From Zoroaster sp. YZ-2022 (lineage: Eukaryota; Echinodermata; Asteroidea; Forcipulatida; Zoroasteridae): a DNA stretch of 64,000 nt. Below the pieces are notes generated by a model. The model was not told the DNA's origin. It saw nothing but the letters and a program-made list of their open reading frames with translations, and ran no database searches. Of this stretch, positions 1 to 64,000 are shown piece after piece; position 1 is the stretch's first letter, and each line of letters begins with the position of its first letter. The position numbers and the translations under genes are program-made. The DNA lies in assembly GCA_029582265.1 (NCBI GenBank), contig CM055817.1, positions 57,606,340 to 57,670,339 on the forward strand, written 5' to 3'.

Positions 1-62
1 CCAGGTACCCATTTATACTCCTGGGTGAAGAGAAGCAATTATGGTAAAGTGTCTTGCTCAAG
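1..62 (-). repeat. tRNA-derived SINE, 3' part of head only (cut by window edge)
   Basis: Matches the segment just downstream of box B in the fuller SINEs at 5269 and 54480: the complement of a 'cttgagcaagacact' motif, then 'attgcttctc' and a 'gggtacctgg'-like stretch. The rest lies outside the window. Confidence 0.65.
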
Positions 63-275
63 AGCCTTGGGGTATGCCATTAATCTTTAGATAAGAAAGT
101 GTGTACTTCAAAATGTCACGGTTGTGACATTTTGAAGTACATGTATGGGTCCACTTTGTAAAGAACAACACTGATAATAGGAGGGTTAACTTAATGAGCT
201 TGTGGTTTTTTTCCCGGGTACATACCACAGGTGTGTAACACTGTATGATATTTCATTTGTAGACAAGCCTTGAAC

Positions 276-533
276 TTAAAGAGACAGTATCGTCACAATC
301 AACAGGGCATGGAATCAGAGTGCTAGTGTTAGATCAACAGGGCATGGAATCGGAGTGCTAGATTTAGATTAACTCAGTGACTGAAAATAATACCCCACAT
401 GATAAGGTCATTACCGTTGCTGCTGCATAAATGAGCCAGTAATTTACAGTCACTGTGTTCATCTTAAACTAGGACACTGATTCCATGCCCTGTTGAAAAT
501 CTGCTCTGATTGTGACAATACTGTCTCTTTTAA
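276..533 (+). mobile_element. T2-like MITE (TTAAAGRGACAGTAT termini)
   Basis: The ends are inverted: TTAAAGAGACAGTATCGTCA on the left and its near complement, ending CTGTCTCTTTTAA, on the right. TTAA at each end is the probable target duplication. The termini fit the TTAAAGGRR signature known from T2/Kolobok-type MITEs. Landmark words are 'caacagggcatggaatc' near the left end and its complement near the right. About 30 bp carrying that word are duplicated at the left end (about 299-365). No coding capacity. Confidence 0.8.
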
Positions 534-1047
534 GCCAGTTGTTTGTGTTTTAAAACAGTTCAGTAAAAAAAAAAAAATTGGGTAAAGGTGAAAATCATTA
601 GATATACATGTATATATATACTTGACCTTTACATAAATCACCAAGGGTCCCCCCCCCCCTGGCAATCATAATTGATTTGTTTTTCAAGGTTCATCTAGAA
701 GACAACAGATGAGAGATCTATTAATCTGGACGAAAAGATTATCCGAGATAAAATTACTTCAGTAATTGGATTACTGAAGCGAAAGTTTTGGATTATAGAA
801 TAAATAATAATGGGAATTTATAAAGAACACGTATCCACCAAAAGACACTCAATGCATTAATACAAAGTAAAACTATAGAATAAACAAACCAATTAAATAA
901 ATAACCACACAAGATAAATGAATACAGGAAATACGTGAAATAATATGACAACAATTGGAAGATGTTATTTGAAAGCTTCTGTCATGAGATGAGTCTTTAG
1001 AGATTTTTATATTTTTTATTTTTTATTTACTGTCAGTCACCCTAAAC
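534..1047. other. AT-rich stretch with a decayed SINE-like fragment
   Basis: Holds a 13-A run (565-577) and a 10-C run (650-659). Around 808-862 'aataatgggaatttataaag...cgtatccacca' resembles the complement of the SINE 3' tail seen at 5269 and 20624, in diverged form. No coding signal was recognised. Confidence 0.35.
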
Positions 1048-1250
1048 CAGCGGCGTAGCCACGAGGGAGGGGGTGCACGTACTCCCTCCCCACAAATTTC
1101 CAGTGCCCCCCATGAAAAATCCCGATAGTGCCCAAAAACAGAAAAGAAAAAGAAAAAGGAAAAACCCAAACCCCCTGGGCCCCCCCCCCCCACTGAAAAG
1201 CAATGCCACCCCTGTGCCCCTCAACTGAAAAAATCTTGGCTACGCCGCTG
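1048..1250. mobile_element. hAT-like MITE with CAGCGGCGTAGCCA inverted ends
   Basis: Begins CAGCGGCGTAGCCA and ends TGGCTACGCCGCTG, a 14-bp inverted terminal repeat. The flanks both contain CCCTAAA (1040-1046 and 1254-1260), consistent with a slightly eroded target duplication. The interior is C-rich with polypurine runs and no coding capacity. Termini of the CAGYGGCGTAGCCA type are widespread in animal hAT-like non-autonomous elements; the assignment rests on that and on the flanks. Confidence 0.6.
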
Positions 1251-1604
1251 CTGCCCTAAATAAGGCCAATAGCCACTAAAGTGCAAGGGGTTACATACAG
1301 TGTGTATGCGATATGTCATCCACCATTTAAGCAAGATTATATTTGTTGATGTTTTTCTTAAACTTACATGTAAATAGATCGTAAGTTGGTGGAAAGCAAC
1401 CAGCTGGAAAGGTGTTCCAATGTAATGCTGTTCTATGGAAGAAGCTATCCAAATGGAACTTACTCTTGATTTTGGGGAGTTAAAGATAGTAAGGGTGTTC
1501 ACCTGCTTGTTTAGCAAAGATGTTTTAAATGTCTGGATCCTTTGTGAAAGTCATCTGTACAGTGAACAGGAGAAATTTACATACATGTACAGAGATTATT
1601 TTGC
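1251..1604. other. Unassigned single-copy-looking stretch
   Basis: No internal repetition, inverted ends or recognisable coding segment seen between the hAT-like MITE and the minisatellite. Confidence 0.4.
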
Positions 1605-2160
1605 ATTTATACTACAGGTCCTTTAGGTTAGTAAGCAGTTTGCAACAGCTAATTCTCTATTTATACTACAGGTCCTTTAGGTCGGTAAACAGTTTGCAAC
1701 AGCTAATTCTCTATTTATACTACAGGTCCTTTAGGTTAGTAAGCAGTTTGCAACAGCTAATTCTCTATTTATACTACAGTACAGGTCCTTTAGGTTGGTA
1801 AGCAGTTTGCAACAGCTAATTCTCTATTTATACTACAGTACAGGTCCTTTAGGTTGGTAAGCAGTTTGCAACAGCTAATTCTCTATTTATACTGCAGGTC
1901 CTTTAGGTTAGTGAGCAGTTTGCAACAGCTAATTCTCTATTTATACTACAGGTCCTTTAGGTTGGTAAGCAGTTTACAACAGCTAATTCTCTATTTATAC
2001 TACAGGTCCTTTAGGTTGGTAAGCAGTTCGCAACAGCTAATTCTCTATTTATACTACAGATCCTTTAGGTTGGTAAGCAGTTTGCAACAGCTAATTCTCT
2101 ATTTATACTACAGATCCTTTAGGTTGGTAAGCAATTTGCAACAGCTAATTCTCTATTTAT
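1605..2160 (+). repeat. 54-bp minisatellite, about 10 units
   Basis: Unit anchored by 'caggtcctttaggttrgtaa' and 'caacagctaattctctat'. The spacing is 54 bp (for example 1621 to 1675), with two units lengthened by a 'cagta' insertion near 1780 and 1835. Because 54 is divisible by three, one frame stays open and gives an 18-residue peptide repeat that is not a gene. The array stops exactly where the GGTGTTCGG element begins. Confidence 0.92.
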
Positions 2161-2161
2161 T

Positions 2162-2214
2162 AGGTGTTCGGGTATGTGCCCGAAACACCTATTGTTTTTG
2201 TACGGTTTTTTTTT

Positions 2215-2246
<32 letters not shown>

Positions 2247-3838
2247 CCTCCCCAATCTTGTCCGCTAACAAAAACATACTTGCCAAGTTTAAAAAACCTT
2301 CAAACTTCACACATACATGTAGTTAGACCTTAACTTGTAGATGAAACCTAGTGACGTCATGATAATCAGGAAACCGCAACAGTGACGTCATGATGACGTC
2401 AAGCCAACATACATAATGACCCACATTCAGTGTCCACGATCGTGCGTTAGAAATTCTAAGTATAGAGGGCGCTATTCAACTTTAGTGGTCTTTACACAAA
2501 TAGATTGTCTACAAAAAAACACATACTTGCAAACTTCACATGAACTTGAAACTTGGCATGTACTTAGAACTTAACAAGTAGATGAAACACGAGTTGTGAG
2601 TGACCCCAATTTGACCTTACTTCCTGTCCAAACTGGAAGTCAAAATTTAATATTTAAAAAAATCTAGTTTAATATTTAAAAAAATCATACATGTATCTCA
2701 ACAACCACAAGAGGTAAATTGACATTTATTGTACCATTGTATAGATTGTTAATTGTCGAAAAATATTTACACAAAGGTGACCCCAATTTGACCTTACTTC
2801 CGTCCAAACCGGATGTCAAAGTTTAATATTTAAAAAAAATCATATCTCAACAACCACAACAGGTAAATTCACAATTTTTGCACCATTGTACAGATTGTTA
2901 ATTGTCAACAAATATTTACACAAAGGTGACCCCAATTTGACATTACTTCCTGTCCAAACCGGAAGTCAAAGTTTAATATTGAAAAAAAATCATATCTCAA
3001 CAACCACAAGAGGTAAATTGAAATTATTTGCACCATTGTATAGATTGTTAATTGTCGAAAAATATTTACACAAAGGTGACCCCAATTTGACCTTACTTCC
3101 TGTCCAAACCGGAAGTCAAAGTTTAATATTAAAAAAAATCATATCTCAACAACCACAACAGGTAAATTCAGTTTTTGCGCCATTGTACAGATTGTTAATT
3201 GTCAAAAAATATTTACACAAAGGTGACCCCAATTTGACCTTACTTCCTGTCCAAACCGGAAGTCAAAGTTTAATATTAAAAAAAATCATATCTCAACAAC
3301 CACAAGAAGTAAATTAAAAATGTTTGTACCATTGTACAGATCGTTAATTGTCAAAAAATATTTATACCCCAATTTGACCTTTACTTCCTGTCTAAACCGG
3401 AAGTGAAAGTTTAATATTTAAAAAAATCATATCTCAACAACCACAAGAAGTAAATTAAAAATGTTTGTACCATTGTACAGATCGTTAATTGTCAAAAAAT
3501 ATTTATACCCCAATTTGACCTTACTTCCTGTCTAAACCGGAAGTGAAAGTTTAATATTTAAAAAAATCATATCTCAACAACCACAGGAGGTAAATTGACA
3601 TTTTTGTACCATTGTACAGATTGTTAATTGTCAAAAGTATTTACACAAAGGTGACCCCAATTTGACCTTACTTCCTGTCCAAACCGGAAGTCAAAGTTTA
3701 ATATTAAAATAATTTCTAAATTCAGTATTGTATTGTATTCAAATAAACTTCTCGCGAGAACTTCAACAGACGTTAACATTTGACTTCTCCAACACTTCGA
3801 ATTAATGACGTAACCATTTTAACTTCAACCGAACACCT
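2162..3838 (+). mobile_element. Element with GGTGTTCGG/CCGAACACC ends and a 5' hairpin
   Basis: At the left end GGTGTTCGGG is followed by TATGTG and the complement CCCGAAACACC, a strong hairpin (2163-2188). After it come a T-rich run and (CTT)n. The right end, CCGAACACC at 3829-3837, complements the left terminus. Most of the interior is the 147-bp array. Both termini flank similar 'tgtttttgt' tracts. The superfamily is not recognised and no transposase is visible. Confidence 0.5.
2600..3705 (+). repeat. Roughly 147-bp tandem array, 8 units
   Basis: Each unit contains 'gtgaccccaatttgacc', 'ttcctgtccaaaccggaag' and 'catatctcaacaaccacaa'. Anchor positions 2600, 2777, 2926, 3076, 3223, about 3368, 3509 and 3652 give spacings of 141-177 bp. 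Two units (3368, 3509) have lost 'acaaaggtga'. It is contained inside the GGTGTTCGG-ended element. Confidence 0.9.
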
Positions 3839-3969
3839 TGTTTTTGTTGTGACAAAAACTTATATCTAGTTAGAAATTGTGTTTATTTACAATAAGCATT
3901 TAAAATGGGTTGGGAAGGAATTTCTGGTTAAATGTTCATAATGTGTACGAAACAAAGAATTCACTGTTT

Positions 3970-4142
3970 AGTCCAAAAAAAAAAGTCCAGTTTCTGGTCT
4001 CGACGTGCGTCGTCTCAGACGAGCGCATCAACATTTTTATTTTTATTTATTTATTAATTTTTTTTTTTTAACGATGTCAAATTGCAGCCAAAATTGTTGG
4101 ATCGATTGGAATTCTGCTGTGCTGTGTTTTAAACAACTTTTT
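3970..4142 (+). repeat. R-family element, partial copy
   Basis: Carries R landmarks in order: 'agtccagtttctggtctc', 'gcgtcgtctcagac', 'catcaacatttttattttt', 'gatgtcaaattgcagcc', 'ggatcgattggaattctgct' and 'gtgttttaaacaactttttt'. Full R copies (26128, 44077) continue another 200 bp; this one is cut by the T2-like MITE starting at about 4145. It holds a single unit of the segment that is tandemly expanded at 44388 and 59037. Confidence 0.7.
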
Positions 4143-4144
4143 TG

Positions 4145-4330
4145 ACAGGTCATGGAATTAGTGTCCTAGTTTAAGATGAACACATTGACTGAAAATTACT
4201 GGCTCATTTATGCAGCAGCAATGGTAATATAACCTTATGATGTGGGGTATTATTGTCAGTCAATGAATTAATGTAAAACTAGCACTCTGATTCCATGCCC
4301 TGTTGATCATGACTATACTGTCCCTTTAAA
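4145..4330 (-). mobile_element. T2-like MITE, truncated at one end
   Basis: Starts within 'gacaggtcatggaattag' without the terminal TTAAAGGGACAGT block and ends normally at 'actgtccctttaa'. It contains the uninterrupted site 'cctagtttaagatgaac' at 4165-4181, which is the intact version of the target into which a G element inserted at 56634. Confidence 0.75.
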
Positions 4331-4396
4331 TAAACTTGTTAGAGACAATGAAGGTAATGACCTAAATTGACCCTGTTGCCTTGGTATCTCTTGATC

Positions 4397-4634
4397 TATA
4401 CATAACAGCAAAAGAAACGTCACCCCTAAAAATATTTATTATTTTCATTTTATAGTTAATATAATTTGTTTAATGAAGAATATTATGAGTATGGAGTGTA
4501 ACACGAAAACAATGTGGCAAATTTGGTTGACCTCAAAATTCGTCATGCATGACGTCTGAGGACACATAAGCTAAACACGTTCTCAGAGTTATCAAAATTT
4601 ACGGGGTGACGTTTCTTTTGCTGTTATGTATATA
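4397..4634 (+). mobile_element. V-family MITE, TA-bounded, 235 bp
   Basis: Inverted ends read TATACATAACAGCAAAAGAA on the left and TTCTTTTGCTGTTATGTATA on the right, about 29 bp including 'acgtcaccc'. TA at the boundary fits a Tc1/mariner-type target, which is an inference. The interior 'tgtggcaaatttggtt' and 'cgtcatgcatgacg' recur in the copies at 28744 and 29882. No coding capacity. Confidence 0.82.
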
Positions 4635-4743
4635 TTGTGTACATGTATGAATTCCCTAACATTTAGATTTTTAAGTATCCTTTATACAGTGTCACAAGGT
4701 TAAATTGTCTTATTCTTACAAAAACAACATTCGATGCTTAACA

Positions 4744-5156
4744 TTAACCCTAACCCCCTAGGTATTCTGGCTAGGAACCTTCCTCAATCACACAAAATGC
4801 TACAAAATGTCTTCATAAAATTTGGAAGGTTCCTGAATACTACAAAATCACCCAATATATTGTGCTGTACTTCGTGTGTAGGGTGCCCACTGCCTCAATC
4901 ACACAAAATCACACATACCTGTACCCTTTGCCTTTATCCCTTTATTATGAACAAAAATACATGTTTTTTGGAGGTTTTTTTTGTTGGCTCAGTCACCTGG
5001 TATTGTATTCCTAAATTGATACATGGTGTGAAATGTATGCAAATAATGCCATTTTATTATTACCAGTGCATAAAATATATAGCATCCTTCCTCAATCACA
5101 CAAAATGCTCCAATACCTATAGAGGATTTTGTGTGATGTGGGGTGGTTAGGGTTAA
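4744..5156 (+). mobile_element. TTAA element D, unexpanded copy
   Basis: Begins TTAACCCTAACCCCCTAGG and ends GGGTGGTTAGGGTTAA. The opening 'ggtattctggctaggaac' is the segment repeated about 12 times in the D copy at 25199. Its internal word is 'atcacacaaaat', found near the left end and after 4891 and 5090, with the complement 'attttgtgtgat' near the right end. The 25199 copy has a different word in the same slots. The TTAA boundary and CCCT terminus suggest a piggyBac-like mechanism. Confidence 0.8.
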
Positions 5157-5202
5157 TGAAAAATCCATACGTGTATTTGTATTAATAATATTTTTTAAAG
5201 GT

Positions 5203-5799
5203 GCAGTATCGTTACGATCCGAGCAGACTTTCCACAGGGCATGGAATCGTTGTCCTAGTTTAAGATGAATAATAATAATAATAATGTGTGGATTTATATA
5301 GCGCACGTATCCACCAACTAAGTGGTGCTCAAGGCGCATTATATTATTACCCCTGCTCATAAGGCTCATAAGGCTCATAAATCATTCCTGAAACCATCTC
5401 AGCTCCCTGGGGAGTATACAGCTCAATTGCTGCCATTTCTAGCGCATATAGAGCAAACCAACTCTGCCTTCACAGGTACCCATTTAACCCCTGGGTGGAG
5501 AGAAGCAATTATGATTAAGTGTCTTGCTCAAGGACACAAGTGTCACGGCCGTGATTCGAACCCACATTCTGTTGCTAACACCAGAACTTGAATCCGGTAA
5601 GCTAGACCGCTCGGCCACGACACCCCATAGTGACTGAACATCACTTGATGAACATAGTGACTGAAAATTACTGCCTCATTTATGCAGTAGCAACGCTAAT
5701 ATGACCTTATCATGTGGGTATTATGGCAGTCACTGAGTTAATCTAAAACTAGCACTCCGATTCCATGCCCTGTTGATTGTAATGATATTGTTCCTTTAA
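5203..5799 (-). mobile_element. T2-like MITE interrupted by a SINE
   Basis: Left part 5203-5268 carries 'gcagtatcgttacgatc' and 'ggcatggaatcg'; right part from about 5630 carries 'gtgactgaaaattactg', 'aaaactagcactccg' and 'ttccatgccctgttga'. The missing middle is replaced by the SINE at 5269. Part of the target, 'gatgaacatagtgactg', is repeated next to the SINE head. Confidence 0.8.
5269..5626 (-). mobile_element. tRNA-derived SINE, full length
   Basis: Read on the minus strand, the head has a pol III A box (TGGCCGAGCGGT, 5606-5617) and B box (GGGTTCGAATC, 5553-5563), as in a leucine/serine-type tRNA with a long variable arm. The body holds 'cttgagcaagacactta' and 'ggtacctgtgaaggc'. The 3' tail contains 'gcgctatataaatccacac' and ends in a short (ATT)n. 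It lies inside a T2-like MITE. The RNA would be a SINE transcript, not a tRNA. Confidence 0.9.
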
Positions 5800-6189
5800 T
5801 ATAAATATTCTACATGTACATGTACGCGCATTTACAAGAGTAATTGGACTGTAACTTTTTTGTTTAATTACCAGAAATACGAATAATATTCATAAGAATA
5901 TTTTTTAATAAAACTATTCTACATGTACATGTACGTGCATTTACAAGTGAAATCTGACTTTAAATTTATTTACCAAAAATATTAATATTTTTCATGTATT
6001 TGTGTAATAAATACACTGTATTCTACATACATGTACGTGCATTTACAAGTGAAATTTTACTTTAACTTTTTAAAATTTAATTACCAGTTACATGTACCGG
6101 TATATGAATATTTTTTATAATAATATAAATATTCTACATGTACGTGTACGTGTACGTGCATTAAACAAGTGAAATTTGACTGACTTCTT

Positions 6190-7690
6190 TTAACCCTAGC
6201 CTTCCCAAATCTTCCCAAATCCTCTTTGCTAAAGTGAAGGATTTTAAAGGATTGAGGTTACATGCTACATGCTCTTTGCTAAAGTGAAGGATTTTGGGGG
6301 ATTGAGGTTACATGCTACATGCTCTTTGCTAAAGTGAAGGATTTTGAAGGATTTTGAAGGATTGAGGTTACATGCTACACGCTCTTTGCTAAAGTGAAGG
6401 ATTTTGGAGGATTGAGGTTACATGCTACATGCTCTTTGCTAATGTGAAGGATTTTGGAGGATTGAGGTTATTAGGCATACTTGCCTTTCCATGGTACATG
6501 TACATCCATGTTTGTTGTAGTGATTGCAAGGTCAGTGCTTGGGTCAGTGAACACTGTTTATTGCTCCATGCATGCAGGGAGTGTCCCTGGCCATGTACAT
6601 GTACATGTATCACAGATTAGAAACACATGTGTGCATACATGTCATGTGCTTGCTTTACTATTGAAGGATTTTGGAGGATTCAGGTTATGTGTAAGCAAAT
6701 GGGCCTAGGGAGTTAGGAAGGATTCAGGTTATGTGTAAGCAAATGGGCCTAGGGAGTTAGGAAGGATTCAGGTTATGTGTAAGCAAATGGGCCTAGGGAG
6801 TTAGGAAGGATTCAGGTTATGTGTAAGCAAATGGGCCTAGGGAGTTAGGAAGGATTCAGGTTATGTGTAAGCAAATGGGCCTAGGGAGTTAGGAAGGATT
6901 CAGGTTATGTGTAAGCAAATGGGCCTAGGGAGTTAGGAAGGATTCAGGTTATGTGTAAGCAAATGGGCCTAGGGAGTTAGGAAGGATTCAGGTTATGTGT
7001 AAGCAAATGGGCCTAGGGAGTTAGGAAGGATTCAGGTTATGTGTAAGCAAATGGGCCTAGGGAGTTAGGAAGGATTCAGGTTATGTGTAAGCAAATGGGC
7101 CTAGGGAGTTAGGAAGGATTCAGGTTATGTGTAAGCAAATGGGCCCAGGGAGTTAGGAAGGATTCAGGTTATGTGTAAGCAAATGGGCCAAGGGAGTTAG
7201 GAAGGATTCAGGTTATGTGTAAGCAAATGGGCCTAGGGAGTTAGGAAGGATTCAGGTTATGTGTAAGCAAATGGGCCTAGGGAGTTAGGAAGGATTCAGG
7301 TTATGTGTAAGCAAATGGGCCTAGGGAGTTAGGAAGGATTCAGGTTATGTGTAAGCAAATGGGCCTAGGGAGTTAGGAAGGATTCAGGTTATGTGTAAGC
7401 AAATGGGCCTAGGGAGTTAGGAAGGATTCAGGTTATGTGTAAGAAAGTGGGCCTAGGGAGTTAGGAAGGATTCAGGTTATGTGTAAGCAAATGGGCCTAG
7501 GGAGTTAGGAAGGATTCAGGTTATGTGTAAGCAAATGGGCCTAGGGAGTTAGGAAGGATTCAGGTTATGTGTAAGCAAATGGGCCTAGGGAGTTAGGAAG
7601 GATTCAGGTTATGTGTAAGCAAGTGGGCCTAGGGAGTTAGGAAGGATTCAGGTTATGTGTAAGCAAGTGGGCCTAGGGAGTTAGGGTTAA
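6190..7690 (+). mobile_element. TTAA element B, large expanded copy
   Basis: Starts TTAACCCTAGCCTTCCCAAA and ends GGGAGTTAGGGTTAA. In order it has: 4-5 short units built on 'ctttgctaaagtgaagg' (6225-6425); a conserved 250-bp core (6470-6670) with 'cctttccatggtacatg', 'gtagtgattgcaaggtc' and 'cagattagaaacacatg'; then a 44-bp array to the right end. The same core recurs at 18540, 23905, 34460 and 47500. Nothing suggests translation. It is inserted in the 105-bp array at a TTAA. Confidence 0.88.
6675..7686 (+). repeat. 44-bp minisatellite inside element B, about 23 units
   Basis: Unit marked by 'gattcaggttatgtgtaagc' and 'aaatgggcctagggagttag', spacing 44 bp (6721 to 6765). Nearly homogeneous: only a few units vary (for example 'ggcccaggg' at 7141, 'aagaaagtggg' at 7441). 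The last unit runs directly into the terminal AGGGTTAA, so the array is flush with the element end. Confidence 0.95.
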
Positions 7691-7832
7691 TTTAATTATC
7701 AGGTATATGAATATTTTTCATAATATTTGTTTAATAAATATTTTACATTTATTTCCCAATGAAATTTGACTTAAATTAAATGTGTTAATTCCTGTAGATT
7801 ACATACGTACATGTACAGCGTATCTTCTTTAC

Positions 7833-8094
7833 TTAACCAGTTCTCGTCAGAGGCCATGTATACACGCAATTTTTTTTTGCACCACGGACCGGAGAGCGTC
7901 TATACACGCCAAAGGAAACTCCGGAATATTTGTATGCATGCTCGGTTGACGTGGCAACGAGCCGAGTGTACAGTGACATGCTCGGTAGACGTGGCCACGC
8001 GCTGTGGAAGCTTCCATTAACGTGTTTGTGTGGGGAAAAGAAACCCACACAGGGGCCCAGAAAAACTTTTTAAAAACTGGTTAATAACATTGAT
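7833..8094 (+). mobile_element. TTAA element G, copy 1
   Basis: Begins TTAACCAGTTCTCGTCAGAG and ends AACTGGTTAA. The characteristic interior is 'gtgtatacacgcaa' followed by a T run, 'cggagagcgtctatacacgc' and 'ggggcccagaaaaac'. Other copies are at 14839, 56634 and 63305. Higher in CpG than its surroundings. No coding capacity. Confidence 0.82.
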
Positions 8095-8384
8095 GAGGAT
8101 TCCTTTTTTATGAGAAATATGAATATTTGTAATAATATTCCACATGTACATGTATTTTTATGTGCATTTCCCAGTGAAATTTGACTTTGAAGGGACAGTA
8201 TCGTCACAATCAACAGGGCATGGAATCGGAGTGCTGGTTTTAGATTAACTCAGTGACTGAAAATAATACCCACATGATAAGGTCATATTACCATTGCTGT
8301 TGCATAAATGAGCCAGTAATTTTCAGTCACTGTGTTCATCTTAAACTAGGACAACGATTCCATGCCCTGTTCAAAGTCTGCTCT

Positions 8385-9300
8385 GATTCAAGATTCAAGA
8401 TTCAAGATTTTATTTATTGTCATGCAAAAAATCACATGAAAATTGATTTCCCAGTGTACACTGATTTAAAAATACAATACATTTAAAAAAAATTTAAAAA
8501 AAATTATTTACTTACAAAACAATCATCAAAACTAAAGAAGCAATAGGGATTCAGGACAATGGGGTGACTAGGGAAGGAAATGAGGGAAAAGGAAATGGGT
8601 AAGGCAGGGTAGGATATGGGGAAGGGGGAAGGTTGGGTTAAAGCACAGCAAGGGAAAGGGACAAAACTATCTGGTGAAGGTTAAGTTAAAAATCTGAATG
8701 GCCCATGGTAAAAATGAACATTTAAACCTGTTGGTTTTCAGACTAAGTTGACATACTCTGCCAGATCGATTGCAAATAATGAAGGGATTAAGAGGATGGG
8801 TTGTATCGGAAAGAATGCCATTAAATTTGGTGATAAGGTGATTCTCTGCAATTTGCTGAATATTCTCAACATCAGTGCCAATTATCTTCATAGCTTGCTT
8901 ATCAATGCGTTGGAGTTTTTTACGACTGCACAATGTACAGTAAGTGAGTTAAACCAAGATATACAACAAAAAATCACAGTCGACTGGATGGTGCTCTGAT
9001 AAAACAGATTTAAAATCTGACAATCCACATTAAAAGATTTCAGTTTCCTTAAAAAGTAAAGCCGTTGATTGGCTTTTTTCTGGATCCTAGTTGTATTAGC
9101 ATTCCAATTTAATTTATCATCCACAACTGTTCCCAAGTATTTAAACTCTTGAACAACCTCAACATCGGTGTTATCAATTTGAACTGGTTCCTTCATATTT
9201 TTTATTTTCCGGAAATCAAAAATCATTTCTTTGGTTTTCTGTACGTTTAAAATCAGATGATTTATATTGCACCACTCCACAAATTTATCAATTTCACACC
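8385..9300 (-). mobile_element. Non-LTR retrotransposon, 5'-truncated
   Basis: On the minus strand it enters in the reverse transcriptase at about 9299 and runs through a short AT- and purine-rich 3' region. It ends in a 7-bp reiterated tail (TTGAATC, 3-4 copies, 8385-8411) typical of CR1/L2-type elements that finish in short tandem repeats. 5' truncation inside the reverse transcriptase is normal for target-primed insertion. Confidence 0.82.
8667..9299 (-). pseudogene. Reverse transcriptase C-terminal fragment, frameshifted
   Basis: Recognisable as the thumb and C-terminal part of a non-LTR reverse transcriptase. 'WCNINHLILNVQKTKEM' is followed by 'EFKYLG', 'KLNW' and 'QRLYFLRKL', matching the usual order after the palm domain. 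The downstream piece (8667-8933) has 'LQRIDKQAMKIIGTD' and 'LPWAIQIFN', also standard for the family's end. The two pieces are in different frames, with the shift near 8925-8935. The catalytic YxDD box is absent because the copy is 5' truncated. It cannot encode an active enzyme. CR1/L2/Rex-like affiliation is likely; the clade is not resolved. Confidence 0.85.
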
Positions 9301-9481
9301 TGATCGTGACGATATTCTTTTGAATTAGGTTTCCATAGGTTCATGTATCCTACTCTCCATGTATTCAGATACAATAAGGCTGTGTGTTTTCGATTATTTG
9401 GGAAATCGAAAATATTCGGATACCCAGGTACATTTAATTTTTTTATTATAAAAACACATAAATACTTCCGAATGTACATGT

Positions 9482-9728
9482 CATCGTGTCAGTGCAAAAA
9501 CGTCATATCTCCGAGTTACGACGTTTTTGCGCAAAACCAGTTTGTGTCAGTGCAAAAAGGTCGTATGTAACAAGTTCCCGGATGAATGCACAAAAACAAT
9601 GGCTGAGATACGACGTTGTTGCACAAACATTTTTTAATGTATGTAAATTTATGCAGATTGACGACGCGCTGTACATACGACCTTATTGCATTGTGAACAT
9701 ACGACTTTATTGCACTGACACGACGATG
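9482..9728. mobile_element. TIR element with CATCGTGTCAGTGCAA ends
   Basis: CATCGTGTCAGTGCAA at the left faces TTGCACTGACACGACGATG at the right. The interior repeats variants of 'tcagtgcaaaaaggtcgtat' and its complement, so the whole folds back on itself. No coding capacity. Superfamily unassigned. Confidence 0.6.
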
Positions 9729-10074
9729 TATGAAGTAAGGCCGTTTTTTTTTTATTACTTGGATTACGGATTTGTAAGCTACAAAAAATGAGCGGGGATC
9801 GGGGAAAAAAAAAGAAAAAAAAGAAAGAAAATGACCGGGATTACGGAATTTCGAGCTCACGAAATCGGGCGGGGCGAAAAAAAAAATAAAATAAAAATAC
9901 CGAAGGCACGCAGGCGGCTTCTAAAACACGTACATTATACACATTTTATGTAGACAAAAGCAGAAAGTCACTGAATGAATGTCGCGAGTGTTTAGGCTTA
10001 ACAAAATGTTCTGTTTCCAAACCAAACACAAGTATCTCTTGTTTTATTAGAGTCATAATAAATGTGGAATTACT

Positions 10075-10720
10075 TTAACCCTCCTACACATGGAGGCCAC
10101 GCCGATCCACAAAATTCTGCTCTTGAGCAACCTTCAATACATGTACTTGTACAAGCCTGCTGTCCTTTCTAAGTAATCTTGCAAAATCAACTGTGTGTCA
10201 CCCAAGGCCACTGTAAATGTTTGAACATATTAGTATGGCCTCCAATGTATCAATGGGAGACCACTTTACCCTGCAATCTCAGTGGTGTGACAGTGCACAG
10301 AAGGGTAACCATAGGAGGCCACTGGCAACAGCTAATGGCTTGGAGTGGCCAGGTGGCCTGGATGGGTTGTTTCAAAAATTGCACTGATTGTAGGAGTGGT
10401 GTGACAGTGCACAGAAGGGTAACCATAGGAGGCCACTGGCAACAGCTAATGGCTTGGAGTGGCCTGGATGGGTTGTTTCAAAAATTGCACTGATTGTAGG
10501 AGTGGTGTGACAGTGCACAGAAGGGTAACCATAGGAGGCCACTGGCAACAGCTAATGGCTTGGAGTGGCCTGAATGGGTTGTTTCAAAAATTGCACTGAT
10601 TGTAGGAGTGGTGTGACAGTGCACAGAAGGGTAACCATAGGAGGCCACTGGCAACAGCTAATGGCTTGGAGTGGCCTGAATGGGTTGTTTCAAAAATTGC
10701 ACTGATTGTAGGAGGGTTAA
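10075..10720 (+). mobile_element. TTAA element C1 with 106-bp array (4 units)
   Basis: Begins TTAACCCTCCTACACATGG and ends TGTAGGAGGGTTAA. Unit anchors 'agtggtgtgacagtgcac' at 10281, 10395, 10501 and 10607 give 106-bp spacing, the first interval being 8 bp longer. Units carry 'ggccactggcaacagctaat' and the complement-like 'ggagtggcc'. Each unit ends 'tgattgtagg', the start of the element's own right terminus. Confidence 0.88.
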
Positions 10721-10738
10721 TAATTTCCTACCTCTGTA

Positions 10739-11126
10739 TTAACCCTCCTACTGTTTGACCATTTGAAACCATTCAAAATTTCCACTTACCAAAATGCCCA
10801 TTGGTTTTGTACACACATGGTGATACCATTTGAACAGTGTTGGTAGCAAGCTTTACTACCATTCAAATCCATTCAAATGCATAGAGGGTCCATTGATTCA
10901 CCACTTAGAAGTATCCAAACAAGGTTTTGTATTAGCTGTACTACATGTACCATTTGGAAAGATCCAAACAAGGTTTTGTATTAGCTGACCTACCATTCAA
11001 AACCATTTGGGGGAATCAATACTATACACAGTTATTTCACCATTCAAAACCACAAAAGCGAATGGTTTCAAATGGTGGATCAACTTGTATGAAAAAGGTA
11101 CATTGTACCAGAAGTAGGCGGGTTAA
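10739..11126 (+). mobile_element. TTAA element C2, copy 1
   Basis: Begins TTAACCCTCCTACTGTTTG and ends AGTAGGCGGGTTAA. The interior repeats the word 'ccattcaaaa'/'ccatttg' and its complement 'gaatgg'/'caaatgg' about ten times. A 40-bp segment with 'aaacaaggttttgtattagc' is duplicated (10916 and 10967). Its closest partner is C2 at 40727; the layout is shared with C5 at 38198, which uses a different word. Confidence 0.85.
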
Positions 11127-11318
11127 TGAATGATTTATAGCATCCCCAATCCCTGCACACATTTTGTTAAAAAATATCAAACACTTCCTTTTGTGTGGAT
11201 TAAATATTAAGTCAAAATTTTCAAAGGTCGTTTACAGGTAATTGGAACCGAAAAATGGAACCTGGTAATGACAGTTTCGGTCGGGTATCCGGGTACCCGG
11301 ATGCCCGGCACAGCCTCA

Positions 11319-11635
11319 AGATACAATGCTTGCCAAAGTAATGCAGGAATTCAAGTCACGATACATGGCAACAACGCCACTTAAATTACACATTAACAGT
11401 CTGTATTTGGATTATTTAGACAGTGGATAGGTGCAAATTGCTTAGGATTTGCCGACTTTGATATTAGCAATGGAGTGTATTCATTATATGAGGTAGAACT
11501 TCATATAAGTGCAATGTACTTTTTGGTACATTCCAGTCCATGATGTACATTGTACGCAGATGTTAATTGTGAGTGGGTACAGTGTACATGTAATCAGTCA
11601 TGGTATACAGTGAAAACGGCCGTCAGAGGTTGCCA
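11319..11635. other. Unassigned spacer
   Basis: Contains several 'tgtacattgtac'-like palindromes around 11515-11590 but no element ends, array or coding signal that I can recognise. Confidence 0.35.
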
Positions 11636-12162
11636 CATTGAGCAGGTGCCCACAGTACTAGGTTTGTCAGGATGGTCAGAGATGCCTACATTGTCCAGGT
11701 GCCCACAGTAGAGGGTTTGACAGGACAGTCAGAGGCTGCCCACAGTGAGCAGGTGCCCACATTGTCCAGGTGCCCGCATTGAGCAGGTGCCCGCATTGAG
11801 CAGGTGCCCGCATTGAGCAGGTGCCCGCATTGAGCAGGTGCCCGCATTGTCCAGGTGCCCGCATTGTCCAGGTGCCCGCATTGTCCAGGTGCCCGCATTG
11901 TCCAGGTGCCCGCATTGTCCAGGTGCCCGCATTGTCCAGGTGCCCGCATTGTCCAGGTGCCCGCATTGTCCAGGTGCCCGCATTGTCCAGGTGCCCGCAT
12001 TGTCCAGGTGCCCGCATTGTCCAGGTGCCCGCATTGTTCACGTGCCCGCATTGTTCACGTGCCCGCATTGTCCAGGTGCCCGCATTGTCCAGGTGCCCGC
12101 ATTGTCCAGGTGCCCGCATTGTCCAGGTGCCCACATTGTCCAGGTGCCCACAGTAGCGGGTT
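11636..12162. repeat. 17-bp minisatellite, about 30 units
   Basis: The unit 'cattgtccaggtgcccg' has variants 'ttgagcaggtgcc' (left part) and 'ttgttcacgtgcc' (12030-12065). It is flanked by longer diverged copies with 'agtagagggtttgacaggac' and 'agtagcgggtttgacaggac' on both sides. Because 17 is not a multiple of three and the unit has no stop in many readings, several frames on both strands stay open for 100-150 codons. These are not genes. Confidence 0.95.
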
Positions 12163-12343
12163 TGACAGGACGGTCAGAGGCTGCCAACAGTGAGCAATAT
12201 ACATGTATCTGTTTAAGTCTAAGGTGCTGTCATTTAATCAGATTATTTCTCAACTTGTTGTCTAAATTGGTGATATAAATTCCATGTTAGAATGAGTGCA
12301 ATAATCTGAATGCAATATCTTTATTTTCCTTCACACAAATTTC

Positions 12344-13464
12344 CTTTAAAGGGGGACTGACATGGATTTAAATCAAACAGTTAAATGTGACCGTCCACCA
12401 CGAACGGGCTGTAAAGTCGCACGCGTTGATTGAGCAGTACGGCTTGAAATGCATGAAAAATCAGTCAGTTGTCCATTTTGGTATTTTTTTTAGAAATGAA
12501 AAGTTTGAAATATTCTCCTTTAGTTCTGAAAATTTCAGAATTAAATTCAATTTCAAAAATCATGAAAACCACATTTTCTTTCGTGCAATGAGTTAATAAG
12601 TCTGTACAAAATGTAAGTTTATATGGAAGTGTAAGTAATTAGTGTAATGACTTTGATACACCATAACTTCGCGTAGGAATGTAGGAATGACTTGTGTTTG
12701 GTATCATTTTAAACCTTATGATATACTCTTTCCAAAAATATATGAACCTCCAAATGTTAAATTTTCGACTTTACAGCCCCTTTGTGGTGGATGGTCACAA
12801 ATATGTGATCGTTTTATTCTTTTATATCAGTAAAAGATCAATAAATTTTTTGTTTTGTGTTTTTATTGTTTTTGAGAGTGTTATTTTACCATTGTAAAAA
12901 TGCCCCCCACTTTTACACCCTGCATGGAGGAGCTGTTCGTGACGTCATGTCGGGAAGAGAAATTCGGCTCAAAACTCGGCTCAAAATGATCGCTGCACAA
13001 AACTATGTGAGCCGATGGACCTGACCACTTTATTCTTGTCAGTTGAACTTTGCTCGTCCAAATACGGCGATTTTTTGGTCACTTGGGAACATATGAAGGC
13101 TAACACGGTCTTTATAGGTGTTGTTGCATCCTGCAGATCACATCTTCCCGGCATTTTATTAGTTCTGGAAACAAAAATCACGGAAGAAATGAAATCGACG
13201 CTACATGTACGTGTGTGAAACGTTTGTATGTACATGTACATCATGTACACATCGGATCTTCCCGACCTTACGTCACATATATTATGCAAATGAAGCTTCC
13301 ACCGTGGGCGGGGTTGCCTCCCCCAAACACTTCAAACATTGTTTTAAAATACTTGTACTCAGAAATCAATGATTAAATAGACACAGGTGGGTCTCAAAAA
13401 CAATATTTTATTACAAAACGCCTTAAGTACACACACAATAAAGGATGTCAGTCCCCCTTTAAAG
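12344..13464. mobile_element. T2/Kolobok-like element with TTTAAAGGGGGACTGACAT ends
   Basis: TTTAAAGGGGGACTGACAT at the left and ATGTCAGTCCCCCTTTAAA at the right give a 19-bp perfect inverted repeat that includes the T2-type TTAAAGGRR signature. The interior contains element F (12386-12799), an AT-rich segment, and a CpG-bearing segment (12930-13310) with 'cgtgacgtcatgtcggg'. No transposase is readable, so it is non-autonomous. Confidence 0.75.
12386..12799. mobile_element. F-family TIR element, copy 1
   Basis: TGTGACCGTCCACCACGAAC... 'gctgtaaagtcg' at the left faces 'cgactttacagcccctttg'...GTGGTGGATGGTCACA at the right, an inverted repeat of about 34 bp. A second copy at 14431 keeps the outer TGTGACC and the inner 'taaagtcg'. 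Nested in the element starting at 12344. Confidence 0.75.
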
Positions 13465-13499
13465 TTGAAAATATACTGGCATTTTATCAATAAATATGA

Positions 13500-13729
13500 G
13501 TGTGCAAGTGTGCATGTACTTGCTTACAATTAGCTTTCTTCATACACAGTATACTGCCTGCATTATGAAATTAACATGGCAATAAAAAAGGAAATAAATC
13601 ATATTGGTGTAATGAAATGGTTGATTGGTTTCTGTATACATTTACATGTAAATGTATCGCTTAGTAATAGTACATGTAATGTATACATACATGCATGTAC
13701 AGCGTACGGTACATGTACCTGTAGGTAAA
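13500..13729. other. Unassigned spacer rich in TACATGTA
   Basis: Contains several 'tacatgta' palindromes (around 13640, 13670, 13710). No array, terminal repeat or coding exon recognised. Confidence 0.3.
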
Positions 13730-13885
13730 ACTTGTAGCTTTGCATGGTGAAGAGGATAAGTAAGACTAATTGCGGTGACACCATGTGGAACCTTAATTGA
13801 GTAGTAATTAGTTCTGAAAAGAACTGGAGGTACAACTCAACGTTTAGATCAGTATGCTCTGATCGTCCTCATCAGGAGAATGCCG
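13730..13885 (-). mobile_element. Penelope-like element terminus (candidate)
   Basis: Minus-strand order: a hammerhead-like core, 'aacgttgag', a 'gttcttttcagaac' hairpin, 'actactcaatta', 'acatggtgtcaccgcaa', 'cttacttatcc' and 'caccatgcaaagctaca'. The same order of blocks is at 24140 and, diverged, at 50520. The last part is the unit of the 64-bp array at 51187. Hammerhead motifs are known from Penelope-like element termini. No reverse transcriptase is visible here. Confidence 0.5.
13842..13875 (-). ncRNA. Hammerhead-ribozyme-like core
   Basis: On the minus strand CTGATGA is followed by GGAC, then a perfect stem GATCAG/CTGATC with loop AGCATA, then TAAAC in place of the consensus GAAAC. The box I match is exact. 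Box II has one substitution at a catalytic purine, so this copy may be inactive. Confidence 0.35.
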
Positions 13886-14430
13886 GACTCTGGAAATGCT
13901 GCTGCTTAAGTAGGCTGCTGGAGGATCATCCCATGAATGGATGCTGGAGGATTAGTTCATTGAGGCACGCAGGCGGGAACTGTTGAGACTAGGATCCTAG
14001 GATCCGAACAGTTCCTGTAAGTTCATAATTTACAGACATTTGTTTCAAAAACAGAAAATGTTCAAATTCCACAAATAAATAAATCAGCAAGAGTCGTCCA
14101 TGAAATCCACCAGGGTCTAATTTCATAGAGCTGCTAAGAAGAGAATTTTGCTGAGCAAATTTTGTTGCTAAGCAATATACATGTAAAACAGACTACCAGC
14201 CAAAACGCTTACATTTTGTACGACAATTTAGCTGGTAACCAAAGAAATCTGCTAAGCTAATTTTTCTGGTAAGCATTTTTATCTGCTAAGCAGTTCGATG
14301 AAATTAGGCCCGGCTTAGCAGATAAAAATTGCCTACCAGAAAAATTTGCTTTTAGCGTATTGTATTTCTTTGGTTACCGGCCAAACTTTCGTACAAATTG
14401 TATGCAATTTGGTTGTCATGTTAGTCCATT

Positions 14431-14808
14431 TGTGACCTGTTACAACGAAATGAGCGTAAAGTCGCACTATACCATTTCACAGTACAGCGGGAAAAGTGAA
14501 AAATCGGAAGGAGGTCTATTTATTTGTAAATCTCCTTAATATCGAATTCCAAATTTTCAGTTTGATCAGAAAATTAAAAACCTAAATTTCAGGCCAATTT
14601 CGTTGGTAGCTTTTATCGTGTTCTGACAAACAACTTCAAATAAAGACGGAAACAAAGTCGCAAATCCCCCTCTGGTGGTCTGGGGGATCGCTGTAACCCC
14701 AAGTGTTATATATCAGTGGAAAGCTCTTGTTCTACTGAATCCAGAAATACCAATAACTCAGTTGTTTAAATTTTCGACTTTAAGCTCATTTTGTGGTGAC
14801 AGGTCACA
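14431..14808. mobile_element. F-family TIR element, copy 2
   Basis: TGTGACCTGTTACAACGAAA... 'gcgtaaagtcg' faces 'cgactttaagctcattttg'...GGTGACAGGTCACA. Outer and inner landmarks match the copy at 12386 although the arm sequence has diverged. It is inserted in an H element. Confidence 0.72.
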
Positions 14809-14838
14809 TTTTATATATTGCTTAGCAGAATTTTCTGC

Positions 14839-15091
14839 TTAACCAGTTCGCGTCGGAGGCCGTGTATACACGCAAATTTTTTTTTGGACAGCGGATCGGA
14901 GAGCGTCTAAACACGCCACAGGATTCTCGGGAATATTTGTATAGATTCCCGGTCGACGTGGCAACGAGCCATAAGCATATGGTGGAAGACACAGTCTCCC
15001 CGGTCACGCTCTGGTGAGCACCATTGTTCGTGTTTGTAAACCCGCCACGGGGTTCGGAAAAACTTTTTTATTCCCGATGCGAACTGGTTAA
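14839..15091 (+). mobile_element. TTAA element G, copy 2
   Basis: TTAACCAGTTCGCGTCGGAG at the left and CGATGCGAACTGGTTAA at the right. The interior has 'gtgtatacacgcaa', a T run, 'ggatcggagagcgtctaaac' and 'ttcggaaaaactttttta'. It is inserted in an H element: 'tctgctt' on the left resumes as 'cagctctatg' on the right. Confidence 0.83.
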
Positions 15092-15727
15092 CAGCTCTAT
15101 GAAAGTTGGCCTCGGATACTGTCAAGGACACTTCCATTCTAATTATGTAAGTAACATGTACTGGTAGTTTAGTAACCAAGGCCCAATATCAGAGAATTTT
15201 GCTTATCAATTATTTGAAGAGTTTCATACATGTAGCAAAACGCGATAAACGCCATTATATTTAAAACTTTTGCACCAACACCACTCAGACATCGTTCACA
15301 GGTAGGCGAACTCAATTTTTAGCAAAAAGCAATATAACCACTATATAAACTCAATCATTATACTCGTTTTATTCCATACCGTGATAAACGTCACGCCAGC
15401 TTCTCTGCAAATCCTCTCTGCAAATCCTCTCAGCCAAATGGATATAGCGTTTTACTATGAAACTCTTTATTCTTGCTAAGCATTATAACACAGACTACCA
15501 GCCAAATTACATACATTTTGTGTGGAACTTTGGATGGTAACCAACAACGCTTGCTTAGCAAATCTTTTTGGTAAGCAATTTTTTCTGCTTAGCAGAAATT
15601 GGCCCTAGAGTTGCTAAGCAGAGAATGTTGCTTAGCAATTTTAAAACAGACTACCAGGCAACAAAGTACACTCATTTTATGTGCAAGTTTGGCTGGTAAT
15701 CAATTTCTGGTAATCAATTTTTTCTGC

Positions 15728-16673
15728 TTAAACCCTCCCACTATTGCACTTTGGTGGGAAGATGCTATACAGGTCAAAACCAGTCAACTGCCCGTTTTTG
15801 ACTGTTGACCCAAATGTGTACACGGGGGCATTTTTGACTGGTTTTTACTGTCATTTTAACCACCCTCAACAATACAAGACAATGCTTTTACCAGTCAAAA
15901 AACGGTTGACTCATTTTGACCTGTAAATGTACTTACTACATGTAAGGTTTGACAGTGTTTGACTTATAAGTGCACTAGATACATGTATACCTTGGCAAGT
16001 ATATCAACATTTTGACTGATTTTGACCCTTGCAGTCACAGGTTTGACAGTGTTTGACTTTTAAGTGCACTAGATATATACATTGGCAAGTATATAAACAT
16101 TTTGACTGATTTTGACCCTTGCAGTCACAGAAGGTTTGACAGTGTTTGACTTTTAAGTGCACTAGATATACATTGGCAAGTATATCAACATTTTGACTGA
16201 TTTTGACCCTTGCAGTCACAGAAGGTTTGACAGTGTTTGACTTTTAAGTGCACTAGATATACCTTGGCAAGTATATCAACATTTTGACTGATTTTGACCC
16301 TTGTAGTCACAGGTTTGACAGTGTTTGACTTTTAAGTGCACTAGATATACCTTGGCAAGTATATCAACATTTTGACTGATTTTGACCCTTGTAGTCACAG
16401 GTTTGACAGTGTTTGACTTTTAAGTGCACTAGATATACCTTGGCAAGTATATCAACATTTTGACTGATTTTGACCCTTGTAGTCACAGGTTTGACAGTGT
16501 TTGACTTTTAAGTGCACTAGATATACCTTGGCAAGTATATCAACATTTTGACTGATTTTGACCCTTGTAGTCACAGGTTTGACAGTGTTTGACTTTTAAG
16601 TGCACTAGATATACCTTGGCAAGTATATCAACATTTTGACTGATTTTGACCCTTGTAGTAGTAGGAGGGTTAA
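15728..16673 (+). mobile_element. TTAA element C3 with 88-bp array
   Basis: Left end TTAAACCCTCCCACTATTG (one base added relative to the family) and right end GTAGTAGGAGGGTTAA. The first 220 bp hold the word 'cagtcaaaa' and its complement 'ttttgactg' repeatedly. The single-unit relative at 53510 carries the same leader in the opposite orientation. Confidence 0.85.
15948..16660 (+). repeat. 88-bp minisatellite inside C3, 8 units
   Basis: Anchors 'gtttgacagtgtttgac' at 15948, 16041, 16134, 16225, 16313, 16401, about 16489 and about 16577. Left units are 91-93 bp, the right ones exactly 88 bp. The right units are almost identical, suggesting recent amplification from that side. Confidence 0.92.
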
Positions 16674-16699
16674 CGGCTCAATGAAATAGGTCCCTGGAC

Positions 16700-16786
16700 A
16701 GACTTGACATCCATCATGTCCATCATGTCCATCATGTCCATCATGTTTATCATGTCCATCATGTTTATCATGTTCATCATGTCCAG
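16700..16786. repeat. 9-bp 'atcatgtcc' repeat
   Basis: About nine units of 'atcatgtcc', some with 'gttt' or 'gttc'. As 9 is divisible by three it yields a short HDGHD-type open frame on the minus strand, which is not a gene. Confidence 0.85.
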
Positions 16787-16847
16787 TTCCAATGAATGAT
16801 TTCATTTGTATCACATCGCAATGTATACAACAATTCACAATTTCCTA

Positions 16848-17158
16848 TTAACCCTAACCCTGCCAGACGCAGCACAGTGCATCAGGTGGAAAAGTCTGGT
16901 GCACTTTTATGCATTCAGCTGTCAACACCAGTGCATAAGCAGCCAAGTCTGAGGCTATTGAGAGCTGGTCCCATTGAACAATGCCAGAGTTGTATCCTGC
17001 TGCGTTTGGTGACCACAGACTCTGAGGCAGTTCGGCCTTGAGATTTGTGACCAGATGGATCTTGCTGCACTCTGCAGCCAAGTCACTTTGACAAACGATG
17101 CAATCTGATGCGTCTGGCAGGGTTTCTAGCCAAAATACCCTGGAGGGTTAGGGTTTAA
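16848..17158. mobile_element. TTAA element K
   Basis: TTAACCCTAACCCTGCCAGA continues into 'cgcagc'; the right side has 'gatgcgtctggcagggttt' and ends GGAGGGTTAGGGTTTAA. The inner inverted repeat CCCTGCCAGACGCA/TGCGTCTGGCAGGG is perfect. Single copy in this window, not array-bearing. Confidence 0.75.
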
Positions 17159-17814
17159 AATTAAAATTCACAATATGGCTTTTCCTATTAAATTAATTTG
17201 CTTTTCATAATATACAACCACACAAATATTTCTACTTAAAAATGTTGGTGTACCAAGTCTTTTGGATGAAAATCCTCCCCTGTTTATATTTCAAAAATGA
17301 AATTCTCTACTTCCCCAAGTTCTGCTGGATTAACTCTTGAAAAAATAATTATATATTTTTTTATAAAGGACCTCAAATTAATCATTCAAAATACATGTAC
17401 ATGAAAAAGCAAATCATTTGATTATTATTATTGATGCAATACAAGGGAAACTCTTTACTGGAACATGATGAATAAATTCATATCTGTCCAGAAATGTTGG
17501 CTGGAAGTATGGTTTGTATAAATGAGCTAGTTTTAGGTAAAACATTGATCATTGATTTCTTTCAAAATGGCCAGTTGTATAACTTGGATTAGCTAATCAG
17601 TATGTCTTGACCATCTTCATGAATCAACACTCTCAGATCAGGCCCCTCCCCCCCTCCCCAATGGGATCTAATGTTCACATCTTAACAATTCAAGGAGCTG
17701 TAATCTGTGCCGTAGAACAGGTCAGCTGACATTAAATAAGAATTTGGCATTCAAAGCATACTAATGGAAACCTACTTAAAACCATCCACTCTCTTCACTG
17801 TAGATGCTAAACAC
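17159..17814. other. AT-rich stretch without recognised features
   Basis: Contains a T run, 'acatgtacatg' near 17395 and a C-rich patch at 17640-17660. No terminal repeats, tandem units or coding exon recognised. Confidence 0.35.
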
Positions 17815-17995
17815 TTAAAGGGACATTATCATCACAATCAGAGCAGACTTTCAACAGGGCATGGAATTGGTATTGACTTAATACCTGTCTCTAAAGTGCA
17901 AGGGTTGTAGCCAGCAATGTACATTTGTATTTGGGTGTCATTTGAAAGCTACATACACAAATATTTGCTAAATGGACACCCTGTTTTATTATTAA
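17815..17995 (+). mobile_element. T2-like MITE, variant interior
   Basis: Starts TTAAAGGGACATTATCATCA and 'caacagggcatggaattgg' like other T2 copies, then diverges into 'gtctctaaagtgcaagggtt' and 'tttgggtgtcatttg', and ends 'ctgttttattatTAA'. A second copy (18863-18929 plus 20224-20323) has the same interior. Both right ends abut another TTAAAGG, so the elements sit head to tail sharing TTAA. Confidence 0.72.
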
Positions 17996-18866
17996 CCCTA
18001 ACTCCCTAGGCCCATTTGCTTGTAACACATAACCTGAATCCTCCCTAACTCCTTAGGCCCATTTGCTTACACATAACCTGAATCCTTCCTAACTCCCTAG
18101 GCCCATTTGCTTGTAACACATAACCTGAATCCTCCCTAACTCCTTAGGCCCATTTGCTTACACATAACCTGAATCCTTCCTAACTCCCTAGGCCCATTTG
18201 CTTGTAACACATAACCTGAATCCTCCCTAACTCCTTAGGCCCATTTGCTTACACATAACCTGAATCCTTCCTAACTCCCTAGGCCCATTTGCTTACACAT
18301 AACCTGAATCCTCCCTAACTCCCTAGGCCCATTTGCTTACACATAACCTGAATCCTTCCTAACTCCCTAGGCCCATTTGCTTACACATAACCTGAATCCT
18401 TCCTAACTCCCTAGGCCCATTTGCTTACACATAACCTGAATCCTTCCTAACTCCCTAGGCCCATTTGCTTCCACATAACATGAATCCTTCCTAACTCCCT
18501 AGGCCCATTTGCTTACACATAACCTGAATCCTCCAAAATCCTACATCCAGTAGTAAGGCAAGCACATGGCATGTATGCACACATGTATTTCTAATCTGTG
18601 ATACATGTACATGGCCAGGGACCCTCCCTGCATGCATGGAGCAATAAACAGTGTCCTCTGACCCAAGCACTGACCTTGCAATCACTACAACAAACATGGA
18701 TGTACATGTACATGTACCATGGAAAGGCAAGTATGCCTAATAACCTCAATCCTCCAAAATCCTTCACATTAGCAAAGAGCATGTAGCATGTACATGTACA
18801 TAACATCAATCCTTCAAAATCCTTCATAATCCTTCATTTTGGAGGATTTGGGAAGGTTAGGGTTAA
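17992..18866 (-). mobile_element. TTAA element B, copy 2, with target duplication
   Basis: TTAACCCTAACTCCCTAGG at the left and GGAAGGTTAGGGTTAA at the right. It has a 44-bp array (about 12 units, some extended by 'gtaaca'), then the conserved core (18540-18770), then 'aaatccttcattttggagg'. Flanks 'gttttattat' and 'aggggcagtatcatcac' rejoin as in the uninserted sequence at 20311-20335. Confidence 0.9.
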
Positions 18867-18925
18867 AGGGGCAGTATCATCACAATCAGAGCAGACTTTC
18901 AACAGGGCATGGAATTGGTATTGAC

Positions 18926-20227
18926 TTAAAGACCATACAAAATGGTAAATATTTTCAACCCTAATTTTAAAAGGTAAGTAATTCTAAGTAGGAATCACCA
19001 ACAATAAGACTTTAATTATTTTTCTTTAACCCTTCAAAAAACCTATGAAAATGTGCTTCGCCACTACCGCGAACGACAGGCCCGAAACAAAAGCCATCGG
19101 GGACACTTTCACTGAGCCTATTTTGATGACGTACATTTACGGGAGGGCGAACGCAACAACTGTTTACTGCGGTACGTTTTGTACACAAAGCGTACTACAT
19201 CGCGTACAGCTGCAAAAATAAGTTTACCAACTACGACTTTCGAAAGTGTTTTTGAAGAAGTTTCCAAAAGTAGTACTAACCAATTGTGTTGTTCATCATC
19301 GTCATTTGATGGAGATTATACTAATGCCAAAGTTGGTGATATACAATGTAAGTGACATAGAATCATATCAATTAAGCCAGGAATGGATGAAATCCGGACG
19401 AAATCCAGGCGAAACTAATGGCGAATCCGAGGGAAGATCTCGAGTCCGCCATAAGCGCACATAATGGTACCCTATTTTTCTTGCTTTTTACGAACAAATA
19501 TTCTAAGAGCAACCAAAGTTTTGAATGTCCAGTATTTGATTCGTTAAAATTATCAGGAAAGTTAATCTCACTGCAAAATGTGTCCAAATTGTTCTTCAGG
19601 CCCGTACGCAGGGGCGTACGCACCCCCCCCCCCCCCAAATTACCAAAAGGTCCACATGAAAGGGCGCGAAACCGACGTTATATAGTTTCCCAAGGCATTT
19701 TTGGTCCCATCAGTACAAATTCGCACCACCCCATAAAAAATCCTGCGTACGGGCCTGTTCTTGTTTTGTGCCAATAAAAAATAATCCTTTGGTGATCTTG
19801 CCAGTGCTGTCAACCAGACTAATAGTTTGACAATGACCCGGCCTCGTATACGTATGTCCACACTGCACTGGAAACTTACGTGCACAGACTAGACGCACAC
19901 ACAATACATGTGTTGCACATCAAAGGGGAATCCCATACACACACATGTACATATACGGCCATGGACAATGCGGCGGCAGCCAGACCGTTGTTGAGATGGC
20001 TCCTTTCGAGCTCCCGTAAAAGTACGTCATATAAATAGGAAAAATGTTTGCTGCCGCCACAGGCTAACAGACGTCGCGGATTTCAACCGCTAGAATTTTA
20101 GCAGAAAATCATGATTTTTTTCAGCAATTTCTGGTTTGTTTTAATGTTTTTTGGAATAGCATAAATAACTAAATACATACTGAACAATTTTGAGTAAAAA
20201 AATCCAGGCACTTTGTCTGGACTTTAA
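18926..20227. mobile_element. TTAA element L, 1.3 kb, CpG-bearing interior
   Basis: Inserted at 'gacTTAA' of a variant T2 MITE; the target resumes at 'TTAAtacccgtctctaaag'. The ends AGACCATACAAAATGG and (complement) AGTCCAGACAAAGTGC match at 12 of 16 positions. The interior 19030-19470 and 19830-20090 is richer in CpG and G+C than the surroundings, with 'aatgtaagtgac' at 19347 resembling a splice donor. I found no recognisable protein. A hAT-like MITE is nested at 19597. Confidence 0.6.
19597..19757. mobile_element. hAT-like MITE with CAGGCCCGTACGCAGG ends
   Basis: CAGGCCCGTACGCAGG at the left, CCTGCGTACGGGCCTG at the right: 16-bp perfect inverted repeat. Flanks both contain 'gttctt'. A 15-C run lies just inside the left end. 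No coding capacity. hAT assignment is by analogy with CAG-starting MITEs. Confidence 0.65.
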
Positions 20228-20319
20228 TACCCGTCTCTAAAGTGCATGGGTTGTAGCAAGCAATACCTTTGGGTGTCATTTGGAACCTGTGTTTGTGAAA
20301 TGGACACCATATTTTATTA

Positions 20320-20347
20320 TTAAAGGGACAGTATTGTCACGATCAGA
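20320..20347 (+). mobile_element. T2-like MITE 5' terminus and uninserted TTAA site
   Basis: TTAAAGGGACAGTATTGTCA followed by 'cgatcag', interrupted at about 20348 by E-family sequence. The preceding 'attttattat' plus this TTAA is the empty counterpart of the B insertion site at 17992. Confidence 0.7.
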
Positions 20348-20354
20348 TTACAAA

Positions 20355-20440
20355 ATAAACATCGGGTACCGGATATCCGAAGATTCCCATTTCCAATTTC
20401 GAGTATCCGGTTTCCTAAATAACAAAAACACACAGCCTTA
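20355..20440 (-). mobile_element. E-family fragment
   Basis: Complement of the E left end: 'gggtaccggatatccgaag', 'cccatttccaatttcgag' and 'acacacagcctt'. The sequence beyond it (20441-20498, 'gtatctgaatacatggagag') is the complement of 9318-9375, so E and a T2 MITE are adjacent in the same way at two loci. Confidence 0.65.
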
Positions 20441-20498
20441 TTGTATCTGAATACATGGAGAGTAGGATACATGAACCTATGGAAACATTATTCAAAAG

Positions 20499-20990
20499 AA
20501 TATTGTTACGATCAGAGCAGACTTTCAACAGGGCATGGAATCGTTGTCCTAGTTTAAGATGAACACAGTGACTGAAAATTACTGGCTCATTTATGCAGCA
20601 GCAATGGTAATATGACCTTATCATAATAATAATAATAATAATAATGTGTGGACTTAAATAGCGCACGTATCCACCAACTAAGTGGTGCTCAAGGCGCATT
20701 TTTTTTTTTTTACGTGCATTACACAACACACGGGACCTACGGCTTTACGTCCCATCCGAAGGACGAAGCAATTATGGTTAAGTACCTTGCTCAAGGACAC
20801 AAGTGTCACGACCGGGGCTCGAACCCACACCCTGCTGCTGGCAACACCAGAACTTGAGTTCGGTGCGCTAGACCGCTCAGCCATGTGGGGTATGTACAAA
20901 GTATTTTCAGGCACTGAGTTAATCTAAAACTAGCATTCTGATTCCATGCCCCCGCCCCCCTTGGATCTTGACGATATTGCCCCTTTATTT
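20499..20990 (-). mobile_element. T2-like MITE interrupted by a SINE
   Basis: 20499-20623 runs from 'ttgttacgatcagagcag' to 'gaccttatcat'. The remainder resumes at 20884 'gtggggtatgt' and ends 'gacgatattgcccctttat'. The interruption is exactly between 'cttatcat' and 'gtgggg', adjacent bases in intact copies. Confidence 0.8.
20624..20883 (-). mobile_element. tRNA-derived SINE, different body subtype
   Basis: Minus-strand A box (complement of 'accgctcagcca', 20872-20883) and B box (GGGTTCGAGCC, 20816-20826). The tail 'gcgctatttaagtccacac' plus (ATT)n matches the other SINEs. The middle is replaced by 'gggacctacggctttacgtc' and a poly-A/T run, so head and tail are shared but the body is not. 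Confidence 0.85.
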
Positions 20991-21652
20991 AAAAAAAAAA
21001 CTAAAATCAAATCAAATTTATGTTTATTTAAATTAATTTCAGCACTGATCTTGTCAAAATATTTCAGGTTAAGTAAAAATTACTAGCTGTTGTCTAGTAG
21101 ATTTTCCTTGAAATGTGAGCCCTGGATGGTACATGTATAAAGTACATACATGTACACTACATGTATGCCACAAGAATACAAGGGCAATTATTTATGAGAT
21201 TCTTGATGGATTTCTGTAAAACAAAAAAAAAGTAATTTTGAGGGACTAAATTCAACAAGCGTGGTAGGATTTGCATTGACACACATGACTAAAGCCAATA
21301 GTGGATTTCATGGAGGCTATTCATAGCTCGTCCCCTCCTCCCATAACTTCGCTGTGTTCTAATGAGAAAGATCATGTACGTACAAACTCTAATTCAATTT
21401 CATGGACATTTCAAGGATAGAATTGTACATTTCTTATGATTTACAGACCTACATGTACAATAAACGATTAACTTGTTTACATGTAGGAACTTAACCGTAG
21501 TATACTAGTAATAATCTCCATTCTTGATTGATGATAATGAAAAATAATGATAATAAACATGTTTATGGTAAGATTTGGCTGTCCATACATGTAGGTATCG
21601 AGGGACCACTTTGATAGAGCCCTGAGAGCACCACAAATTACTTTATATTAAT
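20991..21652. other. Unassigned AT-rich stretch
   Basis: Contains 'tacatgtacactacatgta' around 21148 and several other TACATGTA palindromes. No array, element terminus or coding exon recognised. Confidence 0.35.
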
Positions 21653-22612
21653 TAAAACCCTCCTACATATTGAAGCCACTCCCAACCACTAAATTCTGCT
21701 CTTGGGCAACCTTCAGTACATACATGTACAAGCCTGCTGTCCTTTCCACGTAATCTTACAAAATCAGCTGTGTGCCACCCAAGGCCACTGTAAATGTTTG
21801 AACGTATTACTCATGGCCTACAATGTATCCATGGGAGACCATTTTACCCTGTAATCTCAGTGGTGTGACAGTGCACAGAAGGGTAACCATGGGAGGCCAC
21901 TGGCAACAGCTAATGGCTTGGAGTGGCCTGAATGGGTTGTTTCAAAAATTGCACTGATTGTAGGAGTGGTGTGACAGTGCACAGTAGGGTAACCATGGGA
22001 GGCCACTGGCAACAGCTAATGGCTTGGAGTGGCCTGAATGGGTTGTTTCAATAATTGCACTGATTGTAGGAGTGGTGTGACAGTGCACAGAAGGGTAACC
22101 ATAGGAGGCCACTGGCAACAGCTAATGGCTTGGAGTGGCCTGAATGGGTTGTTTCAACAATTGCACTGATTGTAGGAGTGGTGTGACAGTGCACAGAAGG
22201 GTAACCATAGGAGGCCACTGGCAACAGCTAATGGCTTGGAGTGGCCTGAATGGGTTGTTTCAACAATTGCACTGATTGTAGGAGTGGTGTGACAGTGCAC
22301 AGAAGGGTAACCATAGGAGGCCACTGGCAACAGCTAATGGCTTGGAGTGGCCTGAATGGGTTGTTTCAACAATTGCACTGATTGTAGGAGTGGTGTGACA
22401 GTGCACAGAAGGGTAACCATAGGAGGCCACTGGCAACAGCTAATGGCTTGGAGTGGCCTGAATGGGTTGTTTCAACAATTGCACTGATTGTAGGAGTGGT
22501 GTGACAGTGCACAGAAGGGTAACCATAGGAGGCCACTGGCAACAGCTAATGGCTTGGAGTGGCCTGAATGGGTTGTTTCAATAATTGCACTGATTGTAGG
22601 ACGGTTCCTTAC
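21653..22612 (+). mobile_element. TTAA element C1 with 106-bp array (7 units)
   Basis: Left end 'ttaaaaccctcctacatattg' is slightly decayed and the right end 'ttgtaggacggttcctta' has lost TTAA. The leader (21670-21850) aligns with 10090-10280. The array of seven 106-bp units runs from about 21860; units differ by a few substitutions ('caaaaattg', 'caataattg', 'caacaattg'). Confidence 0.85.
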
Positions 22613-23189
22613 AAATTTTACCATACTACTAGTCATAATGTACTCCATGGTTGATTGATAATAATGATGAATAATTGGAACATTTGGCTGTCCATACATG
22701 TAGGTATCCAGGGAGTGATTTCATAGAAGTTAGAACCCTAAAGTAGAACAAATTATAAACAGATTTTCTTGGTTACCAGCCAAAATTGTACAAAATAAGT
22801 AGACTTTGGCTTGTATGATCTGGTTTAGTATTGCTCAAAGCAAAAATATTAGCCCAGGATTGTGTTTGGGACTAGTGCTGGTAGTTATCAGTTTATAGTT
22901 AGCTATAAACCGTTTAACTGAATCTTTCACGATCGGTAACCAGTTAACACCCACACAATCACAAACTGGATCATCGGCAAATGGAACAATGTGTATATAC
23001 ATTTTCAATCAAAAAGCTGATCAATAATCTTCCGGCAATGATTGTTTAAAAATTAAATAAAAATTAAATTATTATTTCTTTTTTAAATAAACATTAAACA
23101 TTAATAACCAATGCAGCAAAAAAGTCTAGAACAACAAAATGGGCAGCAAATTCCTCCAAAATTGTTGTTTTGTTTTTTAAATAATAATA

Positions 23190-24139
23190 ATAACCCTAAC
23201 TCCCTAGGCCCTTTTGCTCACACATAACCTGAATCCTTCCTAACTCCCTAGGCCCATTTGCTTACACATAACCTGAATCCTCCCTAACTCCCTAGGCCCA
23301 TTTGCTTACACATAACCTGAATCCTTCCTAACTCCCTAGGCCCATTTGCTTACACATAACCTGAATCCTTCCTAACTCCCTAGGCCCATTTGCTTACACA
23401 TAACCTGAATCCTTCCTAACTCCCTGGGCCCATTTGCTTACACATGCATAACCTGAATCCTTCCTAACTCCCTAGGCCCATTTGCTTACACATAACCTGA
23501 ATCCTTCCTAACTCCCTGGGCCCATTTGCTTACACATAACCTGAATCCTTCCTAACTCCCTAGGCCCATTTGCTTACACATAACCTGAATCCTTCCTTAC
23601 TCCCTAGGCCCATTTGCTTACACATAACCTGAATCCTTCCTAACTCCCTAGGCCCATTTGCTTACACATAACCTGAATCCTTCCTAACTCCCTAGGCCCA
23701 TTTGCTTACACATAACCTGAATCCTTCCTAACTCCCTAGGCCCATTTGCTTACACATAACCTGAATCCTTCCTAACTCCCTGGGCCCATTTGCTTACACA
23801 TAACCTGAATCCTTCCTAACTCCTTAGGTCCATTTGCTTACACATAACCTGAATCCTTCCTAACTCCCTAGGCCCATTTGCTTACACATAACCTGAATCC
23901 TCCAAAATCCTTCAGTAATAAAGCAAGCACATGACATGTATGCACATGTACATGTATGTGTTTCTAATCTGTGATACATGTACATGGCCAGGGACCCTCC
24001 CTGCATGCATGGAGCAATAAACAGTGTCCACTGACTCAAGCACTGACCTTGCAATCACTACAACAAACATGGATGTACATGTACCATGGAAAGGCAAGTA
24101 TGCTTTATAACCTCAATCCTCCAAAATCCTTCACTTTAG
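23190..24139 (-). mobile_element. TTAA element B, copy 3, one end lost
   Basis: The left end 'ataaccctaactccctagg' has a point change in TTAA. The 44-bp array has about 16 units (23195-23905; one unit has an extra 'atgc' at 23446). The conserved core is at 23905-24110. The right terminus is missing: 'aatccttcactttagc' runs straight into the Penelope-like sequence. Confidence 0.85.
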
Positions 24140-24310
24140 CAGGTTTTGAGGTGTTGCATGGTGGAGATAGATGTTATCGAGTTCTTTTTGGTACACCATG
24201 TAATAATCTCTTCTTGGAAGAAGTGATGGCTCTGAGAAGAGCCGGTTGGTTTGTTCTCAACGTTTCGACTAGTCTGCTCTAGTCATCGTCAGGAGACTGC
24301 TGGTTTCAGT
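24140..24310 (-). mobile_element. Penelope-like element terminus (candidate), copy 2
   Basis: Same block order as 13730 on the minus strand: hammerhead-like core, 'gaaacgttgagaac', a 'ggctcttctcagagcc' hairpin, 'acatggtgt', then 'caccatgcaacacctcaaaa'. Sequence identity outside these blocks is low, so the order is conserved across two families. Confidence 0.5.
24262..24292 (-). ncRNA. Hammerhead-ribozyme-like core, consensus boxes
   Basis: On the minus strand CTGACGA (fits CUGANGA), one extra T, a perfect stem GACTAG/CTAGTC with loop AGCAGA, then GAAAC. Both catalytic boxes match the hammerhead consensus. The flanking stems I and III are short and not verified by folding. Confidence 0.45.
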
Positions 24311-24372
24311 TAGCCGGTTTGCAAATTTCTAAAAAAGTTATTGCAGTTTCAGTCGGTTATAGCACTAGTCAT

Positions 24373-25198
24373 AGCCATGAGCAATAAAGGACATCTGTCC
24401 TTTATCATCGGTGGCCATGACCCCTAGGTCTTGATCCTGCAGTACAGATAGTACAACAAATATATATGTATTCCCTTATGCAGTCTCTTTCATCTTAAAA
24501 TTAAAATATACACCTGTTTCAAGATCTGTGCATAATGTTTTGACAAATTTACCTGTCAAATATAGTGTCTATTGAGTATTATAAATTAAATTTGTATGAT
24601 AGAGGATTGTTGACACTTGGCACACTAACAAAATTTCCCTAATAAATGGTCTTCATAGTTTGAGTGTAATTTGCATGTTTTTTTTCACATAATTTTATTA
24701 AAGATGTTTTTTCCGGGCTGAAATTACCAATTTGTGGAAGCCAGACACGAGCGAAATCAAATTTGTAAGAATGACTTAAATTATGAATGTAGATAGTCGG
24801 GTTTGAGGGTTGGATTCTGTGACTATTACAGGCATGAGATTCTTCCTACTTTTGTAAAAAATTCTACCATCAAACCGGGTTCTGACTAACTTCAGACCAT
24901 GGAAAGTTTCCTTGTATATCATTTCTTTTGTAAATACCAAGATAAAAAACAGTTTCCTTGCTATACATGGCTATAGAGGTAAACCGCTATACATGTATGC
25001 CAAATGATAATGGCAAACATTTTTCCTACCTTTTCATTTTCTCACTATACAAATGTATCATCCCTGATATTATTGCCTTACAAAACGTTATAAGGATCAT
25101 TTATATTTACATGTACGGTACATGTATTTAAATTTCATATTATTCATGGTGGCACATTCACATGAGGCCCTGACAATATTAAAAAGAAAACACATAAA
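24373..25198. other. Unassigned stretch
   Basis: Ordinary AT-rich sequence with 'gtacggtacatgta' near 25114. No element ends, tandem units or coding exon recognised. Confidence 0.35.
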
Positions 25199-25985
25199 TT
25201 AACCCTAACCCCCTATAGGTATTCTGGCTAGGAACCTTCTTTAACCCTAACCCCCTGTAGGTATTCTGGCTAGGAACCTTCTTTAACCCTAACCCCCTGT
25301 AGGTATTCTGGCTAGGAACCTTCTTTAACCCTAACCCCCTGTAGGTATTCTGGCTAGGAACCTTCTTTAACCCTAACCCCCTGTAGGTATTCTGGCTAGG
25401 AACATTCTTTAACCCTAACCCCCCTATAGGTATTCTGGCTAGGAACCTTCTTTAACCCTAACCCCCTGTAGGTATTCTGGCTAGGAACACTCTTTAACCC
25501 TAACCCCCTATAGGTATTCTGGCTAGGAACCTTCTTTAACCCTAACCCCCTGTAGGTATTCTGGCTAGGAACACTCTTTAACCCTAACCCCCTATAGGTA
25601 TTCTGGCTAGGAACCTTCTTTAACCCTAACCCCCTGTAGGTATTCTGGCTAGGAACCTTCTTTAATCCTAACCCCCTATACATGTAGGTATTCTGGCTAG
25701 GAACCTTCTTTAATCCTAACCCCCTAGGTATTCTGGCTAGGAACCTTCCTGAATCCTCGAAAATCCATCAGTGCACTTTTGGAAACATGCATGCCCTTAT
25801 CTTTAAAATGCACCATGCATTTTCGTTGATCTTTCATATTCAGCACTTATGGCCTGTACTTCTTGCCAGGTAGTAATTTTGCCTCATTTGAAGAGGTGAA
25901 AGTACCAGTTTCCAACAGTGCTGAATTTTTTTCCAAAAATGTGCCCCTTGGAGGATTTTGAAGGATATGGGGTGGTTAGGGTTAA
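25199..25985 (+). mobile_element. TTAA element D, expanded copy with 42-bp array
   Basis: Begins TTAACCCTAACCCCCTATAG and ends GGGTGGTTAGGGTTAA. About 13 units of 42 bp (25199-25745), each beginning 'ttaaccctaaccccctg' and continuing 'ggtattctggctaggaac'. The repeat unit therefore contains the element's own left terminus. Internal word 'atcctcgaaaatcc' on the left, 'ggattttgaaggat' on the right. Confidence 0.88.
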
Positions 25986-26127
25986 AAGACTTAAAATTAC
26001 TACACTAAAATTTGCAAAATCATATTTACAATCATAACAAGAAAATATAAAACAAATACGCGTAGGAATCACTGAAAAACTATTAAATACTATCAGGAAA
26101 AGTTGTTCATAGGAATACATCGAGATA

Positions 26128-26490
26128 CAAACTCTGGTTTCTGGTCTCCACGTGCATCGCCTCAAACCCCGCACATCAACATTTTTAATTTTCTTTTTTT
26201 TGTGCTATGAAACAATGTCCAATTGCAGTCCAAATTGCTGGATCGATTGGATTTCTGCAGTGCTGTGTTTTAAACAACTTCTTCACATACATGTACATGT
26301 ACAGATAGGAATGTGAATGTTTGCCTGATTTGTGTGGCCTCTCTTAGCCACCATACTTTGTATTTCCCTGTTAGCCCCTCCCCCCCCCCAAAAAAAAAAA
26401 AGATTACCATAAAAAAAGTATGTCAACACATCGATTTTGAAGCCGACTGATGACCAGAAACTGAACTCTTTTTTGTTTGGCCTTAGGTAA
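26128..26490 (+). mobile_element. R-family element, single-unit copy
   Basis: Runs from 'ctctggtttctggtctcc' through 'gcatcgcctcaaaccccgca', 'gatgtccaattgcagtcc', 'ggatcgattgga', 'aggaatgtgaatgtttgcctg', 'ggcctctcttagccaccat' and 'gaagccgactgatgaccag' to 'ttttgtttggcctta'. The ends are roughly complementary (ctctggtttctggtct / gaccagaaactgaactc). One unit of the 24-bp motif only. Confidence 0.75.
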
Positions 26491-26829
26491 CGACTTAGAA
26501 TGGAAGCTTACATGTACATGTATGTAAATTTGAGCAAATATTTCAAACATGATATTTACATGTATGTGAGAAGTCTTAACTGATTGGTCTGTGCATACTG
26601 AGATACCAGACAAGAATGGACCATGTTTTAAACATTCCGTACTAAAATTGGAGATAAAACGCTTGAAAGTTATCACATCAAAATTAGTAAAAGGCTTTAA
26701 AAAATAATAATAATGTTTACATTATAAAGGTGTGAATTTTCAAGATTTCTTCAATAATGACACTTTCACAGAATGGTGATCTGTACATAATCTCTCATAT
26801 GAATGCATTACCAATATGTTTACACTGTC
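26491..26829. other. Unassigned AT-rich spacer
   Basis: Includes 'tacatgtacatgtatg' at 26509 and 'tttacatgtatgtg' at 26555; nothing else recognised. Confidence 0.3.
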
Positions 26830-27385
26830 AAAACTTCTGTGACTGCAAGGGTCAAAATCAGTCAAAATGTTGATATACTTGCCAAGGTATATCTAGTGCA
26901 CTTAAAAGTCAAACACTGTCAGCCCTTCTGTCACTGCAAGGGTCAAAATCGGTCAAAATGTTGATATACTTGCCAAGGTATATCTAGTGCACTTAAAAGT
27001 CAAACACTGTCAGCCCTTCTGTCACTGCAAGGGTCAAAATCGGTCAAAATGTTGATATACTTGCCAAGGTATATCTAGTGCACTTAAAAGTCAAACACTG
27101 TCAGCCCTTCTGTCACTGCAAGGGTCAAAATCAGTCAAAACGTTGTATTTGCCAGGATATACGGTAAATCTAATGCACTTAAAAGTCAAACACTGTTAAA
27201 CATTACATGTAGTAAGTACATTTACAGGTCAAAATGAGTCGACTGTTTTTAACTGGTAAAGGGAATTATCTTGTATTGTTGACGGTGGTCAAAATGACAG
27301 GCAAAACCAGTCAAAAATGCACCTGTGTATACAGTTGGTTCAACAGTCAAAAACAGTCAGTTGACTGATTTTGACCCTTGTAGGT
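26830..27385 (-). mobile_element. C3-type element, termini lost, 3-4 units
   Basis: Complement of C3: 'ctgcaagggtcaaaatc', 'gttgatatacttgccaagg' and 'gtgcacttaaaagtcaaac' repeated with about 91-bp spacing from 26840 to 27190, then the leader with 'cagtcaaaaatgc' and 'acagtcagttgactg'. Neither TTAACCCTCC terminus is present. Confidence 0.8.
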
Positions 27386-27404
27386 ACTTGCCACAAACGT
27401 TCAG

Positions 27405-28260
27405 CTGTATTTATTTATTTATTTGGACTTACACTTTTACAACAGTGGCACTCGGCCAAAAGGCGGTGCGTCCGACACACATTCACATAAATAATACAAA
27501 ACACATTTAAAAGCAAATTAACAAGATAAAAAAATGTGTGATGATACACTCTCAGTTTTGACTTCGTAGGTGTTGTCCAGAACAAGGGATGCACGCGCGA
27601 CACCAAATCTGAGGGTGTACCATCAATCATATAGCTATCAATGACCATTGGAACCCAAGTTGATTTAAAATGAGTTCTAGAAAATATAGTAAAAATATAA
27701 AACATATATAAACAAAATTACAGCAACGAAGTATGCAAGAAGAGATTATTTACATTGTAGTCCGAATAATATCGGATCTCAATTTCCACTCACGCTTAAC
27801 ATATGATTTACAGGGGGTCATGCCTATGTTCCCTCAGCCCTATGTTCCCTCAGCCCTATGTTCCCTCAATGCCTAACATTTTTTTTAAATCCAAATTAGG
27901 CCCTATGTTCCCTCAACCCTATGTTCCCTCAACCCTATGTTCCCTCAACCCTATGTTCCTCATCCCAAAATAGACCTAGGGTCTATTTTGGGATGAGGGA
28001 ACATAGGGCTGAGGGAACATAGGGTCTATTTTGGGATGAGGGAACATAGGGCTGAGGGAACATAGGGCTGAGGGAACATAAGGCTGAGGGAACTTGAGTA
28101 CGGTCCCATTTACAGAAAGTATCAAATAATGAATGAATTATATCGGCATTTTCTATATTACAGAATATACTTGAGGTGCTCCCAAGTGTGAGATGATATT
28201 TAACATCTAACATGTAGTATGAGGGAAAGTCACTGAACAAGATCATGATAAACTACATAT
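27405..28260 (-). mobile_element. Possible retroelement 3' region, interrupted
   Basis: On the minus strand the segment ends in 'gtccaaataaataaataaat', a reiterated AAAT tail of the kind seen on LINE 3' ends. Short open segments exist but none is recognisable as reverse transcriptase. A palindromic array at 27825-28097 interrupts it. Retroelement origin is inferred from the tail alone. Confidence 0.3.
27825..28097. repeat. Inverted arrays of a 16-bp 'cctatgttccctcagc' unit
   Basis: Forward units (27825-27960) and complementary units (27995-28097) face each other around a palindrome centred at about 27979, with 'catcccaaaatagac' and 'gtctattttgggatg' as innermost arms. The transcript would form a long hairpin. 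Confidence 0.85.
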
Positions 28261-28743
28261 TCAAAAGATCTGTGGCTGCATTAAATGATTCGGAACACTC
28301 GTCCTTACTTTTTAATAGATTATTCTATATCCCCCAATTCTCTGTAACACCTGTCGTTCACTGTCCTGCCTCTGTACAATCAGAATTCCCCCCTCCGTGA
28401 TTGAAATTTCATGACATGGCGATGAGGAACAGTCATCCAGCCAACCTCTCGTAGATCAATTTATATCCCAACCAAATCAATTAGATTAGTGGGGGGCTCT
28501 CAGCGTGTACTGTCTGGAAATACTTTGCAATAATTTGGCTTGTTATTCAATTTTCTGGGGGGTGTTCATCATGCGAATGTAGTGTGGTGTATTTTCCTGT
28601 CTTTACTTCAATGTTACATGTAAGTAATCAGATTTAGAACATGGGATATTTCAGCGATCAAAATATTTACTGCAAATTGGTGTAAAGGTGGTTGTGTTAC
28701 AGAAATATCTCACCAAACTATTCTATATTGGATGCTCTCATTC
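28261..28743. other. Unassigned stretch
   Basis: No arrays or element termini. The sequence is less AT-biased than the neighbours around 28370-28460, but I recognise no exon. Confidence 0.3.
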
Positions 28744-28978
28744 TATACATAACAGCAAAAGAAACGTCACCCCCTAAATTTTGATAAGTATGAGAACGTG
28801 TTTAGCTTATGTGTCCTCAGACGTCATGCATGACGAATTTTGAGGTTAACCAAATTTGCCACATTGTGTTCGTGTTACACTCCATACTCATAATATTCTT
28901 CATTAAACAAATTATATTAATTATAAAATGAAAATAATAAATATTTTTAGGGGTGACGTTTTTTTGCTGTTATGTATA
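28744..28978 (-). mobile_element. V-family MITE, copy 2
   Basis: TATACATAACAGCAAAAGAA at the left, 'ggggtgacgtttttttgctg' and TTATGTATA at the right. Interior in the reverse orientation to 4397, including 'cgtcatgcatgacg' and 'aatttgccacattgtg'. Confidence 0.85.
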
Positions 28979-29086
28979 TATTGGATGTTCTCATTCTATT
29001 AGACAAACAAATCCTTGCTATATTGCCTCTTCTAACCTGTCCTATCAATCCTTGCTTGACCAACTGGGATAACCATGCTTTCGAGG

Positions 29087-29425
29087 AAGGAAATTAAAGA
29101 GAAAATCTGCTCCTAAGGCCAAAAATAAAGTCTCTGCTTTGTGGTCTCTGCACACTTCGCCTCAGAGCAGCACATCAACATTTAAAATTTTCATGGTTTT
29201 TTTGGCTATGAAACGATGTCCAATTACAGCCAAAATTGCTGGATCAATTGGAATTCTGCCGTGATATAGCTATATGGCACGGCTATAATTGGACATCGTT
29301 TCGATCATAGCCAAAAAAAAATGAAAATTTAAAATGTTGATGTGCTGCTATGAGGCGAAGTGCGCAGACCACAAAGCAGAGACTTTGTTTTTGGCCTTAG
29401 AAGCAGTTTTTCTCTTTAATTTTCT
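29087..29425. mobile_element. R-family inverted dimer (foldback)
   Basis: Two R halves face each other: 'aattaaagagaaaatctgct', 'ttcgcctcagagcagcacat' and 'gctatgaaacgatgtcc' on the left, their complements on the right ('ggacatcgtttcgatcatag', 'gctatgaggcgaagtg', 'tttttctctttaattt'). Arms are about 135 bp with a roughly 50-bp centre near 29260. A hairpin transcript would be extensively double stranded. Confidence 0.85.
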
Positions 29426-29454
29426 TTGTTTTTAAACAACTTTAGGTGTATAAA

Positions 29455-29660
29455 CATTTGCCTGATTTGTGAGGCCTCTCTTAGCTACCATACACATACT
29501 TCGTGTACAGGAACCTTGGTCTGGTTCCAATAACCATGTATCAAGTATTTCACTGGTTGGCCAAAAAAAAGGTTAATCCCCCCCCCCCCCCCCCAAAAAA
29601 AATGCGTCACCACACCAGAAACCGGAGACTTTTTTTTTGGGGGGGGGGGGAGGGGGGTAT
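29455..29660 (+). repeat. R-family right half with C/G homopolymers
   Basis: 'gcctgatttgtgaggcctct' and 'tagctaccatac' match R after its middle, ending 'cagaaaccggagacttt'. It contains a 17-C run (29578-29594) and a G-rich run (29639-29655). The left half of R is the foldback immediately upstream. Confidence 0.6.
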
Positions 29661-29881
29661 ATGTACATGTACATATATGTATCGTGATATTTTTAGGCAT
29701 AAATATTTGTGTATACAATGTATGTAATGCTATTTTTGAATTGGTGTAGAGAAATCAATCACTCAGGAGATTTTTTTGATCCCCTTTTTTTTTCTTTTCC
29801 TCCCAAAATGAACATTTGAGTTCCAAAAGAGAACTGAACTGTTTTCAAACCAGCATATACAGACCTGCCTGTGTGTATATT

Positions 29882-30117
29882 TATACATAACAGCAAAAGA
29901 AACGTCACCCCTAAAAATATTTATTATTTTCATTTTATAATTAATATAATTTGTTTAATGAAGAATATTATGAGTATGGAGTGTAACACAAAGACAATGT
30001 GGCAAATTTGGTTGACCTGGCAGCCAACCATCCCACAACATTGTATATTTATTATGTTTAATAATATAATTACTTAACAAAATTTAGGGGGTGACGTTTC
30101 TTTTGATGTTATGTATA
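29882..30117 (+). mobile_element. V-family MITE, copy 3
   Basis: TATACATAACAGCAAAAGAA to 'gtgacgtttcttttgatg' and TTATGTATA. Same orientation as 4397; the middle palindrome 'cgtcatgcatgacg' is lost and replaced by 'cagccaaccatccc'. Confidence 0.85.
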
Positions 30118-30137
30118 TGTGAGACCCCTCCTCCAGT

Positions 30138-30490
30138 AAGGCTGTGCATTTTGGATTATTTCAGGAACCGAATACCCGAAATTGGAAATCTTCGTATACC
30201 TGGGTACCTGTAAACATTTGTAAAAACACATAAATACTCATGAATGTATAAAAAACCAATATGAACACAAGTTTCTCTTGTTTTATTAGAGTCATAATAA
30301 ATGTGAACTTATCACTTCTACATATTAAAAATGACTTGTAGCATCTCCATTCAGTGCCTTCATTTTGTGTGTATCAAATGTTCAGTCAAAATTTTCAAAA
30401 GTTGTTTACGGTAATTGGAACCGAAAAATGGAACCAGGTAAGGGCAGTTTTGGTTGGGTATCCAGGTACCCGGATACCTGCCACAGCCTT
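30138..30490 (+). mobile_element. E-family element, intact copy
   Basis: AAGGCTGTGCATTTTGGATT at the left and 'tacctgccacagcctt' at the right share an inverted AAGGCTGTG. Subterminal blocks 'gaaattggaaatcttcg' and 'ggtacccggata' recur in all copies. The middle has 'ctcttgttttattagagtc' and 'gtaattggaaccgaaaaatg'. No coding capacity. Superfamily not assigned. Confidence 0.8.
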
Positions 30491-30589
30491 ATCCTCTCTC
30501 CTCCTCTCCAGCCTACATGTACAACCTCCTCTACAACCTCTCCTTCCTCTCCTTATACATAAGTCTCTTTCTCTGTTCCCTTCCCCATC

Positions 30590-30790
30590 ATCCCCTCCCA
30601 TCCCACACCTCCCATCCTACATCTCCCATCCTACACCTCCCATCCTACACCTCCCATCCTACACCTCCCATTCCACACCTCCCATCCTACACCTCCCATC
30701 CTACACCTCCCATCCCACACCTCCCATCCCACACCTCCTAATCCACACATCCTAATCCACACATCCTAATCCACACATCCTAATCCACAC
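30590..30790 (+). repeat. 14-bp and 12-13-bp C-rich minisatellites
   Basis: About ten units of 'cacctcccatccta' or 'cacctcccatccca' (30605-30738), then four of 'cacacatcctaatc' (30740-30790). Open frames through it give proline/histidine-rich peptides that are not genes. Confidence 0.9.
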
Positions 30791-31453
30791 ATCCCCTCTC
30801 CATCCCCATCCTCTTCTCCTTAAGTCTATTTCCTTGTTTTCCAATTTAGTCTTCATTCATTCCTCTCCAAGCTTCCTTGAGATGTATACATTAATACATT
30901 TTCTGACATGTAGGCCCCTACATGTGTACATCTCCTCAATGCATTTCACCAGGGATATTGGTTAAATTTCCCAAGCCTCCCTAGTGATTTTAAGACTACA
31001 CAGCTCACACTTAACCATCTTATTGGAAACCAACCCTATGGGGAAATATAAAAGAAAATGAATCTCCCACCTTTGGTTTCATGCTTACCTTCAGGGCTAC
31101 AACTATTTATAATCCTCTCTGGTTTAATAATATCATTTTGTGCTTGGCATTTCATTTGAACCTTTTAACAATAATTATATTTGGCACTGGATTTTCTACT
31201 TATTTCCCAGTGTGAGTATCATGAGATTGTTTCTCAAAAATTTAAAGATGTATTTTTGTTTTAAGGGAAGGTAAACAGTGGTATTTTGTTAGTACATGTA
31301 TCTACACTTCAACCCTCTAGTTTTCAATATATACATATAACCTTTGTAGATTTCTTCAAGATAGCTCAAATTTTCAATACTGTACTTTGTATTACAGGTT
31401 TTTATAGTTTGTTTGATTGATTGATATAAATATTTATTTTTGTGGTGACAACA
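30791..31453. other. Unassigned stretch
   Basis: Moderately AT-rich sequence with no arrays, element termini or recognisable exon. Confidence 0.35.
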
Positions 31454-31667
31454 ATTAAAGGGACAATAACATCATGATCAGAGCAGATTTTCAACAGGGC
31501 ATGGAATCAGTGCCCTAAGTTAAGAAGAACACAGTGACTGAAAATTACTGACTCATTTATGCAGCAGCAATGGTAATATGACCTTATCATGAGGAGTATT
31601 TTCAGTCACTGAGTTAATTTAAAGCAAGCACTCCAATTCCATGCCCTGTTGGTATTGTCCCTTTTAA
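31454..31667 (-). mobile_element. T2-like MITE
   Basis: TTAAAGGGACAATAACATCA through 'caacagggcatggaatcag', 'gtgactgaaaattactgac' and 'ccatgccctgttgg' to 'attgtcccttttaa'. The right terminus is about 15 bp shorter than in other copies. Confidence 0.82.
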
Positions 31668-31719
31668 TTAGCATGTACATTTATATGTTTATTAGATTGA
31701 TGAAATTCTTGCATTGGGT

Positions 31720-31875
31720 GATACAACATTGATACAACATTGATACAGCATTGATACAGCATTGATACAGCATTGATACAGCATTGATACAGCATTGATA
31801 CAGCATTGATACAGCATTGATACAGCATTGATACAGCATTGATACAACATTGATACAACATTGATACAACATTGA
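31720..31875 (-). repeat. 11-bp 'gatacagcatt' minisatellite, about 14 units
   Basis: Central units carry 'cagcatt', the edges 'caacatt'. Since 11 is not a multiple of three, three minus-strand frames all read a cysteine-rich peptide; these are not genes. Confidence 0.95.
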
Positions 31876-32982
31876 TGTAAATTAATAGTATAATGAGAAT
31901 AGATGCTGTACATACATGTAGGTGTACATTAGGCCTTTCACAATTGATTGTGAGTTTCCTGTTGCCGCGCGCGTCCGAAATTGGCACCGCGTCAAATATT
32001 TAATTATTTAATTTGATTTAATTATTCTACAATTTCGCCTTTGAAAACTGACTTTCATCACAAAATTTTGCGATATTTATACCTGATATTCACGGTCCGT
32101 GTTTTACAAGTTAGATCTGCTTGAAAATGTAGTCTCTTTTACATACCACAACTGTCGCAGTTGAATAAAAAGCGCCGATAATTGAATGAAAGCGTATGTC
32201 GTAGCAGCATACATGTACATGTACATGCACATGTACATCATCAATCTACAACGCACGCCCGAGTGATGCCGTTTTGAGCAGAGACTATGCACGCAAAATT
32301 CAAACTGACGCGTGCCACATGCATGCGGGTTGGCGGGCGGCGACATGGTCAGCCGGACATTCTGGGATCTAGTGTATGTATGTACGGCCGCACCGGCTAG
32401 TACAGTTGTGTCCACGTCGCATTGAACATTTTGCATCACCCTTCAGCGGATCCAGAACTTGAGTAAGTATTTGAAAATAATTAGTATCCTGTTTCTTAAA
32501 CAGTCACGAGCTTGAGATAGTAACAAAAACAAATGATTAAACAGGGGAAATGAACCAGCAGTTTGGGGAGCGGCAGTTGCCACCACCTCCATATGGTTTA
32601 ACACAGGGTAGCTGCTTTTAAGTGCCTCACTGATTTGAATGGCGCCTGGCAGTTTTTTCCAGCAACATATTTGGCCGCCTCACGTAAAAAAATGGCTATA
32701 CATAAAATTAAAATAAGAACTTCAGTATTTACTGTGTATTCTGTAAGAAGTTTCGGAAGTTTCTTGTTCGTTCTGTTTGTGTTTCGCCATATTAATTTAA
32801 ATACTTGCACTTTCAAATCTACTTCGGTTCCGACGCACATTTACGCACGTCGTATTGCATTCGCACCACGCATGTCGGGTGGTTGAGCCGACATCTTGTA
32901 CAGTAAATGTTGTACTGGTACCCAGCGTTGGGGTATATAATGCGGTACGCTTATAGCTATCGATATGTTTGGGTACCAGTGT

Positions 32983-33113
32983 ACACGATCTTGGTTCAAG
33001 ACGATGTTGTATATTGATAGACGCCGATCGTATACTCTTGCATATGCAGGTATGATCGATCGTCTGTCCAATTTGCATCAACATCGCCTTGAACCGAGAC
33101 CAGTGTGTACACG
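32983..33113. repeat. Imperfect hairpin inside element N
   Basis: 'gtacacgatcttggttcaag' with 'acgatgttg' on the left is complementary, with about five mismatches, to 'caacatcgccttgaaccgag' and 'accagtgtgtac' on the right, with a loop of roughly 65 bp containing 'tgatcgatcg'. Confidence 0.6.
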
Positions 33114-33210
33114 CTTGCTCATATCTGCTCGCTCTTTTCAGCCTGTATTTGGCTATTGTATTCTTGCAATCCGATCACTGCCTCACTACGCTAGTGCCAC
33201 TGCAAGTAGT

Positions 33211-33455
33211 GGGGGGGGGGGGTATCAAGAGGGGCATCAAGTTTTTTTTTATCTGATGGGGGGGGGGGATGAGGGGGGAGGTAGGCCTACATATCAATAT
33301 TTTGTTGTTGGACCTGATTATGAGGGGTATTGAGAGGGCATCAAGATTTGTTTTATCTGATGGGGGTGGGGGGCTGAGGGGGGGTAGGCCTACATATCAA
33401 TATTTTGCTGTTGGACCTGATTATGGAGGGGTATCGAGAGGGCACCAAGATTTTT
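33211..33455 (+). repeat. G-rich ~115-bp duplication
   Basis: Two copies of a unit with a G run, 'gtaggcctacatatcaatat', 'ttggacctgattatg' and 'gagagggca'. G runs of 10-12 at 33209-33220 and 33260-33270 could adopt G-quadruplexes. Confidence 0.8.
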
Positions 33456-34106
33456 AAAAGGGTCAAAACATCAAATTTCGCAAATGTGAATTTCAAAACA
33501 ATAGAAGCAATGGGTTCATTTGATCCTTCAACAACCCCCAAATTTAAATTGTAGTGATCAAAAACGATATTAACCCTAGGTGCAAGTTCGCGCTACCCCT
33601 GCTGCTGCTGCATAATTATTGTAAATGTAAAGGAGCAAATTGTGTTAATACGGGTAAGTCACACATGAAAAACATACAAATACATGTACTAAGAAATATT
33701 TATTTCACACATAAAAATTATGATTAAAAAATTACTAGTCCTTTATTAAGTATGAAGCCTGTACCATGTAAGAGAACACTACAGTATGGTGTTAAAATGC
33801 AATAGTAACCTGCTTGTGCCAGTCAAAACCCCAAAGTATCGCGATATAAATGGCAGCCGCCACAAAAAGTTAACCGCCTGAAAATAATTAATAATTAATA
33901 ATTAAAAGTGACCTCGTCCATTTTTTAAAACCTTAAACAGGAAACTCACAATTAAATGTGAGTGGCCTTACATGTACATTAATTTAACCTACATGTAGAT
34001 TAATTAAAAAGGGCATTACATTATTAACCTGATTGTTATTGTGTCAACATATAGAAAAAAGTGAAGTATAGTTGTACATGTAGTTTCCTTATCCCTAAGC
34101 CCATTT

Positions 34107-34147
34107 GATTCCATGCCCAGTTGATCATGATGATACTGTCCCTTTAA
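34107..34147 (-). mobile_element. T2-like MITE terminal fragment
   Basis: 'ttgattccatgcccagttga' and 'gatgatactgtccctttaa': the last 40 bp of a T2 element. Its terminal TTAA is also the left TTAA of element B at 34144. Confidence 0.75.
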
Positions 34148-34820
34148 CCCTAATTTCCTAGGCCCATTTGCTTACACATAACCTGAATCCTTCCTAACTC
34201 CCTAGGCCCATTTGCTTACACATAACCTGAATCCTTCCTAACTCCCTAGGCCCATTTGCTTACACATAACCTGAATCCTTCCTAACTCCTAGGCCCATTT
34301 GCTTACACATACATGTAACCTGAATCCTTCCTAACTCCCTAGGCCCATTTGCTTACACATAACATGAATCCTTCCTAACTCCCTAGGCCCATTTGCTTAC
34401 ACATAACCTGAATCCTTCCTAACTCCCTAAGCCCATTTGCTTACACATAACCTGAATCCTCCAAAATCCTTCAGTAGTAAAGCAAGCACATGACATGTGT
34501 GCACACATGTGTTTCTAATCTGTGATACATGTACATGGCCAGGGACCCTCCCTGCATGCGTGGAGCAATAAACAGTGTCCACTGACCCAAGCACTGACTT
34601 TGCAATCACTACAACAAACATGGATGTACATGTACCATGGAAAGGCAAGTATACCTAATAACCTCAATATTCACTTTAGCAAAGAGCATGTGTAGCATGT
34701 AACCTCAGTCCTTCAAAATCCTTCACTTTAGCAAAGAGCATGTAGCATGTAACCTCAATCCTTCAAAATCCTTCACTTTAGCAAAGAGGATTTTGGAGGA
34801 TTTGGGAAGGTTAGGGTTAT
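34144..34820 (-). mobile_element. TTAA element B, copy 4
   Basis: Left TTAACCCTAATTTCCTAGG; right 'gggaaggttagggttat', with TTAA changed to TTAT. It has a seven-unit 44-bp array, the conserved core (34460-34660) and three units built on 'tttagcaaagagcatg'. Inserted at the terminal TTAA of a T2 MITE. Confidence 0.87.
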
Positions 34821-34893
34821 TGGACAGCGAGAACCAGACAGGACATGAAAGAATTTAGCATACATAAAAGACATGGTACTGTACTACATGTAC

Positions 34894-35220
34894 TTAACCC
34901 TCCTATGGGTTAACACTCAAAGACACTCAAAATTTGTATGTCTATCTTAACCCATTGACTTTGTGCAGTGCACTCAAATACATGCAAACATATGTGGCTG
35001 TGATAGGAGGTCAAACCCAAAGACACTCAAAATTTGTATGTAACTCCCAACCCATTGACTTTGTGCAGTGCACTCAAGTCAAACCAAAACCAAGTACATA
35101 CACAGCTCTGTGTGACTCTGTGGTTTGACCTATTGGCAATGCAACCAAAAATACTCAAGTGAGTGTCTGTGGGTGCCGTGCTGACTGGGCCAAATTTCAG
35201 CCTGGGCATAGGAGGGTTAA
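34894..35220 (+). mobile_element. TTAA element C4
   Basis: Begins TTAACCCTCCTATGGGTTAA and ends GGCATAGGAGGGTTAA. Recurrent word 'cactcaaa' (and 'actcaagtgagtg'). A 100-bp segment with 'aaagacactcaaaatttgta' and 'acccattgactttgtgcagt' is present twice (34915, 35017), a two-unit stage of tandem growth. It shares its right TTAA with the B mini-element at 35217. Confidence 0.82.
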
Positions 35221-35306
35221 CCCTAACTCCCTAGACAACAAAGGCAGTTGGAGGATTTTGAAGGATTTTTATTGTTCAGTAACAGTGCTTAGGGAGTTAG
35301 GGTTAA
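35217..35306. mobile_element. TTAA mini-element with B termini, 90 bp
   Basis: TTAACCCTAACTCCCTAG at the left and CTTAGGGAGTTAGGGTTAA at the right, a perfect inverted repeat of about 18 bp. Only 55 bp lie between. It holds 'ggaggattttgaaggatttt' but no 44-bp unit, so B termini alone suffice to define a mobile unit. Confidence 0.8.
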
Positions 35307-35894
35307 TACACAATAACCAACTGTGGTTTATTCGATTAAACGACCAACTGGTTGATTTGCACTATGACTGCCCTGTGTGCTCTAACTTCATTTACAGCAA
35401 AAGATTTCATCTGGGTTTACACATGTACTTGTCCTTAGACTTAGTGCACTGGGATCATTTTCTTCTCTTCTATTGTGCATCAGTCAAGAACGCATGTAGC
35501 TTGGCTCATTGTAAAGTGCTTTTACTGCTCCATCTGGCTGCCGGCAAGAATTTACATCGTCCCTGCCTAATGGATTGTTTGGGAAACGGAATAGTCAATG
35601 ACGTGAGCCTCACACAGGATAGAATAATACATGTTGTTGTCTGGAATGTCTCGGATTTACTTGAAGATTGAGTTTCATAGAAAGTGAGAAGCCATAGTTG
35701 AAAAGATTTTTTCACATTTTTTTCCACATTTTTTTCACATTTTTTGCCCACTGTGCATAGAATTGATATGTAAGTATTTGGCTTAAGGGATCAACATGGT
35801 AAATTGTAAGGTTAACATGTGTGTCAATACACTATAAAATATCACACTTACACACAGATGCATACATTCTTAGCCATGTACAGTAGCCAGTCTA
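35307..35894. other. Unassigned stretch with one fortuitous-looking open frame
   Basis: The plus strand stays open to 35671 for about 120 codons after the mini-element, but I recognise no domain or codon pattern. The open frame begins inside the upstream transposons. Confidence 0.25.
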
Positions 35895-36262
35895 AAAACC
35901 CTGCTAAAGTCTCTCGCTGAGGCCCCGCTAAAGTCTCTCGCTGAGGCCCCGCTAAAGTCTCGCTGAGGCCCCGCTAAAGTCTCTCGCTAAGGCCTCGCTA
36001 AAGTCTCTCTCTAAGGCCTCGCTAAAGTCTCTCGCTAAGGCCTCGCTAAAGTCTCTCGCTAAGGCCTCGCTAAAGTCTCTCGCATGAGGCCCCGCTAAAG
36101 TCTCTCGCTGAGGCCTCGCTAAAGTCTCTCGCTGAGGCCCCGCTAAAGTCTCTCGCTGAGGCCTCACTAAAGTCTCTCGCTAAGGCCTCGCTAAAGTCTC
36201 TCGCTAAGGCCTCGCTAAAGTCTCTCGCTAAGGCCCCGCTAAAGGCTCTCGCTGATGAGGCC
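35895..36262. repeat. 24-bp 'cgctaaagtctctcgctrag' minisatellite, about 15 units
   Basis: Unit 'cgctaaagtctctcgctaag' plus 'gcct' or 'gccc'. Divisible by three, so open frames run through it. The right flank 'gctaaagttgctcaggacct' is duplicated at 37560. Confidence 0.93.
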
Positions 36263-36985
36263 CTGCTAAAGTTGCTCAGGACCTACCAAAGTCTTGTTGT
36301 TTTAGGCTAGGCTGTATTTGCACAGTAAACATGTGCATATATATAATGTACATATCCACATACTGTACTTGTACACGTTTGCATTAAAGTCACATCCCCT
36401 AATCACAGATCAGTGATTTGCAAAATTGCGCTTAAATTTAATTTTAGAAAATGTATTTACAATGTACAGTACATTTGTGTCCTCGATTGTTAAATCTGAA
36501 TGAAAAAAATTTCCACTCTGCTTATTGTACCATGTACATGTATGTGGATGATTTGTTTAAAGATCCTACAATGTATACATTGTACGGAATTAGTAACTCA
36601 AAAATAACCATAAAAAAATGAAACGTCCATCAAATACAAAATAGGCCAAACGCAATGTTTTTAATTTCTCCTTAAGTTTTATTATAGAACAATATTTATT
36701 TATAACTTTTTATACTTATTTTTAATTATGTAAATTTGACTGTTTTCAGCCCACCAGCTGCTTTGTCAGATTATAATAAACCATCAATAATAATAACTAT
36801 CACATCCCTATCGATCAACAGGTGATCAGTCATGTGATTTCTCAAGATTTTTTCCAGATTTCAGGATTTGTTACAAATCTCCCAAAAGAGAAAGCCACTA
36901 TAAGGAAAGAAAGAAGTAGCCTGTATTGTGTCCAAACCTCTCATTTCTTGTTTGCGGGGATGTGGAGAGTCTGTAAATCCTCCAA
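36262..36985 (+). repeat. Segmental duplication, copy 1 (uninserted)
   Basis: From 'gctaaagttgctcaggac' to the P-family array, near identical to 37560-38197 plus 38515-38620. It contains 'agccactataaggaaagaaa' at 36893, the uninserted counterpart of the C5 insertion. The final third ('tttctcaagattttttccag', 'gcctgtattgtgtccaaac') is the leader of a P-family element. Confidence 0.9.
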
Positions 36986-37557
36986 AATTAAACACCCAGG
37001 AGGTTCAGGGGGCTTTGTCCTCTAGACCAATGGGAGACCCAGGCCTGCTACCCACAGGAGGTTCAGGGGGCTTTGTCCTCTAGACCAAAGGGAGACCCAG
37101 GCCTGCTACCCACAGGAGGTTCAGGGGGCTTTGTCCTCTAGACCAAAGGGAGACCCAGGCCTGCTACCCACAGGAGGTTCAGGGGGCTTTGTCCACTAGA
37201 CCAATGGGAGACCCAGGCCTGCTACCCACAGGAGGTTCCGGGGCTTTGTCCTCTAGACCAAAGGGAGACCCAGGCCTGCTACCCACAGGAGGTTCAGGGG
37301 GCTTTGTCCCCTAGATCAAAGGGAGACCCGGGCCTGCTACCCACAGGAGGTTCAGGGGCTTTGTCCCCTAGATCAAAGGGAGACCCAGGCCTGCTACCCA
37401 CAGGAGGTTCAGGGGGCTTTGTCCTCTAGACCAAAGGGAGACCCAGGCCTGCTACCCACAGGAGATTCCGGGGGCTTTGTCCTCTAGACCAAAGGGAGAC
37501 CCAGGCCTGCTACCCACAGGAGGTTCAGGGGGCTTTGTCCTCTAGTCCAAAGGGAGA
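36985..37557 (+). repeat. P-family 58-bp array, about 10 units
   Basis: Unit 'caggaggttcagggggcttt' + 'gtcctctagaccaaaggg' + 'agacccaggcctgctaccca', 58 bp. The last unit is fused at 'gggagaccc' to the start of duplication copy 2, so the array lies between the two segmental copies. Confidence 0.93.
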
Positions 37558-38197
37558 CCCCGCTAAAGTTGCTCAGGACCTACCAAAGTCTTGTTGTTTT
37601 AGGCTAGGCTGTATTTGCACAGTAAACATGTGCATATATATAATGTACATATCCACATACTGTACTTGTACACGTTTGCATTAAAGTCACATTCCCTAAT
37701 CACAGATCAGTGATTTGCAAAATTGCGCTTAAATTTAATTTTAGAAAATGTATTTACAATGTACAGTACATTTGTGTCCTCGATTGTTAAATCTGAATGA
37801 AAAAAATTTCCACTCTGCTTATTGTACCATGTACATGTATGTGGATGATTTGTTTAAAGATCCTACAATGTATACATTGTATGGAATTAGTAACTCAAAA
37901 ATAACCATAAAAAAATGAAACGTCCATCAAATACAAAATAGGCCAAACGCAATGTTTTTAATTTCTCCTTAAGTTTTATTATAGAACAATATTTATTTAT
38001 AACTTTTTATACTTATTTTTAATTATGTAAATTTGACTGTTTTCAGCCCACCAGCTGCTTTGTCAGATTATAATAACCCATCAATAATAATAACTATCAC
38101 ATCCCTATCGATCAACAGGTGATCAGTCATGTGATTTCTCAAGATTTTTTTCCAGATTTCAGGATTTGTTACAAATCTCCCAAAAGAGAAAGCCACT
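37558..38197 (+). repeat. Segmental duplication, copy 2 (left of C5)
   Basis: Aligns with 36262-36897 with few differences (for example 'acattgtatgg' for 'acattgtacgg'). It ends 'aaagagaaagccact' directly before the TTAA of C5; the rest of the copy continues after 38515. Confidence 0.9.
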
Positions 38198-38518
38198 TTA
38201 ACCCTCCTATGGTTTGACGTTTCAAAACCTTTCAAAATCTGCTTACGGGCCAAAATGGCTATCAATTATTATGAACCCTTTAAAACCCTCCAGAATTTGT
38301 TGCTACTGAACAACCACACCTTTCAATACCCTTTGAAAGGTATTGAAACATTTCAACACCAGTTTGTTCAGAGAGTTGTTACACCTTTCGAAACCTTTCA
38401 TAGGTCCCTTTTGTCAGACAGTTTTCTCACCTTTCAAAACCCTTCAGTACAGCAAACTTGAAAGGTTTTGAAAGGTCTGACAATTCTATGGCAACTGCAC
38501 TGTATATAGGAGGGATAA
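38198..38518 (+). mobile_element. TTAA element C5
   Basis: Begins TTAACCCTCCTATGGTTTGA and ends TATATAGGAGGGATAA. Recurrent word 'cctttcaaaa' and complement 'gaaagg' (about ten occurrences). The left layout 'gtttgac-word-aaacc-word-aaaat' is that of C2 with another word. Single copy in this window. Confidence 0.85.
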
Positions 38519-38720
38519 AGAAAGAAAGAAATAGCCTGTATTGTGTCCAAACCTCTAGTTTCTTGTTTGTGTGGATGTGGAGAGTCTGTAAATCTTCATA
38601 AATTAAACATCCAGGAGGTTCAGGGGGCTTTGTCCTCTAGACCAAAGGGAGACCCAGGCCTGCTACCCAGTTTTCAGGATTATTTTTTACTTTTGTCAAA
38701 TTACACTCCTGATAGAGAGA
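38515..38720 (+). mobile_element. P-family element, single-unit copy
   Basis: 'agcctgtattgtgtccaaac', 'gtggagagtctgtaaatc', then one 58-bp unit (38612-38670) and the 3' part 'ttttcaggattattttttac' with 'gtcaaattacactcctga'. It shows P before tandem expansion. Confidence 0.8.
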
Positions 38721-39448
38721 CACACATTACACAACCTGGTTTGCATGCACACTGTAGTATATTATGTGAAGAATTCTACATATACAATACACATACAGTA
38801 GGTTGTGTGTACATTTTACATGTGGTTCTCAATAATAAGAAATTTTAAAAAGAAAGCTGCGTCACACATTATTGTTAAAAAGCTTAGCTCCAGAAAACAG
38901 AGGTGGAATTTGTACTGCCTGAACATCCATTATAATGTATGTACCATGTATATTAAATTAAGTGATTGTTTACTTTATTTATTATTGAACACCATGTGTG
39001 CAAAAAAAAACAGAAAATTGACTTGGGTTTCTCCAAATAAAATAAACCAGTTATGTACATACTACAGAATAACAGTCTTTTTGATCGTTTGAAGAACAGG
39101 ATCAGCCAGAATCATATTAAAAAGCTAGAAGACATCGCACAGCTAACAAGCACAGACAATTTCAATTGTTTTCTCTAATCAAATTTAATACTGATCAGTT
39201 TATCCCATGATATTACAAACATGTAAAGACCTTGGAATTAATGAGCACAGTCAGTTATCTGTTCATAGAATTTGACAGGTTCTCCAACCGTTAAATGGAC
39301 ATTATAATTCAATATACCCTATTCATCTATAGAACGGCTAGTCACAACACAAGATGAAATGATTTGGTTTGTCTGTAGGAATGAAAGCATTGATAGCCAT
39401 TTATATGAGACTGGGAATAGCACAAGAATTTAAAGAGATTGTATGTCG
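38721..39448. other. Unassigned AT-rich stretch
   Basis: No arrays, terminal repeats or recognisable exon. Several short open frames without similarity that I can name. Confidence 0.35.
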
Positions 39449-39839
39449 AGGCTGTGCCAGGTATCCGGGTACCCGGATATTCGACTGAAACAATCATTAC
39501 CCGGTTCTATTTATCGGTTCCAATTACCCGTAAACGATTTTTGAAATTTTTGACTGAACATTTAAGCCACACAAATGGAAGTCTACAATTTTTTTATTAA
39601 CAAAATGTGTGTGGAATGGGGATGCTACGAGTCGTTTTTAATATAGAGGCAAGAAATTATTACAGTAAGTCCACATTTATTATGACTCTAATAAAACAAG
39701 AGAAACTTGTGTTCATATTGGTTATTTTATTCAGGAATATTTATGTGTTGTTACAAAATAGTTTACGGGTACCCGGGTATCTGAAGATTTCCAATTTCTG
39801 GTATCTGGTTCTCGAAATAACCGTAAACGCACAACCTTA
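39449..39839 (-). mobile_element. E-family element, intact reverse copy
   Basis: 'aggctgtgccaggtatccgg' and 'gtacccggat' at the left; 'gggtacccgggtatctgaag', 'tttccaatttctggtatc' and 'acgcacaacctt' at the right. The complement of 'ctcttgttttattagagtc' lies in the middle. Confidence 0.8.
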
Positions 39840-39893
39840 TAATTTATATATACACCATTGGTAAAATGTCTATAAATGCATCCATACTTTATT

Positions 39894-40414
39894 AGTGCTG
39901 AGACGGTTAACCAGTTAATCCTAACCCAGTTAACCCTAACCCAGTTAACTGGTTAATCAGTTAACCCTAACCCAGTTAACTGTTTAACCAGTTAACCCTA
40001 ACCCAGTTAACTGGTTAATCAGTTAACCCTAACCCAGTTAACTGGTTAATCAGTTAACCCTAACCCAGTTAACTGGTTAATCAGTTAACCCTAACCCAGT
40101 TAACTGGTTAACCAGTTAACCCTAACCCAGTTAACTGGTTAATCAGTTAACCCTAACCCAGTTAACTGGTTAACCAGTTAATCCTAACCCAGGTAACTGG
40201 TTAACAAGTTAACCCTTACCCAGTTAACTGGTTAACTGACCAAAACTGTATTAACTGTTTAGAATTTTGCTAGACTTTCTGTTTTGCCCCATTGGTTATT
40301 CAACAATCATTGTGGGAAATTTATGCATTGTTACATCTGGTTTTGTGGAAGTCGGCTGTCAACTTTTTTTTAACCATTTAAACGGTTAGTGAACTACCGG
40401 TTATTCACAGCACT
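39894..40414. mobile_element. hAT-like element with AGTGCTG ends and 31-bp array
   Basis: Left 'agtgctgagacggttaacc', right 'accggttattcacagcact'. It carries about ten units of a 31-bp repeat (39905-40240) built from 'gttaactggttaatcag' and 'ttaaccctaaccca', plus 'ttaaacggttagtgaactac'. No clear target duplication. The array includes CCCTAACCC, a telomere-like word, but the unit is not telomeric. Confidence 0.55.
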
Positions 40415-40509
40415 GTGAAAAAAAATTGATATTTTGCAATTTTTCCACAATTTTCTCATAACTTACACGTAGACTCCTCATTGAGCTAAAATGTTCACAG
40501 GTTGCTTGT

Positions 40510-40730
40510 TTAAAGGGACATTATCGTCACAATCAACAGGGCATGGAATTGGAGTGCTAGTTTTAGATTAGCTCAGTGACTGAAAATAATACCTCACAAT
40601 GTACTGGTGCTGCTGTAACTATAAATGAGTCGGTAATTTTCAGTCACTGTGTTCATCTTAAATTCTAGAGGACACCGATTCCATGCCCTGTTGAAAGTCT
40701 CCTCTGATCGTGACGATATTGCCCCTTTAA
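40510..40730 (+). mobile_element. T2-like MITE, complete
   Basis: TTAAAGGGACATTATCGTCA at the left, 'gatcgtgacgatattgcccc' and TTTAA at the right, 221 bp, with the full set of internal landmarks. Its right TTAA is the insertion point of C2 at 40727. Confidence 0.88.
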
Positions 40731-41102
40731 CCCTCCTACTGTTTGACCATTTGAAACCATTCAAAATTTCCACATACCAAAATGCCCATTGGTTTTGTAC
40801 ACACATGGTGATACCATTTGAACAGTGTTGGCAGCAAGCTTTACTACCATTCAAATCCATTCAAATGCATAGAGGGTCCATTGATTCACCACTTAGAAGT
40901 ATCCAAACAAGGTTTTGTATTAGCTGTACTACCATTTGGAAAGATCCAAACAATGTTTTGTATTAGCTGACCTACCATTCAAAACCATTTGGGGGAATCA
41001 ATACTGTACACAGTTATTTCACCATTCAAAACCACAAAAGCGAATGGTTTCAAATGGTGGATCAACTTGTATGAAAAAGGTACCAGAAGTAGGAGGGTGA
41101 AT
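40727..41102 (+). mobile_element. TTAA element C2, copy 2
   Basis: Almost identical to 10739-11126, differing by a few bases and lacking 'catgta' and 'cattgta' insertions. The right end 'agtaggagggtgaatg' has TTAA changed to TGAA. Inserted at the terminal TTAA of a T2 MITE. Confidence 0.88.
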
Positions 41103-41948
41103 GATTAAAAAATTGCCAACTGCTTAAATTTGAAGGTAAAACTAAATCTCAAATACTATAAATATAAGAATTCAAGAGATATACATGTGTGTGTATTATT
41201 AATATTCATCAATAGATGTCATCAATAGATGTCATCGAGGCATCTTAAATTTGACTTGAAGTTGCATCAAGCAAATGTTTCTAAGCAGTAAAAAGCTTCA
41301 CTAATCAATGATGCGTAACATTTGATGAAAAATCCCACATGCCACTTATAACATGTACGTAGCTGTGCATTCCAAAAAGGTTGTCTTTGTCCATATAAAG
41401 ATGTTATTTGGTGACGTCAATTGCAGCATCTCCATGAACGTATTTAGAATTGATCTGTATTTAGATTTACTTCTACTCCTCCAAGTCAGTGTGAAAAATT
41501 GCTTATTATTTATCAGCTTTACCAATATTGCCTAGTTTATTTCCTCTTATATCGATATATCATCCAATTTGTGAGTAATATCTACAGAGTCCCCTAAAGG
41601 CCCTCTGGCTAGTTCTCAAACTGATGGACTTAAATGACTCAGTGTCACTGCCCCTAAGTGGATGGTTTCTAGTCCAAAAGGAGGTTTGGTACACATTTGT
41701 TAATGGAATATTTGTGACAAATTAATGTTTGTCTTTCTCTTAAGTCTTGCAAGACAATAGTTATGCTTGGAGGTTTTCAAGGTGAGACTCAACACCTTGA
41801 TTCAACTTTTTCAAAAAATCAAGCATTTCCAGCTTCTTAAGAACCGGTTCTCAACATTAAATCTCAAATCTAAGCAGAATCTTTGAAGTTATTGTTAGGT
41901 GTAGTGTTTCAGAATTTATATAAAAGTGAGCTGTCTTACAGTAAGTTA
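41103..41948. other. Unassigned stretch
   Basis: Includes a short direct repeat 'catcaatagatgtcatc' (41208-41236). No element termini or recognisable exon. Confidence 0.35.
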
Positions 41949-41956
41949 CTGCCAGG

Positions 41957-42406
41957 TAAGCTTGGGCAATATCAATTGTTTTCATCCACGATATATCGGC
42001 AAACATATGTAACGATTTTCGATACTATTGCTATTATTTTTTTCATTCATGCATGATTGCTTTAGAGCTGATAACCACAGGTATGTACCCCCTCTACAAG
42101 CAATAAATCGCAAATTCACAATAAATCGCAAAATAATTTGCATAGTGTGTATGTACAAATGTACTTCTGTAGTTCATATGTAGTTCGCTTTTGTTTCTCA
42201 CTTCGAAAAGCTGAAAAGACTGTTCTAATTTTGTTTCTATGGAATATCTGACTTGACTCAAAATGATGATTTTTTTTTAATCGCGATATATTTTTTTAAT
42301 CACGATTTGCCGATATCTTGATAACTTAAAAAGGTTCTCGATATCGCAATTGAATAAAAAAAAGTTATCGCAATATTCAATATTATTCTGTTACCGCCCA
42401 AGCTTA
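41957..42406. mobile_element. hAT-like element with 8-bp target duplication
   Basis: Begins TAAGCTTGGGCAATATCA and ends GTTACCGCCCAAGCTTA. CTGCCAGG immediately precedes (41949-41956) and follows (42407-42414) it. The interior carries 'cgatatatcg', 'atcgcgatatatt' and 'gttctcgatatcgcaatt', typical of the hAT family with (T)AGGSYTGGGCRATAT ends common in animals. 450 bp, non-autonomous. Confidence 0.85.
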
Positions 42407-42414
42407 CTGCCAGG

Positions 42415-43764
42415 GCACTTTCAAAAATGTATATGTATACTGCATCAGGCTAGATTGCTCTTGAGAATGGCCAAGGAGCACACACCCCCCCCCCCATAAA
42501 CTGGGGCTGAATACATAAATGTGTACAACTAAACACCACAAGCAATTTCTATTATGAACCAGTTGTCAAGTTAACATCTTATTCATTTTCTCTTTCTCTC
42601 TACATATTCCATCTCCATGCTTCTTTCTTCAACTTGAAATTATTCAGGTAAGTGAACAATTTGGTCATTCGTTCTTTGATCCTGATTAATTTCTGCAGAT
42701 GGCTACTGATCATACAAATAATTAGATTAATAATAAATGGCAAAAGTCACCATTGTTGAGTCACCTGCAACACACAGGACATCTACCGTACGTGAAGTGT
42801 ACATGTAAGTAATATTGAGTCATATGGTGGGTAACTCAGTTATGTATAATGAGGAATTAATTATTCCACCGAGTAATTCATCAAATTGCTTTTGCGATCT
42901 TAGCTGACATTAAAATCATTTTACTGTGTATCAAGTTATCACTGTTGAGTTTATTGGCAACAAACCACATTTTGTGGATACCATTGCTCTATCTCACATG
43001 GAATTTACAGACCTCAGTAAAGCATGTTTACAAATGTAAGCATCTCGTCAAATTTCATGGGTCTTCAAGTAATTTTCATGCAAAGAAAAAACCAGAGAGT
43101 TTTAAGTTATTTATAAATACATGTATTTGTGGATCCAAGATAGTGCCTTTGCTATAGCGACAATCTAACTGAAAGAACATTCCATTACATGCACTGCTTA
43201 TTTTTGCAACCTTGCTCACTCCTCAATCTGGCTCAAATCTATTGTTCTTGGAGCGCAGGAGGTTCTAAGCACATCTCGTAATTCTTTCCGTACTCAGGTT
43301 TTCCATGCCTTAAAACCAGTACCAGTAACTGATATGTATTTGCATTCTATTGTTATGTAATTTTTAATTCATTGTTTTTATATTCATATTTATATTTTTA
43401 TTTATCATTTCCTGTATCATTTCCTGTAATTGTTTTTGTTTTTAAGGCTTACGTGTATGAACTTACATGTACAGTGTTAAAGGCTTTTGACGTATCCTTG
43501 GATTCATTACCAGACAGTTATAATATAATAATAAATTGTAATACATGTACACTGTAGGTTATTAAATGACTGGCACACTTAGTGTACATAATAAGCTTAT
43601 GATAAATACGATTTAATTTTCATAGAGTATTAATGCACATAACCAATAGTGTGACACAGTAAATACATTGGGAAAAATGTGTGTAATTTTCCATATATTG
43701 AATCAAGATCTCAAGAAACCAACCTATCAAAGTTTCACTCAGCTTATATTTGTATTTCCAGGCC
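42415..43764. other. Longest repeat-poor stretch, no exon recognised
   Basis: About 1.35 kb without element termini or arrays, apart from a C run at 42485. At 42645 'caggtaagtg' is a perfect splice-donor consensus, but the upstream sequence gives no recognisable peptide. If this window lies in an intron or beside a gene, this is where I would look first. Confidence 0.3.
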
Positions 43765-44012
43765 TATGATTTCTCAGGATTTTCTACAAATCTTTCTTTT
43801 CCTCAACATTTTCTTGAAAGAAGAGAAGTAGCCACCAAAGAAAGAAAGAAGTAGCCTGTATTGTGTCCAAACCTCTAGTTTCTCATTTGTGGGGATGTGG
43901 AGAGTCTGTAAATCCTCACAAATTAAACATCTAGGAGGTTCAGGGGGCTTTGTCCTCTAGACCAAAGGGAGACCCAGGCCCACTACCCATTTTTTCAGGA
44001 TTCTAATGTAGA
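43765..44012 (+). mobile_element. P-family element, single-unit copy
   Basis: 'gatttctcaggattttctac', 'gaaagaagagaagtagccac', 'gcctgtattgtgtccaaac', one 58-bp unit (43932-43990) and 'ccattttttcaggatt'. Unexpanded version of the arrays at 36985, 57797 and 61424. Confidence 0.82.
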
Positions 44013-44076
44013 AATCATCAGCTCATGATCCAATTCAGACAGAATAATTTCTCAGGATTTTTTGCAAATTTTGATT

Positions 44077-44526
44077 TAAGGCCAAAAAAAAGTCTCTGGT
44101 TTTTCTGGTCATAGATCGGCTTCAAAATCGGTGCAATGACGCACTTTTTTTTTTTTGCAAACAGGGAAATATGTACTGTACATGCATATAATGTACATGT
44201 ACATGCGGGGACCAAATTTCCCATATATACAAAGTATGGTGGCTAAGAGAGGCCTCACAAATCAGGCAAACGCCTATAAATGTCAAAATGTCATTTAAAA
44301 CACAGCACAGCAGAATTCCAATCGATCCAGCAATTTTGGCTGCAATTGGATATCTTTTCATAGCAAAGAAAACTACATGTAAAAATGCTGACGCGTGGGT
44401 CTGAGGCGATGCTGACGCGTGGGTCTGAGGCGATGCTGACGCGTGGGTCTGAGGCGATGCTGACGCGTGGGTCTGAGGTGATGCGCACAGAGACCAGAAA
44501 CTGGAGACTTTTTTGGGGGGCCTAAG
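44077..44526 (-). mobile_element. R-family element with 4-unit 24-bp array
   Basis: From 'aaggccaaaaaaaagtctct' to 'ctggagacttttttgggggg', reverse orientation to 26128. The 24-bp unit 'gctgacgcgtgggtctgagg' + 'cgat' occurs four times (44388-44480). Confidence 0.85.
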
Positions 44527-44668
44527 ATGTGCCCACTTCCTTTAAATCCATGTATGATGATACATGGAATAACACCCATACAATGCCCACCAACCCTTTC
44601 TAATTCACTCAATGTTCCTTAGCAACTGGAAGAGAAAGATGATGCGGAGTTGCTAGGATCCTCTAGGG
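44515..44668 (-). repeat. Inverted partner of 58858-59010
   Basis: 'gcctaagatgtgcccacttc' through 'catggaataacacccataca' to 'tgctaggatcctctaggg' is the near-exact complement of 58858-59010. The similarity continues into the adjacent R elements, so a larger segment was copied. Confidence 0.88.
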
Positions 44669-45320
44669 TTTCTCTTTGTTGTTGGATAAGCAGCTTGGTT
44701 TTCAATTGGAAGATCTCATTGGAATTTGCAGCATCTTAAATTACATCAATGCTTGCATCTTAGATGCATTCCTATAGCCTTGATACAGGTTGTTAATTTG
44801 AGAGGATTACGGAAATTGGTGATGTATATGTATCGAGATGTGAAAACAGAAAATGTGTTGATTGAATGGAAGTAATGTAAATCCTTATGAATGCAAGTAC
44901 AGTGTACATATATACGTGTAATTTTGACTGGACATATGTAGTCATACATGTAGATTAGCAGTACTGTATTCACACTGTGCATGAGCTGTTGATGGCACAT
45001 GTTGTTAGATCACTGTGGGCAAAAGGACAGCGATGGCGCATTGCGTTTGACATATTTTGCAGTTGATGTGCATACACGGGGAATATCTCCGGCGATCATT
45101 GGCTGGTAGAAGTACACGTACATATATGCGTATAAAGTGTACACACATCGCTCACGAGACACTGGGTGCAAATTCACCTCTAGAGGACTACAATGTGCGC
45201 TGAGCGGATACCAGTGCCAGACTTTAACATGGTGTGACCTCTTCCTTACTTTAAACATGTACATGTACTTGTACTCTAGGGGCATAACCGTACAGGTAGA
45301 GTATGTATGTGTAGTGCCAT
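44669..45320. other. Unassigned stretch
   Basis: No arrays or termini; 'gtacatgtacttgtac' near 45260. A short duplication 'gtgccatggagtgccatgg' immediately precedes the SINE. Confidence 0.35.
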
Positions 45321-45325
45321 GGAGT

Positions 45326-46026
<701 letters not shown>

Positions 46027-46098
46027 ATGTTTTTGTAGGGGTGATGATCAGCTTATAAGGCATACAGTATTTTCTCTTCACCTTTCACCTTTGTGGAC

Positions 46099-46145
46099 CT
46101 TTTGACTGATTTTGACCCTTGCAGTCATACATGTACGAGGGTTAA
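46099..46145 (+). mobile_element. C3-type fragment, right end
   Basis: 'cttttgactgattttgaccc' and 'ttgcagtcatacatgtac' end in GAGGGTTAA. The last 47 bp of a C3 element with an altered terminus. Confidence 0.6.
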
Positions 46146-46178
46146 TACCATAAATGATCATTTGTTTTCCTCCCACAC

Positions 46179-46398
46179 AGTGGTATAACTAGCGGGGCTT
46201 GTCAGTACTTGAATCCTGCAGTCTCAAATAGGGACCTATTTTTACAAATTCTGAATGGGGGCACCGGCCGGGGGGGGACGGACCTCGGCTGGAGGAGCAC
46301 GTGCCCCCCCCCCTTTGCCCCTCCCCTGTGCCCCTCCCCTGTGCCCCCCCCATAGGCCCCCCTGTGCCCCCATAGTCCCCCCATAGTTACGCCACCAC
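46179..46398. mobile_element. hAT-like MITE (AGTGGTATAACTAG ends)
   Basis: Left AGTGGTATAACTAGCGGGG, right CCCCCATAGTTACGCCACCA. Flanks TCCCACAC (46171-46178) and TCCCACAT (46399-46406) agree at 7 of 8 positions. The interior has long G/C runs. No coding capacity. Confidence 0.65.
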
Positions 46399-46486
46399 TC
46401 CCACATATTAAACTGAACATTCCTTCATCCTTTTTCCTTCTCAGGTTTCCTCAGGCATACAGGCCATACACTGTAGGTGCTTTTTA

Positions 46487-47828
46487 TTAACCCTAACTCC
46501 CTAGGCCCATTTGCTTACACATAACCTGAATCCTTCCTAACTCCCTAGGCCCATTTGCTTACACATAACCTGAATCCTTCCTAACTCCCTAGGCCCATTT
46601 GCTTACACATAACCTGAATCCTTCCTAACTCCTAGGCCCAATTGCTTACACATAAACTGAATCCTCCTAACTCCCTAGGCCCATTTGCTTACACATAACC
46701 TGAATCCTCCCTAACTCCCTAGGCCCATTTGCTTACACATAACCTGAATCCTTCCTAACTCCCTAGGCCCATTTGCTTACACATAACCTGAATCCTCCCT
46801 AACTCCCTAGGCCCATTTGCTTACACATAACCTGAATCCTTCCTAACTCCCTAGGCCCATTTGCTTACACATAACCTGAATCCTTCCTAACTCCCTAGGC
46901 CCATTTGCTTACACATAACCTGAATCCTTCCTAACTCCCTAGGGCCCATTTGCTTACACATAACCTGAATCCTTCCTAACTCCCTAGACCCATTTGCTTA
47001 CACATAACCTGAGTCCTTCCTAACTCCCTAGGCCCATTTGCTTACACATAACCTGAATCCTTCCTAACTCCCTAGGCCCATTTGCTTACACATAACCTGA
47101 ATCCTTCCTAACTCCCTAGGCCCGTTTGCTTACACATAACCTGAATCCTTCCTAACTCCCTAGGCCCGTTTGCTTACACATAACCTGAATCCTTCCTAAC
47201 TCCCTAGGCCCATTTGCTTACACATAACCTGAATCCTTCCTAACTCCCTAGGCCCATTTGCTTACACATAACCTGAATCCTTCCTAACTCCCTAGGCCCA
47301 TTTGCTTACACATAACCTGAATCCTTCCTAACTCCCTAGGCCCATTTGCTTACATAACCTGAATCCTTCCTAACTCCCTAGGCCCATTTGCTTACACATA
47401 ACCTGAATCCTTCCTAACTCCCTAGGCCCATTTGCTTACACATAACCTGAATCCTTCCTAACTCCCTAGGCCCATTTCCTTGACACATAACCTGAATCCT
47501 CCAAAATCCTTCAGTACATGTAGTAAAGCAAGCACATGACATGTATGCACACGTGTGTTTCTAATCTGTGATACAGTATATGGCCAGGGACCCTCCCTGC
47601 ATGCATGGAGCAATAAACAGTGTCCACTGACCCAAGCACTGACCTTGCAATCACTACAACAAACATGGATGTACATGTACCATGGAAAGGCAAGTGTGCC
47701 TACATGTAATAACCTCAATCCTCTAAAATCCTTCACTTTAGCAAAGAGCATGTAGCATGTAACCTCAATCCTTCAAAATCCTTCACTTTAGCAAAGAGGA
47801 TTTTGGAGGATTTGGTAAGGTTAGGGTT
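46487..47828 (-). mobile_element. TTAA element B, copy 5, long array
   Basis: Left TTAACCCTAACTCCCTAGG; right 'ggtaaggttagggttttta' (TTAA lost). About 23 units of 44 bp (46495-47500), with isolated variants (for example a 4-bp shorter unit at 47350), then the core and two 'tttagcaaagag' units. Confidence 0.88.
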
Positions 47829-48226
47829 TTTAAGAATCCTCGGTTTCATTACCAGAAAGATTATAATAAAAAAAGAAAGTGCCTGTATGCCTAGACGTGT
47901 TTGTTCTTACATGTATGTTGATTGCTCAATGCTGTTCATGAATACACTTTGCAGGAAACACAGGTACATATAGTTGAGACTAGAGTGTAGTCAGACCGAG
48001 GAAACGAGACCTTCAGAGCACGCTCATTGCTATAGGGCAAGGGTGAACCTTTACAGGAACGGTCTCTTAGAAGAATCTCAGGAAACGAGAAGCATAATCA
48101 ATACATAATCTTGAACCATAAGGTTAACATAATAAACCCAGTGTGTTACATGGCCAGCGGATTTGTGATAACATTCTCAATCTTTCCATTCATATTTACA
48201 AGTTTTTAAAAGAAATTAAACAGGCG
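47829..48226. other. Unassigned stretch
   Basis: No arrays, terminal repeats or recognisable exon. Confidence 0.35.
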
Positions 48227-48728
48227 TTATCCCTAACCTTCCCAAATCCTCCAAAATCCTCTTTGCTAAAGTGAAGGATTTTGGAGGATTGAGGTTATGT
48301 GTAAGCAAATGGGCCTAGGGAGTTAGGGAGGATTCAGGTTATGTGTAAGCAAATGGGCCTAGGGAGTTAGGAAGGATTCAGGTTATGTGTAAGCAAATGG
48401 GCCTAGGGAGTTAGGAAGGATTCAGGTTATGTGTAAGCAAATGGGCCTAGGGAGTTAGGAAGGATTCAGGTTATGTGTAAGCAAATGGGCCTAGGGAGTT
48501 AGGAAGGATTCAGGTTATGTGTAAGCAAATGGGCCTAGGGAGTTAGGAAGGATTCAGGTTATGTGTAAGCAAATGGGCCTAGGGAGTTAGAGAGGATTCA
48601 GGTTATGTGTAAGCAAATGGGCCTAGGGAGTTAGGAAGGATTCAGGTTATGTGTAAGCAAATGGGCCTAGGGAGTTAGGAAGGATTCAGGTTATGTGTAA
48701 GCAAATGGGCCTTGGGAGTTAGGGTTAA
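48227..48728 (+). mobile_element. TTAA element B, copy 6, coreless
   Basis: Left 'ttatccctaaccttcccaaa' (TTAA changed to TTAT), right GGGAGTTAGGGTTAA. One 'ctttgctaaagtgaagg' unit joins directly to a 44-bp array of about ten units. The 250-bp core found in the other large copies is missing, apparently by deletion between repeats. Confidence 0.87.
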
Positions 48729-48732
48729 TAAG

Positions 48733-49062
48733 GTCAAGAAAGGAAGCTACATGTACATGTATGTCCTACCACCATCCCCCCTTAAATAAATCACGGACTC
48801 TTGTTGTTTATTAAGAATATGAAGAAAGAAAATTGCAGATACAATCTGTGGTGTAATGTAACTACAGGCATAGGAGCAGACTCAGTGATACATGTACATG
48901 TACATGTAGGTCAAAAAAGGGAAGCTTTGTACACCCACACCCCCCCCCCCTTAAACAAATCACAGACTCTTATAATTTCATTAAGAATCCTGAAGAAAGA
49001 AAATTGCAGATACAATCCGTGTACATGTAACTGCAGGTACAAGAGCAGACTCAGTGATAGGA
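48733..49062 (+). repeat. Tandem duplication of ~170 bp
   Basis: Both halves contain 'ggtcaa(g/a)aaagg', 'aaatcac(g/a)gactctt', 'gaagaaagaaaattgcagat' and 'gagcagactcagtgata'. The second half has an extra C run. Confidence 0.8.
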
Positions 49063-49308
49063 AATTAACAAGAGTCTGAAAGTATCAAAATGCCTGATGG
49101 TTCCTCTGAGCAATCTTTTGTCAGCGAACTATCAAAGAAATGAAAAGTCAAATTAAAATTGCTTGGTTGCCATGGTTATAAGGCCTGAGGATTATGTACA
49201 TTAACAATCAGGGTCATTCAGTATTGATAAAGGAATGATGCTGTTCACTGTATATGCTGTATACATGTACATGTATGTCAGCTGTTGTGTGTATAGTCTA
49301 GATACATA

Positions 49309-49760
49309 TATGACATAAAACACAATAAAGGGGGCCACTTTGCATCCGTCACGTTAGCAGTTTTTCCAATGGTTGTTATTTATTTTTAAGTACCTGAAAC
49401 CAACCAAAAAGTGTTTCAACATGTGAATGGACATGCAGGCTTATACTAGAACTAATTTGAGTTGATTTATTTTATTATTTTATTTTTTTATTTATTTTTT
49501 TACCCTCAAATTTCCATAAAAATTGGACGGAAAAAGTTACCTCACTTTTACGTCCATTTGTTGATGGAAATTTTAGGCTAATTAAAAAAATAATAGTAAT
49601 AATCAACTCAAATTATCTTTAGGATAAGCATGCATGTCTATTCAAACGTTGAATTTCTTTTTGGGTGGTTTCAGATATTTAAAAAAAAAATTACAACCAT
49701 AAGAAAAATTGCTAACGTGACGGTAGGAAAGTGGCCCCCTTTATTGTGTTTTATGTCATA
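49309..49760. mobile_element. Long-TIR foldback element (GGGGGCCAC core ends)
   Basis: 'tatgacataaaacacaataa' + 'agggggccac' at the left is complementary to 'gtggcccccttta' + 'ttgtgttttatgtcata' at the right. The complementarity continues through 'gtcacgttagcag', 'ttgttatttatttttaa' and 'ctgaaaccaaccaaaaag'. Arms exceed 100 bp with a T-rich centre. Superfamily unassigned. Confidence 0.78.
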
Positions 49761-49884
49761 TACACTTGTCTGTTCTACATACCCATAAACATATACAAAA
49801 TAGTAGTTATTGGCCTTACATGTACATTGTGCATTTCGAACCTAGAGCAGGTTCTTTCTCAAAGACAAAATGATATAAAGATAC

Positions 49885-50153
49885 CTTTGTTTGTCCTTGT
49901 CCTTTCTCCCCTTCCACCCATCCCGACCCAATACCTACCATATCCCCATTCCTCTCTCCCTTTCCATCCCCATCCAATCCATCCCCATCCCACCCTGCAT
50001 CATAGTCATTCCAACTTGTTTCCATTACATTAATATACTTGTATTATTAATGTGTTACATTGCGTTAAATTTTTATTCATGGAAAGTGTTTGTATGTATG
50101 TTGTTTGTACTTTGATATATGGCCGAATAAATAATAATAATAATAATAAGAGT
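49885..50153 (+). mobile_element. Short retro-insertion flanked by 40-bp direct repeats
   Basis: The 40 bp at 49845-49884 ('gagcaggttctttctcaaag'...) recur exactly at 50154-50193. The 269 bp between end in 'atatatggccgaataaataa' plus (AAT)n, a LINE-like 3' tail. This has the layout of a 5'-truncated retrotransposon with an unusually long target-site duplication. Confidence 0.72.
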
Positions 50154-50193
50154 GAGCAGGTTCTTTCTCAAAGACAAAATGATATAAAGATAC

Positions 50194-50519
50194 ACACGTA
50201 TATAAACATAAGAGTGAGCAGAATTAGTCAGGTGTAAACGGAACACAAAAGAAGAAGATACAAGAAACACACAGTCATGTTCTGGTCATGTGATACATGT
50301 AATTTCACATTTAAAATAACTAATTTTAGAAATTATTGAAGCTTACCAGTTTTTCCCAATTTGTTTCCAGTACATTTTTGTATAAATATGTTATATTTCC
50401 TCGGTAATTTGATCAGTGATTATAAATCACTGTTCTCCCTCACGGCTCATCTTTGAAATTGAAAAAGACAAGGCAGAAATTTTGGTTTTGAAACATTGGA
50501 ATAAAACCACTTACATGTA
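50194..50519. other. Unassigned stretch
   Basis: No element ends or arrays apart from a partial repeat of 'ataagagtgagcag' just after the 40-bp duplication. Confidence 0.3.
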
Positions 50520-50745
50520 GCGACAGTAGAGAAAACGAGTTGCCCAACACTTGGTTCTCTCATGTACCATTCTCACTTAGCGACAGTTGAGATACGAGTT
50601 GTGCGATAAGGTTCTTTTCAGAACCTATACCTCACTAAGCGATAGTTGGGATAAACACATGGTGTTACCGTAAACCAAAATGATATCAATAGTCCACCAT
50701 GCAAAACCTTAAATCTTATAATAAAACCAAAGATAATTTTTTTGG
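50520..50745 (+). mobile_element. Diverged Penelope-like terminus
   Basis: 'aaggttcttttcagaaccta' (hairpin), 'acctcactaagcgatag', 'acatggtgttaccgtaaac' and 'caccatgcaaaaccttaaat' occur in the order seen on the minus strand at 13730 and 24140. The hammerhead-like core is not recognisable here. Confidence 0.4.
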
Positions 50746-51180
50746 GGGAAAACCCACACAATCATTTTGTACATATAGCTATGGGGACTGAAAACCTAGT
50801 CCGCATGTCGGCTTGACTCTGAGTAGGATTCAAACCTAGATCCACAGCAATGAAAGGCAAGGAAAGTATAGACTTCTACGCCTGATCTCCATGGGTTATA
50901 CCAGAACCTACATGAAGTAAGCCAGTCTGCTATATAAACCTAGTCCACTATAACCCAGTCCACGGAATTGTACTCCAAATGTGACCATGGTAATGTACAT
51001 TGGTAAAGCTAGGGCATCATGTAACAAATGCTTGATGGAACTAGTTAATTCCAGAACCAATTATGATAAAAAGAGGACAGTGCTTACTCAGTTACTGTAC
51101 AAGAGTACAGCATAAATATCCACGAATTTACTGCGTAAATATCCGCATATTTCCAGCGTAAATATCCCCATTTACAAATC
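50746..51180. other. Unassigned stretch
   Basis: No arrays or terminal repeats, apart from 'gcgtaaatatcc' spaced repeats at 51130-51170, just before the 64-bp array. Confidence 0.3.
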
Positions 51181-51720
51181 TTACTACACGGTGTCACCGC
51201 AAACAGTCTTTACTTATCCTTTTCACCATGCAGAGCTACAAATCTTACTACACGGTATCACCACAAACAGTCTTTACTTGTCCTTTTCACCGTGCAGAGC
51301 TACAAATCTTACTACATGGTGTCACCGCTACAAATCTTACTACACGGTGTCACCGCAAACAGTCTTTACTTATCCTTTTCACCATGCAAAGCTACAAATC
51401 TTACTACACGGTGTCACCGCAGACAGTCTTTACTTATCCTTTTCACCATGCAAAGCTACAAATCTTACTACACGGTGTCACCGCAAACAGTCTTTACTTA
51501 TCCTTTTCACCATGCAAAGCTACAAATCTTACTACACGGTGTCACCGCAGACAGTCTTTACTTATCCTTTTCACCGTGCAGAGCTACAAATCTTACTACA
51601 CGGTGTCACCGCAAACAGTCTTTACTTATCCTTTTCACTGTGCAGAGCTACAAATCTTACCACATGGTGTCACCGCAAACAGTCTTTACTTTAACCTTTT
51701 CACCGTGCAAAGCTACAGAT
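51181..51720 (+). repeat. 64-bp array derived from a Penelope-like terminus, 8-9 units
   Basis: Unit 'cacggtgtcaccgcaaacag' + 'tctttacttatccttttcac' + 'catgcagagctacaaatctt' + 'acta', spacing 64 bp (51187 to 51251); one truncated unit at 51315-51345. The unit matches the distal part of the element end at 13730 and the fragment at 62617. Three open frames run through it; these are not genes. Confidence 0.9.
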
Positions 51721-51944
51721 ATTACAAGTCTATATACATGTTTATTTGGCTAGTTGGCTGTGTACATGTATAACTGTATGTATACATAACTGGCTAAATA
51801 AACATACATTGTATCCAGTTGCTCAAATATACAAAACCATCAGGCAAAATACATGTATATGTATATATACACATTTGGCTGTTGTACAATACATGTACAT
51901 TATACTGTATTAGCTTACACATTGTTAAATCAAAACAAATGTTT

Positions 51945-52033
51945 GATTGATAATTCACTCCAACTGATTGAATCTAAGGACAAACTGTGAAAGATTTGTC
52001 CCTTATTTCAATCAATCTGAGTGAAATTCATCT
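51945..52033. repeat. Foldback, ~90 bp
   Basis: 'gattgataattcactccaac' and 'aaggacaaac' are complementary, with mismatches, to 'tttgtccctt' and 'atctgagtgaaattcatc'. Small imperfect hairpin. Confidence 0.55.
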
Positions 52034-52373
52034 TGAAATTTATATAGAATACAATGACGTCATAGGAAGTGTTGACAGACTGCAGGTACACTAGCTCATC
52101 AAGTGTCTTGAGTACTTCCATACAGTAATCCCTCTGACTCCCTCTCTTCACTCTCATCCAATTCTGTTTACCAAGTCTAAGACCTTAATTGACATCCACT
52201 CATTATTGAGATCAAATAAACATGTTGAAGAGGCAACAGTTAAACATCAAACAACAAGTCAAGTGATGATAGTGTCTAGAAGACTGATGAGGACGCCATG
52301 GTAACGCATCTCTTACAGTGAGTCTCGTCAGTATTCTATTGAGTATCAATACTTCCTGGGTTTGACAGGTTGA

Positions 52374-52610
52374 ATACATAATAATAATAATAATATCACA
52401 GCATTTGTAAGGCGCTCTTACTCTGTAAAACATTCAAAGGCGCCGGTCTAAATGGAAAAGAAAATTCTCAAATAGATGTAAAAGCAAGTGTAAACAGATA
52501 TGTTTTCAGTCACTGCTGAAAGAGACATATTTCCCTGAGGTCTTCTTGTAGGGAGTTCCACAGCCTAGGTGCGATACAGGAAAATGCCCTGTCCCCGTTA
52601 ACTGGCTAAG
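52374..52610 (-). mobile_element. SINE-like element with (AAT)n end
   Basis: Starts with (AAT)6 then 'aaggcgctcttactctgtaa' and 'aaaggcgcc', continues 'acagatatgttttcagtca' and 'gggagttccacagcctagg', and ends 'aatgccctgtccccg'. The layout resembles dispersed invertebrate short elements whose 3' ends carry 'gcgctttacaaa'-type motifs. No pol III boxes seen. Confidence 0.45.
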
Positions 52611-52672
52611 CGAGTGGAGGGGGGGGGGGGGGGACAAAGAGCATGTTGTTGGTCGACCTTAAACCTGATCTG

Positions 52673-52855
52673 ACTAAATGTGATGCTTGTCAAAGATCCT
52701 TTTTGATAAAAACCATTTTTAATATCAATCAAAGATGCTTTTGAATATATATTGCCTCAAAGGATAACACATACGTTTAATATTCAAATGCATCTTTGTT
52801 TGATATTAAAAATGGTTTTTATCAAAAAGGATCTTTGACAATCATCACATTTAGT
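52673..52855. mobile_element. Palindromic MITE, near-perfect hairpin
   Basis: ACTAAATGTGATGCTTGTCA at the left and TGACAATCATCACATTTAGT at the right. Complementarity continues through 'aagatcctttttgataaaaa' and 'ccatttttaatatcaa' to a short centre near 52765. 183 bp in total with arms of about 85 bp. Confidence 0.88.
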
Positions 52856-52924
52856 AGAGGGTCGTAATATCTACGTATACATCTAGAGACAATCCAAAAA
52901 CAAAATCCCCATATTTTTTTACAA

Positions 52925-53405
52925 TTAACCCTCCTACACATGGAGGCCACTCCGATGCACTAAATTCTGTTCTTTAGCAACCTTCAGTTCATACATATAC
53001 AAGCCTGCTGTCCTTTCCAAGTAATTACAAAATCAACTCTGTGTCACCCAAGGCCACTGTAAATGTTTGAACATAATTATTAGTATGGCCTACAATGTAT
53101 TGATGGGATACCACTTTACCCTGTAATCTCAGTGGTGTGACAGTGCACAGAAGGGTAACCATAGGAGGCCACTGGCAAGAGCTAATGGCTTGGAGTGGCC
53201 TGAATGGGTTGTTTCAAAAATTGCACTGATTGTAGGAAGGTTAGTATGGCCTGCAATGTATCAAATGGAGACCACCTTACCCTGTAATCTCAGTGGTGTG
53301 ACAGTGCACAGAAGGGTAACCATAGGAGGCCATTGGCAACAGCTAATGGCTTGGAGTGGCCTGAATGGGTTGTTTCAATAATTGCACTGATTGTAGGAGG
53401 GTTAA
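52925..53405 (+). mobile_element. TTAA element C1, short copy
   Basis: TTAACCCTCCTACACATGG to TGTAGGAGGGTTAA. Only two 106-bp units, separated by a second copy of part of the leader ('tagtatggcctgcaatgtat'). The period here is therefore a longer composite, unlike the simple arrays at 10075 and 21653. Confidence 0.87.
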
Positions 53406-53509
53406 AATACTAAATTACTTTTAAAGGAAAGTATCCATTCAGTAATAGAGATTCTGCTGTGGTTTGTTTCATGTGAATAAAGTAATTGAAAGTTAAAAGG
53501 TTGAGCTTA

Positions 53510-53830
53510 TTAACCCTCCTACTACTACAAGGGCCAAAATCAGTCAAAATGTTGATATACGTACTTGCCATGGTATATCTAGTGCACTTAAAATTCAAAT
53601 ACTGTCAAACCTTATGTGTAGTAAGTACATTTACAGGTCAAAATGAGTCAACCGTTTTTTACTGGTAAAAACGTTATGTTCACAGTGGTCACAGTGGTCA
53701 AAATGACAGTAAAAACCAGTGAAAAATGCCCCTGTGTGCACATTTGGGTCAACAGTCAAAACAGGCAGTTGACTGGTTTTGACCTCTGTAGCTACTTGCC
53801 ACTAAAGTGCAGCTATAGTAGGAGGGCTAA
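53510..53830 (-). mobile_element. TTAA element C3, unexpanded copy
   Basis: TTAACCCTCCTACTACTACA at the left and 'gctatagtaggagggctaa' at the right (TTAA changed to CTAA). Contains exactly one 88-bp unit and the leader with 'cagtcaa'/'ttgactg' words. It is the monomeric counterpart of the eight-unit copy at 15728. Confidence 0.88.
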
Positions 53831-54085
53831 AGTGTATTATTATCAGAAGAAATCAAGTACAGTGTATTCAGATATTTGGAATATTAATTTTGCATTTATC
53901 CTAACATGGAATTTCACCACAGTTCATTAAATCCCTGCACCTTTGATATTTGCAGTGTTGTAACCAAGTACTTTTTTCTCAAGTCAAGTCAAGTCACAAG
54001 TCAAATGTTCTCAAGTCAAGTCAAGTCTCAAGTCAAATTTTCTCAAGTCAAGTCAAGTCACAAGTCATTTATCGTCCCGAATAAG

Positions 54086-54402
54086 GCTAAAAAGTCTCCA
54101 GTTTCAAAATTGGTGCGGTGTGCTGATTTTGTTTTTGTTTGTTTTGTTTTGTTTAATTTTTTTTTTACATGTATAGGTGGGGACCAAATTTCCCATTATA
54201 CAAAGTATGGTGGCTAAGAGAGGACTCACAAATCAACCAAACGTTTATACCCTTATGTGAAAAAGTGTGGCTGCGATTGGACATCGTTTCATAGCAAAAA
54301 TAATAAAATAAAATGCCGACGTGCAGTCAATGCTGAGGCCACGCCAGCATACGGAGATCACCAGAAACAGGTGACTTTTTTTCTTTCTTTTTTTTTGCCT
54401 AT
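54086..54402 (-). mobile_element. R-family element, single-unit copy
   Basis: 'aaggctaaaaagtctccagt', 'aaagtatggtggctaagaga', 'gcgattggacatcgtttcat' and 'caccagaaacaggtgactt'. One degraded unit ('cagtcaatgctgaggccacg'). Confidence 0.7.
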
Positions 54403-54479
54403 AATAATGTTCTGTTTGTCATGTTCCCTATCTTGGCAGTGAGAATAAATCCAGTGTTTGTCATTTGTTGTTTATAGGA

Positions 54480-55144
<665 letters not shown>

Positions 55145-56370
55145 TCATATACATAATTGACACATTTATCTCGAATTAGCCGCGACACCTCGCTGTAATC
55201 ATGTAGTACATGTGAAGGGAAATGTATGGTGAAACGTATAGGCTCAAATGTACACTGTAGGCCTAAAGATTGACACTTTATTGAAGATGTTTAGACGTAT
55301 TTAATTCATTAATATAAGTTGCTGATTGAATAAAATAAATGAAAAACAAGTGATAACATGATGGGAGGTAAATAAATGACTATTGAAGACCAGAAACTCA
55401 CAAACAAATCCAAGTATGACGTTAACGCTTCACAAATTGTGTAGTGCGTCATTGTTTTTTGTTGGTGTCCGCATCTGAATTCAATGTTATTTACAAAACA
55501 GGGAACCAGGTAGTTTTTCATCAATTCGGTCCAAGAAATTATGGGGTTGTGTGTGGAAAGTATAGAAAGAAGCGATTGAGGTTTTAATTTTGTTTAATCT
55601 GAAAATTATCAATCTAGCGTAGGTAACATGTATTTAGAGTGGTTCATTTCAATATTTGTACGAAAATTTGCAGACGGTTGAAGCTGTTACACGCGGGACA
55701 ATTCATTTTTCTCCCAGGAAACTAGTAATTGCTGCTTCTTAGTTATTCGGTCGCTGTTAATTGTCACAAACAATACATTTGTTAAAATCACGGACTCCAG
55801 TGTATTACAACGTTGTGCATGAAATCCTTACTAATTCTGTGTTGACAACTCTGACAACGCTTGCATAGGTGATGTAAGGAGAATTTAAACATTACGTTAA
55901 ATGAAATATTTTAAAATTCCCTTTTTACGGAGTAAAACATTTTAAAAAAAACATGTACCCTTTAATGATTACACACATAATAAACATAATTTGAGTCAAA
56001 ATAGCTATTCGGTTTTGTTTTACGAAAAATTTGCGATAATTTGTTCAACACTTTACAAATTCTTAATACAATTAACAATGTCGCTATAACCTCGTTTCAA
56101 GCCGCTTGTATAAATTATTTTGAATATTAATGCAATGCCTTTACCAGTAATAGCCCACTCTTCCACTACGACGGATTGTGTTGAAGACTAGACATGTAGC
56201 GTACACTTTACAGTACAAGGCACATCGTACAGTATACACTATTATTATGTATTACGATAGATATAAAATTATGACGGCATTTTTTTTCCCGTCACAAAGT
56301 ATTCGGCTGCCGTGGCCGGATTGACCAGAAAAATACATGTAATAAAACAACCTAAAATACATGATGACTT
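55145..56370. other. hAT interior without recognised coding sequence
   Basis: AT-rich. I found no recognisable transposase residues or a frame longer than about 70 codons. Probably eroded or non-autonomous filler. Confidence 0.4.
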
Positions 56371-56568
56371 GCAATGTCGACAAGTCAAATTTACTCAAGT
56401 CAAGTCAAGTCACAAGTCATTTTTGTCCAAGTCAAGTCAAGTCCCAAGTCATTTTTGTCCAAGTCAAGTCAAGTCGCAAGTCACAAAAATTGGCGACTCG
56501 AGTCAGACTCGAGTCCGAGTCACCGACTCGAGTCAACAACACTGGATATTTGAACATGTGCTTTGTAT

Positions 56569-57387
56569 TTAAAGGGGCAGTATCATCACAATCAGAGCAG
56601 ACTTTCAACAGGGCATGGAATCGGTGACCTAGTTTAACCAGTTGACATTGGGAATATTTATTTTTTTCCGGTCCCCCGTGCGGGTTTATTTTCAGTGAAA
56701 AATCTGAAAAAATTTCTAGCCATTAATAATTTTTGTTGTCAATGAAACTAAGTTCGGACAACCAAATAAACACCTTTACTCATTGACATTTCGAGAATTA
56801 ATTGGCTAGTTTTTTAATTACGGTTGTGTTTGTTCAGCACAATTAGACCGTTGGCAAGCCCCGATGCAACGGCCTATTAGTGACCAGCGCCCGGTCGAAA
56901 AGACGGCATACCTGGAGAGAGATCGAAGGCCTCGTAAACAATGGTTATAAATCTGTCTTTAAAAATGCTTGGCTGGTACATCAAAGGAACAGGTCTTGGA
57001 TAAAGGGTTTAGGCAAAAATCAACAAAAAGAGTGAACTCATTCAGTATTTGCAGTGCATTTTGTCCGGGGCCACCGAACCGTGACCCCATGGACTCCGAG
57101 AAACGATTGCGTGTATACACGTCAGCCGCCACGACGGCACGCCACGTGTGCCGTGTTGACAAGTCTCCCAGTGACACACACAAAAATCGGAATGCGTGTT
57201 TAGACGCTCTCCGATCCGCTGTACAAAAAAAAATTGCGTGTATACACGGCATCCGAAGCGAACTGGTTAAGATGAACACAGTGACTGAATATTAATTACT
57301 GGCTCATTTATGCAGCAGCACTGAGTTAATCTAAAACTAGCACTCTGATTCCATGTCCTGTTGATCATGACGATACTGTCCCTTTAA
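56569..57387 (-). mobile_element. T2-like MITE interrupted by element G
   Basis: Left part 56569-56637 ('aaaggggcagtatcatcaca'... 'gacctagtttaa'), right part 57267-57387 ('ttaagatgaacacagtgac'... 'gatactgtccctttaa'). The join reconstitutes the normal T2 word seen at 4165 and 20547. Confidence 0.87.
56634..57270 (-). mobile_element. TTAA element G, 637-bp copy with target duplication
   Basis: TTAACCAGTTGACATTGGG at the left; the complement of the G start ('gcgtgtatacacggc', 'cgaagcgaactggttaa') at the right. The left 350 bp are unlike other G copies ('ccccgtgcgggtttattttc'), so this is the longest version and may preserve more of a progenitor. TTAA lies at both ends within a T2 MITE. Confidence 0.87.
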
Positions 57388-57669
57388 GACAACTTGATGT
57401 CAGTGAATTAAACTAATGATTTACTATGACGTCAAGTGGTAATTAAATGCTTTGAACTTCATCTAATCATACATGATGTATCCTATCAACAATATATCAT
57501 CGATGATAGCTCACTATCTTTTTCTGTCAAGTCATTGTTAAGTAATAGTTTTGTCTTCTTCAAGGCTGTCGAAGTATCTGCTCTAGGCACATCATAGCGC
57601 CCTCTTGTGCTGAAAATGCACCCACTTGATAAGACACATCAACCAAACAGCAAGTACATGTACAATATA
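57388..57669. other. Unassigned spacer
   Basis: Nothing recognised apart from TACATGTA-type palindromes. Confidence 0.3.
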
Positions 57670-58490
57670 AGTAAGGCCTATCAGGCCTGAGATTTCTCAG
57701 TATTTTTTCTGATTTCAGAAGTAGCCTGTATTGTGTCCAAACCTCAAGTTTCTTGTTTGTGGTGATGTGGAGTCTGTAAATCCTCCAAAATTAAACATCC
57801 AGGAAGTTCAGGGTGCTTTGTCCTCTAAACCAAAGGGAGACCCAGGCCTGCTACCCACAGGAGGTTCAGGGTGCTTTGTCCTCTAAACCAAAGGGAGACC
57901 CAGGCCTGCTACCCACAGGAGGTTCAGGGGGCTTTGTCCTCTAGACCAAAGGGAGACCCAGGCCCGCTACCCACAGGAGGTTCAGGGGCTTAATTTGTCC
58001 TCTAAACCAAAGGGAGACCCAGGCCTGCTACCCACAGGAGGTTCAGGGGCTTTGTCCTCTAGACCAAAGGGACACCCAGGCCTGCTACCCACAGGAGGTT
58101 CAGGGGGCTTTGTCCTCTAGACCAAAGGGACACCTAGGCCCGCTACCCACAGGAGGTTCAGGGTGCTTTGTCCTCTAGACCAAAGGGAGACCCAGGCATG
58201 CTACCCACAGGAGGTTCAGGGGGCTTTGTCCTCTAGACCAAAGGGACACCTAGGCCCGCTACCCACAGGAGGTTCAGGGTGCTTTGTCCTCTAGACCAAA
58301 GGGAGACCCAGGCCCGCTACCCACAGGAGGTTCAGGGTGCTTTGTCCTCTAGACCAAAGGGAGACCCAGGCCCGCTACCCACAGGAGGTTCAGGGTGCTT
58401 TGTCCTCTAGACCAAAGGGAGACCCAGGCCCGCTACCCATTTTCAGGATTTTTTTACTCTCGTCAAATCACACCCATGAAAAATACAGAA
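57670..58490 (+). mobile_element. P-family element with 58-bp array (11 units)
   Basis: Leader 'gcctgagatttctcagtatt' and 'tagcctgtattgtgtccaaa', array 57797-58440, then 'cattttcaggatttttttac' and 'gtcaaatcacacccatga'. Units differ by recurring variants ('agggtgctttg', 'gggacacc'), some alternating, which suggests amplification of multi-unit blocks. Confidence 0.9.
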
Positions 58491-58857
58491 ACATTTATAA
58501 AGTACGTAACAGTGCTCAATTGAATATTGAAGGTTTAGCTTTCATAGGCAATGGTCTTTCTTCAAAGCCAGGGCTCAAGTATACTATAAATCAAAACATT
58601 AGCCTTTGCAAACTTCTTACATGTACCATCCAAAATTAGTTCTCTTTTAAATGCAGAACTAGCAGCTTAGTAATGTTCCTTCTTCAGAGCTGGGCTCAAG
58701 TATATTATAAATAAAAAAAGTAGCTTTTGCAAACTGCTTTTAAATACATGTAGAAGTAAGTGGTCTGAGGTTTGACCCTAGAGTCTTTCATATACATATA
58801 CACGTACATGTGTAGGTTACAAACAGATGGCCGAAAGCCAGTGATCTCTGGATAAGA
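58491..58857. other. Short diverged duplication
   Basis: 'ctttcttcaaagccagggctcaagtatac' type sequence at 58555 recurs diverged at 58677 ('ccttcttcagagctgggctc'), about 120 bp apart. Otherwise nothing recognised. Confidence 0.4.
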
Positions 58858-59010
58858 CCCCTAGAGGATCCTAGCAACCCCGCATCATCTTTCTCTTCCA
58901 GTTGCTAAGGAACATTGAGTGAATTAGAAAGGGTTGGTGGGCATTGTATGGGTGTTATTCCATGTATCATCATACATGGATTTAAAGGAAGTGGGCACAT
59001 CTTAGGCCAA
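58858..59010 (+). repeat. Inverted partner of 44515-44668
   Basis: Near-exact complement of 44515-44668, immediately followed by the R element as there. The two loci are therefore copies of one larger segment about 14 kb apart, in opposite orientation. Confidence 0.88.
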
Positions 59011-59480
59011 TAAAAAAAGTCATCAGTTTCTGGTCTGTGCACGCATCGCCTCAGACCCACGCATCGCCTCAGACCCACGCGTCAGCATCGCCTCAGACCC
59101 ACGCGTCAGCATCGCCTCAGACCCACGCGTCAGCATCGCCTCAGACCCACGCGTCAGCATCGCCTCAGACCCACGCGTCAGCATCGCCTCAGACCCACGC
59201 GTCAGCATCGCCTCAGACCCACGCGTCAGCATCGCCTCAGACCCACGCGTCAGCATCGCCTCAGACCCACGCGTCAGCATCGCCTCAGAACCACGCGTCA
59301 GCATCGCCTCAGACCCACGCGTCAGCATCGCCTCAGACCCACGCGTCAGCATCGCCTCAGACCCACACGTCAGCATTTTTATTTTTCTGATTTATTTTGT
59401 TATGAAACGATGTTCAATTGCAGCCAAAATCGCTTGGAATTCGATCTATAATGCCGACCTATAACTAGAAACCAGAGACT
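59010..59480 (+). mobile_element. R-family element with 14-unit 24-bp array
   Basis: 'ggccaataaaaaaagtcatc', array 59045-59375, then 'tatgaaacgatgttcaattg', a deletion relative to 26128, and 'actagaaaccagagacttta'. Unit 'cgcctcagacccacgcgtca' + 'gcat', with one variant ('cagaaccac') at 59287. Open frames on both strands are by-products. Confidence 0.9.
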
Positions 59481-59931
59481 TTATTTTTAGCATAAAATAC
59501 ACTTACATCAACTGAATAAATGCTAAATGCAACCATGCATATTTCCCTAGAAACATGTGCCCTCAACCATTCATGCATGGAGCAGATAGACATTCTTACA
59601 TTCCATGTTTCAATTGGTGGAACAGTGTGCATGATGCGTGGTACCAAGCACATTTATCACCGATGAGCACGGGTAGTTTCTCTCTAGATAATATTTGTCT
59701 TCAAGATGTATCACTCATGTTTTTCACTGTTCTACCAAATTCAGGTCTGTGATTTCTCAGGATTTTTCCTGATTTCAGGATTTTTTTACAAATTTCCTTT
59801 TGCCTCACAATTTTCTTGAAAGAAGAGAAGTAGCCACCAAGGAAAGAAAGAAGTAGCCTGTATTGTGTCCAAACCTCTAGTTTCTTATTTGTGTGGGGAT
59901 GTGGAGAGTCTGTAAATCCTCTAATATTATA

Positions 59932-61420
59932 CACTCACTGGCCATAAGTATTGCAACATCCCCAAAGTTCAGTTTGGAGAACTGTGTTACAATAATTTAT
60001 TTTATTTTATTTACACTACTTAAGACTTCTTGAAAGTGCCTGTGTTTTGAAGCAGGGTTGTCACCAGACCAAATTGAGTGCCAGCTAATTTTATCGATTG
60101 CGAGCGTAGTGAGCGGAGCGAACGGAGCGCAGCTCCTCACGGCCGCAGGTCCAGGAGCCCGCTTAAGGGCCCCTGGTGCGGTCCAGGGGCAATGCCCCGG
60201 TGGGGGTCGCGGGGGCGAAGCCCCCCGAAGCTCATGGGTTTTAGCTTTTAAAAATGGATTTGGAGGGCTCACCTTTCACATAATTTGTTGTATAATAGTA
60301 TGATATTTTCATAGTATTATACAAGAATTTATGATGTGAAGGAGTGCCCTCCAATGCAATTGACAACAATGTTGGCTCAGAAAAACTGAAACTTCTGTAT
60401 GGCCTACTACATGTAGGTGTCCACTTTTCGCTATTAAACTTAGATGCCAGCTTCTGTTTTTTTGATGAGGTGGTAACACTTGAGCAACCGGGGCCGTCAG
60501 GCATAGCAGCTCCGAGTTTTTGGCCTAAACCACAGTGGTCAAGACTCGGTAGCGTGATCAGTTCCGGTCAGTTGTACCGAACACGAAGATGTGGTCGCAG
60601 AAGAATGTCTCGAATTTGCGGCCTCGCTTGACCCGGCTGCCGTGTCTATCACTGCCGGCCCCTTGCGTTTAGTGGCCGAGAGAAAAAGCTGGTGATACTT
60701 TTCTGCGAGTGCGACATAATTATTTTGATCAAAACACTTCCAAAAAACGTTCACAAAACTTTTCATGAATGGGCGGAGGGACGACGTGAATAATTTTCCT
60801 TTGCTGAGCACATCGCGGGAAAGCTAGACGCTTACAGTCACGCTTATCCAACCTGAAATTTACGTACATCGACATTACGAAGCACGTCGCATCATTTGCA
60901 CGCGGTAGAGACTAGTGGCATTAGCTCATCGTGCAGGCGCAAACAACCAATTATAATGGGGATTCCCAGGTCTTTTCCCTGACGTCATAAATAAATGCTA
61001 ATTAGTGTATTTGTTTGTACCGCTACAAACTGAGATTTATTTTATAATATCATACGATGTTTTAATTGATCTATAGACTAAAGTCCTCAAAATAGTGGCA
61101 AATAACTCAAAGAAATGAAGAATACATGAATTTTTAAAAACTTTTATTACTGTTTAATGAAATATTCACACATTTTTTGTGCCGGTCGGTAAGACATCAA
61201 TTTGCGTTTGGTGCCGGTCGGCCAGAGGGAGTGCCGGTTAGACCCGACCGGCGCCGACCGGCGTAGCTACAACCCTGTTTTGAAGTCAATGTTCTTTTTT
61301 ACTGTTCTTGCTCGGAAATTATGTAATACACGATCGATGAAATCGGATTAAATGATCATCTCACCTTTTACTTGTAAAGTGCTATTTTGAGCATGTTGCA
61401 ATACTTTTGGCCAGTGAGTG
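59932..61420. mobile_element. Mariner-like MITE, TA target, carrying a hAT insertion
   Basis: CACTCACTGGCCATAAGTAT at the left and ATACTTTTGGCCAGTGAGTG at the right, each flanked by TA (59930-59931, 61421-61422). The inverted repeat continues with 'tgcaacat'/'atgttgca'. Without the nested hAT it is about 256 bp, so it is non-autonomous. Confidence 0.88.
60053..61277. mobile_element. hAT-like element, 1225 bp, 8-bp target duplication
   Basis: CAGGGTTGTCACCAGACC at the left, 'gcgtagctacaaccctg' at the right. TTTTGAAG is on both sides (60045-60052, 61278-61285). The interior 60090-60240 and 60480-60840 is rich in G+C and CpG. On the minus strand, open segments at 60539-60811 and 60241-60504 are in different frames and resemble no transposase I recognise. 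'gaccggcgccgaccggcg' at the right end is an internal repeat. Confidence 0.88.
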
Positions 61421-61423
61421 TAC

Positions 61424-62350
61424 ATCCAGGAGGTTGAGGGGGCTTTGTCCTCTAGACCAAAGGGAGACCCAGGCCCGCTACCCACAGGAGGTTGAGGGGG
61501 CTTTGTCCTCTAGACCAAAGGGAGACCCAGGCCCGCTACCCACAGGAGGTTGAGGGGGCTTTGTCCTCTAGACCAAAGGGAGACCCAGGCCCGCTACCCA
61601 CAGGAGGTTGAGGGGGCTTTGTCCTCTAGACCAAAGGGAGACCCAGGCCCGCTACCCACAGGAGGTTGAGGGGGCTTTGTCCTCTAGACCAAAGGGAGAC
61701 CCAGGCCCGCTACCCACAGGAGGTTCAGGGGGCTTTGTTCTCTAGACCAAAGGGAGACCCAGGCCCGCTACCCACAGGAGGTTCAGGGGCTTTGTCCTCT
61801 AGACCAAAGGGAGACCCAGGCCCGCTACCCACAGGAGGTTCAGGGGCTTTGTCCTCTAGACCAAAGGGAGACCCAGGCCCGCTACCCACAGGAGGTTCAG
61901 AGGGGCTTTGTCCTCTAGACCAAAGGGAGACCCAGGCCCGCTACCCACAGGAGGTTCAGGGGGCTTTGTCCTCTAGACCAAAGGGAGACCCAGGCCCGCT
62001 ACCCACAGGAGGTTCAGGGGGCTTTGTCCTCTAGACCAAAGGGAGACCCAGGCCCGCTACCCACAGGAGGTTGAGGGGGCTTTGTCCTCTAGACCAAAGG
62101 GAGACCCAGGCCCGCTACCCACAGGAGGTTGAGGGGGCTTTGTCCTCTAGACCAAAGGGAGACCCAGGCCCGCTACCCACAGGAGGTTGAGGGGGCTTTG
62201 TCCTCTAGACCAAAGGGAGACCCAGGCCCGCTACCCACAGGAGGTTGAGGGGGCTTTGTCCTCTAGACCAAAGGGAGACCCAGGTCCCCACGGGAGGTTG
62301 AGGGGGCTTTGTCCTCTAGACCAAAGGGAGACCCAGGCCTACTACCCATT
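61424..62350 (+). repeat. P-family 58-bp array, about 16 units
   Basis: Same unit as at 36985 and 57797. Most units are exactly 58 bp; a few have lost two G's ('ggttcaggggctttg') or gained 'ag' ('cagaggggct'), and the penultimate is shortened ('caggtccccacgggagg'). Homogeneity is high. Confidence 0.95.
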
Positions 62351-62390
62351 TTTCAGAATTTTTTACTTTCGTCAAATCACACCCCTGCAA

Positions 62391-62616
62391 AACAGGGTGT
62401 TACTTTTTGATTTGTTTTTTTGTTACTTTTGATTATATCTGTTGAGAAAGGAAATTAAACTATTTGAAGATCGATATTTGAATTTACCATTAATATGCAG
62501 CAGTGTCTCCCAAAGTCTGGCATTCTCCTGAAGACAATCAAATTATACTCATCAAAACATCGAGTTGTATCCACCATATTTTTTCAAAACAAAATTATTA
62601 CTCAAAAAGAGAATTT
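62391..62616. other. Unassigned AT-rich spacer
   Basis: No array, terminus or exon recognised. Confidence 0.3.
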
Positions 62617-62650
62617 ACACACGGTGTCACCGCAAACAGTCTTTACTTAA
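62617..62650 (+). mobile_element. Penelope-like terminus fragment
   Basis: 'acacggtgtcaccgcaaaca' followed by 'gtctttactta': half of the 64-bp unit of 51181, here single copy. Confidence 0.6.
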
Positions 62651-62659
62651 ATTTGGAGT

Positions 62660-62982
62660 TGTTGAACAGTCGGACTCAAGTTCTAGTGGCTGAGTCATAA
62701 GAATATAGGTTCGAATCCTGATTGTGGTACTTCTGTCCTTGAGCAAGACACTTAACCCTAGTATAAATGGGGACCTGTGAGGGTACAGATGGTAATTGTG
62801 TTTTATTTATAGTTTGTTGAGCATCTAACAGGCTGCCGGGGGCCGGTGTATACTTCTCAGGAAGTTGAGAATGATCTAGGAATGATTTGAAGTAGCCAGA
62901 AGACAGGGATAATAATGTAATATAGCCTTGAGCATCACATCATGATCGAGTTGGCGCCAAAAATCCACCATTATTATTAGTA
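62660..62982 (+). mobile_element. tRNA-derived SINE, degraded
   Basis: The B box 'ggttcgaatcc' (62709-62719) is intact; the A box region is eroded. It keeps 'cttgagcaagacacttaa', 'ggacctgtgagggtac' and 'ttctcaggaagttgagaatg', ending in 'aaatccaccattattatta'. Confidence 0.8.
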
Positions 62983-63304
62983 GCAGTAGTGGTTGTATGG
63001 TGACTGATGGTAAGTAACTGGTTTGTCATCATGAAAAAAACCTGCCTTAATTTCAAGTGTAAGAAAATACAAATTAGATTTTCCATTTTTCTGACACATT
63101 TCACAGAAGTAGGGCTTACAAATAGTCAATCTCAATTCTCAAGTCAGAAATCCTCTGAAGAGTTTAATTGACTCAGACCCACATAGACCCACATGATATT
63201 TGCTATTTTCGGACGCTTTTGAGAATGCTATGGTTGAAACATAAGTATCATGAGTAAATCATAATGTGACTGAAGTTGAATTATATTTCAAATGTTAAAT
63301 TGAA
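62983..63304. other. Unassigned spacer
   Basis: Nothing recognised. Confidence 0.3.
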
Positions 63305-63668
63305 TTAACTAGTTCGCGTCGGAGGCCGTGTATACACGCAATTTTTTTTTGCACCGCAGATCGGAGAGCGTCTAAACACGCCATAGGAAACTCCGGAATA
63401 TTTGTATGCATGCTCAGTTGAGCCACGCGTGTACGGTGACTTGCTCGGAAGTGCCGGCCACCCGCTGTGGAATCGGAGAGCGTCTAAACACGCCATAGGA
63501 AACTCCGGAATATTTGTATGCATGCTCGGTTGAGCCACGCGTGTACGGTGACTTGCTCGGAAGTGCCGGCCACCCGCTGTGGAAGCTTCCATTAACGTGT
63601 GTGTGGGAAAAAGAAACCCGCCACAGGGGCCCAGAAAAACCTTTTTATTCCCGACGCGAACTGGTTAA
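63305..63668 (+). mobile_element. TTAA element G with internal 112-bp duplication
   Basis: TTAACTAGTTCGCGTCGGAG to CCGACGCGAACTGGTTAA. 'tcggagagcgtctaaacacg' starts two nearly identical 112-bp units at 63361 and 63473, absent as a duplication in the copies at 7833 and 14839. Confidence 0.87.
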
Positions 63669-64000
63669 GCCTTAGTATGGAGATAGCCAAGTCAAATTGC
63701 TTGCTGACAAATACACTCAATTGAACTCTAAATTTCAGCAGAATTTTAGACAAACTGTTATCAATAGAGGGGGCTATTGCAATTCACTGAAGATTTGTTT
63801 CCCATCAGTCCAGGACAGGTAAATGAAATGACCAGTAATCACCAAGCGAGGGCAGTATGTTGCAGTGATACTATCGCTTGTCCCAATTAGTAATTCTTTT
63901 TGTGAGGAATAAATTGGATACAATTTACTTTAGCCAGCTTGATACAATGTAGTATTTGAATAAATGTGTTATAATTATGTTGACATGAGAAAGTCAAGAA
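63669..64000. other. Unassigned window end
   Basis: No array, terminus or exon recognised. Confidence 0.3.

What the first reader, a model, noticed from the sequence alone, without database searches (positions are those of the whole stretch)
4744..53830. A set of TTAA-bounded elements with shared ends, unrelated interiors and built-in minisatellites
At least 17 elements in 64 kb begin TTAACCCT and end AGGGTTAA (or a one-base derivative), yet fall into eight or so interiors (B, C1-C5, D, K) that do not align to one another. Most carry a tandem array, with unit length fixed within a family (44, 106, 88 or 42 bp) and flush with a terminus. The shared 8-13 bp ends with TTAA suggest one piggyBac-like machinery mobilising many payloads; the arrays suggest a linked amplification process. 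I know of no description of such a set, but I could not search.
Basis: partly seen in the sequence, partly recalled or inferred. Interest (0 to 1): 0.8.

Follow-up and report, generated by a model that had tools for sequence, protein, structure and literature searches.

The report
piggyBac-type mini-transposons with repeated ends
The window holds many short non-coding jumping elements that insert at TTAA like known piggyBac transposons, and some have one end copied many times in a row; similar hitchhiking repeats are already known in other animals, so this is a well-documented new case rather than a new kind of system.

Summary
The elements are real: 19 delimited in the window, 16 with both ends within one base of TTAACCCT/AGGGTTAA; 4344 exact-ended places of 296-316 bp genome-wide against 22 for the reversed pattern. 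They look like non-autonomous piggyBac-type MITEs: TTAA plus CCCT ends, four contiguous empty sites (two with TTAA), at least 116 piggyBac transposase matches in the genome. The shared 8 bp is close to the superfamily hallmark. Beyond it the ends form two groups that hardly mix (6 mixed places; 1487 CCCTAAC/CCCTAAC), which speaks against one machinery. 'Unrelated interiors' is partly wrong: B, D, K and a 90-bp element, and C1, C38 and C34, share subterminal sequence; C106 and C88 align with none. Arrays are tandem copies of one terminus, but a local excess: 11 of 19 elements here, 1 of 15 B/C106/C88 places in 200 kb. No autonomous partner of either group was seen at 37 transposase loci; a third window family does match transposase-bearing elements. 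Precedents: Xenopus T2/Xmix-Xstir, coral CMITE, Galileo, Tetris.

The parts
4744..5156 (+). D1: MITE of the CCCTAAC group, single unit, 413 bp
   Evidence: exact TTAACCCT/AGGGTTAA; 12-bp terminal repeat incl. TTAA
25199..25985 (+). D2: same ends as D1, different interior, 13 x 42-bp units; the first 11 begin with the complete TTAACCCTAACCCCC terminus
6190..7690 (-). B1: 23 x 44-bp terminus units; second 50-bp array near the other end (6222-6470)
17992..18866 (+). B2: 12 x 44/47-bp units; right TTAA shared with a T2-like end
   Evidence: empty site at 20238-20347, 74% over 128 bp
23190..24141 (+). B3: 16 units, right end not recognised
34144..34820 (+). B4: about 7 units; left TTAA shared with a T2-like end
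46487..47830 (+). B5: 23 units; right end two bases off
48227..48728 (-). B6: 10 units
10075..10720 (+). C106a: CCCTCCTA group, 3.4 x 106-bp units flush with the right end
   Evidence: empty-site paralogues 39638-39713, L019, L023, reading GTAA
21654..22608 (+). C106b: 7 x 106-bp units, both ends degraded
52925..53405 (+). C106c: 2 x 161-bp units, a different duplication
10739..11126 (+). C1a: array-free
   Evidence: empty site with TTAA at 39540-39662 and in L019
40727..41101 (+). C1b: array-free; left TTAA shared with a T2-like end
15729..16673 (-). C88a: 8 x 88-91-bp units at the right end
53510..53830 (+). C88c: array-free
26822..27200 (+). degenerate C88 array, ends not recognised (not among the 19)
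16848..17157 (+). K: CCCTAAC group, array-free
34894..35220 (+). C34: array-free
   Evidence: exact ends
35217..35306 (+). 90-bp MITE; shares TTAA 35217-35220 with C34
   Evidence: 17-bp terminal repeat incl. TTAA; 90-bp copies in L021 and L030
38198..38518 (+). C38: array-free
   Evidence: empty site at 36801-37003, 94.6% over 204 bp, reading ATAA
7833..8084 (+). P1: CCAGTTCGCGTC-ended MITE (only the left end clear)
   Evidence: 85-86% over 209-214 bp to upstream ends in L037/L044
14839..15091 (+). P2: CCAGTTCGCGTC-ended MITE, both ends
56634..57270 (-). P3: CCAGTTCGCGTC-ended MITE (only one end clear), between T2-like ends 56569 and 57387
63305..63668 (+). P4: CCAGTTCGCGTC-ended MITE with 2 x 112-bp subterminal tandem

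Best explanation
These are most likely non-autonomous piggyBac-type DNA transposons (MITEs). Shown: two terminal groups, TTAA-CCCTAAC(Y)(Y)CC (B, D, K and the 90-bp element) and TTAA-CCCTCCTA(Y) (the C families), bounded by TTAA, each with more than a thousand genomic places, and hardly mixing. Inferred: each group was moved in trans by its own piggyBac transposase, recognising TTAA plus 10-15 bp and subterminal sites; interiors differ because MITEs keep ends and lose or replace the rest. Arrays, shown: in all four array families the tandem unit contains the array-side terminus (42, 44, 88-91, 106 or 161 bp), and array-free or single-unit relatives exist. Read from the junctions: the outer breakpoint lies at or within a few bases of the TTAA/element junction in D, B and C106; in C88 the units lack about 14 bases of C88a's own end and fit a few-base breakpoint only if the variant end CCCTTCTGTG seen elsewhere was the ancestral one. 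Inferred: a terminal segment was duplicated by short-homology repair or slippage, perhaps after transposase cleavage or during gap repair; unequal exchange or slippage lengthened it, and some arrayed copies (notably B) were transposed with the array. Extra ends may act as extra transposase-binding sites, as reported for Galileo; not tested here.
For: Genome counts with controls: 4344 against 22; C106 terminus 2049 exact copies against 0. Contiguous empty sites for B2 and C1a (TTAA), C106a (GTAA) and C38 (ATAA). At least 116 PF13843 matches; 4 of 4 frames tested confirmed by Pfam. Family P: same terminus and 174-214 bp at 71-86% with upstream ends of transposase matches in L037 and L044, shorter stretches with L043: a positive control for 'piggyBac MITE with transposase-bearing relative' in this genome; only the 5' ends of those relatives were read. 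Ends hardly mix: 6, 1487. Terminus reiteration and junctions; single-unit relatives in L010, L016, L019. A transposase-bearing element begins inside a C88 copy in L037; in L048 a C38 copy breaks off at the candidate end.
Against: No element with either end group and a transposase of its own was seen at the 37 loci sampled of at least 116; 29 of the 37 were read upstream only, 24 of these in a 751-bp stretch, and a candidate own end could be read by eye at about 23. Two of four empty sites do not read TTAA. Of 19 joined flanks only these four were convincing; B1, B3, B5, C88a and C1b also gave junction-spanning matches at 64-77%, of which only C1b's were displayed, and they did not help. Two subterminal arrays do not include the terminus (B1/B4 50-bp, P4 112-bp). 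Likeness of inner breakpoints to the terminus was not clearly above chance. B units are almost as alike between elements (97.1%) as within (97.7%).
Confidence: 0.82

Rival explanations
1. One piggyBac-like transposase mobilises all families through the shared 8-13 bp ends.
For: All share TTAACCCT; the coral authors suggested that the CC[C/T]T motif with a conserved interior might allow cross-mobilisation (PMC2872659).
Against: The shared 8 bp is superfamily-generic; beyond it the ends split into two groups that hardly mix (6 mixed; 1487 CCCTAAC/CCCTAAC; 0 mixed among the 49 grouped of 50 places listed, first 16 Mb of one contig, counted by eye). Transposase loci here show many different candidate ends after TTAA.
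Confidence: 0.1
2. The ends are a by-product of an ancestral satellite; the elements are dispersed satellite fragments.
For: In D2 each of the first 11 units carries the complete terminus; a free 31-bp array with TTAACCCTAACCC lies at 39927-40235.
Against: 8 of 19 window elements have no array but both ends; 1487 CCCTAAC-paired places are only 292-322 bp long; the non-array end also carries the terminus; empty sites show insertion.
Confidence: 0.03
3. TTAA MITEs of the Kolobok/T2 superfamily rather than piggyBac.
For: T2/Kolobok also use TTAA and one T2-MITE carries tandem repeats in Xenopus (PMC6004289); a T2-like family is present in the window.
Against: Kolobok/T2 ends start with RR (AGGRR in T2) after TTAA; these start CCC. 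No Kolobok transposase search was made.
Confidence: 0.05

Closest known systems
Xenopus T2-MITE with Xmix/Xstir (PMC6004289, PMC9659126 and PMC12628747, passages only; the original papers were not seen)
   Same: TTAA-targeting MITE group with many subfamilies; one carries a tandem repeat amplified from its own sequence
   Different: T2 ends are AGGRR (Kolobok), here CCCT; the reviews name an internal segment or the TIR as source of Xstir, here the unit holds the outermost terminus, in four families
Coral CMITE families (PMC2872659, parts 1-3 of 4 read)
   Same: piggyBac-type MITEs, TTAA, mostly CCCT ends, several families, a transposase-bearing relative found for one family, tandem arrays
   Different: CMITE arrays are of whole elements, and interiors are conserved while ends vary
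Galileo and Tetris (PMC3688188 abstract; PMC3573991 and PMC4079207 passages)
   Same: tandem repeats in or derived from the terminal repeats; in Galileo they hold further transposase-binding sites
   Different: P-superfamily or foldback-like elements with long TIRs that carry the repeats; here short TIRs and one end only
Pokey and mPok of Daphnia (PMC3849761, passages)
   Same: piggyBac elements and MITEs, some inserted in the TTAA flanking another copy (23% of mPok, 7% of Pokey)
   Different: no terminus arrays described in the passages seen

Membership tests
piggyBac superfamily (non-autonomous) | TTAA target site duplicated on insertion | tested here: met
   empty sites of B2 and C1a have one TTAA, those of C106a and C38 one GTAA or ATAA; 16 of 24 motifs in the sample and 30 of 40 in the window follow an intact TTAA
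piggyBac superfamily (non-autonomous) | terminal motif CC[C/T]T | tested here: met
   all 9 families (D, B, K, 90 bp, C106, C88, C1, C34, C38) start CCCT at their better end; motif from PMC2872659
piggyBac superfamily (non-autonomous) | piggyBac transposase source with matching ends | tested here: inconclusive
   not seen for the two CCCT groups at 37 of at least 116 loci; seen (5' end only) for the CCAGTTCGCG family
piggyBac superfamily (non-autonomous) | precise, footprint-free excision | not testable with these tools
   needs alleles or an excision assay
MITE | short, non-coding, terminal inverted repeats, high copy number | tested here: met
   90-1501 bp; inverted termini; of 13 stop-to-stop frames of 150 aa or more only one (35129-35671) overlaps an element, without evidence of a gene; 4344 places in one length band
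Kolobok / T2 | RR (AGGRR) directly inside TTAA | tested here: not met
   CCCT ends; the separate TTAAAGGG family does show it
Foldback / Galileo type | long terminal repeats carrying the tandem repeats | tested here: not met
   perfect terminal repeat 7-17 bp incl. TTAA in the 9 elements with TTAA at both ends; terminus array at one end only in the 8 elements examined

The most novel reading that the evidence does not exclude
Recurrent, independent tandem multiplication of one transposon end (at least five events in four families: 42, 44, 88/91, 106 and 161 bp, and possibly a 141-bp form with full TTAA termini elsewhere) is seeded at the transposase cut site itself, so that these TTAA elements acquire trains of usable ends. 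This would be a general route by which cut-and-paste elements make minisatellites and compete for transposase.
Probability: 0.25. Interest if true: 0.6.

Novelty: new member of a known kind. Interest (0 to 1): 0.36.

Why it matters
The genome offers a natural series from array-free to highly arrayed copies of the same MITE families, with breakpoints readable to a few bases, beside many open-frame piggyBac transposases. That makes it a good place to test whether minisatellites start from transposition damage at element ends and whether multiplied ends help an element move. It also cautions that shared TTAACCCT ends alone do not imply one machinery.

Tried and rejected
Ancestral-satellite origin: rejected (array-free two-ended elements). 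Single machinery: disfavoured. The TTAACCCTAACTCCC end upstream of the transposase in L030 looked like a partner but is a complete 90-bp MITE. The CCCTCCTAC end in L037 is a C88 copy into which the transposase-bearing element is inserted. The idea that inner breakpoints are look-alikes of the terminus was not clearly above chance. The genome-wide counts of CCCTCCTA/CCCTCCTA pairs and of CCCTCCTACAATCAGTGCAAT without TTAA did not complete. The paper searches made returned no description of these families in what I saw of their listings; they cannot show that none exists. In one search, 7 places matching D were left out of the array count because none held the unit anchor; 4 of the 15 counted places held no anchor either, and two in L023 may be one element.
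Full report
Observation. The window lies on contig C2 of an unnamed 1.00-Gb, 616-contig genome. TTAACCCT occurs 37 times and AGGGTTAA 12 times; 24 pairs lie 100-2500 bp apart against a mean of 0.1 in 60 Markov sequences. Ends and homology give 19 elements: D1, D2, B1-B6, C106a-c, C1a, C1b, C88a, C88c, K, C34, C38 and one of 90 bp. Eight are exact at both ends, 16 are within one base at both, and B3, B5 and C106b are more degraded. A pattern search for exact ends 280-300 bp apart finds 4344 places genome-wide against 22 for the reversed pattern.

Ends. The first 8 bp are common, but beyond them there are two groups: CCCTAAC(Y)(Y)CC (B, D, K, 90 bp) and CCCTCCTA(Y) (C families). In the 50 places listed (first 16 Mb of one contig, counted by eye, by at least one recognisable end) 13 belong to the first group, 36 to the second and 1 to neither, none mixed; some C88 relatives have a variant such as CCCTTCTGTG or CCCTCTTA on one side. 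Genome-wide, 6 places mix the groups and 1487 pair CCCTAAC with itself, both with 270-300 bp between the motifs. The CCCTCCTA/CCCTCCTA count did not complete. In the 200-kb sample 16 of 24 group-specific motifs have intact TTAA before them, in the window 30 of 40, array units included; the reversed motifs occur 3 times in the sample and not in the window.

Interiors. B, D, K and the 90-bp element share 31-91 bp near the ends, and C1, C38 and C34 share 44-135 bp, at 63-88% identity; C106 and C88 did not align with any other family. D1 and D2 share about 55 bp at the left and 35 bp at the right but little else.

Insertion. Of 19 joined flanks tested against the window and all loci fetched by then, four give contiguous paralogous empty sites: B2 (TTAA, 74% over 128 bp), C1a (TTAA, 80% over 126 bp, with 21 bp on the left side), C106a (GTAA, 76 bp at 86-92% in three paralogues, and a weaker one) and C38 (ATAA, 94.6% over 204 bp; weaker paralogues differ there). 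C1a and C106a are inserted 18 bp apart in one repeat, and the paralogue at 39540-39713 lacks both. Elements also use TTAA at the edges of others: C34 and the 90-bp element share one TTAA, and B2, B4 and C1b each share a TTAA with a T2-like end. The same habit is reported for Pokey (PMC3849761, passages).

Source. The genome has at least 116 PF13843 matches, scored from 4547 candidates, most rows listing an open frame of 450 aa or more; 4 of 4 frames tested are piggyBac-type by Pfam. I looked at flanks of 37 (8 on both sides, 29 upstream only). A candidate own end could be read by eye at about 23, paired at both sides only for L032 and L027. None is of the two CCCT groups; where those ends appear they belong to MITE copies (L030; L037; L048). 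Three loci (L037, L043, L044) have TTAACCAGTTCGCGTCGG ends, and a MITE family in the window with this end (7833-8084, 14839-15091, 56634-57270, 63305-63668) matches L037 and L044 over 174-214 bp at 71-86%, and L043 over shorter stretches.

Arrays. In D2, B1, B2, B5, C106a-c and C88a (8 of the 11 arrayed elements) the tandem unit contains the array-side terminus, complete with TTAA in D2 and less its outermost bases in the others (about 5 in B, 6-7 in C106, about 14 in C88a); no further copy of the other terminus scored above 19 of 34. B3, B4 and B6 show the same unit anchor. Comparison with single-unit relatives places the outer breakpoint at or within a few bases of the TTAA/element junction in D, B and C106 with a few bp of short homology (my reading of the junctions). 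In C88 this holds only against the variant end TTAACCCTTCTGTGACTGC seen in relatives. C106c (161 bp) is a different duplication from the 106-bp arrays. Elsewhere, full TTAA-bearing C106 termini recur at 141-143-bp steps (C1:40706038-40706322) and at 141-142-bp steps (C1:45903580-45904005). Exceptions: the 50-bp array near the other end of B1 and B4 and the 112-bp repeat of P4 do not include the terminus. Within- against between-element identity of units is 97.7 and 97.1% for B, 98.7 and 87.0% for C106, 96.7 and 92.2% for C88, so B arrays were probably spread as arrays while the others look more element-specific.

The arrays are a local excess. Among 15 places matching B, C106 or C88 in 20 evenly spaced 10-kb stretches one has more than one unit, ten have one and four have no recognisable anchor. 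Tandem repeats with units of 20 bp or more and at least 2.5 copies cover 11.8 kb of the first 60 kb of the window and 17.1 kb of 200 kb in the sample, 7.4 kb of it in one stretch. The sample comes from contigs C1 and C3-C6 only and holds 1500 N.

Known or new. TTAA MITE groups with many subfamilies and a hitchhiking tandem repeat are in print for Xenopus (PMC6004289, passages), piggyBac MITEs with arrays for coral (PMC2872659, parts 1-3 of 4), and TIR repeats with further transposase-binding sites for Galileo (PMC3688188 abstract; PMC3573991 passages) and, as its authors suggest, Tetris (PMC4079207 passages). The kind is known; whether these exact families are named in Repbase or Dfam could not be checked. 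What is less usual is that one terminus, and in D2 the whole terminus with TTAA, was multiplied separately in several families. Whether that has a function, or starts from transposase cutting, is open.

Noticed in passing
window 276-57387 (19 sites at up to 3 mismatches, e.g. 40510-40730 and 56569-57387): T2/Kolobok-like TTAA family with ends TTAAAGGGRCARTATC; P3 lies between two such ends, and B2, B4 and C1b abut such ends at a shared TTAA.
   Followed up: partly
window 39927-40235: Free 31-bp satellite, 10 units, most holding TTAACCCTAACCCAG, with no recognised element around it.
   Followed up: partly
window 36997-37560, 57800-58439, 61427-62348: A 58-bp minisatellite (CAGGAGGTT...) at three places; the first begins at the C38 empty-site paralogue 36801-37003.
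   Followed up: no
window 44385-44484 and 59061-59376: A 24-bp minisatellite unit and its complement at two places (compared by eye).
   Followed up: no
window 8888-9340 (-): Reverse-transcriptase-like open frame of 150 aa (recalled resemblance, not searched).
   Followed up: no
G000:C5:14808908, 14828636, 14845189: Three similar-scoring piggyBac transposase frames of 639-641 aa within 40 kb, a possible local duplication.
   Followed up: no
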